From contig NC_135243.1 in NCBI RefSeq assembly GCF_947623445.1, forward strand, positions 19,848,479-19,912,478: a stretch of DNA of 64,000 nt, in the 5' to 3' direction. Positions 1 to 64,000 of the stretch are shown here, piece after piece. Numbering within the stretch: the stretch's first letter is position 1; each line of letters begins with the position of its first letter. Below the pieces are notes generated by a model. That model saw only the letters and a program-made list of their open reading frames with translations, had not been told where the DNA came from and did not search any database. The translations under genes and the position numbers were made by a program. The stretch comes from Clavelina lepadiformis (Eukaryota > Chordata > Ascidiacea > Aplousobranchia > Clavelinidae).

Positions 1-830
1 TGCACAGAATTTTTTGTTCCAGATTTGTCTGAATAACTGCCTATCATTGATATAATTGATGACATTGAGCGATTTGAAACAACTTACAGCTAAAAAAAGA
101 ACAAGCACAAACATCATTCTCCAGCTGCCAGTCTTGCTATTACTGATTTGGCAGAGACCTGGAGATGTTTGAGCATTTAAAAAAGTTTTATTAGTAAGTA
201 GTAGTGGTATAATGGAAGGGCTTTGAAAAATGTGTTGGAGGGGAATCTTTTGAAGGCCATGAAATAAAATGTGTCATACATATGGCACCAGTATTGTCTT
301 TTACTTTTTATACTTCAGATACATTTTTGACACATTTTGCATTTCTCAGCTGTGAAAATGTTTTTAACAATATTGTAAACAGAGATCTAAGTTCAACATT
401 ATTCGATACATTCCGGTAAAAATGTAGGAATAATTGCAAAGATACTTGGTTTACAGTATTAACCCAAACAGTTTTTACATTCTACTGCACAAAAAGCAAC
501 TATGACATTGTTGTCTAGACCAGTTTAAAGAAATGTAAGCTACTGTTTCTTTTCCTCTAATATTCTGCCAGTGACAACTTTTTCTTGTGGTAATTAATTA
601 AAGGTATGATAAATTATTTTATGTAGACGAATGTATTTAACTTATTATATATATACATTTGAAATAATTATTGTTGATTATCAACAGACAAATTAATAAA
701 CATTTCTTAAGACTGCCTACAGCACTAAAATGTTTACAAACATTAATGGCCTTTTATATCCAGATAAATGAGTGGTCTTTTTGTGAATAACCTTTACAAA
801 AATAAAGATATTTGTATATAATTATTAATT
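1..830. other. gene-free left edge
   Basis: AT-rich sequence with no supported exon on either strand. If the minus-strand cysteine-cluster gene to the right continues, its next exons should lie here or beyond the window edge. I could not find a convincing one: the frames are short and show no family signal. Confidence 0.4.
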
Positions 831-1701
831 ACCATCCATATGTCTGGCAAATGATACCAAACAAAAGAATGACAGTTATCCCAGCACTGACGACAGTAAT
901 ATACATTTGGCCCACAATCTCCACAACGAATTATGTTGGCAACTTCTTCAAAGCATACACAGCAAGTACGTCGCTCAGGAGAATAGAGGGTTATGGACAA
1001 CTTAAACAACTTTTCTTCAACTAATCGCCAATCTGAAGACAGCTTCTCTCTTCTGATTTTGTAATTTAAATTTTCTTCCAACTCTGTGATAACATGAAAA
1101 TTAAAATGCAGTATTCAATATGACTGTTAAGTGATTATTTTCAGAAAAAATGTAGCATAAAAATGTGAAATATATTGTAAATCTCCTTATATTATTTCTT
1201 TCATTCACCTCCACAAGAACTGTTAACATTACTAGTGCTTGGTATTTCAGGATTTGTAGCAGTTAGATCACCTTCCACAGAACCTCTTGTAACTATGTGA
1301 CTGTTTGCATTGGGTTTCAACGCTGGACCAAATGTTTTGCCAAAGAGGTAAACGGGTCGTTTTCTTTTTTTGGGTTCTTTTACCCAATATCGAAACTTAG
1401 CTTTTGTAATTCCCTATGCAATGGAAAAGATATATCAATATATTGATTACTCTAACCACTATTATTGCTGCCCCATGTAGAAAAAATAACAGGACTACCC
1501 TGATTTAGATTAACAAATTCTTGGTATTAACGCTTGAAATTGGTATGAAAAGAAACTAATTACTATCTTATTAGCTATCCCATTTAAACAGACGTTAGAT
1601 AAAAAACGTAAAAAACATAGTAAAATATAGTAAATGTACTTACTCCTTTTATTTTTCCCATTTCTTGACACGTAGGTCAAGTTTCCATTTGCAGTAAACA
1701 T
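831..1701 (-). CDS. KDZ-associated cysteine-cluster protein, N-terminal part
   Basis: Two minus-strand exons join in phase. The upstream exon (about 1413 down to 1203) starts GITKAKFRYW and continues with a basic KKRKRP segment; its donor is GGAG/GTGAAT. The next exon (1083 down to 831) holds a cysteine-histidine cluster, CCVCFE, RCGDCG, YYCRQCW, then CHSF and HLPDIW, and ends at a GT donor. This spacing resembles the CxC clusters that precede KDZ (Kyakuja-Dileera-Zisupton) transposase-like domains. A possible first exon at 1701-1644 (MFTANGNLTYVSRNGKNKR) has a GTAAGT donor, but its phase does not match the next exon, so the start is unresolved. The transposase core would lie left of the window. 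It may be a resident KDZ element or a domesticated derivative. Confidence 0.5.
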
Positions 1702-4203
1702 ACAGGCAAATTCTTGTGCTATAGATATTTTTGTCTAACAATTACAACAATAAATTCAATCCTACAAAGAGGGAGGGGTTATGTAAGAGTGTGCAATATT
1801 CATTTCAAAGTTAGATCACTACTAACTCAGTTAGATTTTGTAGTGTAATTTAAATCAGCTGGGAAGCCTATATCTGAAAATAAAGCTAAAAAGAATACAT
1901 TCAAATGTATATATAAAATATACTGCATATGATTGCACAAAAGTTGAGAATACCTGGTCTCAATAGCTGTCTCAGTTAAGAAAAAATTATGATCCTATGT
2001 CATGATTCATAATTTACAATACAGTGTTGCAGATTATAATTATTATTTAATGTAACTATATTAGCGAGTTTTTCAAGTACTGTATGTATAAATTACCAAA
2101 CTTACCGGTGATACGAATAAACAAGGCATTAACATGGAGGTACATACCATAGTGTAGTCTATTGTTTATGATACCTGCATACCATTGCAGCGACTTGCTT
2201 GCCCAGACAATTTGATATGATATATGCCACAAACACAAGGTATACATATCTCAGCAATATATTTAATACTTGAAAGTTCTAATCAGTGAGATGTGAGTCA
2301 TCCACATCTATTTGGGTCTGTTTAGCCAGTGGCAGTAGCCTACAATATATACTCATAAACAAGAAAACGTTTTCGTGCAAATAATTTTTGTTCATAAAAG
2401 GATTGCATAGGTTAGTAATAGCCCATTGGTTAAGATCTGCTCATGTAGACCAACAATATATAGTAAAAATTGAGTAAAATTCTATCTGCTTATGAAGTAA
2501 GTAACATGGAATTCTAACATTTTAAATTAAATTTAAGCAATTTAAGGTAAGTTAAGTCTTACACCACACTTTCTACTACGGTAACCAGCAAATATTTACA
2601 AGGTTCATTTCATTACAATTGGGTACACAGGGCCTGGAGAATGAACTATGCAAGACTCACAGGAGCTCAACCTGCTGACCCATGATGTTTAATCTAGCCC
2701 TTGAAATCCTGTGCCGGTAACAAAAGTCTGTGTGATGTGTGGAAGACCTTGATTTTCAAACAGTTAGTACTTATAAATTAGCTCCTGCACAAAATGCCAG
2801 CTCAAAGATGTAGCAGTTAAAGCACCTGGCTCAGCTTGCTACCGCTCGTAGTTAGCTATTTCAAATTCACTATACAGTTTCAAATTCGAGAAATACAATA
2901 TAAAAAATTCAAATAAAAAAGTTGAAACTTAGACAAAAACAAGTTCAGTTACTAAACTCTAGTCACGCTGCGCAAAGATAAAGGTTGTGATTCTGTAACG
3001 AAAAAGTTGATTATTCTGTCTAACGCTGTAACCGTTAAGTTGAAAAATTACAATGCATGCAATCAATGTTATATTCACAACTACCCAACTGTGAACCGTA
3101 AATACTGAGAAGCAAACCTTCCACGTGACAGACTAGCCAAACTGCCATTTTTCATATTTGTATTTTCTTACTTCGGCTACTGGCACCTAGTGAAATAAGT
3201 GTCTATTTCAAGACCCAAGTAGACTAGCAAAATACAAATAGCGTAAGCTGTAACCGACTAGGCATGTACAGTTGTAGTTTTTTTCTGAATTTAGAATCTG
3301 ACCACACTGAAATCATTGCACCTTTCAACGAGATCTTAGAAGTGCAAGATGGCTGAAACTAGAATGACTAGGTGGAGGATGAGTAGGGGTGGGGTGGGGT
3401 ACACTTTGCAATTTGGTTGGCAAAATCTAGAAACTGTGGCCTGTGTTTGCAAGAGGTAGTGTCTACATGTGAAATATTCGGGTGCAGCAAGCATAGTCTT
3501 TAAAAACCTTGATTGTGTAGTTGCCACGCATTCCACAATGGGTATAACTGGCAGTCGGTGAGATAGATGTCACCCAAATTGCAAAGTTAGGCAAGGAAGC
3601 ACCCAATATTGTTTTTCATAAACGTTAATGTCGCATATTGGGCTTGGCAGCTTTCGGTGAATGTTCATACTTAATGATGGGGAAAAAAGCTCCAAACTCA
3701 ATTACTCAGCAGTCCGGGATGCTTACCACTACTAGCTGACAATCATCATGATAGATGCAATATTTAATATTCTACTGAAGTGTGTTTCAAAGTTAGTTAT
3801 AGGGCATATAGGCCTTCTTGCAAACATTTTAGTGTGTCGGTGCAGTACTGGAATACTGGTAGCCTGTACTATAGGCCTAGACTATATACCTATATAATCT
3901 GTAGGCATAAGTCATTTCATTACAAAGGACATTATGTAGGCTATAGGCCAATACAGGGTCCTGTATTTCAACTACCGCCAATTGTTTTAGGTCTATGTAG
4001 GCCAAGCAACCTAGCTTATATGCGGGATGACACTATTTATTACACTGTAGATGCAATGAAGTCACTGTAAATTCACGTATGCTGTCTGTTTTCTACACAG
4101 CTACCAGCAATGTGACGTGCCCAAATGGATTACCTCATTCGAACACGATTAGCCTTACAACAATTATTTTAAGAGATGGAAATATTCTTTTTAGCCCATA
4201 CGA
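1702..4203. other. intergenic, no gene seen
   Basis: Short frames only, none with a recognisable domain or paired splice signals. Around 2805-2895 there are weak RNA polymerase III-like boxes that I do not trust as a SINE. The segment from about 3780 to 4070 is open but low in complexity, rich in taggcctata motifs, and probably non-coding. Confidence 0.4.
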
Positions 4204-4936
4204 ATGGGTAATCCATGCAATCTTTTTTCCCTTTCCTATGGGCTAATCCTTGACGAATGGGGTGTCCTTGCAGAGGCGAAGCTCAAGGCCAAAGAAAAAC
4301 ATCTGCCCTCTGACGCAACCATATGGGGGCGTGGAATCAGGTCAGGATTTATCAAAAAACTTACAAAGTGTCAAATGTGTTGCTGGCAGTGTGGTATGAC
4401 TTTCTACCATGGTAGCTGTTTTCACAAGTCCACAAAACAAGATGGTGCAAGTGAAGGCTATAATTCAATATTGCTGTTGATCGTGAAGTCTTTTTTTTCA
4501 GTTCACATTTATCGGCAGGATACGACATCAATTTGCCGAAAGAATCATTAACGCGTTTTTATTTCTTTTTTCACAGTAAGCCTAGGCATACGTATTTCGA
4601 GTCAGTCGTTAGACATGGAGGCACAGAGACGCTCTTTAGGGACGTCTCTCCAGGTCAAGTTTTGCCTGTGCTTCGGCACATGTTGTTTGCCAATAAAAAG
4701 CATCGAATTAGCCTCAATCGTGGACCACAAACAGTTCAACAAATTATGTATAGCGTAATACCTTTCGTCGAGTTATACTAACAGCCGCCCCATTTCAGGC
4801 GGAATCATGGGATGTCCAGATGAAAGAACTAAGCAAATTTATGGAATCGCCGTTGTGTCAATTCAATGATACTAAAACATTATCAGAAGAAGGTATTTAT
4901 GCCGAAATAAGACTTAAGAAACGACTACTGATCTAG
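4204..4936 (+). CDS. unrecognised three-exon gene, about 150 aa
   Basis: Exons 4204-4340, 4577-4754 and 4799-4936 have GT-AG junctions (AATCAG/GTCAGG, TTCACAG/T, ATAGC/GTAATA, TTTCAG/G). Their phases agree throughout (2, then 0) and they end at a TAG. The predicted protein is about 150 residues, polar and basic, with no signal peptide or membrane segment. Recognisable stretches are KAKEKHLPSDATIWGRGIR in exon 1, SPGQVLPVLRHMLFANKKHR in exon 2 and ELSKFMESPLCQFND in exon 3. I do not recognise the family. The start is uncertain: an internal acceptor at TTGCAG/A (exon from 4274) is an equally good exon 1 boundary, in which case an upstream exon is missing. A donor at 4893 could also extend the gene further. 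Confidence 0.5.
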
Positions 4937-5735
4937 CGTACGTTTGGTCTTATATTTGCCCTCAGGATTATCAGCTTATCACGCATCACTACAATAATGT
5001 CTGTGCAGCATAATATATACAACATACAATACCTTGTAAATGACACATGACACGATTGAACTTCATGCACTGACACACACCGAGCATTGCACATCAGAAT
5101 GGGAATGAGGCAAGATCGATCTGAAAAGACTGAATGTCACCAAGGTCATGAAAGACACTGTTTCTATTATTTTCTAAGTTGTGACGTTATAATTATGTAT
5201 CTGCTATTTACCGCGTTATTATTGCATAACATCATACTTGCCATAAGTTTATTCTCAGTTCAACACATAATTGTTACAAAATTAATCAGATTCTCATATT
5301 ATATAATCTACTCAACCGAAGTTAAGAGGATTTTTAGACAAGATTCCCAACCTTCTAATTATTCTTAAGTGTCAGATAACAATATTAACGATTAGTCAAA
5401 AGTCGGCAATAAAATAAAATAATTGTGGTGTACACTAAGCAGTGTACACAAGTCACTAATTTATCTCCGATGAGTGAAAACGTAATTACATTAGCTATTC
5501 TCTGTAAATTCATTCTAAAATATTTCGTGACAATTGCATGACTTAAGGTAAGCTAATGGTTGACTAATAATCACATTATTATCGGAACAGTTCAGCAATC
5601 TGGCTGTAGTGACGCTGCAATGAGACACAGAACCACAATGCAGAATCTGAAATAAATTCATCGAGATATGCCAATTCGCTAAAAAATCAAAACAATTTTT
5701 GCCTTCCTTTCTACAGTAAATCATTAACCCAATAA
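4937..5735. other. intergenic, nothing recognised
   Basis: AT-rich sequence. The frames at 5087-5368 (plus) and 5515-5724 (minus) show no family signal or conserved residues. Confidence 0.35.
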
Positions 5736-6000
5736 ACTATTCGATATATGGGACCAAAAATTTGGAATGCTCTGTCTAATGATTTGAAACTTTTGGAAAG
5801 TAAGACAATTTTTTATAAAAAATTAATAAGTTATTTTTCTTCATCATCACACTTGCATAACACTATGTGACAATTGCAATTAAGCACTCCAGCACCTGTT
5901 TTTCTCTTTATTATGTATATATTTTCAATTGTATTTCACTAATGGACGTTTACTGTCTTTAAGTCACATTCTGTTATTGAGTGTATGGCAACATATAGCA
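5736..6000 (+). mobile_element. LINE 3' end, truncated relic
   Basis: From 5736 the plus strand reads YMGPKIWNALSNDLK followed by FYKKLISYF, and stops at 5867-5869. This is the typical C-terminal tail of non-LTR reverse transcriptase proteins (RxxGPxxWNxLPxxL, then FKxxLkxyL). A stop lies just upstream in the same frame and no reverse transcriptase core is present, so this is a 5'-truncated dead copy. The right boundary is approximate; the 3' UTR seems to run to about 6000. The clade could not be fixed; a CR1- or Jockey-like type is plausible. Confidence 0.6.
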
Positions 6001-7283
6001 ATACTGGAACTGTAATTATATTGACGAGATTTCACTGAATTTTTAAAAACACGTTCACTTGCTTTATCGTTCTTATAACTTCAAAATAGTTAAAGCTTTC
6101 CTCAACGAAATGCCACCAAATTTGTGGTTGCCAAACTCTATACATAGGCAGTAAGCATCCAGCATGCGCACAAAAAGAACCATTTGATAAAGCACTTTGA
6201 TAAGATGATGGTATTGGAAATTTCGAATCGGATTAAGAAAATTATACGTCAGTCTGTTTATTCATTAACTTGTAAAATTTCAAAACTCATTACACAACTA
6301 TTTCGTTTATTAACTGCAAATACCGCAGATCGTTTTTTTTTTAAATATTTTCAAGATAAAAGACTGGAACCAGTTACTGGATTGAAATGCCAACACCAGC
6401 GCCACTTAAGTCTTCAGCTCCGGATTAAGAGGAGTTTTTCTTTCAGCACTACCATCTATTGGACAGCATTGGCATCTTTTTCCGTACATCACTGTCGATG
6501 CACCAGAGAAAAGTCCATCTTGCAACTAGTATATTATCATCACATCTTCCAAAGATTATTTATCATTGGTTTGCATTCTTGCTGTACAAACTCGGGCTAA
6601 TCAACAACGCCCTTCCTTAGTGCTATGACCACCAGACACCGGTCTCTTGCCCAGGATGGGGTTTTTTTCCCATCCTCTGATGTACAGCATTGAAGAAATT
6701 TTCATTCATCAGTTGCTTGAACACACCACCTGCTCGTCTGCTCAATTCCCGCTTTTTCAAGTCATGTCTTATGGATTTAACTAATTATAGGTTTAGTGGC
6801 CGTGTTAGTTGTTACCAGGAAATATCAACGTTATTCCTCTTGAGCACGTTTTAAGCCTTTTTGGTTTAATCATAAACTTACATTTATGTCGTCGAAATAT
6901 CGTTTTTGATGCAAGTAAACCTAATAGGCAGTTTACCATTAATTTTGCAAAATAAAGGACGCTTGGAATGTGCAGTTTTGCGTACAGAACAAATACCTTA
7001 TTTTGTTAAAATTAGCGCAATATAAGATAATAATTGAATGTTGACATATGTGGCTTCACAAGATAAAAGCTTAATAAAGTCACAACATTTTGAAATAAAA
7101 AATAAAAGACGATCATCAAGGTGGGCTTCTTTATGTACGTATTAATTCATTAGCCCACCTACTGAAATAAATCTTTCCATAAATTGATTAGGTAATGTTG
7201 AAAATACTTTGTCAGCAATGAACCATCTCAGCTTGTAAAACTGTTGTTTGAAACTCGTTAGTTGTGTGACGACTACGCTTCAC
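6001..7283. other. intergenic, one unrecognised open frame
   Basis: A 138-codon open frame at 6184-6600 (plus) is rich in Lys, Ile, Phe and His, with no recognisable domain and no supporting splice sites; it is probably chance. A short hairpin, AGGATGGG and CCCATCCT around a T-rich loop, lies near 6653-6676. Nothing else stands out. Confidence 0.3.
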
Positions 7284-7569
7284 ATGGCTTTAAAAATTTT
7301 TATTGTGATATGTTTAGTATTTATCGCTACAGCGATTTTAGTGTTTTGTGTAGTGACTGGGTTACAGCAGTCAATCATTCATTCGATCGTGTCAGATGGC
7401 AACGGAGTTCTACAGCTCAACCGAGCTCTATTAACGGCGGGAATAAGGTATCACGACGTAAGATACGCCACAGTTTTTTGCGTGCACTAATTTGCGCCTT
7501 TAGTTCACTATTTACAGGTTATATCGAAACCGGAACGACGGGCGATCTTCCTCCTCTGAAATTTATTGA
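7284..7569 (+). CDS. possible small type II membrane protein, two exons
   Basis: The start at 7284 opens a strongly hydrophobic segment (MALKIFIVICLVFIATAILV, residues 1-20 and a little beyond), then a polar tail. A donor at 7447/7448 (ATAAG/GTATCA) and an acceptor at 7517/7518 (TTTACAG/G) join in phase across a 70-base intron. The protein ends SSSEIY at 7569, about 71 residues in all. An upstream in-frame ATG at 7248 is an alternative start. It could also be the first exon of a larger membrane or Golgi protein. No family was recognised and support is only splice phase and hydrophobicity. Confidence 0.3.
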
Positions 7570-8106
7570 CAGATCTGCTTGTCGAAAAAGGACATTTTTA
7601 CTTAAACTTTAGGCAGGAAAATTTATTATTAGACAAATTTAGCTAAGTTTGCTGGAGGGAGCTCCTGGCTGAAAAATGTTAGGTGTAGGCCAACTATCGA
7701 AAATCGTAACTGTTGATATTGTCTACAATGATACAATCTACGTCGTAATTCCGGCAGCCTTGAAAGCATAAACGTACGATACAGTCTAGACTCTACAATG
7801 ATCAATCGACAATGGTTTAACGTAATCCTATACTATATGTGTACAACAGTAGACTAAACAAAGAACTGACATTGCTGTAAGTCGTGTACGTACTTAACAG
7901 TATGGGCTTCTACATTTAGACCAGCTTTTGCAAAAAAGAGTTTTGCAAGAGTTGTAGTTTTGAAAGACAAATCGAGACCACATTGCAATTATTTCAATCT
8001 GCCTTTCCTTCTACAGCTTTTAAGTAATTTCTTTTAGAATATTATAACAAGAGAGGAATATTCTAAGCTCGCAATATGTGACTGAAATCATCCAGAAACT
8101 ACATCG

Positions 8107-10373
8107 ATGGAGGATTTACTTAAAGAAGAATTCGGTTGCAACGAATTAAGGTCCATTGGTAATGTGGGAGTTAAGCAAAGAGCTAAGAAAAATGCAAATG
8201 TTTTTTCACTGAATGGCGAGAAAGTTTTTGTCAAATGTAACGCTTTAAAAGGCTCCAGGTAATGACACCGATAGTAGCCTATGCTAACATGCTTTAAAAC
8301 TTAAATGATATTGAAGATTAGATATTAGACACCGTATATTTTAGGATAGAGTATCTAAAGTTTGGATTTTTAAGTTCAGCAACTAAGAATAGAAAGTATA
8401 GGTTAAGATATAAAATACACTACAAGTTCGGATTTAAACAAAGTTGTTTAACGACTTTTCATAGAACAATGTACGAAGGAGAATATGTGAGTCTAACAAA
8501 ACTTGGCCATGTCAACGTCGTAAAAGCTCCAAAACCTATTAAAGTATTCGGACGTGGTGACAACTCTTTCTTTGTCATGGAATATCTAGAAATTAACCCA
8601 GTCATAAAGAAAGCTGCACGTGCGTATAGCTTGGGCTAAGAAATAACTTTGTACAACTAACTTCTACTGTGTTGTGACTGTAAACTGGTGCTCACTGATT
8701 TCCTGATAGCCTTGTGTTAACGTCACTTCCGCTACAGAGTACAGATATTGCAACAGACTGACTGGTCAAAGCGATCACAACTCAACACGAAACTTTGCTT
8801 AACCTAACAAGGCTGTAATAAAAGTGGTAGTTTCGTTTTTTGAGCTCAGTTACAGGAAGGCGGAAGCACGATTGAGTCAAAGAGCTGATGATGTGTATTA
8901 CGTTTAGCAGAATATATCATGTATGCTTTTATAGTTAGGTTACGTATACTGTACGTGACACTGCAATTCGTAATTAATTTATACCAAATATAAAAACTAT
9001 TTACATAACATTTCGATAATAACCTTGCAAATATTAATTAAGCAATGGTTTTGCAGTAGGCTTACGTTATTCTAAAGTCTAAACACAAGATTCCATAAAA
9101 ATGAAAATATTTAAAAATCCAATGAGATTGGTCCTATGCTAGGATGAGCTGTATGTATTGGGTGCGCTGTATATAACACAGCGGACATTCATTTTGTTCT
9201 GTGTCTCATCGACAATTTGTAAGATAAGTTAATGAAATTAAACAAAAAACATTTAACCTGGAAAATGTGTTATAATCATTCCTTTTCTCTATACGCGATG
9301 GAGTTTTCAGCATTATTGTTCGCTGACAGAAACTGCGTAAGTCTAATTCTAGCGTCAGGATGTTGAAAGAGTTTAAATTTAGATCGTTATTTGCACATAA
9401 AGGTTGTTGTTAGACAGATATAGTCTTGACATGACGCACAAAATAACTATAAGCTATTGCACTCTGTGTTAATAAAATAGCTTATTCCAGGGGGTGGAGC
9501 ACCCACGAACTACCACGAAATGGGCGTGGGTCAGTAAAAGTGTCCCAGCATGTACAACCGTGTGAATCCTCTATAACAGAACCTCGCAACAAAGGACGCG
9601 GTTTCCCGCGTGTATGCTGTTATAGGTTACACTTTATAGGACTTTCAACTTAAACTTTAAGCACATGAAAAGTTGTAGCCTACATAGGAGTATTGTAAGC
9701 TTACTTTAATTTTTGTGCAGTTCTCGGGGAAAAGTTGGCTCAACTTCATCTCCAGAATGAAAATCTGCGCATCCAAGACGTTAAAAACAGATCCATTTTA
9801 GGGCGACGCACTTCTCAATTCGTTGACAAGTTTGGGTTCGATGTTTCAACATCTTGCGGTTTGGTTTCAACAAACAATGAATGGGCAGATGACTGGTTGA
9901 CATTTTATGCCAGAAATCGACTAAAACCGCAAATCGACCTGGTCGTTTCCACATTCCAGGATCGCAAAGTGGCCAGTTTTTGGTCGGGAATCGAACGACT
10001 TCTGCCAAAAATCTTCATCGATGACTTGAATATAATTCCATCATTGCTGCATGGTGATTTTTGGGAAGGAAATATTGGAGAGATTGTTAATACTGGAAAG
10101 ACCGAAGCTGAAAGCCAACTCTGTATTTTTGACCCTGCATCTTTCTACGGACATTCCGAATTCGATCTCGCTCTTCTTCATTTACATGGAGGATTCCATT
10201 CACAATTTTTTGAAGCTTATCACAATATCTTGCCAAAGCTTCCAGGTTTCGAAAAGCGTCTTAAGGTTTACATGTTATTTCATATACTCAACGGCTGGAA
10301 CCACTTTGGGAGCGGATTTCAAACGTCGACCATTGCTTTAATGAAAGAAATATCTGATGTATGTCAAACATAA
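8107..10373 (+). CDS. fructosamine-3-kinase family, copy 1
   Basis: Exons 8107-8258, 8465-8619 and 9721-10373 give a 319-residue protein; vertebrate FN3K has 309. The family phosphorylates the sugar of ketosamines on glycated proteins so that the adduct is released, and is normally cytosolic. VFVK gives the ATP-binding lysine at about residue 43. TMYEGE opens exon 2 (the FEGE helix of the family) and is followed by APKPIKV. The catalytic loop is HGDFWEGN at about 213-220 and the metal-binding FDPASFYGHSEFD at about 239-251. Exon junctions are phase 2 and phase 1, as in the other copies. Two oddities: the N-terminal loop reads NVGVKQRAKKNA instead of the GGxNSDG of the others, and there is a longer insertion (VNTGKTEAESQ) before the DPAS motif. 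Intron 2 is about 1.1 kb. The substrate may differ from that of human FN3K. Confidence 0.85.
8620..9720. other. intron 2 of FN3K copy 1
   Basis: A 1.1 kb intron, GTGCGT donor to TTTGTGCAG acceptor. No nested gene or clear repeat was seen. Confidence 0.6.
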
Positions 10374-10971
10374 AAATTTAGAACAACATGTAATGTCATC
10401 ACGACATGTCTGTTTATATGTCGTGCACCTGAAAAATAACCAGTGTTTGTGACAACAAAGGACGTGCACTTAAAAACTTCCTTTCTAACTCGTGTAGCCC
10501 ATTCTGGTAAATATGAGTAGGCTACTGCTGTGTTTTTGTTTTCAGTTTTTATTTAAAGCAATACACATAATGCAATTACGTTTCCTTTGTATTTGTGACG
10601 TGTATACTGTATATGGCATGGTGTAATGTTACAAAGAGGCTACATCATAACAAAACGTATGTGCAAAGGCTTTTATGCTTGATACAAGCAATCTGCATTC
10701 CACAGCACTATCCGGCTGTTTTCCTAAAGAAAAACGAATGTCTACTTCGGTGTCTCCTGATCCTGGCGTTTGATTTTATTATATACCGCATCTTTATCAG
10801 AATTAGGTTGATGACATAGTATCAGTATACTTTTGTATACAGGAAATCTGATCAAAAAAGGACCAGCTCCAGTTGGAATTGCAACAGGCTAGTGCAACGA
10901 CAAATGTTTAAAAAAAGAGTAAATGCACTGGATGATGATACATGGTATTTGCCTAAACCTGTCGGAATTGA

Positions 10972-11277
10972 ATGATCACGACGAAGGCTATAGATAGGCC
11001 CTATTTACAAAGTGGCAAAGATGAAATATTTGGAAACAATGTAATAGCGCATATTTTCTCAATCAACAGGTTTATTTTTCTCTTGGGCACGACGGTAATA
11101 CTGAAGGAGTCAGTCGATCCTATAACTGACAAAATTTTGAAAGAAGAAGAAATCACCAGTGATGAGAAACACCCAGCTGTTACCAAAGAAAACTTTGGCA
11201 TCGAACTCTTGTTTGACGTTAACTTCATCAACAGAGCTAAGACTTTGTTGATCAACCACGACAAAACTGAGTTATAA
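10972..11277 (+). CDS. unrecognised open frame, 101 aa
   Basis: The frame has a mixed, protein-like composition: a hydrophobic patch (IFSINRFIFLLGTTVIL), an acidic region (KILKEEEITSDEK), then FGIELLFDVNFINRAKTLL. Just upstream, another frame reads ALDDDTWYLPKPVGIE to a stop at about 10974, so this may be one decayed gene or transposon spread over several frames. No domain was recognised. It sits alone between two FN3K genes. Confidence 0.2.
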   Translation: MITTKAIDRPYLQSGKDEIFGNNVIAHIFSINRFIFLLGTTVILKESVDPITDKILKEEEITSDEKHPAVTKENFGIELLFDVNFINRAKTLLINHDKTEL

Positions 11278-11311
11278 AGATTATGAAAAAATATGTAGCC
11301 TATAGTTTTAA

Positions 11312-11587
11312 ATGGAGCTTACGGATGACTACTTGCCGTTCTCAGTGACCTTGAATGCTATCTTTTTGCCATTGGACTTTTATAGTTTGGCATTTTTCAA
11401 CACAAATCGATTGCTTCACCTTTTTCGAGAATTTTGTGAAGTGGCAATGATATATGGCGCATGCCATTGCGATGACCCTCTGGTAAAGTACAATAAGAAT
11501 CTTTTTAAATATTTATGTACTGAGCTTGATGATGATGCTGATGACTATGATTTTCATCAATGGAAAATGCGAGGGTGGAATAAGTAA
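11312..11587 (+). CDS. unrecognised open frame, 91 aa, acidic C-terminus
   Basis: It starts MELTDDYLPFSVTLNAIFLP, continues with a hydrophobic aromatic stretch and ends with an acidic tract (ELDDDADDYD) before WKMRGWNK and a stop. The composition looks coding, but there is no similarity I know and no splice evidence. It lies 35 bases after the stop of the preceding open frame and may belong to the same decayed unit. Confidence 0.25.
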   Translation: MELTDDYLPFSVTLNAIFLPLDFYSLAFFNTNRLLHLFREFCEVAMIYGACHCDDPLVKYNKNLFKYLCTELDDDADDYDFHQWKMRGWNK

Positions 11588-12360
11588 ATAAAATAATATA
11601 GAGAACGCAAAAGCAAAATTTTACATTATTGGAAACTCTTGTGTAAAATTCAATATGCACTTGAATCTAAGTATGTTACGATGCTATATGTGTTTTTTTG
11701 TGCTGACGTATGGGTATGACTCATAGCATTACATTACCAACATTAAGAAGTGTCCACAATCCTCTGAAATGTGGTGCTTCAGGGAATCAATAAAAATCAC
11801 CTACAAGGAAAGACCGACGGATAAGAAAAGATCGCAAAAACTCATTATACAGTCAGACAATTGTTGTACAAGCTCAAGCAAAGAAAAATAAGATATACCT
11901 GTCATGTCACGCAAGATTGCAATGGAGTCTATAAAATAAAATAAAATAGAACACTGCAGACAAGGCACAAGGCGATAAAGAAAGTAAATGGTAAAATGGA
12001 TCAATGATAAAAAAGTCGACTCATTGAAGATCTTATAACTTACACAACGAAGCAAAATGAGTCTGAAAGAATATTTTCTGTTGGATAACATTGTAGCCAT
12101 CTTAGCGAAGAAGCTTTAAATTAATGATAAATCGCATCGTGCATAGCAATATTCTTACAAGGCTTTTTGGAAATACGTTTTATCATGAAAGATCGTGGTA
12201 GATGATATAGGCTTTCACTATTCACAAGGTAGCGCTATCAGTGTGGAGGACTGGTAGTTTGAAGGCATGGGTATTCCGGGTAAGCATTGTCTCGCCGGCA
12301 ACTTTTATCAAATAATTAATGATAACGACTTATTTCAGCATTACAAACCACCAGTTAGGT

Positions 12361-13649
12361 ATGGAAGAATTACTCAGAGAAGAGTTCGGTTGCAAAGAAA
12401 TCAGATCAATTGCTGGAAAATCAGGAGGCCTTAACAGCGACGGTAGCGTATATTCATTAGACGGCGAAAAAGTTTTTGTTAAACGAAATTCAGCTGAAGG
12501 GTCGAGGTGAGATTGCAGATTTCTACTGTGTAAGCTGCAAAGTACATCAAGGATATGTACAGTAAATGGCCTATCGAGACATTTCGTATGTGGTCTTCGT
12601 GAAATGGCATGAATTTTCTGCTTTTGTAAAGTTATTGAGTAAGGGCTGTGAGGCCATGGGGATGTTGGTTTTACTTACATTGTTTCACGCAGAACAATGT
12701 ACGAAGGAGAATACCTCAGTCTAACAAAACTTGATCAAACTCAAGTTATAAAAGTACCCAAACCAATCAAGTTATTCAATCGTGGCAATATGACCTTCTT
12801 TGTAATGGAATATCTTCCCTTTTATTCATTACGTCATGAAAAGGCAGGAAGTATGCGAAATCTGATACGTTTTATAATGTTTGGCTTAAAGTTACTTTGT
12901 ATAGAACAAGCGTTTATGTTGAAAATATTACATGTTCGCTCGTTTTCATTTTAAAAGTCTGATGTGAGGGATTTTATGGCAAGTTTCAAAATAAGAAACA
13001 CTTTAAGCATTTGCCTATATTTTTAGGTCTCGGAGAAAAACTGGCTCAGCTGCATCTCTACAATCAAAATTTGGGTTTACTAGCCGCCAAAAATCAATGT
13101 TTTGTGGGTAAATCAACTCAATATGTTGATAAGTTTGGGTTCGATGCGGCAACCTGTTGTGGATTCATTCCAATGAGCAATGAATGGAACGAAAATTGGT
13201 TAACGTTTTATGCGACAAACCGATTGAAAGCACAAATTGATCTGGTTGTTTCTACATATCAAGCCCACGACGTGGCCAATTTGTGGTCTGAAGTGGAATG
13301 GATTTTACCAAAGCTTTTTCCAGTTGACTTGAAAATCACACCATCTTTACTTCATGGTGACTTTTGGGAAGATAACGTTGGAATAATTGGCGATGAACCT
13401 TGTGTGTTTGACCCTGGGTCTTACTATGGCCATTCCGAATTCGATCTTGCGCTTTCTCGACTTAATGATGGGTTTCCTCCGGGTTTTTATGAAGCTTACC
13501 ATAAACTTATACCAAAACAACCGGGGTTCGAGAATCGTCAGAAAGCTTACATGTTATTTCATACGCTGAACCGATGGAATCACTTTGGTAGTGGTTACAA
13601 AGAACGGGCCGTCACATTAATGAAAACATTGTTGAGGACAAATCTTTAA
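12361..13649 (+). CDS. fructosamine-3-kinase family, copy 2
   Basis: Exons 12361-12506, 12693-12850 and 13027-13649 give 308 residues. The P-loop region is GGLNSDGSVYSLDG and the ATP lysine is in VFVKRN. MYEGEYLSLTKL opens exon 2. The catalytic loop is HGDFWEDN and the metal site FDPGSYYGHSEFD. CCGFIP and NEWNENWLTFYA are hallmarks shared with vertebrate FN3K. Introns are short (186 and 176 bases). The residue aligned with the redox cysteine of human FN3K is leucine. An upstream in-frame ATG at 12319 exists, but the start at 12361 matches MEELL of the sister genes. It is probably an active ketosamine kinase by conserved residues; the substrate is not known. Confidence 0.88.
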
Positions 13650-15185
13650 TAATTTGTAATTGATAACTCTATTAATCATTAGAGAGGTTTACTGTAAACT
13701 AATGGTAAACTTTTCCCTCGATTTTCGGAGGGCTGATTCAGCTCATGGAACAGTATATGCCCCTACAAAGCAAAATGTGTCCTTTGTATTTGATGAAGCT
13801 TAAGTATATTACATTATAAGTATTAAGTACATGCTCAAAGAAGGCCAAATTAAAAAACAAAATTTGAAACCATTTAATCTGCTTGTTGGTTAAGCAATAG
13901 AATTACAATCGCCGACATGGATATTATATAGTGCCTTATGCTGGCATCGTAATGGACTGGTATTACTTACTGATATGATATACGTCTTGCCATGCACTTG
14001 TCAAGAGCTCAACCTTATTGTCTGCAAGTGCTAAGTACGACAATCTTTCCATCGTGTATGTTTTACCTTTTACGAAGTTTTATTTGTATTCGAACAAATA
14101 TACTTTGTGGCTACAAACCAAGGTTTGGGCTGTTTCTGGTTTGCATTACGGCTAAGACTAACTATAAAAGTTATTTCTCACGAGATATTTTTTAATACGC
14201 TGTACATATATACAGTATGCACGAGCTTGTGTTCGAATTCATTAAAGTGAGCAGGAAGTCCAAAAACAAGATGGCGTTAAATCAACGAAGTCACTATTTC
14301 ACCGGTATTAAGTAGGTCACACAGCCCGTTGTTAAAGATAGGCGACTAGGTTAGAAAAATGGACGTACAAAAAGTGTATTATAGGTTTTATTGGATTTAA
14401 AGTCAGGTTAGAAAATAGATTTAGTTTGCTATGTTTTATCAGTTAAGTAAGGTTAAGAAGAAACAGTGAAAACGAGCTTCGAACGCACGATTTTTTCCGG
14501 TTAAATTTTTCAGGTTAAATCAGAGTAGTTGTCAGTTAGTACACTGGAGAAAGGACTTTTACTAAAATGTATTACTAATAATGGTACACAAAACGGTTCA
14601 ATGATGTATTTCTTTTAATTAAATGCATTCAATCTTGTAACAGTCCACATCTTCACACATATTGCCCTAAACACGCAATTCCGTTGATACATGATATTTA
14701 TCTCTAGCTATGTAGGCTAATTACATCACACTTTATATGTCCTGTTTACAATGTAAGCTCATTGTGAAGAAACGCAAATATTTATTCTTGTACTTTCCGT
14801 TGATTTGTTTTTTTTTGTACATTTAATTGTAATAATTTAACCTCCTATAAAATACAAGTTTGGTATTGGAAAAAATGGTGTTGTTTCACAGTTAATTAAA
14901 TATGTAAAATATCCTTTATGAAATGAAAGTCATAAGCAGTACACTGTATGTGTAATATGCAAAACAACACAGAAAACACAACCATAACAAAAAAATTAAA
15001 GCTGCGACCAAGCAGAAACTGCCGTGAGTATGTTCATTGCAAGTGCTAGTGTAACAGTACTAAAGCATTTCTATCACGACCAAATGGTAGGCAGGTGATT
15101 AGTGGCAGGTAATGTTTATGTTCAGCATGGGAATTTTACGGATGACAATACATAAAGTGGTAAAGCATTCCTGTTTTCTCTGATA
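13650..15185. other. intergenic, no gene seen
   Basis: AT-rich, with only short frames on either strand and no recognised repeat boundary. Confidence 0.4.
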
Positions 15186-15368
15186 CCGGTGTAGCGTCTC
15201 GCTTGCCGTTGCCACTTTAAGAAGGCGCCACAAACGTAAAATCTACGCAGCCTATTTGTATAGTAGGCCTATATGTACACCACTATAAGCAATTACCACC
15301 GAGATGTGAGTCGGCCACATACCTTTTGATATTATTAAAGTGGCAGGTGTGCCCAATCGCTACACCGG
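15186..15368. repeat. fold-back MITE-like element, 183 bp
   Basis: The ends are imperfect inverted repeats of about 35 bases. The left end begins CCGGTGTAGCG and contains TGCCACTTTAA; the right end contains TTAAAGTGGCA and finishes CGCTACACCGG. There is no coding capacity. A target-site duplication is not clear (TA on the left, AC on the right), so the superfamily is unassigned. Confidence 0.55.
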
Positions 15369-15752
15369 ACTAAGCTGGAGACAACTGCCAAGACTGAACC
15401 GTACTGCAAGTTAGCATGTACGTTAACCAGTACAAATACACCAACGGCAGGCTATAGTCTATTTAAAGCTTTATTAACACAGTGTTCCTGTTATACACTT
15501 ATAAGTACGCTGTTATTACTGTATACCTGTTTTTCTTCACTTGTCTGTTACAGGAAACATGTATTCATACTTGATTCAAATACCTGGATCATCCCTACTG
15601 TTTCTTTTATTGTGAAATAATAAGAACAGGCATCCTCGTCATATTAAGCGATGACTACGCGTTTTTCCACATATTTGTGGCAATAACTACTTAACCACTA
15701 TATGTTGCTACAAATCCTTTCATGTAGTGGTTTTATGTTTACTGATAACGAC

Positions 15753-15830
15753 TCTTTGATGTAAGGCCTACTTGTTTTTGGACTTACATCAAAGATTATG
15801 CCATAACCAATTTCAAAACTCAAATTGGTT
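15753..15830. repeat. two adjacent perfect hairpins
   Basis: TCTTTGATGTAAG at 15753-15765 is perfectly inverted at 15783-15795 with a 17-base loop. Immediately after, AACCAATTT at 15805-15813 is inverted at 15822-15830 with an 8-base loop. They may be the remains of a fold-back element or structured RNA. There is no gene nearby. Confidence 0.5.
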
Positions 15831-16265
15831 CCATAACAGCAAACAACTGAATTTACTGCACTGCTAAATGATCCTCAACCCGTGTCAACGTAACCGAAAA
15901 TAGTTGTATAAAAGCAAAACCCATGTGTTATACATGCGTCTGTCATGCAACATTGAGTCAAAGAAACTTTACAAACTATGCAAAAAGCACCAGTCATTGC
16001 GTTACTTTCAGAGTTACTAAGATCTTTTACAGCAATTGATTATCAGGATAATGTGCCTAGTTTTTATAATTTTATTATGCATTCGAATTAAAATCGCTTC
16101 ATGTTTTTTGATGAGTAACGCTACGCATTTTATCGTTATGAACAAGATGCTGAAATATAAAGCTGCTAATTGCAGAATATATCATGAGAGCTTTCCTTCT
16201 TCGTTTTTAAAGCGTCATCACAAAGTTTTCAATTAGGTTGCAATGTGACGATTAAAACGTGTATC
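15831..16265. other. intergenic, no gene seen
   Basis: The frame at 16036-16236 opens with a hydrophobic segment (MIIRIMCLVFIILLCIRIK) but has no other support. Nothing else was recognised. Confidence 0.3.
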
Positions 16266-16273
16266 GATATTAC

Positions 16274-17016
16274 CAGGGCCGGATTTACCAATAGGCTAGA
16301 CAGCCTAGACAGGCTGAAGCCTAGGGCCTTGAAATTGAATTTCGAAGTTTGGGATTGATGCCGATTTAATTGCTCAAGAGTCTAGACTCTAGACTCTAGA
16401 GCAATGGTTCCCAACTTTATCTACTCGCGTACCATTTTTTTGGTTCATGCAGCGTTCTCGTACCACCTACATTGTAGGTGGTCCGACAAAACTCCAGAAT
16501 TCAAAAATAAAGAATGATAGGCAAAATGTTTACTAAAGGCTCGTGAATATTAAACAAAAATTAGTCGAACTTTTACCGCCCTCGCTACAGCATAACTAAC
16601 GTATTACAAAAACTGACTTCAAGGATTTGTTACGTAGTAATTAATGACGTTCTATTTCGTCACAAAGAAACCCTGTTTTACAATCCAATGCGTCAATACC
16701 CTAAGAAATTAGTATTCAGTAGGGAACATAGCATGAAATTTCACACTCTACCTAATTTATGTGAATTAAAATAATGCCGACGACAATAAAAGATCTTTTG
16801 TGATCGTTTGGTGTGAACTTGATACCGTACCACTACGCGTACCATAGTTTGGGAACCACTGGTCTAGAGAATCTATTTTCTATTCATAACTACTGAGTTT
16901 AGTGTTTGTAACTAGTCCTAGTCGTCCTTACTTTTTAGTTGAGACCGATGGCAACCCTTTAATAGGCCTCACAAATGGAATAACCTAGGGCCTCTCATGG
17001 TCTAAATCCGGCCCTG
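16274..17016. mobile_element. hAT MITE, outer element of a nest
   Basis: It begins CAGGGCCGGATTTACC and ends with the inverse (TAAATCCGGCCCTG). It is flanked by an 8-base target-site duplication, GATATTAC (16266-16273) and GATATTAT (17017-17024). The CAGGGCCGG terminus and 8-bp duplication are typical of hAT transposons. It has no transposase. A second hAT element (16402-16861) is inserted inside it; without the insert it is about 275 bp. Confidence 0.85.
16402..16861. mobile_element. hAT MITE nested inside the outer hAT
   Basis: The termini CAATGGTTCCCAAC and GTTTGGGAACCACTG are inverted repeats of the CAGTGGTTCCCAA type. The 8-base duplication is CTCTAGAG (16394-16401) and GTCTAGAG (16862-16869). 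It is 460 bp and non-coding. It must be younger than the outer element at 16274-17016. Internal repeats of GTACCA near each end (CGCGTACCA) extend the inverted structure. Confidence 0.85.
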
Positions 17017-17024
17017 GATATTAT

Positions 17025-18420
17025 AGTCAAATACAAATATGACTTGGCAAGTCATGACTTACAAAATCAACAACTCTGAACTGTTACGATCGTCTAAAAA
17101 TTGAGTGCGAAAACGGAGTGATGAAAGTTTTTAGGCGTTACAGAATGGCACAGTGGGCTTTATGTCAAATGCAACCAAGCTACAGGCTATGTTGTTTTGC
17201 TACAACCTTTACCTTATGTTTTGTTTGGGGGCGAACTTATAGCTTCCGATCCAGTTGTTGTGCGACAAGTTAAATTGCGACGGGTTGATCGGTTTTGTGT
17301 AGTAAAATACAGCAGAGCCTACTGTGTATGCCAAGTAACTTTGCTGATGAAAACAATAAACTTGCCTGTTGGTAATGTGTAGACCTACACAGGACAGTCA
17401 GTCGTCTATAAGGACTGAAGCAATAGAAACGCACATCTCATGTTATGAGTCCACTTATAAGACAGGTTTAATCGTCTTAACTTTCTGACAAAAATGCAAG
17501 GTTCAGTGGACCTTTTTTTTAAGAATAAACCTACGAATTGAAATGTAAAATTATAAATGAAATAATAAATCTGATGAAACAAAATACGTGGACAAAGACG
17601 AATCATAGTTACTATATAACATTTATTGTTGCCATAGGTACGCAAATATTTGTCAACATGTCTCTATTTCAGATCACGTGGTGAAAAGCAAATACAGCAT
17701 ATTCCACAAACATCACCTAAAATGGTTTACCATCACGTAATAATGCAAACAAAATTATGAAGTAGTTAGTCATCATCATTCATCACGTGAGTAAGAAGCT
17801 ACCGATATCAAACATTGTGTGACATCACAACTAGCCTACTGAGGTAAAACAAAGAAAGTGCTGTGGCTGGCATATTTCTCTTGCTTTAGACGGCCAAGGA
17901 GGGCATAATCGTAACATATTATGGAACAATAGAAGTTCGCTTACAAAATTGACTTCAAAAACGATGTAAACCGGACAGAGGGAGTGACGTAGCTTGACAT
18001 ACAGTTTGAAGATTTTGAGATCATAAAGGCAAGTCACCATCATGTAGGACTAGCTAGTATAGCTAAAAAGTCAAGTTTAGTTTAATAAATCATTTTAATT
18101 ACTGCAACAGAAAAAGGTTTTATTTAATAGCAGTTGTTTCTTTTTCAGCTAATAAGTTAAACTTAAGCAACCTGAAAGTAACCTGCTTGATACTGTCTGT
18201 TACAAAACATCATCTAAACTGCTGTAGGCTACACTGCATCTTATTTTGCATCTGAACTAGTCTTCTGTTTGCCGTTGACATTATTGCTATAAGACATATA
18301 TGAATTCGTTAATGCTGTCAGTTTTTACAATTACTGCTAGCTGTTGAGGGATAACGGTTCTAAAGCGTAAGTTGTATGTTAAAACTAATACGTACTGCAG
18401 GTTAATACTGCAACAAAATA
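17025..18420. other. region upstream of the nucleotidyltransferase-TPR gene
   Basis: No exon is supported. Short frames at 17197-17382 (plus) and 17406-18043 (minus) lack family signals. Promoter or 5' UTR sequence for the gene at 18421 may lie in the last few hundred bases, but no TATA box can be called with confidence. Confidence 0.35.
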
Positions 18421-20805
18421 ATGACAATGTCATCACAAAGTATTGACTCATTATGGGAGAAAGAGCTAAGTTTGGCCAAGAAATTAAGAGAATCTTTAGA
18501 TAGGAAAGGCAAGGAGACAAATCCAGAAAAGTCTGCCTTCATTTTCTATCATCTTGGATTGCTTTATGAGGAACGAAGTAAGCAAGATAATTCCGTAAAA
18601 AAGAAACTGAACTTAATCAGAAGCGTGGCGCTGTTAAACGCCGCAGTAACAAGACAACCTGGCAACGAGCAATTCAAACAATCACTGAAAGTTTTCTGCT
18701 CAGATTTGCTGAAAACAGCAAACGCTAACGTACTTGATGCCGATTTGTTGAGAATCGCTGAAAATGTTAAAGAAATGGTCGAAAACATGAGAAAAGAAGC
18801 AAAACAAAACTTGCAGTTGTTAAGAAGGATTCCTTACGAGATCACATATAATGAACAAAAAGAATTGGAAATGGAAAAGGTTTCAAGTATCAAAACAATT
18901 CAAACCCAGATAACTGAACAATACAAAGACATGATGAAATTCCTATCAAGGGAATGTGAGAAAATAATGGGGCATTCTCCTTGCAAATACTCCATTGTCG
19001 GTATGGGTTCTCTGGCTAGATCTGAAATAACTCCTTACTCCGACTTTGAGCACATCATATTGCTTGAAGAAGGAGTGCAGGAAAAAGAAAGCTATTTTGA
19101 AATGTTAGAATACTTTCGTTGGTTCTCTGTCATATTCCAAACAATCATTATCAACTTGGAGGAAACCATTATACCTAACCTTGCCATTCCAAGCTTTAAA
19201 CATGTGGCAAAGCCAGGTGAGAAGGGGTTCTTCGACGCTTACACAAAACGTGGAATTAGTTTTGACGGCCTCATGCCATATGCTTGCCATTTTCCACTGG
19301 GCAGAATGGAAAAGACAATTAAAAAGCAATTTACAACCGAGTTTATTAAGCCTGTGAGTCAAATGTTGAAATTTTTTGAAATGGATGAGGACCTAAAGAA
19401 CGGATACAATATACCTAACGTACTAATGAATATCTGCCAGGTTTACGGAGATGAGCAAATATACCAACAGTTCTCTGATGGCGTTAACCATGTTTTGCAA
19501 AGTAACAAGCCTTCGCACCACCAAAGGGTAATGCAACAACTCAACGAAGATCTAAAAAATTTTGATGCTTTTAAAAGTCTTAATGCGCTTCATGTAAACA
19601 GCAAGTACGACATTAAAAGGCTTGTTTATCGTTCTACGACCCTGTTTGTTGCAGCATTAGGTATGCTGAATTCAATTCATGACGGACCTTCATTTGCGAT
19701 TATCGACCAACTAAATAATAAAGACATAATCGACGATAAAACCGCTCATCTTTTATCATACGCCATTGCTGTAAGCTGCGAAGTACGTCTTAAGGTCTAT
19801 TTGGAAAAAAACTGCCAAGATGATGCTGCAGGTGAAGAACAACTTCATAAATGGAACAGCAATAAGGTGTACGCCAATCTGGTCGAAACTGTTGGAGAAA
19901 AAAGTATGGTGGATTACTTTGGAATCGCATACAATTTGCAAAATGTGCTTAGAACTGAAGATGATTTGAGCAATTTAAAAGTTACCATTAATTTGAAACC
20001 AGTTGACAAATTCAGGATGCTTTACATGCTTCAACTTCGCGACCGCGTCATCTGCGAATGGGAAAGTTATTCTCAAGTTCAACTAGCAAGCACATTGTCC
20101 GAAGATGAACTATGGCTACAAGTGTTCGTGGCACATGCATATTCATTATCGGGTCAGTGCGACAAAGCATTCCACATGTTTCAAGGGTTAGAAGAACGCG
20201 ATATTTACAACCCGGAGTTAAAATGGCACGTAATGTATTACAAAGTATGGTGCTTGTTTAACTTGGATCGCTTTCAAGAAACGCTTCAGTTCATCGGACG
20301 AGTCAAACCTGAAGTTCTTAACTTGAATATATCAGACAGCCGCAAGTATGACCTTCGCAGTGGCCTTGCCGTGATGAGTGGTTGGTGTCATTTTAACTTG
20401 GAAGAATATCAACTTGCAATCGACCAATTTGTAGATTCCTCTGTGCATGCGACTCGTGCCGATCAACGTGATCTGCCAATGAAGGAAATGCGCAGAGCCA
20501 CCTGTTTTCTTGTCATAGGACAGTGTTTGTATAAACTCGGTGATTACGACGCAGCAATAAGTGAAGCAAGGAAAGCTCTTATACATGGTCTACAACACAA
20601 TGCTCCTGTAAATGAAAAATGTAGTTGTTACAACTTATTGGGCGTATGTCACCTTGATAAAGGGGAATACAAAGAAGCATTAAAATATTTCAAAGCAGAA
20701 GTCGCCTTGATGTTTCAGATTGTACCACAAGAGAAACGAGGTTCTGACAAGGATATGAAAGCATGCATAAGCAACATGCTGGTTTGTCAAGAAAAGTTGA
20801 AATAA
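18421..20805 (+). CDS. GlnD-like nucleotidyltransferase (DUF294 type) with TPR repeats
   Basis: A single uninterrupted frame of 794 residues. At 195-211 the motif MGSLARSEITPYSDFEH fits the polymerase-beta superfamily signature (hG[GS] followed by Dh[DE]h), with GS at 196-197 and candidate metal ligands D208 and E210. It is closest to the DUF294 / protein-PII uridylyltransferase N-terminal group. A helical, partly TPR-like region precedes it (about 35-180). The C-terminal 200 residues carry TPR-type helical pairs such as GWCHFNLEEYQLAIDQF, GQCLYKLGDYDAAI and GVCHLDKGEYKEALKYF. No signal peptide or membrane segment is seen, so it is probably cytosolic. An ATG two codons downstream (18427) is an alternative start. 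Proteins of this build occur in several invertebrates; substrate and biological role are unknown. The intron-free form contrasts with its multi-exon neighbours. Confidence 0.85.
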   Translation: MTMSSQSIDSLWEKELSLAKKLRESLDRKGKETNPEKSAFIFYHLGLLYEERSKQDNSVKKKLNLIRSVALLNAAVTRQPGNEQFKQSLKVFCSDLLKTANANVLDADLLRIAENVKEMVENMRKEAKQNLQLLRRIPYEITYNEQKELEMEKVSSIKTIQTQITEQYKDMMKFLSRECEKIMGHSPCKYSIVGMGSLARSEITPYSDFEHIILLEEGVQEKESYFEMLEYFRWFSVIFQTIIINLEETIIPNLAIPSFKHVAKPGEKGFFDAYTKRGISFDGLMPYACHFPLGRMEKTIKKQFTTEFIKPVSQMLKFFEMDEDLKNGYNIPNVLMNICQVYGDEQIYQQFSDGVNHVLQSNKPSHHQRVMQQLNEDLKNFDAFKSLNALHVNSKYDIKRLVYRSTTLFVAALGMLNSIHDGPSFAIIDQLNNKDIIDDKTAHLLSYAIAVSCEVRLKVYLEKNCQDDAAGEEQLHKWNSNKVYANLVETVGEKSMVDYFGIAYNLQNVLRTEDDLSNLKVTINLKPVDKFRMLYMLQLRDRVICEWESYSQVQLASTLSEDELWLQVFVAHAYSLSGQCDKAFHMFQGLEERDIYNPELKWHVMYYKVWCLFNLDRFQETLQFIGRVKPEVLNLNISDSRKYDLRSGLAVMSGWCHFNLEEYQLAIDQFVDSSVHATRADQRDLPMKEMRRATCFLVIGQCLYKLGDYDAAISEARKALIHGLQHNAPVNEKCSCYNLLGVCHLDKGEYKEALKYFKAEVALMFQIVPQEKRGSDKDMKACISNMLVCQEKLK

Positions 20806-22918
20806 AATTTAAAAATTTTGAACATTTTGTAAATTCAGCATGAACTTTGCATTAACATGCATAAAAAAATTAGCAGCTGATATTCAAGAAAAAAATTTAA
20901 ACATTTAACGTTCAGACGTCTTTCACAGATGGTCATATATTCATACATGCGAATATTCTTCATATATATTGTTTTATTTGTGTATGGTTATCTTCGCTTA
21001 TCTAAACAGTAATAATAATAAACACTAATTTGCGTCATAAATACGCCTCTTGTTCTTTTATCGTTCGTTTTTAATGGTTTACAAAGATTTTTCTTTGGGG
21101 TAAATATTTCTTACTACTGGTAAATAACTTTTCTTATATTTACTTTCTTTTGTTGTATAAGTAGAATGTAATGAAGTCACAAAAACAAGTACTGCAAAAT
21201 ACTGCAATTATGTGCATGGCTTTTAACTTTATATATTTGAAATACTCTATGATTGCTAACATTCACAATATCAGATTCAAGACATCACCGGTGAAAGCCC
21301 AAATGAAGCTTACCCGAATGTTGTAACGAAACGTGGGCAGAAACAAAGTTCTGTATTTCACCAGTGGTGCATTGCATCTGATGTTTATACTTGAAAGCTG
21401 CATGTTTTTGGTTGAATTAATTTGTGTTCGTATGCTTCTTCGTTAGTGTTGGAATTTTTATATTTTTGCATTGTTCTTTTTATACAATCAAGTATCTTTT
21501 ATAATTAGAGAAGTGACTATTTTCTTGTAAAGATAAGCGGTCAGTTTAGAAGAATGAGTATGTAAAAAGTTGTTTTTATTTGAGACTTTTTAAATATGTC
21601 TGGGGTAAAATTTCCATGCTTTCCGCTATGGAGTAGGCTACATATGCAACGTTGGATTTTGCAAATATTTCACCATGGCTGTATTGAAACCTAACGGATA
21701 GGTATCGGTACCGCCAAAGATATAGGCTGAAATATTAGAAGTACGTACTCATCATTACAAATGGATTAAACCTACCGTACAGTATCCTTAACCGGCATAG
21801 GTAGATTATACCGGTACAGCATACATGCCCTAAAATTATTGGAATCACAGACATTTTTCGACATTATTAACTCCCAGGCTTTAAGGTTATAGCCTAGGCT
21901 ACAGCCAATACATACATGGCCAGGCTCTATACACGCAATCATTTTTGTTGTAAAAACCTGAAAACCTAACACAACTACCCTAACATCTGCTAGGCTCAAC
22001 ATGCTTTCTTAACCGCAAATAATATTCCTAACCTGAAAAATGCAAATTCTAAAGGCTAAGGCTACTTCTGTTAGGGTTTCACTTTTTACACATTGGAACC
22101 TTCTAAGGAAAGCTCAACAAAATACCTAACAATTCCCCACAATGTGTTTGAAGCGCAAGCGCTCCAACATGCGCAGAATACATTTTAAGCGACCTTGAAG
22201 CGTGAATTTGTATCACATCCTATGTCGCTAGAGGCGCTCAAATCCATTTTCTGTGGGTGGTCTTTTCACTACAAAACAAAATGAAAAGCTGTTACTGACG
22301 TTAAGTGTTAGAAGGGGCCAGAACGCTACACTACACTACACTCGCTACACTGTGGTCGCAACTAACCTTGCAGTAATTAATGGAAAAATTTACATCGGTA
22401 TTTTTAAAGTTGTTTGGAAAGGAATTCACGACCTCTATAGACACAGTGTAGAAACCGAAAAGTAATTTTTAACGGGCCAATGTAAGAAAACCATTTTCCC
22501 ATTTGTTATTTGCGCAACCTGTTCTTTTTTGTGCTGATTGTTGGTAGCAATCTTAAAAATAAAAAGCATTGCGGCATCACGTGCTATTGCAAATAATAAT
22601 CTTCTACAAGAAATTCAACTTGGTATTTAACTCTATACTCAAGTGATAATCCTTTGCGAATGTATTTTAAATAATACAACTTTGTCACAAAACTTGTAAA
22701 AAACACACAAAAAACAAGATTGCGCTGACCTCGATTCCTTATCTTGCTCCTACTTATGGTTAACTTCACGGTAGTGATGGGAACTTGGTATTATTCTACG
22801 TTTTGTATACTTGGTAAGGAGGATTGGTGTTTTTATTGACAGATAATGAGCAACATTGATTTTATTCTACACATGCTCAAATTAATGTTATTAAAGGTTA
22901 AAAGAGCAGAGATCAGCT
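20806..22918. other. 3' flank of the TPR gene and intergenic DNA
   Basis: AATAAA at 21017-21022 is the likely polyadenylation signal of the upstream gene. Beyond it, up to about 22918, I see AT-rich DNA without a supported gene. The segment near 22465 (taacgggccaatgtaag) weakly resembles that near 24187, which suggests an old local duplication. Confidence 0.4.
21017..21022 (+). terminator. AATAAA polyadenylation signal
   Basis: First AATAAA clearly beyond the stop codon of the nucleotidyltransferase-TPR gene, about 210 bases downstream. Confidence 0.45.
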
Positions 22919-22920
22919 TT

Positions 22921-22980
22921 GTGGCTAACCGTAAAAGCGGGACGTTTCCTGAACTGGAGAATTTAGCGTGACATTTGCAT
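22921..22980. repeat. dispersed repeat, copy a
   Basis: About 60 bases beginning gtggctaaccgtaa and containing ctgaactggagaattta. It matches the copy at 23836-23887 in the same orientation, with roughly ten differences by eye. It is part of an unclassified repeat; the ends are not defined. Confidence 0.5.
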
Positions 22981-23404
22981 GTGTTATTTTTGCTTAGTAT
23001 CATTTGATTGAGTTTTATCAACAATTGTTAGAAACATGAATCTTTTTAGCGTCATTCCCAATTTAATTAAATATATCTTGTCAAAATTGTTTGCAATATA
23101 AAAACATTTCTTAAAAATTTTGCTGTTTAACTATTATTTGTCTCCAAAGTATGTATAGGCCTATGTGAAAAAATAGGTACCAGACATTACAGCACACTAT
23201 TGTACCAATGTATAATAAAATGCCTCCAATAAGCAGTTTAAAATGTAAGATTCACAATCTAATTCCGCTGTAAATCTGCTAAAAGCTAAAAACAAGTTAA
23301 CTACACATCATGACTATGTTGCAAACCTTTCGTTATTTTTTGAATAATATACTTTAGGTGCTTGATTAAAGTCTATTATATTGATAAATGAATATCGGTT
23401 GACG

Positions 23405-23560
23405 TATTGGCTCGGTAGCCTAGTGGTTCGAGTGATGGTTTTGTAATAACTGCAGCTCATTGTCTGTGTTCGATACCCAGTACGGCTATACCTTTGTAAT
23501 GCCTTGGGTAAGGCAATTTTTGCAAAAGTAAACCACAAATGAGGTCGAAAAAGTTACATT
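23405..23560 (+). mobile_element. tRNA-derived SINE
   Basis: An internal A box (TAGCCTAGTGG, 23416-23426) and B box (TGTTCGATACC, 23467-23477) are spaced 40 bases apart, as in a tRNA gene. A tRNA-unrelated body follows with the hairpin TGCCTTGGGTAAGGCA, a motif shared by many metazoan SINE tails. The tRNA acceptor stem is not preserved, so this is not a functional tRNA. Boundaries are approximate. Confidence 0.65.
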
Positions 23561-23835
23561 TATCAAGTTTGGGAAAACACATGTCAGAAAATATTAATCT
23601 GATTAATTATTAAAGACTATAACAAATAACCTTTATTTACATTTCACCTTGTCTTTTACATAAAACCAAAAAGACGATTTTTTATGAGAAAGTTTTAGTG
23701 ACTGATGCCCTCAAAAAGAAACACGAAATTTGCAAAACCGAATATCAAGCAAGTACTTGTTATATAAATCTGCATTGCCAATAAACAACAATAATATCAC
23801 AGTATTATCATAAAACAAACTATAGCCGTTACTAT

Positions 23836-23887
23836 GTGACTAGCCGTAAGAGCGGGAAGTTCACTGAACTGGAGAATTTAACGTGAC
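23836..23887. repeat. dispersed repeat, copy b
   Basis: A direct repeat of 22921-22980, sharing ctgaactggagaattta and gcgtgaca-like ends. Confidence 0.5.
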
Positions 23888-24450
23888 ACAAGTGCATATT
23901 TCAACCTATACAATTATACTGCAGAAATTAATGTAGACTGACACAACGTGACTTCAGTAGGCTACTAGCGCTGGTCAAAGCTGTGTTGATCGAAGCCGCA
24001 GTTTAATTAAATCACCTCGGCATATCATTAACCCGGTAACTGGCGTGTGTGTATAGCCCAAAGCAATTGCAAAACACGCTTCAAACATTAACTTAGGTAA
24101 AACATGGAGACTATACACTCGTTTTTAGATAAGAAAAGGGTATTATAAAAAATGGTAGACACTCCTCCCAAAAAGTAAGAAGTTTTTTTAACGAGCCAAG
24201 TCAGAGTTGAGAATCTGTTCCCACTTGTTACTAACGCTATGCTACTAACCATGTATTTTGTTGTTCTGATTTTTAATAAGATAAAAATTATTTCTAACTT
24301 TGCACAAAACTCGTTAGTATGGGAAAAATAACAAAAGTTGTTGCATTGATGAAACTGTGTAGGCAGATTTGAAAATATTTCAGTGATGACATCATTCTGG
24401 TTTTGATATGATAACGCGACCCTTTTTCGAAACCATGGCTAAAAATTCCA

Positions 24451-24492
24451 GTGAATTATGACATCATCGCATAGTGTGATGTCATAATTCAC
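24451..24492. repeat. perfect 16-bp inverted repeat, 10-base loop
   Basis: GTGAATTATGACATCA at 24451-24466 and its exact inverse at 24477-24492. Each arm contains TGACATCA, a near-match to the ATF/CREB site TGACGTCA. It may be a structured RNA hairpin, a cruciform or a fold-back remnant. Confidence 0.7.
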
Positions 24493-25635
24493 CCACAAAC
24501 GTCGTTGGGGATAATTTTGCAAGAAATTTCCAGGGATCAAGCGGTCATGAAAATAAAACAACTAGAAATACTAGATTATTCTACAGTTTTTGCCTTAGGA
24601 CTAAAGTCAAAGCTATTGCCTTAGGGCTAAAGTTATTTATCACGAATGAAAAAAGTTCGCTTACATTAAATTGGCGATGAATTTAACATTGTCAACTGAG
24701 CTTTGTTTCTCAGTTAAAACATATTAAATTAGTTGAGGAAGTTCTGAAAAGAAAGCTAAAGTATGTTGCAATTTTTTTGTCAGGAATGTGAGTTAGTTCA
24801 TTAACCTTATCCAAACCGGGCTCGCGACTTCACGATTTTAACTAGGTGTGGCCGACACTGCACACACATTTTCAATCGTTAATTACTCGAAAACTATACG
24901 TCGTAAACTGATCGGATTTTTACAGGTTAGTAGCAAAAACATCTGGCTTCCTGTATACATCATAATTGTAAAACTAAAGAATGTGAATTTAGTGTAAATT
25001 AAGTATTTCTAAAAGTGATACATTTCTAGAAATTTTTCTTGTTACGCCGCGACCCCGCTGTGCGGAAAACCAGCTGACCTTGAAAAGAAAACGCAAGAGA
25101 ATAGTTAGTCGAGTTAGTATGTCAGTTAGTAAATGAGTAAACGAAAACGATACGCTTCAATGCGGAGAAAGAGCAGAATTATGAAAATATGACAATATCT
25201 TCAAAATTACAGAATCCAACTTTATAAAACAAACATGGACAGATAGCTGAACATTTTTTGGGAAAATTCACCAAATTTCAAGTTTCTACAGCAAACAATG
25301 CAACTGTACGCCACGTTTTGCTGTGACTGTGTGTAGGAGAAGCCACGTCTAGTGAAAATAGGGTTTTAAATCGGTAAAACAGTTAGGAACCTTTTTGTGA
25401 ATGATAAACGTAATCAAATTGGAAATAAACTTGAAAATATTTATGACGGTTTTTGCCAAGTCGCATAAAAGGTGATATCGCAAATCCAAAAAACAGTGAT
25501 ATCTCACATTTGGTTTCAAAGTGCGTGGTGTCATGCTCAATGGGGAAGCTTGCAGTTTGAATCCTTCACACGGGACTTGTTCGAAATGAAGGCTGGCTAT
25601 ACGTGGTCAACAAAGCATGTAAAATAAGAACTAGT

Positions 25636-25673
25636 GAATCCGACTGTCCGCCGAAGGTCGGTAAGTCGGATTC
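25636..25673. repeat. perfect 10-bp hairpin with inner GC stem
   Basis: GAATCCGACT (25636-25645) pairs with AGTCGGATTC (25664-25673). Inside the loop CCG and CGG can pair again, making it stand out in AT-rich surroundings. Confidence 0.5.
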
Positions 25674-26224
25674 TCTCAGGTTCGGCTCCCGAATTCACGA
25701 CCAACTGTGTAATACCGGAGATACAACACGTCGTTTAATCTTTTAGTTAAAGCCCCAACGTCGAATGAAAACAATTCTGCCCAAGCACTCTCCAGCCAAG
25801 CGCCTCACACCCTAAAAAACATAAATTCCAACACGCAACGCGAAAATAAGCGGGGGGTGCTTATTACCAATTAAGACCACAAGGATAGCGGAATTATGCA
25901 TCACAAGAAATAAGCTAACAACTATGCACAGGCAAGTGATAAAAAGTGCGGCAATGCGAGAGCAGTTATAAAAACAGACAAGTATACACACAAATGAAGC
26001 AATGCACTGCGTCAATAAAAACAGATGTTAACATACACACTTTGAACTAAATTACTGTATAAGAGCGGAGTAAACAAACAGTGCACGGACACACGAAGAT
26101 AAAAGCACCATAGCAGTTTACGAGGTAATAGATATGAAAAGAAACTTCAAATAGTATTCATGAAAATGCAGTGTTTATAAAACAGGTGCGAAAACATATA
26201 CCCGTGTCACTATAGGCAACATAT

Positions 26225-26400
26225 TTCCAATTTTTTTTCTTTATCGCGTAAAAGAGTTCATATGCTACCCACTTGAGCGAAATATTTAGAATCCAATACC
26301 CCAGCAGAGCGCTCACAGTTTAAACAAAATCGATAATTTCCATTGTTAAATATAAACGATCAAAAAATTGGCGGCCGTAACTCAGAAATGGGTCTATTAA
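26225..26400. repeat. dispersed repeat shared with 53335-53525
   Basis: The two regions share, in the same order, ttttttt(c/g)t..., agttcatatgc, cacttgagc-like, aatttccatt, cgatcaaaaaa and gtaactc(a/g)ga segments over about 180 bases. It is an unclassified interspersed repeat of moderate age; no ORF or terminal repeat is visible. Confidence 0.5.
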
Positions 26401-26871
26401 GCAAAACTGCGACTTTTATGTGTTTGCTCCACTACGTTCAAACTGATAAGGTCGGTCAATATACTCTTGTGTCGAAAAATTGATTGCAAATTGCTGCTTA
26501 TTACCTCGTTTCATAACCTTTCTTTCGCTACCAAATTTTTGCCAGTTAGCCTACACTGGTGCAACGAAGCCGCAGAGCGTGATTTTGTTCTATGTCGTCA
26601 CCATCTCTGCCAAACTGGCACAATGATCTTCAAATTTTAGACATGTTTTTTGCATTTGTCCTATTTTATGTTAAATAAGGTTGTTATTGTAAAATAGCCT
26701 ATATCCCCATTTAAAAGTTTAAGAAACAAATAAATTGTGTATGAGTGTTAATTAGGCTATAATAAATCTTTGTAAAGTTTTGTATAATTAGCGAACATTA
26801 CATTTAGCTTTACTGAACAAAATATTTGCAAATCAATTAGGTCATTGCTGGTTGAAAAGTGTTCATTTTAA

Positions 26872-29800
26872 ATGTATAAAAAGGTTTCAATTTACACGAG
26901 TATTTTGTTAATACTGGGAGCAATTACTTATGTAAATGTCTCTTATATCATGTCGTTGTTCCGTCCCCTATCTGGACCCAAGGCGCCAGTCCATACTACA
27001 AACCCACCCATTTACAATGAGCTGCGTGGGGAGTTAACTTCACATTCAATGGAGGATAGAACTACAGTTATGAGCCGGACATCTTCAACCATGGAGACCA
27101 TTTCTTCTCCTGTTGCTTCTTTTCTCGATGCACAGAATGTCATTGCATACAAAGGAGGATACGCAGCAAATCCACATCTCAAGAGACGATTGGACGAGGC
27201 GTTATCTAACGCTGGCACAAAAGTAATAATAACGATAAAAATGTAACCTTTGTCTCGAAGACTTATTTATATATTAGTGAAATAAATTTATGTATAGCTA
27301 GTCAGATATTTTCGAATACAATCAATTATGTCAATTAATATGGAAAAAAATATAATTGTATATGAAAAAGTCTGTTATTGGATTACTGCAATTTCATGTT
27401 TAAAAACCTATTTGAATTAAAATTGAACTAAGTTAGTATTAATAACTTACCCAACTTCTTAATGGTCATCTTTTTTATCGTTAAAATACTTTAGAATGTT
27501 TCTGTTTTTCATAGGAGCTAATGTTATGTCATGGTCGTAGCTTTTTGATACGAGTTGCGTGCTTTTTAGTTTTTATGCAGCAGAGTATTAGTGTTTGGAT
27601 TTATGGTAATATATATAGTTCAATAATGTTTCTGCCATACAGTTTCTTTTCTCTAATATAGTTTCTGCTTTGCTTCTTTTTGCAATATTTAATTTCGCAA
27701 AACTGCACTTCACGTAACTTTTCTCTTTAATTCTTTCACATATTTCTAGGAATCCTGTATAGTCACATGTCATTTAGGACTTTAGGTTGAGTCTTCCAAA
27801 ATGCAAGTCCTGGCTTCTCTTTTGCCTAGTTTTGTAAGCTTTATACACAGCTAACTAAATGTTGATTTATCAGGGTGCAGTAACAAATTTTGTTAAACTT
27901 GAAATTCCTGTTTTTCTGTTCACTTTATGATAAACTTTGAAAAATCGGCTTCTTAGCAGAAATACAGATATGTTTCAATATCTGCGTAACTGAATCATTT
28001 GCAAACCCTAAAATGTCTATGCAAAAGGGCATGGTGATGACACGCTTGTGCATGAAAAGCTTTCTTGCACAAAAACTGATGATGCGACTCCATTTTATCT
28101 TATACACACTGTGACGTAGCACACACTACCACCTAAAAACTACTCCTTTTTGTTTTGCTCAGTATGTCATTTTAATGTTGGGATGGCCACGATCAAAAAA
28201 TGGCGCGATGACCGAATTTGAATGCGGCAAATGTGAATTGACGGATGACATCACAAAGGTATTTTGAGGCTTGGTAAGCTATATACTGTATACATAAAAA
28301 GAATTAAAAATCAATAATGCGTTGCTACACCATTTACACATTTAGATAAACGATCCGGAAACAAAGGCAGTGGTGTTCTACTATCAATATTTATATAACA
28401 AAAGTAACAGTTTACCAAAAAACAGGTATGATATACAATATATTACATCATATTAAACGGAAATTTTGTAATTTTGAAAGCTCATTTTATACCGCTATCA
28501 GAATCACGTAAATTTTTCTTACATTTTGTACACATTTTCTCAGTAAAAGATCATTTTGTTGTGTTAGACGCTTGGACCAGTATTACGTGTGGTCGGCGAT
28601 GGAAAGTCCACCCTCACTACGAGTACTAAGAAATATGTCTCTAACTGAATACGACAACGTTTTCAATCTCACATGGACATACAGGTAGGTGATGCTGCAG
28701 GTTTTTATTTTTGAAACTGTAATGTTATGTAATCGTAACGGTGTGCACTGATGTGTAGAATTATCGAAAGACCCAAACGAATTTTGGTTGCCCAAGATGG
28801 TCTGATGTAACAGTAATTAACGCTTTACTTCGTTCAAGTGACCAAAGGGGATTCGTGATTTCAAACAAGTTTTTTTGGAATTTCCGTGGATAATTGTTAG
28901 TTAAGTAAAATAAACTAAAGCTTTCGTATTCCCGATGGATTGAGGAGCGGCGATCTATGAAATTGCTCTAACCTTCTAGAGGTCTGGTTTAATTCCCCAG
29001 TTGCTAATAATGTGTCACAAGTACCTTATTACTTTGGTGAGGACCATTGCAATTTGAGAAGACTGCGCACTTGGGCGCTTGAATCAACTTAAAATTTGGT
29101 GGTATTTTTTCTGTGTCTGCAACTAAATTAAACCTTAATTGTTTAACTAAGGATGAGCACCTTTACACATGCTACGTCGCAACGCTTATATAGCGGTAGC
29201 GCCGATTTGAAGTTGAAATGAAACATGATTGGGCAATTATGTAAAACAATTATTTGTATTAAACATTTAAAAGCAACCTTTTGATACCTGTAGACAGGAC
29301 AGCGATGTCCTGCACTCTCCCATATCAACTCCATCCTTCATTCTTCAAAGATTACTGGATAAAGGAAGTGGGAATCAAGACGAAGATGTTGAAAAATTAA
29401 TCAAGATGAAAACAGGCGTCGCCATTTGGATAGTTTCAAACTGTGACGGCACGAAAGGCGCAAAGAAACGAATACTATTAGCCCAAGATATGGTAAACCA
29501 TGGACTTGAAGTTGATAGAAGAGGACGTTGTTTCCCGGAAAACAGTGTACCTCCACGTGGAACCTCAACAGTTGATCTTATCCGGAAATACAAGTTTTAT
29601 TTTGCGTTTGAAAATAGCTACCACTGTCTAGACTATATCACTGAGAAATTGTACAAAAACTCATTTGTGGCAGGAACAGTCCCTGTCGTATGGGGAGCGG
29701 AAAAAAGAGATTATTTAGCCGTTGTACCACCGCATTCCTGCATCTTTGTGGAGGATTTTAAATCTACTGCAGAATTGGTAAAATATCTGAAGTATCTCGA

Positions 29801-30065
29801 TAAAAATGTCACCGCATACAGAGAGTATTTTAAATGGAGAACAATGAAGCCTCAAGATATGCCAAACTATGGTAGGCAGGCTAAGTTTTGTCAGCTGTGC
29901 CGAATCTTACATGGGATCAATGTGGATAATATTTTCAATCCACGTTATAACGAATCGTATTTGTCCATTCCGCTGTTTGAGCATCCAACTAGACCCCGTG
30001 TTGTTTCCTCTTTACGAGAATGGTTATACGGCCCAGTGAGCAAAGAATGCCTTGACACTTATTGA
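26872..30065 (+). CDS. GT10 alpha-1,3-fucosyltransferase A
   Basis: Five exons, 26872-27222, 28163-28258, 28346-28425, 28568-28684 and 29294-30065, with consistent phases (0, 0, 2, 2) give 471 residues. It is a type II Golgi enzyme that transfers fucose from GDP-fucose to glycans. A short cytosolic tail and signal anchor lie at about residues 5-30 (YTSILLILGAITYVNVSYIM), then a Ser/Thr-rich stem. Exon 2 carries CGKC of the acceptor domain and exon 4 carries WSAMESPPSLR. Exon 5 carries the GDP-fucose site FYFAFENSYHCLDYITEKL at about 316-334 and GTVPVVWGA at about 342. FKSTAELVKYLKYLD follows. Exons 4 and most of 5 are almost identical to gene B at 47918. Which glycan is made (Lewis type or core) cannot be told. 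Confidence 0.9.
27223..28162. other. intron 1 of fucosyltransferase A
   Basis: A 940-base intron, GTAATA donor to TTTTGCTCAG acceptor; nothing recognised inside. Confidence 0.6.
28685..29293. other. intron 4 of fucosyltransferase A, possible old SINE
   Basis: A 609-base intron. Near 28936-29090 a weak B-box-like GGTTTAATTCC with a downstream CCTTATTACTTTGG tail suggests a decayed tRNA-type SINE. By eye it shows no alignment to intron 4 of gene B, although both flanking exons are near-identical to those of B. Confidence 0.4.
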
Positions 30066-30196
30066 TTAGTTTTTAAATATTTTAAAACTATTATTGTTTT
30101 ATGAGTTTCATTTTTATCCGCATACGATATGCTTTGTATACTGGTTCTTACTGGCTCATAACTGCTCACACGGCAACAACGGTGACAGTTAGTGAC

Positions 30197-30202
30197 AATA
30201 AA
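30197..30202 (+). terminator. AATAAA polyadenylation signal of fucosyltransferase A
   Basis: AATAAA lies about 130 bases after the stop codon, at a normal distance for a short 3' UTR. Confidence 0.55.
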
Positions 30203-31169
30203 CATTTTCCTTCATTCTCCAATTTTGAGTTAGAAAATCCTATTCAAAATTATTTTTAAAAATTCAAGGTTATCCCGAGTTTTCAGCCAAAAAAAGGAAT
30301 AGATATTCAATCTTTTTTGAAAAATTTATATAATTTGATATACAGCAAGAAGTTAATTAGCCTACTATGAAAATTACATTGTAAGTGCTGCTTAGTTGAG
30401 TATGTTTTAAATTTAAAGTGGTCCGAATTCAATAAGTATAAAAATTTTGAGTCTTTTTGCGTTGTTTTCATCACATAGACTGTGTTTTCACCAACGTTTT
30501 CAAAATTAGTATAAACGACAGCAAGAGATATTATAAAATTGTGAAAGACTATGAAAAGAGAAAACAAAAAGGTTTTAACACATCAAATACGGCTTACTTT
30601 AAGTCCTGAATAAAACTTTTGCATTTATATCTTTTTTTCTTTTTATTAATTATATCGAATATCTACTTGAATACCTACATATAACTTATATACTTGAATA
30701 TGTAATACGCAAAATTTCAAAAAACTTTGATTTTGGATTATCATTTCATTTGAAAAACATTACTTTGGTTTTTCAGCAAAAGGTATCTTTAATGCTTAAC
30801 ATAAACTTACGCCATTAACATTACAGAGGACAAGAAAAGAACAGAGCCAAAACAAAAGTAAAACATATAGCTTATTACTGGGATTTTATCTAAGTAGTTG
30901 TATGTCACTTTCTTGTTTCGTAGTGTTCATTATCTCGATGTAAACATGAATGGCCTTAGCGTCGAGTTTGTCTTGACTGGAGTAAATTCATCATGAATTG
31001 TTCGTAGAAGATCTGGTTCTCCGGGCAGCTACTAAATCTTATTGTCAACCTGCTTTCTATGGTTTTGTAAATTTTTGTGGTGACTCTTGAAAAATGATAA
31101 GCATATAATAAACCAAGCTTCTCATTCTGGTTGTATGGTATGAACACATTCTTCATTAACGACTTGCAG
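30203..31169. other. intergenic, no gene seen
   Basis: AT-rich. The minus-strand frame at 30956-31156 (containing NEKLGLLYAYHFSRVTTKIY) has protein-like composition and lies head-to-head with the plus-strand coding fragment at 31170. It is unrecognised and may be part of a decayed element. Confidence 0.3.
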
Positions 31170-31402
31170 ATAAGTTATGCTTTGCCAGAACCACCGAAAA
31201 AGACAGCCGATTAACCAAGAAGATTGTGCTTCAATTACTAACCTGGCCTGGTCTTCGTATTCCTTTAGCAAAACTTGTAATCTTGGCAAAAGACAATCAT
31301 TTGTTTAAGAAATACCTAAACTTTTACCCCAAAGACCGCCTTAAAATAATACAACAAAAAAGGAGAGAAGATTTAATAGAAACACTTGTTGAGAAAGCTT
31401 AA
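31170..31402 (+). pseudogene. orphan terminal coding exon, unrecognised
   Basis: After an acceptor (CTTGCAG) the frame runs open to a TAA at 31400-31402: LCFARTTEKD, then LTKKIVLQLLTWPGLRIPL, LVILAKDNHLFKKYLNFYPK and RREDLIETLVEKA. It is Leu/Lys-rich, amphipathic and protein-like. No upstream exon with a matching phase was found between 30066 and 31160, so it could be the last exon of a lost gene or part of a transposon. Family unknown. Confidence 0.35.
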
Positions 31403-31433
31403 TATGAGTCATAATTACACCACACTTTCAAAC

Positions 31434-32020
31434 GGGATCACGTCAATTGACCGTGAACAAATTAACCGGCGACAATTGGTCGTGATCAACAGACCGGCTA
31501 CAAATTGGCCGGCGATCAAATTAACCTCGCAACAAATTGGCCGGCGATCAAATTAACCGGCGACAATTGGTCTTCATCAACTGATCGGCAACAAATTGGC
31601 CGGCGATCAAATGTGTAGTAGTGTAGTGTCATATGTGTTTTGCAGCGAAGTTCCTTTAATGTATTACTCGTATTTCCGGAAGTCTTTTTGTTTATTTAAA
31701 TAAATGTTTCAATTTGTATTGAAATAAAAATAAATTTTGTTATAAAAAGGAATTAATTACAAACAGATATTTACTTTACATATCATATACTACCATCAAC
31801 TTAAACACAATAATTCAGCACTTGCACGGTCAATTTACCTCCCAGTCAATTTTCATTCCGGTCAGTTGGTTCTAGGTCTAGGTCAATTTACGTCACGGTT
31901 AGTTTGTTCGCGGTCAATTTACGTCACGGTTAGTTTGTTCGCGGTCAATTTACGTCACGGTCAGTTGTTTCCGGTTAGTTTGTTCGCGGTCAATTTCCCA
32001 CGGTTAATTGTCGTGGAACC
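31434..32020. mobile_element. Mutator-like MITE with tandem-repeat inverted ends
   Basis: A 9-base target-site duplication, CTTTCAAAC (31425-31433 and 32021-32029), flanks a 587-bp element. The left end starts GGGATCACGTCAATTGACCG; the right end is its imperfect inverse (CGGTTAATTGTCGTGGAACC). Both subterminal regions are degenerate tandem arrays. On the left (31434-31613) the unit is of the type caaattggccggcgat; on the right (31826-32012) it is gttcgcggtcaatttacgtc. A 9-bp duplication with long inverted ends fits the Mutator superfamily. The central part is AT-rich and non-coding. Confidence 0.7.
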
Positions 32021-32141
32021 CTTTCAAACAAAAGCAAATAAAATCAAGCTAACTCAAATCTAGTCGTCCTTAGCGGAAGTACTGCGAAGGATGTAGAGGC
32101 TCATGTGTCATGTAGGCTACCTAAGTTGCAAGAAATGTAAG

Positions 32142-32480
32142 ATGGAAGAATTATTTCAAGGAAGAATTTCGATGAAAAGTAGTTTAGACATTAAGCCGAA
32201 ATGCACTCAAAAGCAAACGCTGTGTATTTCTGCTGGATGGTGGAAAAGTCTTTCTGAAAGAAAATCCAGCCAATGATTCCAGGTAAGAATATCATCCACT
32301 ACAAGCCACACCCATGTATCAACTATGCCATTAGATAGGAAAACAGGTTTTTTAACAACGGTGTCTCTTTTGTCAAATAATTAAATGGCAATACATTTGG
32401 GGAAGTAAGAAGGCGAAGAAGCAGTTAAGATTTGTAGTACGAGTGAAAACATTCTTTGTCATAGAATACGGCCTATTATG
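32142..32480 (+). pseudogene. FN3K pseudogene, exons 1 and 2 only
   Basis: Exon 1 remnant at 32142-32282 starts ATGGAAGAATTATTTCAAG and keeps the end of the exon (ctggatggtggaaaagtctt, then TTCCAG/GTAAG), but its frame is broken at least twice between. An exon 2 remnant at about 32405-32480 keeps the segment for PIKIxSRGEKxFFVxEY in damaged form (gttaagatttgtag, acattctttgtcatagaat). No exon 3 was found before the next copy at 33437. It is a degenerated tandem duplicate upstream of copy 3. Confidence 0.75.
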
Positions 32481-33436
32481 AAAATGACGTTTGTCTTCTA
32501 GGAAAATGTAAATCCCTTAGCTAAATCTTGAAAATGATTTGCATTAAATCAGTCAATTTCAAGTCGAAGACTCTTCTCGTTACAAAACCTATTTATAGCC
32601 AGTGCTATAAAACAAAGAAATAGTTCACTACATTTATATTTAACGCAGTTTCATATATTTAGTGAGTTTCGGTTGCTTGCTATGCACTATGATCCACGGC
32701 AGATTATCCTGCTTAGCCAAGTAGCAGTCCCATACGATACAAAACGCTGATAGTAGACGGTATAGTAGATTGCTTTAGATTCTTAGTAATTCAATTAAGT
32801 GTAAAATTAATTAGTATTACTTTTAGTGTAAAATGTGATATTAGTGAAATTAGTGTGTAATTAACACAGTACACTATCTGACTCTTGAATTAACAAAAAT
32901 ATTATTCTTGAAAAAAGATGTGTGTTAAGAGAAAGTAGGTCAGTAACTTTGGCGGTTTTATGCGAGAGGAGTTTACAGCAACGCTTGTGTATCTCCACTG
33001 GTTGGAGTGGAATGCAAAAGCAGAATTTAGCCAAAGGGTCCAGATAATAGACTGTCGCCTTATATCTCTGATTCATAGATCCTTTTCTATACAAATGTAC
33101 AGTGAACAACGTTTGCGTACAATGTACTGTAAAATATGTGATAAGATGCAAAAGAGATAACAAGTAAACCAAAGAGAAACGTTCAGCCGTAAATCGCTGA
33201 TTAAAAGATTAATCATAATGTACCTGGTACGTGGCTTAAATACGCTTTTAATAGATTTGTTGACGATTGTGTGCTGAGCAGATGTTTCCGCCATGCCCTA
33301 TTGTTTGCTGAGTGAAAATCAGAGAAATGGAACGCTTATAGAAAGCCGCATTATAATGAGCCGTATAAATTTACATGCATGCGGAAGTAAACTATAAATC
33401 GAGGCAATGTTAAGAAATACTTAGAGAACGTAAACA
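32481..33436. other. spacer before FN3K copy 3
   Basis: AT-rich with repeated agtgtaa(a/t)tta motifs around 32795-32860. Overlapping short frames on both strands near 32861-33294 have no family signal. No FN3K exon 3 remains. Confidence 0.4.
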
Positions 33437-35050
33437 ATGGAAGATCTACTTAAAGAAGAATTCCAATGCAGAAGAGTTAGATCTAGTGGCGGTGAAGCAG
33501 AAGGTTTGAACAGCGACGGTAGAGTGTACTTATTGGATGGTGAAAGAGTATTCGTTAAACGGAATCCAACAAAGGGTTCCAGGTTAAAAAAAAACTGAAC
33601 TTTACTTGAGTACTTATGTAACTTATTTGACTTAACTTTACTTATACTTTCGTACATCGACCTTTGGAATGTGCCGGCTTGTATTTTTACTGAAAATAAA
33701 GCTCATAAAAAAACCTTAACTAATGACTTTGATTTGTCGTTATGTCACTAGCTTATATATGCCTAATACTTTTTGGAATTGGCCTAAATGACGTTTTCTC
33801 AAATACCAGAACCATGTATGAAGGGGAATTAGCCAGCCTTACAAAGCTTCAGCAAACCAACATAATCAAGGTGCCGAAACCAATTAAGATTATCAATCGT
33901 GGCGAAATGTCATTCTTCGTTTTGGAATATCTTCTTATCAACCCGTTGCGAAAGCAAGCAGCAAGTAACTATAAACACAGTGTACACTTGCTTACGCTTA
34001 TAGATGTATTAAAACTAGGCATACCGTTTTATTGCAAGATATTTCACAAGTTTTGCGTTTTCGTAGTCATTTAAGCTTGTAACATATGATCTTGTATATA
34101 TATAGCTTATCTTGACTAATACATAATATTAAAAAGCCTCTTATAAGTAGGCTATAGTCAATAAATGCAAAAAAGATCAGAGACGTGTGTCATGCGATAT
34201 CTTCCGCTTGTTATGCAAAATTTTGTATGCCAGCTTTGTTTTTGACACCCTATTATTAATCTAGTCAATCTAGTGCAACATATTTGGCTTTACGTGCATT
34301 GTTAATGCGTACGGTGCTCTACCATATTTATTCAGTGTCGAAAATCCTCTTGTATACCTATTATTGTTACTATTATTACAGAGTGTTTTCTGTGAGAGTT
34401 TACTTGCATTGTTTTAAATTGCAGGTTTTGGAAAACAACTAGCTCAACTACACCTTTACAATGATAAGTTGCGCGTACATGTCGCAAAGACTAGATCCTT
34501 CGTCGGAGAATCAACGGAGTACGTTGACAAGTTCGGATTCGACGTCACAACCTCGTGTGGATTCATTCCTATGAACAACGAATGGGAGGCAGACTGGTTG
34601 ACGTTTTTCGCAAGAAACCGCCTTAAGCCACAAATAGACATGATTGTTTCCACTTACCATAATCGAGATATGTTGACTTTGTGGCCTGAACTTGAACGTA
34701 TTTTACCTAATGTTTTTCCGAAAAATCTAAATATTTCACCATCTTTGCTTCACGGTGACATTTGGGGAAACAACGTTGGAGAAGTTTCAAATGAACCTTG
34801 TCTGTTTGATCCTGCATCTTTCTACGGACATTCGGAGTTTGATCTCGCTCTTATGCATCTCATAGGAGGATTTCCTGCAGAATTTTATGAAGCTTATCAC
34901 AACTTAATGACAAAGCAACCAGGTTTGGAAAACCGCCTTAAAGCCTACATGTTATTTTATTTGCTCAACCGCTGGAATCACTACGGCAGTGGTTATAAAG
35001 CTTCGTCGATCGCACTTATGAAAGAAATCTGTAATCTATTTTGCGTCTGA
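33437..35050 (+). CDS. fructosamine-3-kinase family, copy 3
   Basis: Exons 33437-33582, 33810-33964 and 34425-35050 give 308 residues. The N-terminal loop is GGLNSDGRVYLLDG, the ATP lysine is in VFVKRN and TMYEGE opens exon 2. The catalytic loop is HGDIWGNN and the metal site FDPASFYGHSEFD. CGFIPMNNEWEADWLTFFA matches the vertebrate enzymes closely. The position of the FN3K redox cysteine is leucine. It follows the pseudogene by about 1 kb and precedes copy 4 by about 0.7 kb. All key residues are intact and it should be active. Confidence 0.88.
33965..34424. other. intron 2 of FN3K copy 3
   Basis: A 460-base intron, GTAACT to AAATTGCAG; no nested feature seen. Confidence 0.6.
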
Positions 35051-35721
35051 GTTGTTATCTTATATATATTTGGAACAATAATAGTCTATTGATAAAAAGG
35101 CACAATGCTTTTAAGTAATTTGTAGAATTTATAATTTCTGAAAGCAACTCTAATTTGCTTTGAATACTAAGCTAAGTAGGCCGACTACTAAATTTATTTC
35201 GCATAACCAAATACTTCAGCATCAAAGGTTTTGCAAAATACAAAAACTGGTCTTAGCAAGAGTAGGGTGATAAAATGTAGAGTGCAAAACAGTTTACTCA
35301 ATGCAAGCTTAGTTAAGTTTAAACTCAATAGGAAACTTATGAACATAAACGGTTGACGGTTTGTCTTAAACCCAGTTATTTATTACATAACTAGTTGCTT
35401 AGCATTAGAACAATAACAGGTGGCATAATTTTAGGTATAGACATGCTTGACGTACAAAAATATAAAACACCAAACTACAACTGCAAAATATTTTAACGTG
35501 GCCTGATTCTGGGCTATGTGACGTGGGCACGCACAATGACGCTGCCGAGCAACAATTTCCCACAGCTCATCTTATTCTAAAAAGTGCTTATCGACAGGAA
35601 ATCACTGAGCCAGAACGGGTGTTATCATCATAGCAAGCCTTTGTATGGCAGCGCATGGTCTATTATTATCGATTACAAGGCGAAATGAGACGCTATAACA
35701 ATTCTATACAGAACGCAACTT
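35051..35721. other. spacer between FN3K copies 3 and 4
   Basis: 670 bases, AT-rich, no exon or repeat recognised. Confidence 0.5.
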
Positions 35722-37579
35722 ATGGAGGATTTATTGAAAGAAGAGTTTCGTTGTCGTCAGGTTAAATCTAGTGGCGGTAAAACTGGTGGAGTTAACAGCG
35801 ATGGTAGTGTGTTTTTGCTAGATGGACAAAAAGTGTTTGTTAAAAGAAATCCAGCCAGTGGTTCCAGGTAGGTTTTACAAACAACTGTTCAAACGCTTAT
35901 TGTAACTAGTGGTCGTTGTACAAGTCATAGTGTTTAGTGTTATAGTTTTATTGTTATAGCGTTTGTTTGTAACTTGTGTTTGTACCAACACTAGTTGTAA
36001 CTCATAAGTTAATTTAGGCCACGGGTTTTTTACACGACCACGACACGACGCATCGACGCTTACATACAGTATAAACGAAACCTACATCCAGTACAGTTTG
36101 ATGCTGTTGTCTAAAAATAATTGAATCTAATCTTATAACGTTATAATAGTATATACGGTACTGTATATCTGCTGGCAACGCGAGATGATGTTTGTTTTTA
36201 AATTTTTAATTGGTCGTAGTTTATTTGCAGAAGAATGTACGAAGGTGAACGAGCCAGTCTAGAAAAGCTTCATGAAACAAATATAATCAAAGTGCCGAAG
36301 CCAATTAAGATTTTTAGTCGTGGTGAGAAGTCGTTCTTTGTTATGGAGTATCTCGCTATCAATTCTCTGCAAAAGCAAGCTGCATGTAAGTACCTTAAGC
36401 TTGTTTAAGCAGCAATGTTGCTGATGACAGTTGCTTTACCACCAGACCGTTACAGGACATTGAACATTCATTTCAGTGAAGAACGTTGCCTTGAGAGTCA
36501 CAGGCTTAGTTTTGCGTTAGTTATTAAATATAATTCAATACATTACCACATATTAGCACATACTGTACAGTTAACGTCTGGATCACGTGGGTGGGATTAT
36601 TTCGTCGCTATACAGTTGATGTAAAGCAAGAATTCTTTTATTTACTGTTATTGAGTGAATGGTTTGTAAATTATCACAGTGTTCAGTCGGGCATTGAAAG
36701 CTACTGGATGCCGTATTATTTATTTTAGATGTAAAAACACTAATCACGGAAGTTCTTTTAAACGCGTATCCTTAGATTGCGTTGCCGTGGGAAAACTTCG
36801 GCATTTAACAATTGTATTTGCATTCTGCAAAGTATTATTGCAGATCTAGCCATAGCAAGGGTCTGTAGAATTAACTGACCAGTAGTCATCAATTTCATTT
36901 TCATATGTGATCACTGTTTTACAATATAGCCAGTTTTTCTAATTAATACTTTGCTGTAATTTTTATAGGTCTTGGGAAAAAACTGGCACAACTTCATATC
37001 CACAATGAAAAATTACAAGCTCTTTCGTCGAGGAATGGAAGTTTCGTAGGAAGGTCCTCTCAATATATTCAAAAGTTCGGATTTGATGTAACAACCTGTT
37101 GCGGATTTCTTCCAATGAATAATGAATGGGAGGACGACTGGTTAACTTTTTACGCTAGAAACAGATTACAGCCGCAAATTGACCGAGTCATTTCGACCTA
37201 TCAAGACCGGAACGTGTTGAGTTTGTGGCCAGAACTTGAACGTGTTTTGCCCAAGTTTTTTCCAAGACACTTAAAAATCACGCCAGCACTTTTACACGGT
37301 GATTTTTGGGTTGGAAACACTGGAGAGACCGGAAGCGAACCTTGTGTGGTAGATCCCGCCTCGACTTACGGCCATTCCGAATTTGATCTCGCTCTGCCAC
37401 CTTTTCCTACGGAGTTCCATACTGCTTATCATAAAGTCATTCCTAAGCAACCAGGCTTTGACAAACGGCATAAGATCTACATACTTTTCTATATGCTTAA
37501 TCGTTGGAACCACCTCGGCAGTGGTTACGGGCCAACAGCTGTGGCTAAAATGCGTGAAATTTGTTCGTTAATGAAATAG
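35722..37579 (+). CDS. fructosamine-3-kinase family, copy 4
   Basis: Exons 35722-35867, 36231-36385 and 36969-37579 give 303 residues. The N-terminal loop is GGVNSDGSVFLLDG and the ATP lysine is in VFVKRN. RRMYEGERASLEKL opens exon 2, close to the human form. The catalytic loop is HGDFWVGN and the metal site VDPASTYGHSEFD. After FDLAL the chain reads PPFPTEFHTAYHK, several residues shorter than copies 1-3, a feature shared only with copy 5. The P-loop cysteine of the family is valine here. Introns are 363 and 583 bases. Confidence 0.88.
36386..36968. other. intron 2 of FN3K copy 4
   Basis: A 583-base intron, GTAAGT to TTTTATAG; no nested feature supported. Confidence 0.6.
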
Positions 37580-38258
37580 AGACTTTTAGCTGCGATTGCA
37601 CTGTGCTTATACGCGTCTTATATTACCGTAATGTCTGTGGTATAGTTTTTAATTTTTATGATACTTGGCAGGTGATCGATTCTAAGGTGCATTGATATTT
37701 GATTGTGCACTTGAAAGTGATTTTTGGGACGTAATTTTAGTTACTTGCAAAGTAAGCTTATTGAAATTTCATTGGGCACTAGCTACCTATTGTGGCTATA
37801 TAATACCCCCAGCCAAAAAGTGTATAAAGGTTTTTTATTTTCTCCTTGACTGCTGTGTGGTAATTAAGACAAATTGGAAACAGTTTGTCCATCATATACA
37901 AACGCACAAGGCCTCATATACCCTTATCTTCATTCTTATTGTAAAATTTACACTGGCGTTTCATCGCACGCAACGAAGGTCAAGGAAAGAACGACCATGG
38001 CCGAACGAAAACTTCTAATTCAACTGGCGTATTTAGCAAGTGTCCCTTGGGTACATGTAAGCTAGCGAAGGCTGGGCGACGGTGAAACTTTAATGTGTAT
38101 CCAAGACCAAGTCAAGAAAGGCAAAGCGATATAACTGAAGTAAAATTTCTAGACTCTAAACACATCAGCGCCCACGGCAATATGAAGTCTCTAGTACCAA
38201 CAAGAAACATTCTAAGCAGTTTAGCACTTGGAGTTAAAACAGATAGTTACGGTACGAC
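37580..38258. other. spacer between FN3K copies 4 and 5
   Basis: About 680 bases. The frame at 37692-38018 has a hydrophobic middle but no family signal or splice support; it is probably chance. Confidence 0.4.
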
Positions 38259-39548
38259 ATGGAAGAACTGCTTAAAGAACAGTTTGACTGCAAGGAAGTC
38301 AAGTCTTGTAATGGTAAAACGGGAGGAATTAATAGCGATGGAGGGGTATATTTACTGGATGGCAAAAAAGTGTTTGTAAAACGAAATCCAGCAAAAGGCT
38401 CAAGGTAAAGTCAACATCTGGTAAAAATGTTATGTACAAAATCGTGTTGGTTGCTCGACTTAACAGCGATTGTATTTCGACTTCCTTGCAAGCTTTGTTT
38501 GCTAGTAGGCTACTGAACTACAACTGATTGAGGCGCAAAGCATTTGCATTGTGAAATTAAGTTAACGCGAAATGTTAGCTGCCATTGCGATGTTTAATCT
38601 TAATTTTTACCTATACTTGTTTATTTACATAGAAGAATGTACGAGGGAGAACACGCCAGCCTAATGACACTTTATCAAATCGACATCATAAAAGCGCCCA
38701 AACCAATCAGGATATTTAGTCGTGGCGAAAAGTCTTTCTTCGTTATGGAATATCTTGCCATAAATCCATTACTAAAGCAAGCTGCAAGTGAGTTAATTGT
38801 AATTCTAATCAGAGGTTTTACAGTAGTTAGTTTATTTGCGCTGTTGTTTTCTTGCACGTTGTGTAAACGTGTTTTTAAATTTAGACCTTTCATGGACGGT
38901 TTTGTTTGCATTGAAAGATTTCTTAATCAATAACTAGGTCTCGGAGAAAAACTAGCTCAACTTCATCTCTACAATGAACAACTTCGGGTGCTGTCTTTGA
39001 AAAACGAATCGTTTGTAGGGAAAACCACTCATTTCGTTGAAAAGTTTGGATTTGACGTCACCACTTGTGTTGGTTTCATTCCAATGGACAATAGATGGGA
39101 AGACGACTGGTTGACCTTTTACACGAGAAACCGTTTAAAGGCACAAGTTGATCGAGTAGTTTCCACCTACCACGACCGTGATGTAGCGAGTATGTGGCCT
39201 GAAATCGAACGAGTTTTGCCTCAACTTTTCCCAAGCGACCAATCAATTATACCGTCTTTGCTCCATGGTGATTTTTGGGTGGGAAACACGGGTGAGATTG
39301 ATGGGGAACCCTGCATATTTGACCCCGGCTCTTCATACGGTCACTCTGAATTCGACCTGGCGCTTCCCCCTTTTCCGTCTGAATTTCATGACGCTTATCA
39401 CAAAATCATTCCCAAGCAGCCAGGTTTCGAGAAACGTCATAAAAGCTACATTCTTTTTTACCTTCTCAACCGCTGGAATCATTTTGGAAGTGGCTACAAA
39501 GCCTCAGCCTTAGCATTAATGCGTGAAATCTGTGCCTATAACAAATAG
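38259..39548 (+). CDS. fructosamine-3-kinase family, copy 5
   Basis: Exons 38259-38404, 38633-38787 and 38938-39548 give 303 residues. The N-terminal loop is GGINSDGGVYLLDG and the ATP lysine is in VFVKRN. RMYEGEHASLMTL opens exon 2. The catalytic loop is HGDFWVGN and the metal site FDPGSSYGHSEFD. It shares the short PPFPSEFHDAYHK segment with copy 4 and is clearly its closest relative; exon lengths are identical (146, 155, 611). The P-loop cysteine position is isoleucine. It is the last of the array; no further copy was found downstream. Confidence 0.88.
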
Positions 39549-39637
39549 TTCATTTACTTTGGTACTCAAGATGACCATGTTAATGTTGTTGTTCTGAGAT
39601 TTACGCAAATTGAGGTATGCTCATTTAAGTTACAGAA

Positions 39638-40339
39638 TAGGGTCGCCATATATCAGGATTTTCCCGGACATGTCCGGGATTTTAGTGTTCAAATCTGCGT
39701 CAGGAATAAATGTTAAAAAGTGCTTAAATGTCCGGGTTTTTGAATAATGCAGTTTATGAAATTTAACTGACAATATTTTCACGATAAGAATTTTTTTAGT
39801 GTCAAAGATTAAACTTTGTTATTGTTTTACTGTTAAAAATGGTTAAGCGAAAATGTAAATTTACTGACGAGATGCAAGCAAGCTCTGAAGATACCCTTTT
39901 GACTTATGAGGGTACCTTAACTTAATTAACCTGTTAAATTATCTGACTCTATTGTTGCGTGCGGTTAGAATACTCTAGCGCTAGCCTTTTGCCGGCTAAA
40001 AGGTTTTGATATTACAACAGAAATAGCTTACAAGAAAAGGTTTTTATTATAGGTGCTGTACACTTTCTCAATATTACGAATAACGAAGAACATAAGTAAT
40101 GCTATTGCTTATAAGATGGCTATTGTCTATTAAACAGAAAGTTTTTGCACTAAGCAAGTGTGGCAATTCTGTGCTTTTCCCCCTCTGTGACAGTGAAGCT
40201 GTCTTGCCGAAAATATAAGCGTTTGGATTGGTAGGATGTAAGAACATGCTGCAAAATGTCGTGTAGCGTATGTTTGGTGTCGCAAAAGTTGGTCATTGAG
40301 ACCGTCAGGAGTTTGGCCTTTTCTAATATGGTAACCCTA
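39638..40339 (+). mobile_element. decayed hAT element, transposase N-terminus relic
   Basis: Terminal inverted repeats TAGGGTCGCCATAT and ATATGGTAACCCTA bound 702 bases. An ATG at 39839 opens MVKRKCKFTDEMQASSED, the usual start of a zinc-finger (BED-like) hAT transposase, and then stops early. The rest of the transposase is missing. An 8-base target duplication is not convincing (ttacagaa and gtataaaa), so the ends may have drifted. Confidence 0.55.
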
Positions 40340-42099
40340 GTATAAAATAAATTTTTGTTTATTTCACACATAGTCTTTTATAAGTGTAAATTACGTTTAA
40401 CACTGCAAATGGTGTTTTAGTCTTAAGAATAAGATACGTTTAATGCATATAGCTTACTATGCAGAGAGATTGATCAAACGATTGTAATTTTTGTAGAAAA
40501 ATGAAACAATTGAAACAAACATTTGATTTAATAAGCCTACTATATATTCTTGGCAGAAATAAAATTATAAGCCATAACTAAGGTGTCTGTAATTTACGCC
40601 CCGCTGAAGGTAACAAACATTAAAGGTTTTTATATAAATAAGACACAATTCATTTTTCACGTGTCCAAATTTACACCATACTTTTGGTTTTAATAAACTA
40701 ACTAGCCAACATCACGCTGCATGTGACGTAGTACGTTTAATTATTGACGCAGATTGATTTTCTAACACCTTGCAGCAACCATCAAAAGCACAAACGATAG
40801 AGTCTTTTGCTCACCATTCTGTTTATAGAAGAAAGGGTCTCTTCTTCCAAATTGTGGAAAGAGACCGCAACAATCAGAGTCGTAAACGGGTCTTATGATT
40901 ATATTTTTAACCCGAATCGCAAAATACAAGACCGAACCCGATGCTAAAGTATGGCACCAAACCAATGTGCACGATCTGATAATTGCAAATTAACTAAGTG
41001 ATAAAAACTGTTTAGCGTTGCATCATCACATGTGGCATGTCACATACAAAACTTTCGTTTTTTCACTGAACAATGTGCTTTATGCAGGAAGTGTTTCATA
41101 TACTACTAGAGAAATGCTAGTGAAGTTTAGATTTATTCATGCAGTTACGACCATGGCGATTGGTTAAAACGATCAATGAGGAGCGTACAAAGTATCTAAA
41201 CGGTGTTTTTGGTTGATTTTCTAGGTTCAAACCATGGTGGTTGGTAAAATTGAATGTTAAAGTTGACATTCATGCAACCATGTTGGTAAATCTTATTGAT
41301 TCCTACCAATTTTCTCGTCTGGACATAGTTGGTAATTAAACATTGGTAAATAAAATCAAAATTTTGGTCACTTGCACTAATTATTTTTAGAGTGACCAAG
41401 CAAAATATTCACCCAATATATAGCTTCAAACTGTAAAGCTCCTTCTATTCGCCATTGAAAACCATGAGCAATGACGCAAAATCGTAACTATTTTAGGCAA
41501 AATTTCCCATTTTACTCACATTTCTTGTGGACACAACAAGACTAATTACCCCCAAATCAAAATGAAGTAATGTTATTATTACATTCTCTTTAAAAAATGA
41601 TGGACTTTCCTATGAAACAAAACTTACATTATTATGCTGGGTACTATTTTGAATTAATAATTAATTAATGTAACCCCCGTCAGTTATTATAGACGCTCTC
41701 ATGTAACATAACATGTTCATCGTCGTGTAAAATCATAAATCAGTTTTCCGGTATTAAGTATATTAACAGATGACCAGTGATTTGTTACCACAAAATCATG
41801 TCCATGCATGTCTTTACATCTATACTGCGGTGTACAAAAAAAGAACTTAAAATTTGATAAAAAAAATCTAAATCTGGTGTGGTCTATTCAGGTTTTAAAA
41901 TACATTTCCAAAACTATACACAGGTATCAGACACCGATAAAAGGTGTTCTGATTTCGACGAGTACGTTTGGTGCTTTCCAGACCTACTCTACTTAAGCAT
42001 TCGTTCTGCCTCGGATGAAATAAGAAGTCACCACACTGTTCGACATTTCGGACCTCTCGAGTTGCTGATCCCAAAGTTTACGAAGACTGTAACCGAAGC
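40340..42099. other. intergenic, no gene seen
   Basis: AT-rich. A segment at 41210-41360 repeats taggt(t)ggtaa-like words in both orientations. A frame ending at 42142 overlaps the protease first exon in another frame and may represent an alternative upstream exon (DKRCSDFDEYVWCFPDLLY), but has no family signal. Confidence 0.35.
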
Positions 42100-45000
42100 A
42101 TGGAGTTGGCTCTTCTCTCAAGTCTGGTGTTCACTCTACTAGCGAATGGGGAAGCAGCGCTGTCTAGAGAAAGGTAGGTGCTACACCACTTTTTCCGTCT
42201 TACAAAAAACAAATTCGCTACTGTATTGGTTTTGCACAGTGTATATATACTTTACCGCATAAATAAATGGTTTATGGAAATATTATATGATTTTTGTACG
42301 ATATATGCTTGGCTGTTAATGCACTTCAAATGGATGCTTTTCAGCTTAACGAAACTGAAGCGTTCATCGCCATTTAAAGATTATTTCAAGAACTTTGGCA
42401 AACATTCCAGCGACTATGACGATGAGGCGATAGGTTGTGAGACTTAGTACTATACCAGTGTACCAGACAGTGAAGTTTTGCATTGCACAGAAACCCTCAT
42501 TGCAAGTGACTACTAACGATTTACTTTTACAGGGTCTCGTCGCTTGATTGGTGAAAGGAGGTATAAAATCAATTTTGATAAAATTTTGCTTGAATAATTG
42601 CGGAATGAAAAATGATTAAAACATATTGTGTACATAGATATATCTTTGCTAAAGCATAATTGCTTAAACTTGCTTATAATTTGATTCACAGAGTAAAGCG
42701 TCGACACCAAGACTGCACAAAACGTATGTGATTTAACTTTTTCAACGCAACGGGGTGGCTATAAAACATACATACAAGTTACACATACACACTTGCTGCA
42801 AACATTAACATACAAAATGAACTTGCCGAAATTAATTTTTTTTCAATTTTGAAGAGATGGCTATGGAATTATTAAGAGATAATAACCAGGATAAAGAATG
42901 TGGTTTGCGGTATCTGCCTAAGATGGAAACTAACAAGCGAATCCCACGTGAGTAAGATTTTTGTCAAATGTAAGCTGCAACTGTTGACCTTATATACTGT
43001 AGTTAATGGACTATAAAACAGAAAACACATACTTGCAAGTGCCATCGGAATTAAGTTCGCGAGATAGTTCAATTTAATTTATTCTCAATGAATTTTTTGC
43101 AAATTTTTTTTTGTGAATTGGTTAAACAGTTTTTAGAAAGCTCTTTGTTCTGATATTTATATTTAATATTTTATTTACGATTGATAGATGGCCAGTCGGT
43201 TGAAGTAAATGAATTTCCCTGGCACGTTGCAGTTTGGAGACACGATCAAACCATTTGCGGAGGTGTGCTTTTGACGCGAAATCGGATCCTTACGGCAGCG
43301 CATTGCATTGAAGAATGTCAACTGAATAACTTTGGCTTTCAAGATCGCTACGAGACGTGCACGGAGAAAGATAACTCATATTTGTATATATCACATAACT
43401 CATAATAAAGTGTGAAGAACAATTTGTTTCAGGAAAAGTTTCAAATAAACGTAACAATATACGTTTATTACGTTAATACGTTTATTGTATACGTATTATT
43501 TTCGTTTTCTTCGGCCTCGGCGAAAACATTAAACTAAATATTTTGTGTTTTCTGTAGAGATTGGCTATGTCTAAAGAAAGGAAAGTACTCCGCCATTGTG
43601 GGAAAAGGGATACTCAGCACTCTAAGCGAGCATCATCAACGAAAGGAGGTCTTCAATGTAACCCAAGCTTACATTTTGCCGAACTATGAAAACAGACTTG
43701 GTGCCCTTGCGTAAGTGTCACAGCCGTGTTTGCTGGAAGGTGTTACAACCGGACGATTAGATATATGAATTTAAGCTAACCAATCTCGCATATAACCATG
43801 CGGTAACCACCTCAGCTACTAAGTTCTGCTTATTTACACTTACAACGGCAACGCAAGTATTCAACTAATTAAGTAAGCGATTGCCTCCAGCAAAGCCTAA
43901 TCGGTAACGCGTAATTGTACTTCAACCTATCGGGCCGACAGAAGTCGCACTTCGTAGTCGTATAAGAACGCAAAGAGGAAATTGTGTAACTAACTCTAAC
44001 AATTTTTGATACTTTTCATAGTTTGGTTTTGTTTGAGCTTTTCTCTAAACTGATTTAGAAAAATTGCCAAAAAAGCAGTAGTTAAAAGGTTTCTTATTGT
44101 GCGCAGTTTCTTTCATTTCGGCGTCGGGATTAAAGTATAGCCTATATACTCGAATATAATCATTGCAAAAAATGAAATTTGCCATGATAACATCAAAAGA
44201 TGACTTTGATTCATGCAATAAATTTAACCTTCGGGCCCAATTCGGACTTCACATAAATTTTCGCGGTAAAAATATAAAGCCCGCTTACAACTGTGTTACA
44301 GTAGGCCTATATACTGTGCATTGGTGCAACTATGGCTATCTCCATGACCAAATAGTTCTAACTGTAGAGTGTTTACTGCTGTGGGTGTTTGTAGAGTGTA
44401 GAATGTATTCGCAGAAACGACTTTGCCGTTTTACACGTTGAGAGACCAGAGGAAGAGGATTTCGACCAACCAGTTTATCTCGGTTGCCTGTGGAGAGGAA
44501 GCATGAATAATGCGCCCACTAGAAGTTGTATTGCAGTGGGCTATGGCAGAACTAAAACAGGTCTTTGTTTTAATCGTTTTGTAGACTCCACTTGCCCTAC
44601 AATCTACATGGTTGAATGCTATAGTTTGAGGCTTATACCCTCTAAGATTACAAAAAGATTTATTACTTCCAACTATAGACACTTCAAGGCATACTTCCAA
44701 AATTTAACGGTATTAAAACTCATAAAATTCTTCATCACAGTTAAACACCTATTTTAGCTCCTTACAGCAGAATTCTTCAGAAGGTCAATGTAGCTGTTAA
44801 CGATTGCAATGAAAAATACCCCACATATTTCTTCAAATGCGTGAATGCAAACCATAAAGAACAAGTTGTTGGCTGCCAGGTAAAACTGGAATGCTTTACA
44901 AAATTATAATTTCAAAAGGGAGCTATGTTTAGACTAATACTATTCAATTCAGCTATCCTTTTTTATCTGTAAAATATCCTAGGCAACGTTCAAGTCGAGG

Positions 45001-45337
45001 TAATCACTCCGATTACATGTCACCTGCTAATGACATGCTACTTTAAATTTAACAGTTGTAACATCTATTTTCGTTGTAAATAAAAGAACCTGCCTCACGT
45101 TTATGTTTGTTTACTGAGAGTTTGTTGCAGGGTGACAGTGGAAGTCCAGTGATATGCCCCATTGACCCAAACAATAATTGTTCTCCTTACTTCGTCGCTG
45201 GCCTGTTATCAACCAATGAAAACGGCGCCAGGGGGGTGCAGTGCATCAATGACAACAAATACAGCGTCATAAATCGTCTCGATAATCCTTACTTGATCGA
45301 CAACCTGCAGCTTGAGCGACCGCACGTCCAATGCTGA
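42100..45337 (+). CDS. secreted chymotrypsin-fold serine protease
   Basis: Exons: 42100-42173, 42692-42723, 42855-42947, 43188-43383, 43558-43710, 44415-44560, about 44771-44879 and 45131-45337. A signal peptide (MELALLSSLVFTLLANGEA) opens exon 1. A propeptide with CGLRYLPK leads to the activation site KR/IPHGQSV. Catalytic His105 is in LTAAHC, Asp in NDFAVL (exon 6) and Ser in GDSGSP (exon 8). Residue 189 (chymotrypsin numbering), six before the serine, is Val, and GDSGSP replaces GDSGGP, so trypsin specificity is unlikely. The donor of exon 4 is uncertain (43383/43384 or an earlier GT). Exon 6 ends in phase 1, while exon 7 (LQKVNVAVNDC) needs phase 2 or 0, so either a micro-exon was missed or the gene is damaged there. 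Confidence 0.75.
43711..44414. other. intron 5 of the serine protease gene
   Basis: A 704-base intron, GTAAGT to ATTCGCAG; no nested gene. The frame inside it at 44163-44441 ends in exon 6 sequence read in another frame. Confidence 0.55.
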
Positions 45338-45421
45338 CTTCCCCGCGTCCAACATGATATATTTCTCGACGTCGACCAACAAATTTCGTTATCGTTTACA
45401 TTGACTGAGATTTTTATCAGA

Positions 45422-45427
45422 AATAAA
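45422..45427 (+). terminator. AATAAA polyadenylation signal of the protease gene
   Basis: AATAAA lies 85 bases after the stop codon, the first such signal downstream. Confidence 0.5.
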
Positions 45428-45547
45428 TTTTTCTAGAGTCTAATGAAAACATACAGATTTTTAAGCAGTGATAGGCTAACTAATAAAATCAACATTGTAT
45501 CAATATTGTGCACTTTATTTTAAAGTACGACACACTACTTAGCAAAT

Positions 45548-46771
45548 GGTGTACCGACACTTAATCACGCGACACTTAATCACGCGACGCTTAATCACGC
45601 GACACATAATCACTAGGACATTTAATCACGCGACACATAATCACTAGGACATTTAATCACGCGACTTGGATACTTAATCACGCGACATTTAATCACGCGA
45701 CACATAATCACTTGGATGTCGGAAAAGCGTGAGAAAAATTCAGTAATTCAAGCTCGTGTGCATCTCTCTGTGGGGATGGCGATGTGGATTGCTTTTAAGG
45801 TTGGCCTTAAAGCCAAAGGCTATTAGTCTTTCTTTTAGAACTCCCCGACAATTGTCTTTGACTCCGTTGCGCCGGCTTTCTCTATAATGTTTCTTTAAAT
45901 CAACACCAGCTTCATAAAGTCTAATTGTTATATTGTCCGAAATAAGTTGTATCACATTAGAAACATTTTCATCATCTTTTCACATTTAAACAAAACTATA
46001 ACTCCAATTCAGTAATGAACAGTCCAGAAGGTAAAACTGATATTATGTGTAGAGACAAGAAGGGGAGATTTTAACCAAACCTTAGTTTTTATACAAACAC
46101 ATTAGCCAATCAGGAAATAACACGTCATTTTGCATTGCTACGTATAACCTATGTAATATCTAACATTATTCTATTGTCACCGAAGCTCTTGACCAAAGTA
46201 CCATCAAAACGTTACACGGTGAAATACAATGCTACTTGAAACTGTGTCAGAGCGTCGGTTTTGGAACTCTTTGTTTGGTTATCGATTTAACTACGAAAAA
46301 TACACTTCAAACACTCAAATGAATTGAATCTAGCTAGAGACACACCCAATGCATTCTTTACAATGCCAATGAATGAATTATTACAATTTACTATCACGAC
46401 CGCCACATCTCTTTGTATCTATAACGACTAGTCTAGTCTACAGACAATCTCGTACTTATCTTCGTGCAGTTGCTTACATTTCCCATGCATAACATTGCTG
46501 TAAATTATGTGATTATGTGTCGCGTGATTAAATGTCCTAGTGATTATGTGTCGCGTGATTAAGTGTCGCGTGATTAAATGTCGTAGTGTTTATGTGTCGC
46601 GTGATTAAGTGTCGCGTGATTAAATGTCCTAGTGATTATGTGTCGGTGATTAAGTGTCGCGTGATTAAATGTCCTAGTGATTATGTGTCGGTGATTAAGC
46701 GTCGCGTGATTAAGTGTCGCGTGATTAAGTGTCGCGTGATTAAGTGTCGCGTGATTAAGTGTCACCAAACC
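45548..46771. mobile_element. Mutator-like element with satellite-like inverted ends
   Basis: A 10-base target duplication, CTTAGCAAAT (45538-45547 and 46772-46781), flanks 1224 bp. The left end (45548-45715) is a tandem array of ACACTTAATCACGCG (15 bases) mixed with a 31-base variant containing CACTAGGACATTTAATC. The right end (about 46508-46763) is the same array inverted. The termini begin GGT. An open frame of 71 codons lies inside on the minus strand (45955-45740). The duplication length and long inverted ends fit Mutator-like elements. No transposase remains. Confidence 0.75.
45740..45955 (-). CDS. open frame inside the Mutator-like element, 71 aa
   Basis: It reads MIQLISDNITIRLYEAGVDL, then KHYRESRRNGVKDNCRGVLK and ends HREMHTSLNY. 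The composition is protein-like, basic and polar. It is unrecognised. It could be a fragment of a transposase or of captured host sequence, the latter being common in this superfamily. Confidence 0.3.
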   Translation of the reverse strand: MIQLISDNITIRLYEAGVDLKKHYRESRRNGVKDNCRGVLKERLIAFGFKANLKSNPHRHPHREMHTSLNY

Positions 46772-46781
46772 CTTAGCAAAT

Positions 46782-47917
46782 ACACAGAGGCTACTAACCA
46801 ATGAATTTTTCAAAAATTTTTTGTGGTTGAGCAATTATCACTAGAAATAAATACATAATTCCCTACGCTGACTTTCATTTTTGTCACATCTTGTTATGAG
46901 TTGGCTATTACGTCGCCACAAACTGAAATCAATAACCGTGACTACTGTTCGCTGAATTTGATTCAAGTTACAAGTTAGGTCAAGTCGGCGTTCATACCAA
47001 GTACTCGATCGAATTTGGACAGTTTTCAGTACCCAGCAAACAACATCACGAGCAACGCTGCTAAATTTTTAAAAACAAATCAGCGTGTTTAAATACGTTT
47101 ATCTTTTATAAACGTTCAACGTAGTTATCGCCAAATAGCTTTCATTGTTTAATCGAATTAAGGAACGTTACAATTAAATATTGAATGATGCTGGTAATAT
47201 TTATAATTAATCAAATTTGCTGTGGATATGTGTAAGATACTGACCTGAAAGGTAGGTATAAAACCATGACACCAATATCGCAGTATTCTGATCGGAAGTG
47301 GACTACTAGTTGCACATAAAGTTTCACTGCTGTGCGATTTTAGCGAGATGTTATTAGTGTAAAATTCTGAATTATAATAAACCCGATTCAGTTTTGAATT
47401 GGTTGTTAATAAGGAACGAAAAAGAGTACATAAGTTTATCAGACACACGAGCTGTATCGACGACAACGGTTATTATATGGCGTTATCATGCGTCGTATTA
47501 ATCTGCTTCTTCGCGTTACCGTGTCTGTTGTTTGACCAGATAACGCTACACATGAAATTGTGGTTACCGTATGTTATTAACAGAATGTACGGGGAAATTA
47601 AAGTCGAAATATTTTCTGTTTTGCCTTAGGGAACGCACGCATGTTGTACACATACCGTTGTGCTATAGTTCATAGTTTTTGCAGAGATTAATTAAAACAT
47701 ATTTTTAACGTTGGTAATAAACAGAGTCGCAATCCGTTGCAGATTTGTTGTGATTATAACAAAATCATCTAGAACGGTTGTATACATAGTTTAGAATAGT
47801 TAGATAAAGGTATAGGCTATAAACATTACGTAAATGTAAAGTACGGTTGTTCAGATATTATATATTGTTATAACTCGTTGCTAGTTTGAAAGGTTGCATT
47901 ATTAGCTTTTATCTGCC
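46782..47917. other. region upstream of fucosyltransferase B
   Basis: No recognised gene. The frame 47399-47629 contains a hydrophobic stretch (MALSCVVLICFFALPCLLF) and could be a tiny membrane protein, but lacks any other support. Confidence 0.35.
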
Positions 47918-50338
47918 ATGAATAACAAGGTTTGCATTTTCGTATTTATTTTGCTCATATCTGTACTTCTTTGCTATCGGAACGCCTCGGACACGTTAAC
48001 TTTCTTTGAGTCTCACATCACGTACAATAAGATCAATCGTAGTTTGGTTTGGACTTCAAAGAACAAAGCTGCTGCAGTTAAAATCAAAACGATGACAACT
48101 TCAACCAAGAAAAATATTTCCGTTACTTCTATGCAAGTGCAAAATTTCATCGACTACAAAGGAGGATATACAACAAATTCTCATCTTATAAGACAACTGG
48201 ATGAAACGTTATCTAACGCTGACAAGAAAGTAAATATAATATATGTGTTATTTAAATGGAAGTGGTATTAACATGATATTTTTGTGTAGCCTGTATATAC
48301 TGTATTAGAATTATACAATAAGGGACTATTCAAAAGAACTGTTTATTTTCTTATACTTTGAAAAAGGACTATGCGCATATCTCAGAAACACATTAACGAT
48401 GAACTAAAGCTAAATTGTATCACCAAGAAATCTGCATGCAACATGTCTTATATATCTTATCAAGCAATATTCAATCTACGCGATGTGATGAAGTTTTTAT
48501 AGCCCATGTTTTTCAATGGGATTTATTTTGTGCAGTACACTATTCTAATTTTGGGGTTGCCAAAATTCCAAACTTTTTCGGCGAGACACAAAATTAACCA
48601 ATCCGAATGCGGAGCATGTGACTTAACAAATGACATTTCAAAGGTAATTTTTAATTTAAACAACCCGTGAATTGAAGGTTTGCTAAATATTACGCTTTGT
48701 TATACAGTATACACCTTTAGATCAATGATCTTGAAACAAGAGCTGTGGTTTTCTACTACATGTATCTATTCAGAAAACGTAGCAGCATGCCTAAAAACAG
48801 GTATAATTTGAAAAATCAAAAAACTGAACAGGTTGTAATGTATACCATTTATAATATAAACATCGTTTTTTTTTATTAGACGCTTGGACCAGTATTACGT
48901 GTGGATGGCGATGGAAAGTCCACCCTCATTACGAGAACTAAGAAATATGTCTCTAACTGAATACGACAATGTTTTCAATCTCACCATGACATACAGGTAG
49001 GAATAGCTTCAGATGCTGTTCATTTGAATAGAGTTAGACCTATTCAGTTAGACCATTCACAAGCACTAAGAGTACTAAGACAGATATAACTGTTATCTTT
49101 TGTTTAAATAGCAAAATATTCATTAGTAATTTTGCATTGTACAAACTACAAAGCATTCTGAAGCACTTGAGTTAATATGAGTTATTTTAGCATTTATGGG
49201 CGTACAAACGTCAACATTTTATTTTGACGATGAGAAGAGGAAAACTGATAGATTGGCCTAATTAAATGTACGAACTACAAGTATAAGCCAACTATATCGA
49301 CTGGATTGGATTATTATATGGATTTTAGACTTGATTGTAACTAAAGACATATTTCGACAAAGTAGCACTGACCACAATAAGACCAGAACCGTTTCTGAAA
49401 GCAAAACTAATTAAACTCGGAATTATACTTGGGTTCAATGTCACTTTTGTTATGCCAAAATCATCGAACCGATACGTAACAACAGCAGCATGACCATTGT
49501 AACGATTAGGCTACTAAAAAAACGTTTGCTTATGGTTTGACAAACTCTTCTACATTTTACTACTTGTAGACGAGACGCCGACGTGTACTACCCAAAATCA
49601 ACAGCTTCAAAACTTTTACAAGAACTTCAGAAAACAGGAAGTGGCAACCCAAAAGTAGATATTGATGATATGATAAAAATGAAAACGGGAGTTTCCATTT
49701 GGATTGTTTCAAACTGTGACGGCATGGAAGGCGCAAAGAAACGAATACTATTAGCCCAAGATATGGTAAACCATGGACTTGAAGTTGATAGAATGGGACG
49801 TTGTTTCCCGGAAAACAGTGCACCTCCACGTGGAACCTCAACAGTTGATCTTATCCGGAAATACAAGTTTTATTTTGCGTTTGAAAATAGCTACCACTGT
49901 CTTGACTATATCACTGAGAAATTGTACAGAAATGCATTTGTGGCAGGAACAGTCCCTGTCGTATGGGGAGCGGAAAAAAGAGATTATTTAGCCGTTGTAC
50001 CACCGCATTCCTGCATCTTTGTGGATGATTTTAAATCTACTGCAGAATTGGTAAAATATCTGAAGTATCTCGATAAAAATGTCACCGCATACAGAGAGTA
50101 TTTTAAATGGAGGACAATGAAGCCTCAAGATATGCCAAACTATGGTAGGCAGATTAAGTTTTGTCAGCTGTGCCGAATCTTACATGGGATCAATGTGGAT
50201 AATATTTTCAATCCACGTTATAACGAATCGTATTTGTCCATTCCGCTGTTTGAGCATCCATCTAGACCCCGTGTTGTTTCCTCTTTACGAGAATGGTTAT
50301 ACGGCCCAGTGAGCAAAGAATGTCTTGCTACTTATTAA
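47918..50338 (+). CDS. GT10 alpha-1,3-fucosyltransferase B
   Basis: Five exons, 47918-48229, 48536-48643, 48721-48800, 48880-48996 and 49570-50338, with the same phases as gene A, give 461 residues. The signal anchor is VCIFVFILLISVLLCY at about residues 5-20. The stem is basic and diverged from A, but DYKGGY and HLIRQLDETLSNA at the end of exon 1 match A. Exon 2 has CGAC, exon 4 WMAMESPPSLRELRNM. Exon 5 has FYFAFENSYHCLDYITEKL and GTVPVVWGA, the GDP-fucose domain. Exons 3-5 match A in length almost exactly. The 3' part of exon 5 differs from A by only about 15 bases in 600, whereas exons 1 and 2 and the first 100 bases of exon 5 are clearly diverged. Confidence 0.9.
48997..49569. other. intron 4 of fucosyltransferase B
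   Basis: A 573-base intron, GTAGGA donor to TACTTGTAG acceptor. By eye, no similarity to the equivalent intron of gene A. Confidence 0.5.
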
Positions 50339-52046
50339 TAATCACTAATCAGTTATTTCTTTCAATTTAATATGTTATCACGTTAAAAACTTGTGTTTGC
50401 CCTTAACGGGTAAGTTATTAATTTACGAAAACTCAAATGGAATCATGTGATTATTCATTGCAGTAAATATTTTGTATTTTGCAGCAAATATTTTCTACAT
50501 TATTTATCTGCAAAAATATTCGACTTATTCGTATTGTGACTGAGAGTATTGAAAATTGAAAATGTTTTACTGAAAACCAAAACGTAGGTTGCCAGGATTT
50601 ACAACTGTTGGTAATTAATTTATAAGCTTACTGTATATTGTTACAGTATAATGCTTCGGCTTCGGAAAAGTTACCGTAGGCAATGATGCTACAGTAAAAT
50701 CAAACGAAGTTTTAACAATGTAAAAAGCACGAGTGGCAGAGTTTTTTATTAGTTAGTAAATTACTAATTTGTAAAACTTATATGAGAATAATGTGGCGTT
50801 GATCTGTACACAGTAGCGTTTCCATGTGATTTTTGCGCTTACTCCCGTTCAGTGGTCCTCTTTCACAATCCCAGACAGATTTAACTTACAAAAAAGCAAA
50901 CAAAATGTACAAATTCAATAGAAATGCAAGGTTTTTGATCGAAAAACTTTTGCTAAGTAATGCGACATATTTACGTGACTATGCCCGGAACAAATTTGGC
51001 ACGACACCTGCAAGAAGTCGCAAACAGGAAAATACAATGAACGAAAAGGAATACGAATATATTTGGCCCAAAAATTAGCCCGATGCCCTTCTAAATACGC
51101 TTGTGAAGGGTTCTCTAAAACCTGGCACGTACGTGGTGGCAGTGTGGTACGTGTGCAGGCTCTGTGCCGCCTACGAACACTTTCTGCACACCGTGTTTTC
51201 TAGTGAAAAATCAGCAGTTGTTAATATACGACTCCGTTATATTTAAATGTATTACATTAGATACAGCTCGAGATAAGGGGCACATCATTGAAGTGCAAGG
51301 CAATATATGATCATGATGGGGTAACAATGCCTTTTTACGACTATCGTCACTGTATTGTGTGACAATACACCCACATGCGACGATTTTTGCTCTTTATTGC
51401 AAGCACAGTTGCAAAACAAATAGAAAGGATCAAGAAGGGTATTTACTGGTCGTGCGGTAAATCATTTAGGATTAGATCATAGTCAATATAGGCCTACATA
51501 CCTGCAAGAGTCAATGATGTGGATGTGGGAACTTATGCCACTTTTCGAGAAACTAGCTTTATTCTATTTACAAACTTCGGGTATGCATTGACTATGATTA
51601 AACTATAGATTGTCCTCTATTTGGGGCCTGCAATGTTTTTTTAAAACTCGTGACCCACCATGCTAGTATAGTCTTGGACAGCCTTGCACTAGTGGGTGGG
51701 CTCGGTAGAATGAACCTGACATGGCCTGAAGCGTCTATCCGTTATCCTATTATCACACATTTATTTTTTAAAAGTGGAGGGGCCAGACCCCCAGTAAAAA
51801 AGTTGAGTGGCCTAGGCCCACCAGCCCCCGTGAATTGTCATCTCTGTCTCCAAAGTCCGGCAAAACAATATAGAGATAAAGAAGAAATAAATAAAAAAAC
51901 GCCCACAGCCTTTTCGTTGAAATTTTTTTTAAAACTTTTTGCTGCTCTAGTTACACAGAGAGTAATAATGTAACTGTCGCATTAATGGTGAGTTTTGGCG
52001 TGTGGTTGTAAAATAAGTAGATTGTAGAGGTTGTGGATTATGTATA
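50339..52046. other. intergenic, one unrecognised frame
   Basis: The frame 50833-51078 (KMYKFNRNARFLIEKLLLSN in part) is protein-like but unrecognised. A palindrome CACGTACGTG lies at about 51126. The sequence near 51780-51830 (ggggccagaccccc) resembles the end of a DNA element, but no partner end was found. Confidence 0.3.
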
Positions 52047-52054
52047 GCCTATAG

Positions 52055-52348
52055 GTAGGGTTGCCATACCGTCCTTATTTCTAAGATTTGTCCTTATTTT
52101 GAAGGTCCGTGTCTTAGAAAATATTTTTGTCCTTTTTTCTAAGAAATGTCCTTATTTTCACTTGCGTCCTTATTTTCACTTGCGTCCATATTTTCGTCTT
52201 ATTTCTAGGGCAGAGGTTCGTATTTTGGGTATTTTGACACCTTTAGTATACCATTTTGTACCACAGGTGGTAAGGTGTAGGTTTAAGGTGGTATTCGTCT
52301 TTCATTTCCTAGTCGTGCTTATTTTTAGTTGAGACCGATGGCAACCCT
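52055..52348. mobile_element. hAT-type MITE, 294 bp
   Basis: The ends GTAGGGTTGCCATACCG and CGATGGCAACCCT form an inverted repeat. Flanks GCCTATAG (52047-52054) and GCCTATAA (52349-52356) are an 8-base duplication with one difference. Inside, TTGTCCTTATTTT-like words repeat several times. Its right 45-50 bases are almost identical to sequence at 16908-16960 within the outer hAT MITE. Confidence 0.7.
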
Positions 52349-53334
52349 GCCTATAAGCCTATACAGCAGGGCTAAGTTCCAGAAATTTGGCTGGAAAGGT
52401 AAGGAAGCACTGCCTGCAGTGCCATTGGAAAAATGGCATTTGCTATGCTAAGCTACGGCGTGCTTGACTTCCTTGTCAGTTGGGCACAAATAGCCTAGTT
52501 GCCGGGGCCACAATGTAATACAAATGCTGAAATGCAAGGTTAGCGACAGCCCCAAGTTAAGAATTTTGTTAAGTGATTTAGCTGTTTTTTCACCACTGAC
52601 CTGCTATAGGCCTATATGCTGGAGGGCATATCACTGTCAGATTAGACTTAGCCTAGCTAGATTCAGACTGACTAATTAAGGCTTAGACTGTACCTATAGC
52701 TGACTGCTATACAGGCCTGTAACTTTTAAGCTTATAGCCTAGTCTATGCGCAAATTTAATGCAGAATTGAGGTTCATAGTAGACCCTTTCCAAGTTACTG
52801 TCTGGGTGGCAAGATTTTTTGATCGCCTAGGCCTACTTGACGATGGAAAATGTTGTCCCACCTTGATTCAATTTTAAATTACAAGCGTTCTGGCCATTAG
52901 ATTGTAAAGATTTCGTTCATGTGAGTTTGCATATGGATTCCTTCACTGGATTAAAATTATGTTGCCTAGCCTATACTTCTCATTTTACAGTGGTTTGAAT
53001 CCTACACACTCGACTAGGCCTAGTTTAATACAGAGTCTCATTGCATGGTCAGCGTAGCATGTGATGTAAAATGCTTAAGAGTTTGCATGGTATCTGCGGC
53101 ATGTTTCAATGTAATAACTCAGTTTATATTTACATGTGTAATTGATTATTTTAAACTTTGTTTGACTTGCCACACAAAATTAGCCTGCTCAACGTGCCAC
53201 AAATTAGACACAAACTCTTAAACATTTTAAGTTCGTTTCATTCATATCCTATCTAGACGTCATATCAGACAAATCCACTGCATAAGATCAAAGTACTGTA
53301 AAATGAGAGCTAGGCATCATATTTTCAAAATTGC

Positions 53335-53525
53335 TTTTTTTTTGTCATGAAAAAGAATTCATATGCCACTCACCTGAGCAACATCTTTACAATTCAATGC
53401 CCAGAATGTTTGTAATTTAAAAAAGAATCAAAGTGAGTCGTCAATTTCCATTAACTACAGGCGATCAAAAAATCGTGCCACCCAACAAAAATGGTGACGG
53501 TAACTCGGAAAAGGTCTATTGTGCT
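53335..53525. repeat. dispersed repeat shared with 26225-26400
   Basis: Same block order as the copy at 26225-26400, with patches such as attcatatgcc, tcaatttccatt, cgatcaaaaaatcg and cggtaactcgga. Unclassified. Confidence 0.5.
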
Positions 53526-54424
53526 CCCATCGGCTGCTATCAGGATCAAGTACAGAGAAATTGTTATGCCATACCTCTTGTCAATTACCTAAGACAGTCA
53601 TTCGGTAACTTCTGAACTGCATTCCATTTATGGAAAAATAACGGTATGCTATCGAAATCTTTATTCTCATACTGAGGAATGTGTCTGCACAACTTAAACT
53701 CGGCGATAAATTCTCAATGCTTAAAACCCAATGACAGCCCCAACAAGACATTATACTCTGATCTTCTGACGACTATTTCAAGAGTAAAATCAATGTTTGT
53801 TTGAATTCTTTATAGAGATCGAGCTACATTGGAGTAATGGGGTACAGTAGGCACAGTCTTGACTCAATCACAATTTCAATTAAGTACTGTCTAAAGTTGC
53901 ATTTTTTGAACCAGATGCTCCAACTATTTAGCCTAACCTAACTGGAAAATATGGCAGTTTTCGCTGAGATATCATGCATGCTTAGACACAGAGTTGCGGC
54001 GTGATGGTGTACACTGAAGCCTGAATTCCTTATTTATTATAAATTACTGTTCAAACAACCAATATTTCCTTGTTTGTTTATTGTAATTTGGTGTGAAGAT
54101 AGAAAGTTTGGTGTGCGCATTGATGAATCTTGTGCGTGCTGGTGCCACACATTTTGTTATGGCCGCTCCACTACAAAACTAACATTTAGTCCGTTATAAT
54201 TGCAAAAATGCAAGAGAATCAAATTTTGACCCTACAGTCCAAAAAGAATAGTGTGGCACCTGCACGAACAATACTCGCCAACAAGTATGCTAAGCTTTTC
54301 CATCTTCATGCCAATTTATAATACATTTAAATGCAAGACTTTTTGTCGTTAACTGCCATACTTTCTAGAATTTTAACCTTTCAGGCCATCATTTTCTCTG
54401 AGTTCCGCATTGTTTCTGCCTTTC

Positions 54425-54480
54425 AGTTTCACCTGCAACTGTAATGGCAGGTGAAACTTTCAAAATGGCAGGTGAAACTG
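54425..54480. repeat. three 12-base E-box repeats, one inverted
   Basis: AGTTTCACCTGC (54425-54436), its inverse GCAGGTGAAACT (54447-54458) and a second inverse (54468-54479). Each holds CACCTG/CAGGTG, the Snail/ZEB-type E-box. It may be a small regulatory cluster or a hairpin; no gene is close. Confidence 0.5.
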
Positions 54481-55267
54481 GCAGCTTTAAAAAGAAATAG
54501 TGCACGTCAAGATACCAATTTTGGGATGAGGGTGTGATGGTGACGTTAAATTCCAACAATCATTTTTATAAACTGTCAAATGACAATTTGTGAATGTATG
54601 TAATATAGTATTATAATAACTGACACAAATGTGTTGTAGTAATACTCGGTAAATTGGGTTTCGAACAACAAAATGTGTTACTACTTACTGTATCTCTATA
54701 CAATGCTAACTGTTTGTAAAAATTAAATAGACTAAGTATCCGTAGATCCTGATCTTCACTGTGAAAAGTGTGGCATGCATGAGACTTATCAACGTGAAAG
54801 CCAAACTTAAGCATGTTCATGCTGATTCATAACAAACAAACCTGGCCAAATTTGTTATTAAAAGACGGATTTATAAAAAATAAATAAAATGTTTGTGTTT
54901 TTGTCCAAACAATTTTTCAAAGAAAACTGCCATGCAATCTGTTTGGTTATAAAGCAAGCAAAGTTAATATTGTACTCATAAATTTATGACTGTCCTTTGC
55001 AAAAAGAAGCTAATTGTGGAGAGAGTTTCATAGGTAAACCTTAACGCAATAATAATCCCAGCTCCAGGCATTAAGATTTAGAAATACAATTTATTTTTCA
55101 CTCTATTTTTATAGAATGTGTCAGCTAGTCACAGACCTTGCCAGCCTTGAGTTTGTTTGAAATGTGACAGTTGCCAAAGTACAATGCTTCTAGCTGAAAA
55201 ATGTCCTTTGATTAGTTTAAAAACTGTGCCAGACGGCTGAGAAGTAGTATATATATACACATTATAG

Positions 55268-55545
55268 CAGGGTTTCTCAAACTTCTTGGGTCTGCGACCC
55301 CATTTTAGATAATAAATTTCTATAAGACCCCTAAGAAAATAAACATCCAATTACAAATCTTAAGTGGTATTTTTGTCTCTGGCAAAATCATACAAGTGCA
55401 CACAATCCACCGAAGTGCAGTAACTGTAGCCTGCAGTAATAAATGAATCTCGTAATGGAAACAGTAAAACGAATAAAAAATAATCAAAAAACAATCAATT
55501 TATAAAAATTAATTTCTTTCGCGACCCACAGTTTAAGAAGCCCTG
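55268..55545. mobile_element. hAT MITE, 278 bp
   Basis: Begins CAGGGTTTCTCAAACTTCTT and ends with the imperfect inverse (GTTTAAGAAGCCCTG). The target duplication is CATTATAG (55260-55267) and CATTGTAG (55546-55553). The internal words gcgaccccat and cgcgacccac are also inverted. Non-coding. Confidence 0.85.
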
Positions 55546-55553
55546 CATTGTAG

Positions 55554-56394
55554 GAACCTACTGGACCTGGCAGTAAAGTTCCCTATCGTTAGTGAGCTTA
55601 CGTGAGGTCACAAGGTCTTAGAAGGGGTCACTCTCAACAAGTTGGATTTTTATAGTTTTAAGTAAAAAATTTTTACAAACTGTTTACATCATTTTACATC
55701 AACTTTTGGTTCATCAGTGAAAAGCTAACGTGGTATGCAGTATTGTAAAAGCTAAATTTTTAGCCAATTTTTGCATAGTTCATGGTTGTATGTATTGCAG
55801 GGAATAGGGGTAGGTATTATTCGAAAGTCAAAGATGCATTTCTCTGTTTATGTATTTGTTTATAAGGCATCCTGGATTAAAAGACCCGTGAAATGTTGTT
55901 AAAATTACCGTACTAAAATACATGCAAGGTGCTAGTTAGAAATGCAGAAGCATTGTCTTATTAACAAAAGAGACTTCAAGAAGTGAGCGTAACTACTGTA
56001 CAGACAGATAACTAATCATAATCAGAATTAGTAGCACAATAATTTTAGTGACTAGTGCATACATTATTGAGCTAATAAATTTATTACGGCATAAATGAAG
56101 GTGCCTTTGACTAGAAGCCATACAAACACAAAACATTTTTCAAAAAAAATATATATATACTGGCTGTTTATTTGAGTAAAAAACGGTATTAAATAATCTT
56201 TAATTGTGTCACAATTTCTCTTTAAAAACATGCCTAATGCCTGCTTTATACAGTATACATGCAAATCAAAAAAATTATGTATGATACTTAAGAATATTTG
56301 AATTTGCATCTGCGGTCTAACGTGATAATTATTGTGTTTAGCATTATATACATATATATATAATTTACCGGAAACTGTTAAGAGTGTACAAGAA
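55554..56394. other. upstream region of OSTF1
   Basis: No coding exon. A good acceptor (TTGTGTTTAG at about 56333-56342) precedes the start codon by about 50 bases, so a non-coding 5' exon further upstream is likely. Confidence 0.45.
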
Positions 56395-57042
56395 ATGGCC
56401 AGACGTGCTGCACCTGCACCTCCAAAACTTGCACCAAAACCTGGTGTCGTGAAAGTTTATAAAGCTATGTGGGCTTACACAGCTCAGCATGTTGATGAAT
56501 TAACATTTGAAGAGGGTGATCGGATTTACATCACAGACCAGTCTGAATCAGGCTGGTGGAAGGCTACTGTCAAGGGAAAGGCCGGTTTGGTTCCAAGCAA
56601 TTATGTTGCCGAAGACATAGCTGATGCAATCGATTTTCCACTCCATGAAGCCGCAAAACGTGGCAATCTAAGCTTTCTCCTGGAGTGTCTGGACAACAAG
56701 ATTGCGATCAATGCTGCCGACAAATCCGGCAGCACCGCTCTCTATTGGGCTGCACATGGTGGTCATGTTGAATGTGTGGACGTGCTCATCAACAACAATT
56801 TCATTGAACTTAACCACACTAACAAACTGGGTGATACTCCCCTTCATGCCGCTGCATGGAAGTCCCACCCGGATGTTATCAAGCTCCTGCTCCACAAAGG
56901 AGCCAACAACCAGGTTAAAAACAAGGATAATAAAACGCCAATGGACCTTGCATCCGATCCAGAATGTGCAGCTCTTCTTAAACCAAGGGGTCGTGGATCT
57001 GTGGGCAGCTCAAACGATGAATATCTTGGAGATTCAGATTGA
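56395..57042 (+). CDS. OSTF1: osteoclast-stimulating factor 1, SH3 plus ankyrin repeats
   Basis: 215 residues in one coding exon; human OSTF1 has 214. An N-terminal proline-rich stretch (PAPPKLAPKPG) is followed by an SH3 domain at about 20-75: DELTFEEGDRIYITD, SGWWKA, then GLVPSNYV. Three to four ankyrin repeats follow at about 80-190: PLHEAAKRGNLSFLLECLD, GSTALYWAAHGGHVECVDVL, GDTPLHAAAWKSHPDVIKLL and TPMDLA. The acidic C-terminus ends YLGDSD as in vertebrates. It is an intracellular adaptor that binds proline-rich partners and Src-type kinases. The start at 56395 is chosen because it gives the family length; an in-frame ATG at 56332 lies in likely intron or 5' UTR. The lack of introns in the coding part differs from vertebrate genes. 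Confidence 0.93.
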   Translation: MARRAAPAPPKLAPKPGVVKVYKAMWAYTAQHVDELTFEEGDRIYITDQSESGWWKATVKGKAGLVPSNYVAEDIADAIDFPLHEAAKRGNLSFLLECLDNKIAINAADKSGSTALYWAAHGGHVECVDVLINNNFIELNHTNKLGDTPLHAAAWKSHPDVIKLLLHKGANNQVKNKDNKTPMDLASDPECAALLKPRGRGSVGSSNDEYLGDSD

Positions 57043-60000
57043 TTCTATATATTCATAGGCTATGGATATATAGGGTCCATTTTTACCTTGTTTTATATGT
57101 GGTGACCACGGTATTGTGCCCGATGGACGTAATTTGTTTCGTGGTAAGCTTTCTAAACCGGCATAGTTGTAATTATAATTTAGTATCAAGCTAATAATTA
57201 TTAAACAAGTTTTCTTTGGTTGGAGTGCGGATGTAAATATCAGATGGGTGCAATCCCAGGGAGCTGTTGTATTATATGGTGGATTTATGCCGGCTAAACC
57301 ATTTCCAACTTATGCCACCAGTTTAAAACCTGTTGTCAATGCAGTTATATACTATGGCTTCAACTGCTAGTGACCTTGCTTGTCGGGCAGTGCAGATGAT
57401 AAGTTATTTTGTTAAATTTCGTTATAGTTCTATTGACTGACCAACTCTAAGTTACCATTTTTTATGTGCACTTGTTTTTACTAATTTGTTCTCACATGAA
57501 GACAAATGATTATATAGTGAAGACTATTATTGCCCAACTATGTGCGTAAAGCTGGTAATTATCTCACAAACTAGGTTGCGACGATGTGTTGTACTGCATT
57601 TAAAGGTGTATTCTTTTAATGCAATATGTATGTAGTTATGTGCTGGTAATCCTAATCTGCAGTGCTTTAAAGGTAATACAGGCTATACAGCAGTCGTCGG
57701 TTAACACATCCACCTCAGGCCAGCTGATTTTGGATGTGATAAGCGGTGGTTGTAATAACTGAATAAACAAACAATTCCACTAAACAACCCTGTGGGAGTA
57801 AAAATGAAATTATTGAATTTTCTGAATTTATTCAGCTCAGAAAAACTTTTGCAACGAGGTTTGAATGTCTTTCTCAAATGACCATCTACTTCTGCTTTCA
57901 TAGCACTAATGACTGCTGTTCTAACACCCGGTTTGAATAGATACAGTCCAGGATCGGCTGTTGTTTCATCATAATATTCCGTTTAACGCATTGCAGTTTA
58001 AAATAGCCTGTTATTTGAACACAGTTAAGAACAATTGACCTGCATGGGGAATTGAAAGTGAATGTATTAAGCAGTGACTGGATGTGTTATTCGAGGTTTT
58101 TATAATGGGGAAGGTATAGGAAAATTCCGTTCCAAGCGATTTGGATGTAATAAACGGTTGGTTGTATTAATCGTGAATGTATTCAGCGGTATCTACTGTA
58201 TTGAACCTTTGTTGATTGCTTTCCTAAACAGGCTAGTGATTCATTTAATTACCTGTAATATATTTGCAGCCAGTAATTCTCAATTTGAAGATCATAAGAC
58301 AATAAGATTTGTTTATTCTTAGTAGATAACACTAAGCATGATGAAGTTCAGTTTTCCTTCGAACATTAATTTTCCGTTATGTATACATATATTAATATTA
58401 GTCTGAACATAGTTGCTTTATTTGAGCATACTGTTTTATTGAGGATCCGTTGAAATGATAGCAAGATCGTTGGCTCTGTGGTGGTAATTGCGGTTTGCGA
58501 TGTACCATATGAACATATTTTTTTGCAATTTGTGTATTTGTTTTGATGTGTATTATATTCAACTTCGAACTTTTTATGCACTTATCATATACGTGTCATC
58601 GTTAATCATGTGTTTGGCGAGTGGTAATTTCAATATACCCAGGAATTGCATAGCCCTTGCGTAATTCCTACTGCAACCAACTAAGTTGTACAGCCACCAT
58701 TTCCGTGTACAGTCTATTTCAATTCCCTGTAGGTTGAGTTGTTATGTATGGTGACCTTTTTGGCATACGGTATCACTTCATGATTTTCGCATGTCTCAAG
58801 TAATGACTAACTTTAATCTGGACATGCGCATTCCATGTTTACCTATTCATACGCGGAATCTAAAATGTCATATATTACATGAAGAGTTGTTCTTTGTTTT
58901 CGGTGCTCAGTTTATTACTTGGGTTAAGCAAACTACAGAGGCCCCCACCGACCTAAAGATTGTGAAAGATATCCGTCATATGTTGGATAGCGCGGTTAAA
59001 TATTAGCTCATTTTTCAAACGCCTTGTTCGATTTTTATTTGTGATGTGTACACTCCTGTTATTGAATGTATGTCTGTGTTATGCTTAAGAGTATATATAG
59101 AATAAATGTTTCTTCGAAAAATGGTATTAATATTTATCACGTATAAATTCAGACGTGCTGAAAGCCTTTTCTAAGAAATAATAACAACACATTATATGTT
59201 TGCGGAAATTTTATAAACTTTATTTTTATGACCGTTGAAGTAGTACCGTTCACGCGTCAGTTTCGATTTCGTAGCCCTATATATTTTGAGGTTATTGCAT
59301 ACAGATTCCAACACGTGAGTTATACCACCAGTGATTTATGAGCCGTACTCAAAACCGGGAAATAGCACATCAATTGACGTCACGTTAGTCGAAAATGCTC
59401 AAGCTCTGCCAAACCACAATTCGCTTGAGGAAACGATAGGGGGCCGGTGTTAAGAAACGTGACCTGTTTCATGCAACAGCTTTGCTGTCGTAATAAAGCT
59501 ATTTGCGATGCAACTGAAGGCGTGAAGTGCTTCCGCCGAGTAACCTTTACACACATTTAGCCGTGGTATTTTAAAATGATGGGTAGTATTTTCGTTAATT
59601 CAAAGACCTTACGGTTAACGATTGGGCAAAATGTTTGATCGTTTGCGTTTGGATACTTGAAGTTAAACATATGGTTTTAGTCGCTTTGGGTACAAACGCG
59701 CTGGCTGTTTTGCTCACGCGCATTGTTGTCTTACTGAAGGTTTCGAACCGTTCTATTTTTCAAGTAGGCTAAAACGTCGTTAATTTGCGTCACAACGTAT
59801 TAGCAACACTTGTACGGCCCAAAATAAGGAGCAATTCATAGGAGCACTTCCTGTATTTAGTAGGCAAAACAATGTAAAAACACAGGGACTTGTTTCCCAT
59901 AAAGGTACGTTTTAAACAGTTCTTCCAATTTTGATGAAGCCAAGATCAGGCTAAGCATAGGCATTAGTTTCGCGGTAACTTTGTACAAAACAGAGTAAAA

Positions 60001-62327
60001 ATAAAATGCACATTTTGAAGGTTAATGAGACCACATTTAATCCAAATACCGAAACATGTCCAATATATCTATGTATACGTTCTTTATGGCAACAGCCCAG
60101 TGTACAAATGATACTGACGCAGCGAACATCAATCGACAATGGAAGTCGGAAACATGGCACGTGAGATATTCGCGAATGTCACGTGATTGCGAGCTGCAAT
60201 ATCCTACAAGGCTAAAATCACTCAGATTCTGAGGCTAAGGAAGAATTAAGAAGCCTGTGGTTCTTCAACCCGCATTTCAACCACACTGCTCAAAAGAACA
60301 CCACCCACGTCAAAGCAAAGGCGAGCAACAAAGCCAGTTTGCGTAACCAGAGTTTTATTTACGGAGGCAAACATGTCCAGAATAAGACCCCGGAGAGGTT
60401 TGTCGTTAAATGTATGATTTGCTTAGCTCAAAAAATGTTTTTTGCTTGAATTCGAGAAAATTTACGGAGGCCTCGTTTGCCTCAATATAGCTACGACCTA
60501 GAATGTTGAATTATTGCGGTTATTTGGAAAAAATCAAAAAATATTATTACATTTGCATTCTTGGAATACCAGGAAACTTTGAGATATAAAATCGGGAAAT
60601 GGAAATTCAAAGAGTACAATAAAACTCTAAAATCTCAAACCGGGACACTGGTTGACAAACCTTATTCTACAGCCTATCTATGCCCTATGTACAGTAGGTG
60701 TGGCCAATATGCTTATACTGTTGGTGTATGTTATATCGAAAGTACAACTTGAATCAATGTAATGTATGTAGTTTTTCTTATAACATTAAATAATTATGTT
60801 CAGTAAATGAATTAAAGTAGTCTGCAAAAACATCAAATTCGTCCCAGTTAACCTATTTAGAAGAGGCTATATCTTTTAGAGTTTAGACCATATGACATAT
60901 GAGCTATATTTTTCCATATTGCATTTTAAACTGTAGGCTTTATTATCCGATTTATTGCGCAACATTGCTGTGTTTTATCGCCACCTCGTGAGAAAATTAA
61001 AAAAATAATTCCCCGCTCACCGTCCGCAATGTTTTATAAGAGATTTTATGTACCCAAAGCAGCTGCATCACATTGGTTGTATTCACCATTCACATAACGT
61101 TGTTGATTTCTAAATTTATGGCACTTTTATTTAATTTGTTATAGTTCATTAAAGACTTTATTTGTCACAATCATCGTTTAAACTACTGTTTTATTAAGCT
61201 ACACATTCTTTCTCATCTACGACATGTACCAAGTAGATAGGTCGCTTGTCCGTTTTTAACTGTTGGCCTACAATTACGTCACTATGTTATTGCTTGCATT
61301 TGTTTTCCATACGTTTTTACCTATAAGGCCACCATTCTTCTTCTTTGTATGAGCGGGCTACCCGGACACCAAACTCACAAGTCGCAGAGTTTGTCCCTCC
61401 CCGTTCGTACAGCGGGCAATGAAAGTCGGCTTCGGAGTTTCAAGTTTCAAAGCTGTGAAGTCTAAGAGAAATTTCCTGCCACTTTGCATTTGTGAAGCGA
61501 TTTAAGCATTTAAGCGCTCCATATTTATACTATTATATAGAATCGGATATTCCAGATCCAAAACAAATACTCACCGTGGTAAAACAGCCATTAATTGAAG
61601 TATTTCAATCCTGTTTTTAACGATGTTGACCAAATCGTATATAAAAGCACTTCATATGTTTAAAATGCTCCTTTTGTTACCTGGTTGATTTTTGTCCGTT
61701 TACGCAGCGTTGGCGCTTATAGGCTAAGTGGATAACCTATACTTCGCTTATATCAAGGTAATCCTCAATTCAAGGTAACTTAGTTTGTTCCGGCGGCAAG
61801 GTGCTTTTGAGCTTACAAAGTAATCTGTTTACATTCGACTAAAACAGTATTTACTTTTCGCGTAAACTGCAGACGTGAACCAAAGATCGCGTTGGTCTGC
61901 GTAAGATTACGCTTTACGCACAAATAATTTTGCCAAGTTTGCAAAGTGACGCACAGTCTTGTTAATGGGCGTTGTCTGGCCAGTAAATACTTCTAGGGCC
62001 GCTAAGTTAATTATAAGCGGCTTATTTGATAAGAGATACAACAGGGCGTAGCATGAACTATCGGAAGTTGGGTTTGCCTTATTCAACTTTAAGGTTTATT
62101 GAAAATTAAAAAAGCTTAGCAGACTAGCAAGAGCTCTTTCAAGCTTCAAATATCGAGGTTGCAAACTTGTGTTAAGACGTCGACGACATACATGGCCAGC
62201 AAAAAGAGTAGGTTGCAAAACCGCTGTTTTCAAACATTTTGCCAAAGTTGTTGGCACGTACGTAAGTAACGTTATAACTTATAAGCTATACTAGTGTGTT
62301 GGTGAATTCGGGTGCACAGATATCACT
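57043..62327. other. long region without a recognised gene
   Basis: The first part is probably the OSTF1 3' UTR (ATTAAA at about 57198; AATAAA at 59101). A frame ending at 59006 reads FVFGAQFITWVKQTTEAPTD and KIVKDIRHMLDSAVKY before its stop. It looks protein-like but unrecognised. The remainder (59-62 kb) shows only short frames. The GC-richer sequence at 61360-61450 may be promoter-associated. Confidence 0.35.
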
Positions 62328-62384
62328 ATGGCAGAGTTGTCCGGAGTACATAAATTAGCCGTTAAACTAAAAAGAACAGCTAAG
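62328..62384 (+). CDS. possible first coding exon of a gene leaving the window
   Basis: The ATG at 62328 opens MAELSGVHKLAVKLKRTAK, 19 codons ending at a strong donor (AAG/GTATGT) in phase 0. It lies downstream of a relatively GC-rich stretch and reads on the plus strand. No following exon could be matched before the right edge. The family is not recognisable from 19 residues. Confidence 0.4.
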
Positions 62385-64000
62385 GTATGTGCATTCGGTT
62401 TGGTAAAAGGTTGCACCTAAGCGCAGTCAATTTCACATGCACACAAGTCGCTTATAGATCATTTTGGCAAAGGTACCCATGGGCAATTTTACTGTCATGT
62501 TGATAGCTTTAACAACAAATTAGACGTTTGAAATCACGAATATGTTATTCTTTCAGCCAACCATGAACTACGTGCAATACAGTATTGAGGGAGAGGGGCA
62601 GCTTTTCAGGATTGTTTTAAGTGTCATCGTCCAACAAACAATAAAATTACATCCTCGTCTGACATTTTTTGCTGTAAACGATTGCTAAAATTTGCAACCA
62701 GATAAAAGTTTATCCATTTTGACCAGGTTTAAGTCAGCAATTAATGATGTTCCATCAAAAACTGAAATCTACGCCATGCCAGTGTTCTTTTCAAGCCTGA
62801 TTCGAGTTCAGCGTTGATAAATTGCACGCAACGCTGACAAACTAGACAGAAAAAATGCTATTTATTTCTCTCTGAGGTTATGTTCGTTTGCCGAAATGTC
62901 TGTGCTGTGCTGCAAAAAGTGCCGTCGTAGCAAATAAGAATCTAATAGCTCATAATGAACTCGCAAAAGTGTGATGTTAATGTGCAGAATGCACAGTGCA
63001 TTATGCTGCATAACGAACAGAAAAGTAAACTTGTCCCCCGCCTATTGGCCATTTGAACACTGTTAGATTGATATTTCTACGTCTTGTGACAAGTGTAGCC
63101 GAAATAGACGTTAATATCACATAAAACGTAAAAAAACGCAAGCTACCCCTAAGCTGAAGTTTTACACTGTACAGCGTTTACGCAGTTATACAGCTTCAAA
63201 CTGTGTTGCAAAATACAACCAACTAGAACAAGCAGTACGTAACGCTGCGTGCGTAGCGTATAGTTTGGTGTTAAAAATAACAAAAATACGTCATAGTGTT
63301 GCAATAAAACTATGCGTTAAGTTGTATTTGTCTATCTGCTGCTTTCCGATTAAATAAATGCGGGTTTAAAACTTTGTTTTTTATTCCGATAATGAATAAA
63401 ACGTGACAGGGAACGAAGCAAGTTTAGTTTGGTCAGTTCAAAGCACAATGTTACATTTGAACAGCAAGCTTGTGCTTTTGTTTTCAATGTTAGCAACCCA
63501 ACTGGACGCTGTTCCTGTTGTCATCCATACAAAAATAGCCAAAACAATTGACGGCCATTAATTAGCGCACGTTTGACACCGCATTTGGCGAAGATAAGCT
63601 ATCCGATATGTTGCATCAGTTTTGTTATGTTGATATTAGTTTTCGTGACCCCAGTAGCAACAACTATCACTTTTCTTGCTGAAAGTTGTTTCAGAAGGAA
63701 AACAGCGTTAATATTTTTGATATCCACTTTACATTGTGTACAGCTTTGTGTTAAAGCAACAGAAAAGTTTCATTGTTAGCCAGCTGCATACGCTGATTAA
63801 ACCTTGTATATACAGGTATCGGTAAAGTGCTGATATGATCGTAGGCTACGTATTATATTGAACTTAAAGCGACAAAAGAAGTTGCTCTCTCCAAGTCTGA
63901 ATCGAGCAAGACAAGAATGAAATGAATAATTAAAGAGGATACATTCCAGTCTAAAGATATAGATCCCTTTCTTTTCATGGCAGTTTGATCGTAAACTTGG
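62385..64000. other. likely first intron, no exon recognised
   Basis: AT-rich, with only short frames. If the exon at 62328 is real, its second exon lies here unseen or past the edge. Confidence 0.3.

Follow-up and report, generated by a model that had tools for sequence, protein, structure and literature searches.

Likeness confined to exons in a tandem pair of fucosyltransferase genes of the ascidian Clavelina lepadiformis: a probable case of repeated DNA-level gene conversion

Two neighbouring fucosyltransferase genes of Clavelina lepadiformis, here called A and B, are closely alike in exon 4 and in the latter part of exon 5, while the introns between their exons have diverged. In this study we ask how such exon-shaped likeness could have arisen. 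The original prediction held that ordinary duplication or DNA-level gene conversion should not skip an intron, and proposed either conversion by a spliced cDNA template or two separate short tracts.

The window, the whole stretch of 64,000 nucleotides that was analysed, lies on contig C4 (25,070,715 bases) of a genome of 209 Mb in 95 contigs; for the assembly kaClaLepa1.1 of this species, a total of 210.1 Mb, 102 scaffolds and 9 chromosomes are given (PMC10884593). Both genes are on the plus strand about 20 kb apart, A at 26872-30065 and B at 47918-50338, and according to the exon models both are complete, with five exons, GT-AG introns and intact open reading frames of 471 and 461 amino acids, respectively (Table 1). 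Pfam profiles identify them as GT10 fucosyltransferases: Glyco_tran_10_N scores 77.4 bits in A and 75.7 bits in B (cut-off 28.7 bits), and Glyco_transf_10 scores 167.4 and 170.6 bits (cut-off 23.9 bits). Fructosamine-kinase-like exons are found before A and between A and B.

Table 1. Exons and fourth introns of genes A and B, in window coordinates
Feature	Position	Strand	State in the A-B comparison
A exon 1	26872..27222	+	diverged, dS ~1.06
A exon 2	28163..28258	+	diverged
A exon 3	28346..28425	+	diverged
A exon 4	28568..28684	+	homogenised with B, 8/117 differences; first 27 bp conserved in C3 paralogs too
A intron 4	28685..29293	+	not alignable to B intron 4; second genomic copy not found
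A exon 5, 5' part	29294..29437	+	diverged, dS ~1.2
A exon 5, tract to stop codon	29438..30065	+	homogenised, 17/621 differences; GT10 C-terminal domain
B exon 1	47918..48229	+	diverged
B exon 2	48536..48643	+	diverged
B exon 3	48721..48800	+	diverged
B exon 4	48880..48996	+	homogenised with A
B intron 4	48997..49569	+	not alignable to A intron 4; second genomic copy not found
B exon 5, 5' part	49570..49710	+	diverged
B exon 5, tract to stop codon	49711..50338	+	homogenised

Divergence between A and B was measured region by region over a codon alignment of 455 codons (dS by NG86). Synonymous divergence reaches 1.06 in exon 1 and 1.34 in exon 2, is saturated in exon 3, falls to 0.13 in exon 4, rises again to 1.21 in exon 5 before position 29440 (5a), and drops to 0.043 after it (5b). 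It is thus far from uniform over the five exons. The count of about 8 differences among the 117 bases of exon 4 given by the original prediction was exact. Its tract in exon 5 (about 15 differences in some 600 bases from about 29455, synonymous sites included) holds in substance, with 17 differences in 621 aligned bases and 4 of 191 same-amino-acid codons differing; the tract begins slightly upstream, at about 29433-29440, and the diverged start of the exon is about 140 bp long rather than about 100.

A likelihood-ratio scan of the 328 same-amino-acid codons delimits a main tract at 29433-30045, where 3 of 190 codons differ inside against 50 of 138 outside (LLR 39.3, reached in 0 of 2000 permutations). 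A second, weaker tract at 28418-29298, essentially exon 4, shows 3 of 37 against 46 of 100 (LLR 9.9, 20 of 5000 permutations). A first segment scan of synonymous codons with weights +1/-1.5 was not significant (2922 of 20000 permutations); its best segment ran from exon 4 across the diverged start of exon 5 into the tract. Because the weights were poorly chosen and this segment bridged the diverged part, that scan was replaced by the likelihood-ratio scan. Synonymous divergence in the main tract is therefore far below that of the rest of the pair and beyond chance, and the evidence for homogenisation of exon 5 is very strong.

Five paralogs on C3 served as a yardstick for synonymous change. 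In exon 5b, A and B each stand at a pS of 0.78-0.80 to all five, while A and B differ from one another by only 0.041; synonymous sites are thus free here and the A-B likeness is recent. Exon 4 is partly constrained. Between A and one C3 gene, g1, 22% of its bases differ (26/117) versus 44% (135/306) in exons 2, 3 and 5a. No synonymous difference among A, B and g1 occurs in the first 27 bp of exon 4 (0/7). Past these 27 bp, 3 of 26 same-amino-acid codons differ between A and B as against 31 of 60 in exons 2, 3 and 5a (p=0.0006), whereas A and g1 are at their usual level (9 of 20 versus 21 of 41; p=0.79). This contrast indicates that exon 4 was homogenised too, over a core of about 90 bp; support is moderate, in part because paralogs on another chromosome also keep the first 27 bp. 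The exon 4 tract seems older than that of exon 5, only marginally so (p=0.043 for all bases, 0.067 for synonymous codons). GC3 does not point to GC-biased conversion in the main tract, the values in A and B being 0.377/0.367 in exon 5b, 0.487/0.487 in exon 4, 0.404/0.410 in exons 1-3 and 0.417/0.312 in exon 5a. Polarising the A-B differences by the C3 paralogs gave a mixed picture and hence no direction of conversion.

Introns and flanks of A and B (300 bp 5', 500 bp 3') were scored against 200 dinucleotide shuffles. No local similarity beyond shuffles was found in introns 1 to 4, the observed score being reached by 35, 10, 81 and 194 of 200 shuffles, respectively, nor in the 5' flank (135/200) or the 3' flank (171/200). 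Thus intron 4 (609 and 573 bases) is without local similarity beyond shuffles, as had been seen by eye, and the match does end at the stop codon. Global scores are slightly raised in intron 2 (z 3.4, 0/200 shuffles), intron 3 (z 2.3, 2/200) and intron 4 (z 2.5, 1/200), which perhaps reflects the splice-site ends or faint residual homology. Genome searches with each intron 4, in which very common words were skipped, gave one match each and no further copy; insertion of a transposon as the source of the intron 4 mismatch is disfavoured by this lack of a second copy.

We then considered how other members of the family behave. The genome holds 93 GT10 C-terminal matches, which are matches and not genes. 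The survey comprised 11 exon 5 matches (8 of them given as loci) and the best 30 of the 93 C-terminal matches, to which 12 pieces from clusters C5 and C9 were added, as well as longer stretches from C3, C2 and C7. Leaving out the duplicates L034, L037, L038, L040, L044 and L049 gave 32 loci, and without the truncated copy L008 there were 31 for the dS comparison, which took in 73 pairs with an amino-acid identity of 60% or more over 120 or more aligned residues (dS below 1 reported). Last-exon dS is below 0.2 in 26 pairs; at an arbitrary flank score cut-off of 60, and with an upstream stretch that can include an exon, both flanks are alignable in 7 of them, one in 12 and neither in 7. These last 7 come from four places: A/B, the C3 group near 18.1 Mb, which accounts for 4 pairs (one of its members lies at 17.94 Mb), L026/L027 and L031/L036, although L031/L036 on both sides and L026/L027 on the 3' side still score above shuffles.

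Introns are not fast in general in this family, since introns still align between ordinary duplicates whose exons are as diverged or more so. L045 and L048 (dS 0.275) share one match of 2,116 bp at 86%. L005 and L007 share one of 2,092 bp at 94.9% that runs to 13 bp past the stop codon, after which the 3' flanks differ.

Exchange in the sister clusters is at the DNA level and carries introns or flanks. L003 has the upstream intron of L004 and the 3' flank of L005/L006; exon 5 is 93-97% alike in these genes. L054 and L057 share both flanks and differ in an exon-intron-exon block, which is of the L050 type in L054 and of the L058 type in L057; one of the two therefore received the block as DNA, intron included. 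In the C5 cluster the coding exons are 92.6-95.0% alike between two subgroups, L050-L053 and L055-L058, while a short intron and most of the flanks differ; about 100 bp upstream are 73-80% alike in several pairs. The longer intron type of this cluster looks as if it holds an inserted palindromic element. Exon-edge islands recur in other pairs of paralogs within this one assembly of one individual. The exon 5 cassette shared by the C3 genes L004 and L005 runs from 4 bp within the exon to 8 bp beyond the stop codon, and the match between L026 and L027 extends from the splice acceptor to the stop codon. The latter island is not the sole surviving likeness of its pair, because the two also share 259 bp some 1.1 kb upstream, at 87.6%, and are faintly similar on the 3' side, where the score of 44 exceeds the shuffle maximum of 29.

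Taken with these observations, the explanation that we hold to be highly probable is repeated interlocus gene conversion at the DNA level, which acted in two tracts or more and only on islands where homology survives. A and B would be old tandem GT10 genes in which divergence has reached, or nearly reached, saturation in the introns, flanks and variable exons. Given a dS of 1 or so and above in the unconverted exons, homology between the introns was probably already gone by the time of the recent conversion, and heteroduplex could presumably form only in exons. The premise that conversion of DNA cannot skip an intron fails for so old a pair: it acts wherever two old copies still pair, and the tracts would take the shape of exons for that reason. 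Recent conversion would have copied the C-terminal catalytic part of exon 5, where A and B still pair, and a separate, possibly older event would have converted exon 4. The limits at the splice sites of exon 4 and at the stop codon would then be the places where homology runs out, and that inside exon 5 near 29433-29440 either an ordinary tract end or a divergence barrier. The data show the pattern of divergence, the lost intron homology and two non-contiguous tracts; the mechanism and the order of events we infer. It counts against conversion at the DNA level that exon 4, with its 117 bp and unrelated introns on both sides, seems to offer little room for strand invasion.

An unlikely alternative is that a single long DNA tract once reached from exon 4 through intron 4 into exon 5, and that its middle was later restored from an unconverted allele or a third paralog. 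Both patches would then stem from one event, in keeping with the marginal difference in their ages. However, the restored piece would have to start exactly at the donor site of exon 4, and the outer edges, 5' at the acceptor of exon 4 and 3' at the stop codon, would also have to match exon limits. Searches of the assembly gave no third copy for intron 4 of A or of B.

Conversion of one gene by a reverse-transcribed spliced mRNA of the other, the first of the two routes originally proposed, is somewhat less probable again and in our view very unlikely. It would account for a likeness that leaves introns untouched and reaches no further than the splice sites and the stop codon. In the mRNA, however, the patches in exons 4 and 5 are not contiguous, being split by the diverged stretch that opens exon 5. 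Moreover, a cDNA tract over an exon junction is expected to delete the intron, and for this reason the retention of all four introns in both A and B counts against such a template. No close intronless copy turned up in DNA searches of the genome either: the exon 4 search gave seven matches, which are A, B and five C3 genes whose exon 4 and exon 5 matches lie apart in the DNA (tblastn), and the exon 5 search gave 11, including a distant broken copy on C7 and the partial L008. Neither intron loss nor a processed copy is thus seen in A, B or the exon 4 matches, and the exchange in sister clusters, which carries introns or flanks, also speaks against cDNA. Of the two routes it is the pair of separate short tracts that stands.

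A variant in which spliced RNA or cDNA homogenises family exons in several short patches per event, with the recipient introns kept, is given slightly less credence still; if true, it would mean a patch repair by RNA or cDNA that keeps catalytic exons common to paralogs while acceptor-side exons and introns diverge. Least probable is that no conversion occurred and that strong purifying selection, synonymous sites included, holds the exons alike, which suits the general slowness of exon 4 and accounts for its first 27 bp, but not for its remainder, and is excluded for exon 5 by the pS values to the C3 paralogs.

Conversion restricted to exons has published precedent, and A/B is a further case. 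In the GOT1Sd/GOT1Sr pair of Tigriopus californicus, conversion between paralogs is reported to be mostly exon-restricted, with an unalignable intron, and the authors give as the reason that divergence ended conversion there (PMC3728101). That study compared four populations and located its tracts with GENECONV, against one genome here; furthermore, homogenisation in A/B is limited to exon 4 and a portion of exon 5, and exons 1-3 have diverged. Yeast ribosomal protein pairs are whole-genome duplicates under very strong protein constraint. They are described as highly conserved paralogs whose introns and untranslated regions diverge (PMC5755908), and A/B is unlike them in that constraint is excluded for its exon 5. 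The mammalian pairs BMP8A/B, DDX19A/B and TUBG1/2 show mosaic concerted evolution, some exons evolving in concert while others diverge (PMC2720389); their homogenised stretches include introns, as the authors' selection required, whereas those of A/B do not. A literature search gave no paper with a title on a tunicate fucosyltransferase expansion. Somewhat unusual in A/B are the recurrence in a large family and the small target that is exon 4.

A/B provides a clean, measurable case of exon-confined gene conversion in a strongly expanded enzyme family. Introns and last exons can give opposite ages for one and the same pair, and gene trees built on the last exon can mislead. Pairs within a single genome also let one ask how short an island of homology still converts. 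In this sea squirt, two neighbouring genes for sugar-transferring enzymes have most probably been patched exon by exon, while the introns in between stayed unrelated.

Between the two fucosyltransferase genes A and B, 10 of the 14 codons that differ in the homogenised 3' part of exon 5 encode different amino acids, and dN/dS for this tract is about 0.56. This value is not out of line, because other pairs of the family with dS below 0.2 span about 0.2 to 0.8.

Moreover, A, B and five related genes on contig C3 of the C. lepadiformis assembly are nearly identical over the ~27 bp that open exon 4, synonymous sites included, whereas the remainder is diverged. This conserved start may act as a signal for splicing, or it may be left from an older conversion between chromosomes.

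A and B are flanked and separated by five tandem fructosamine-kinase-like exons, which are ~71-79% similar over their aligned stretches, and no near-identical stretch was seen among these five exons of the window. Upstream of B, two arrays of a ~15-base GTGATTAAGTGTCGC-like unit lie in mutually inverted orientation with ~800 bp between them, and may mark the two ends of a mobile element.

Coordinates of the compared features (window positions unless a contig is named)
Feature	Gene or loci	Position
Exon 4, first ~27 bp	A	28568-28594
Exon 4, first ~27 bp	B	48880-48906
Exon 5 tract	A	29440-30062
Exon 5 tract	B	49713-50335
Exon 4 comparison	Five C3 paralogs	C3:17.94 and 18.08-18.11 Mb
Fructosamine-kinase-like exon		9699-10373
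Fructosamine-kinase-like exon		12963-13649
Fructosamine-kinase-like exon		34418-35050
Fructosamine-kinase-like exon		36947-37579
Fructosamine-kinase-like exon		38934-39548
GTGATTAAGTGTCGC-like array		45555-45716
GTGATTAAGTGTCGC-like array		46509-46763
Intron insert	L055-L058	C5:24.08-24.10 Mb

In the C5 cluster of the family, the short intron preceding the last exon carries a GGTACT/AGTACC-rich, seemingly palindromic insert, which is confined to one subgroup (loci L055-L058) and absent from L050-L054. Genome-wide, the GT10 C-terminal domain gives 93 matches (matches, not genes) distributed across contigs C1-C9, frequently in clusters, including an array with a period of ~4,565 bases on C8 near 2.32-2.35 Mb. 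Judged from these sequence matches, this is a large expansion of the fucosyltransferases.
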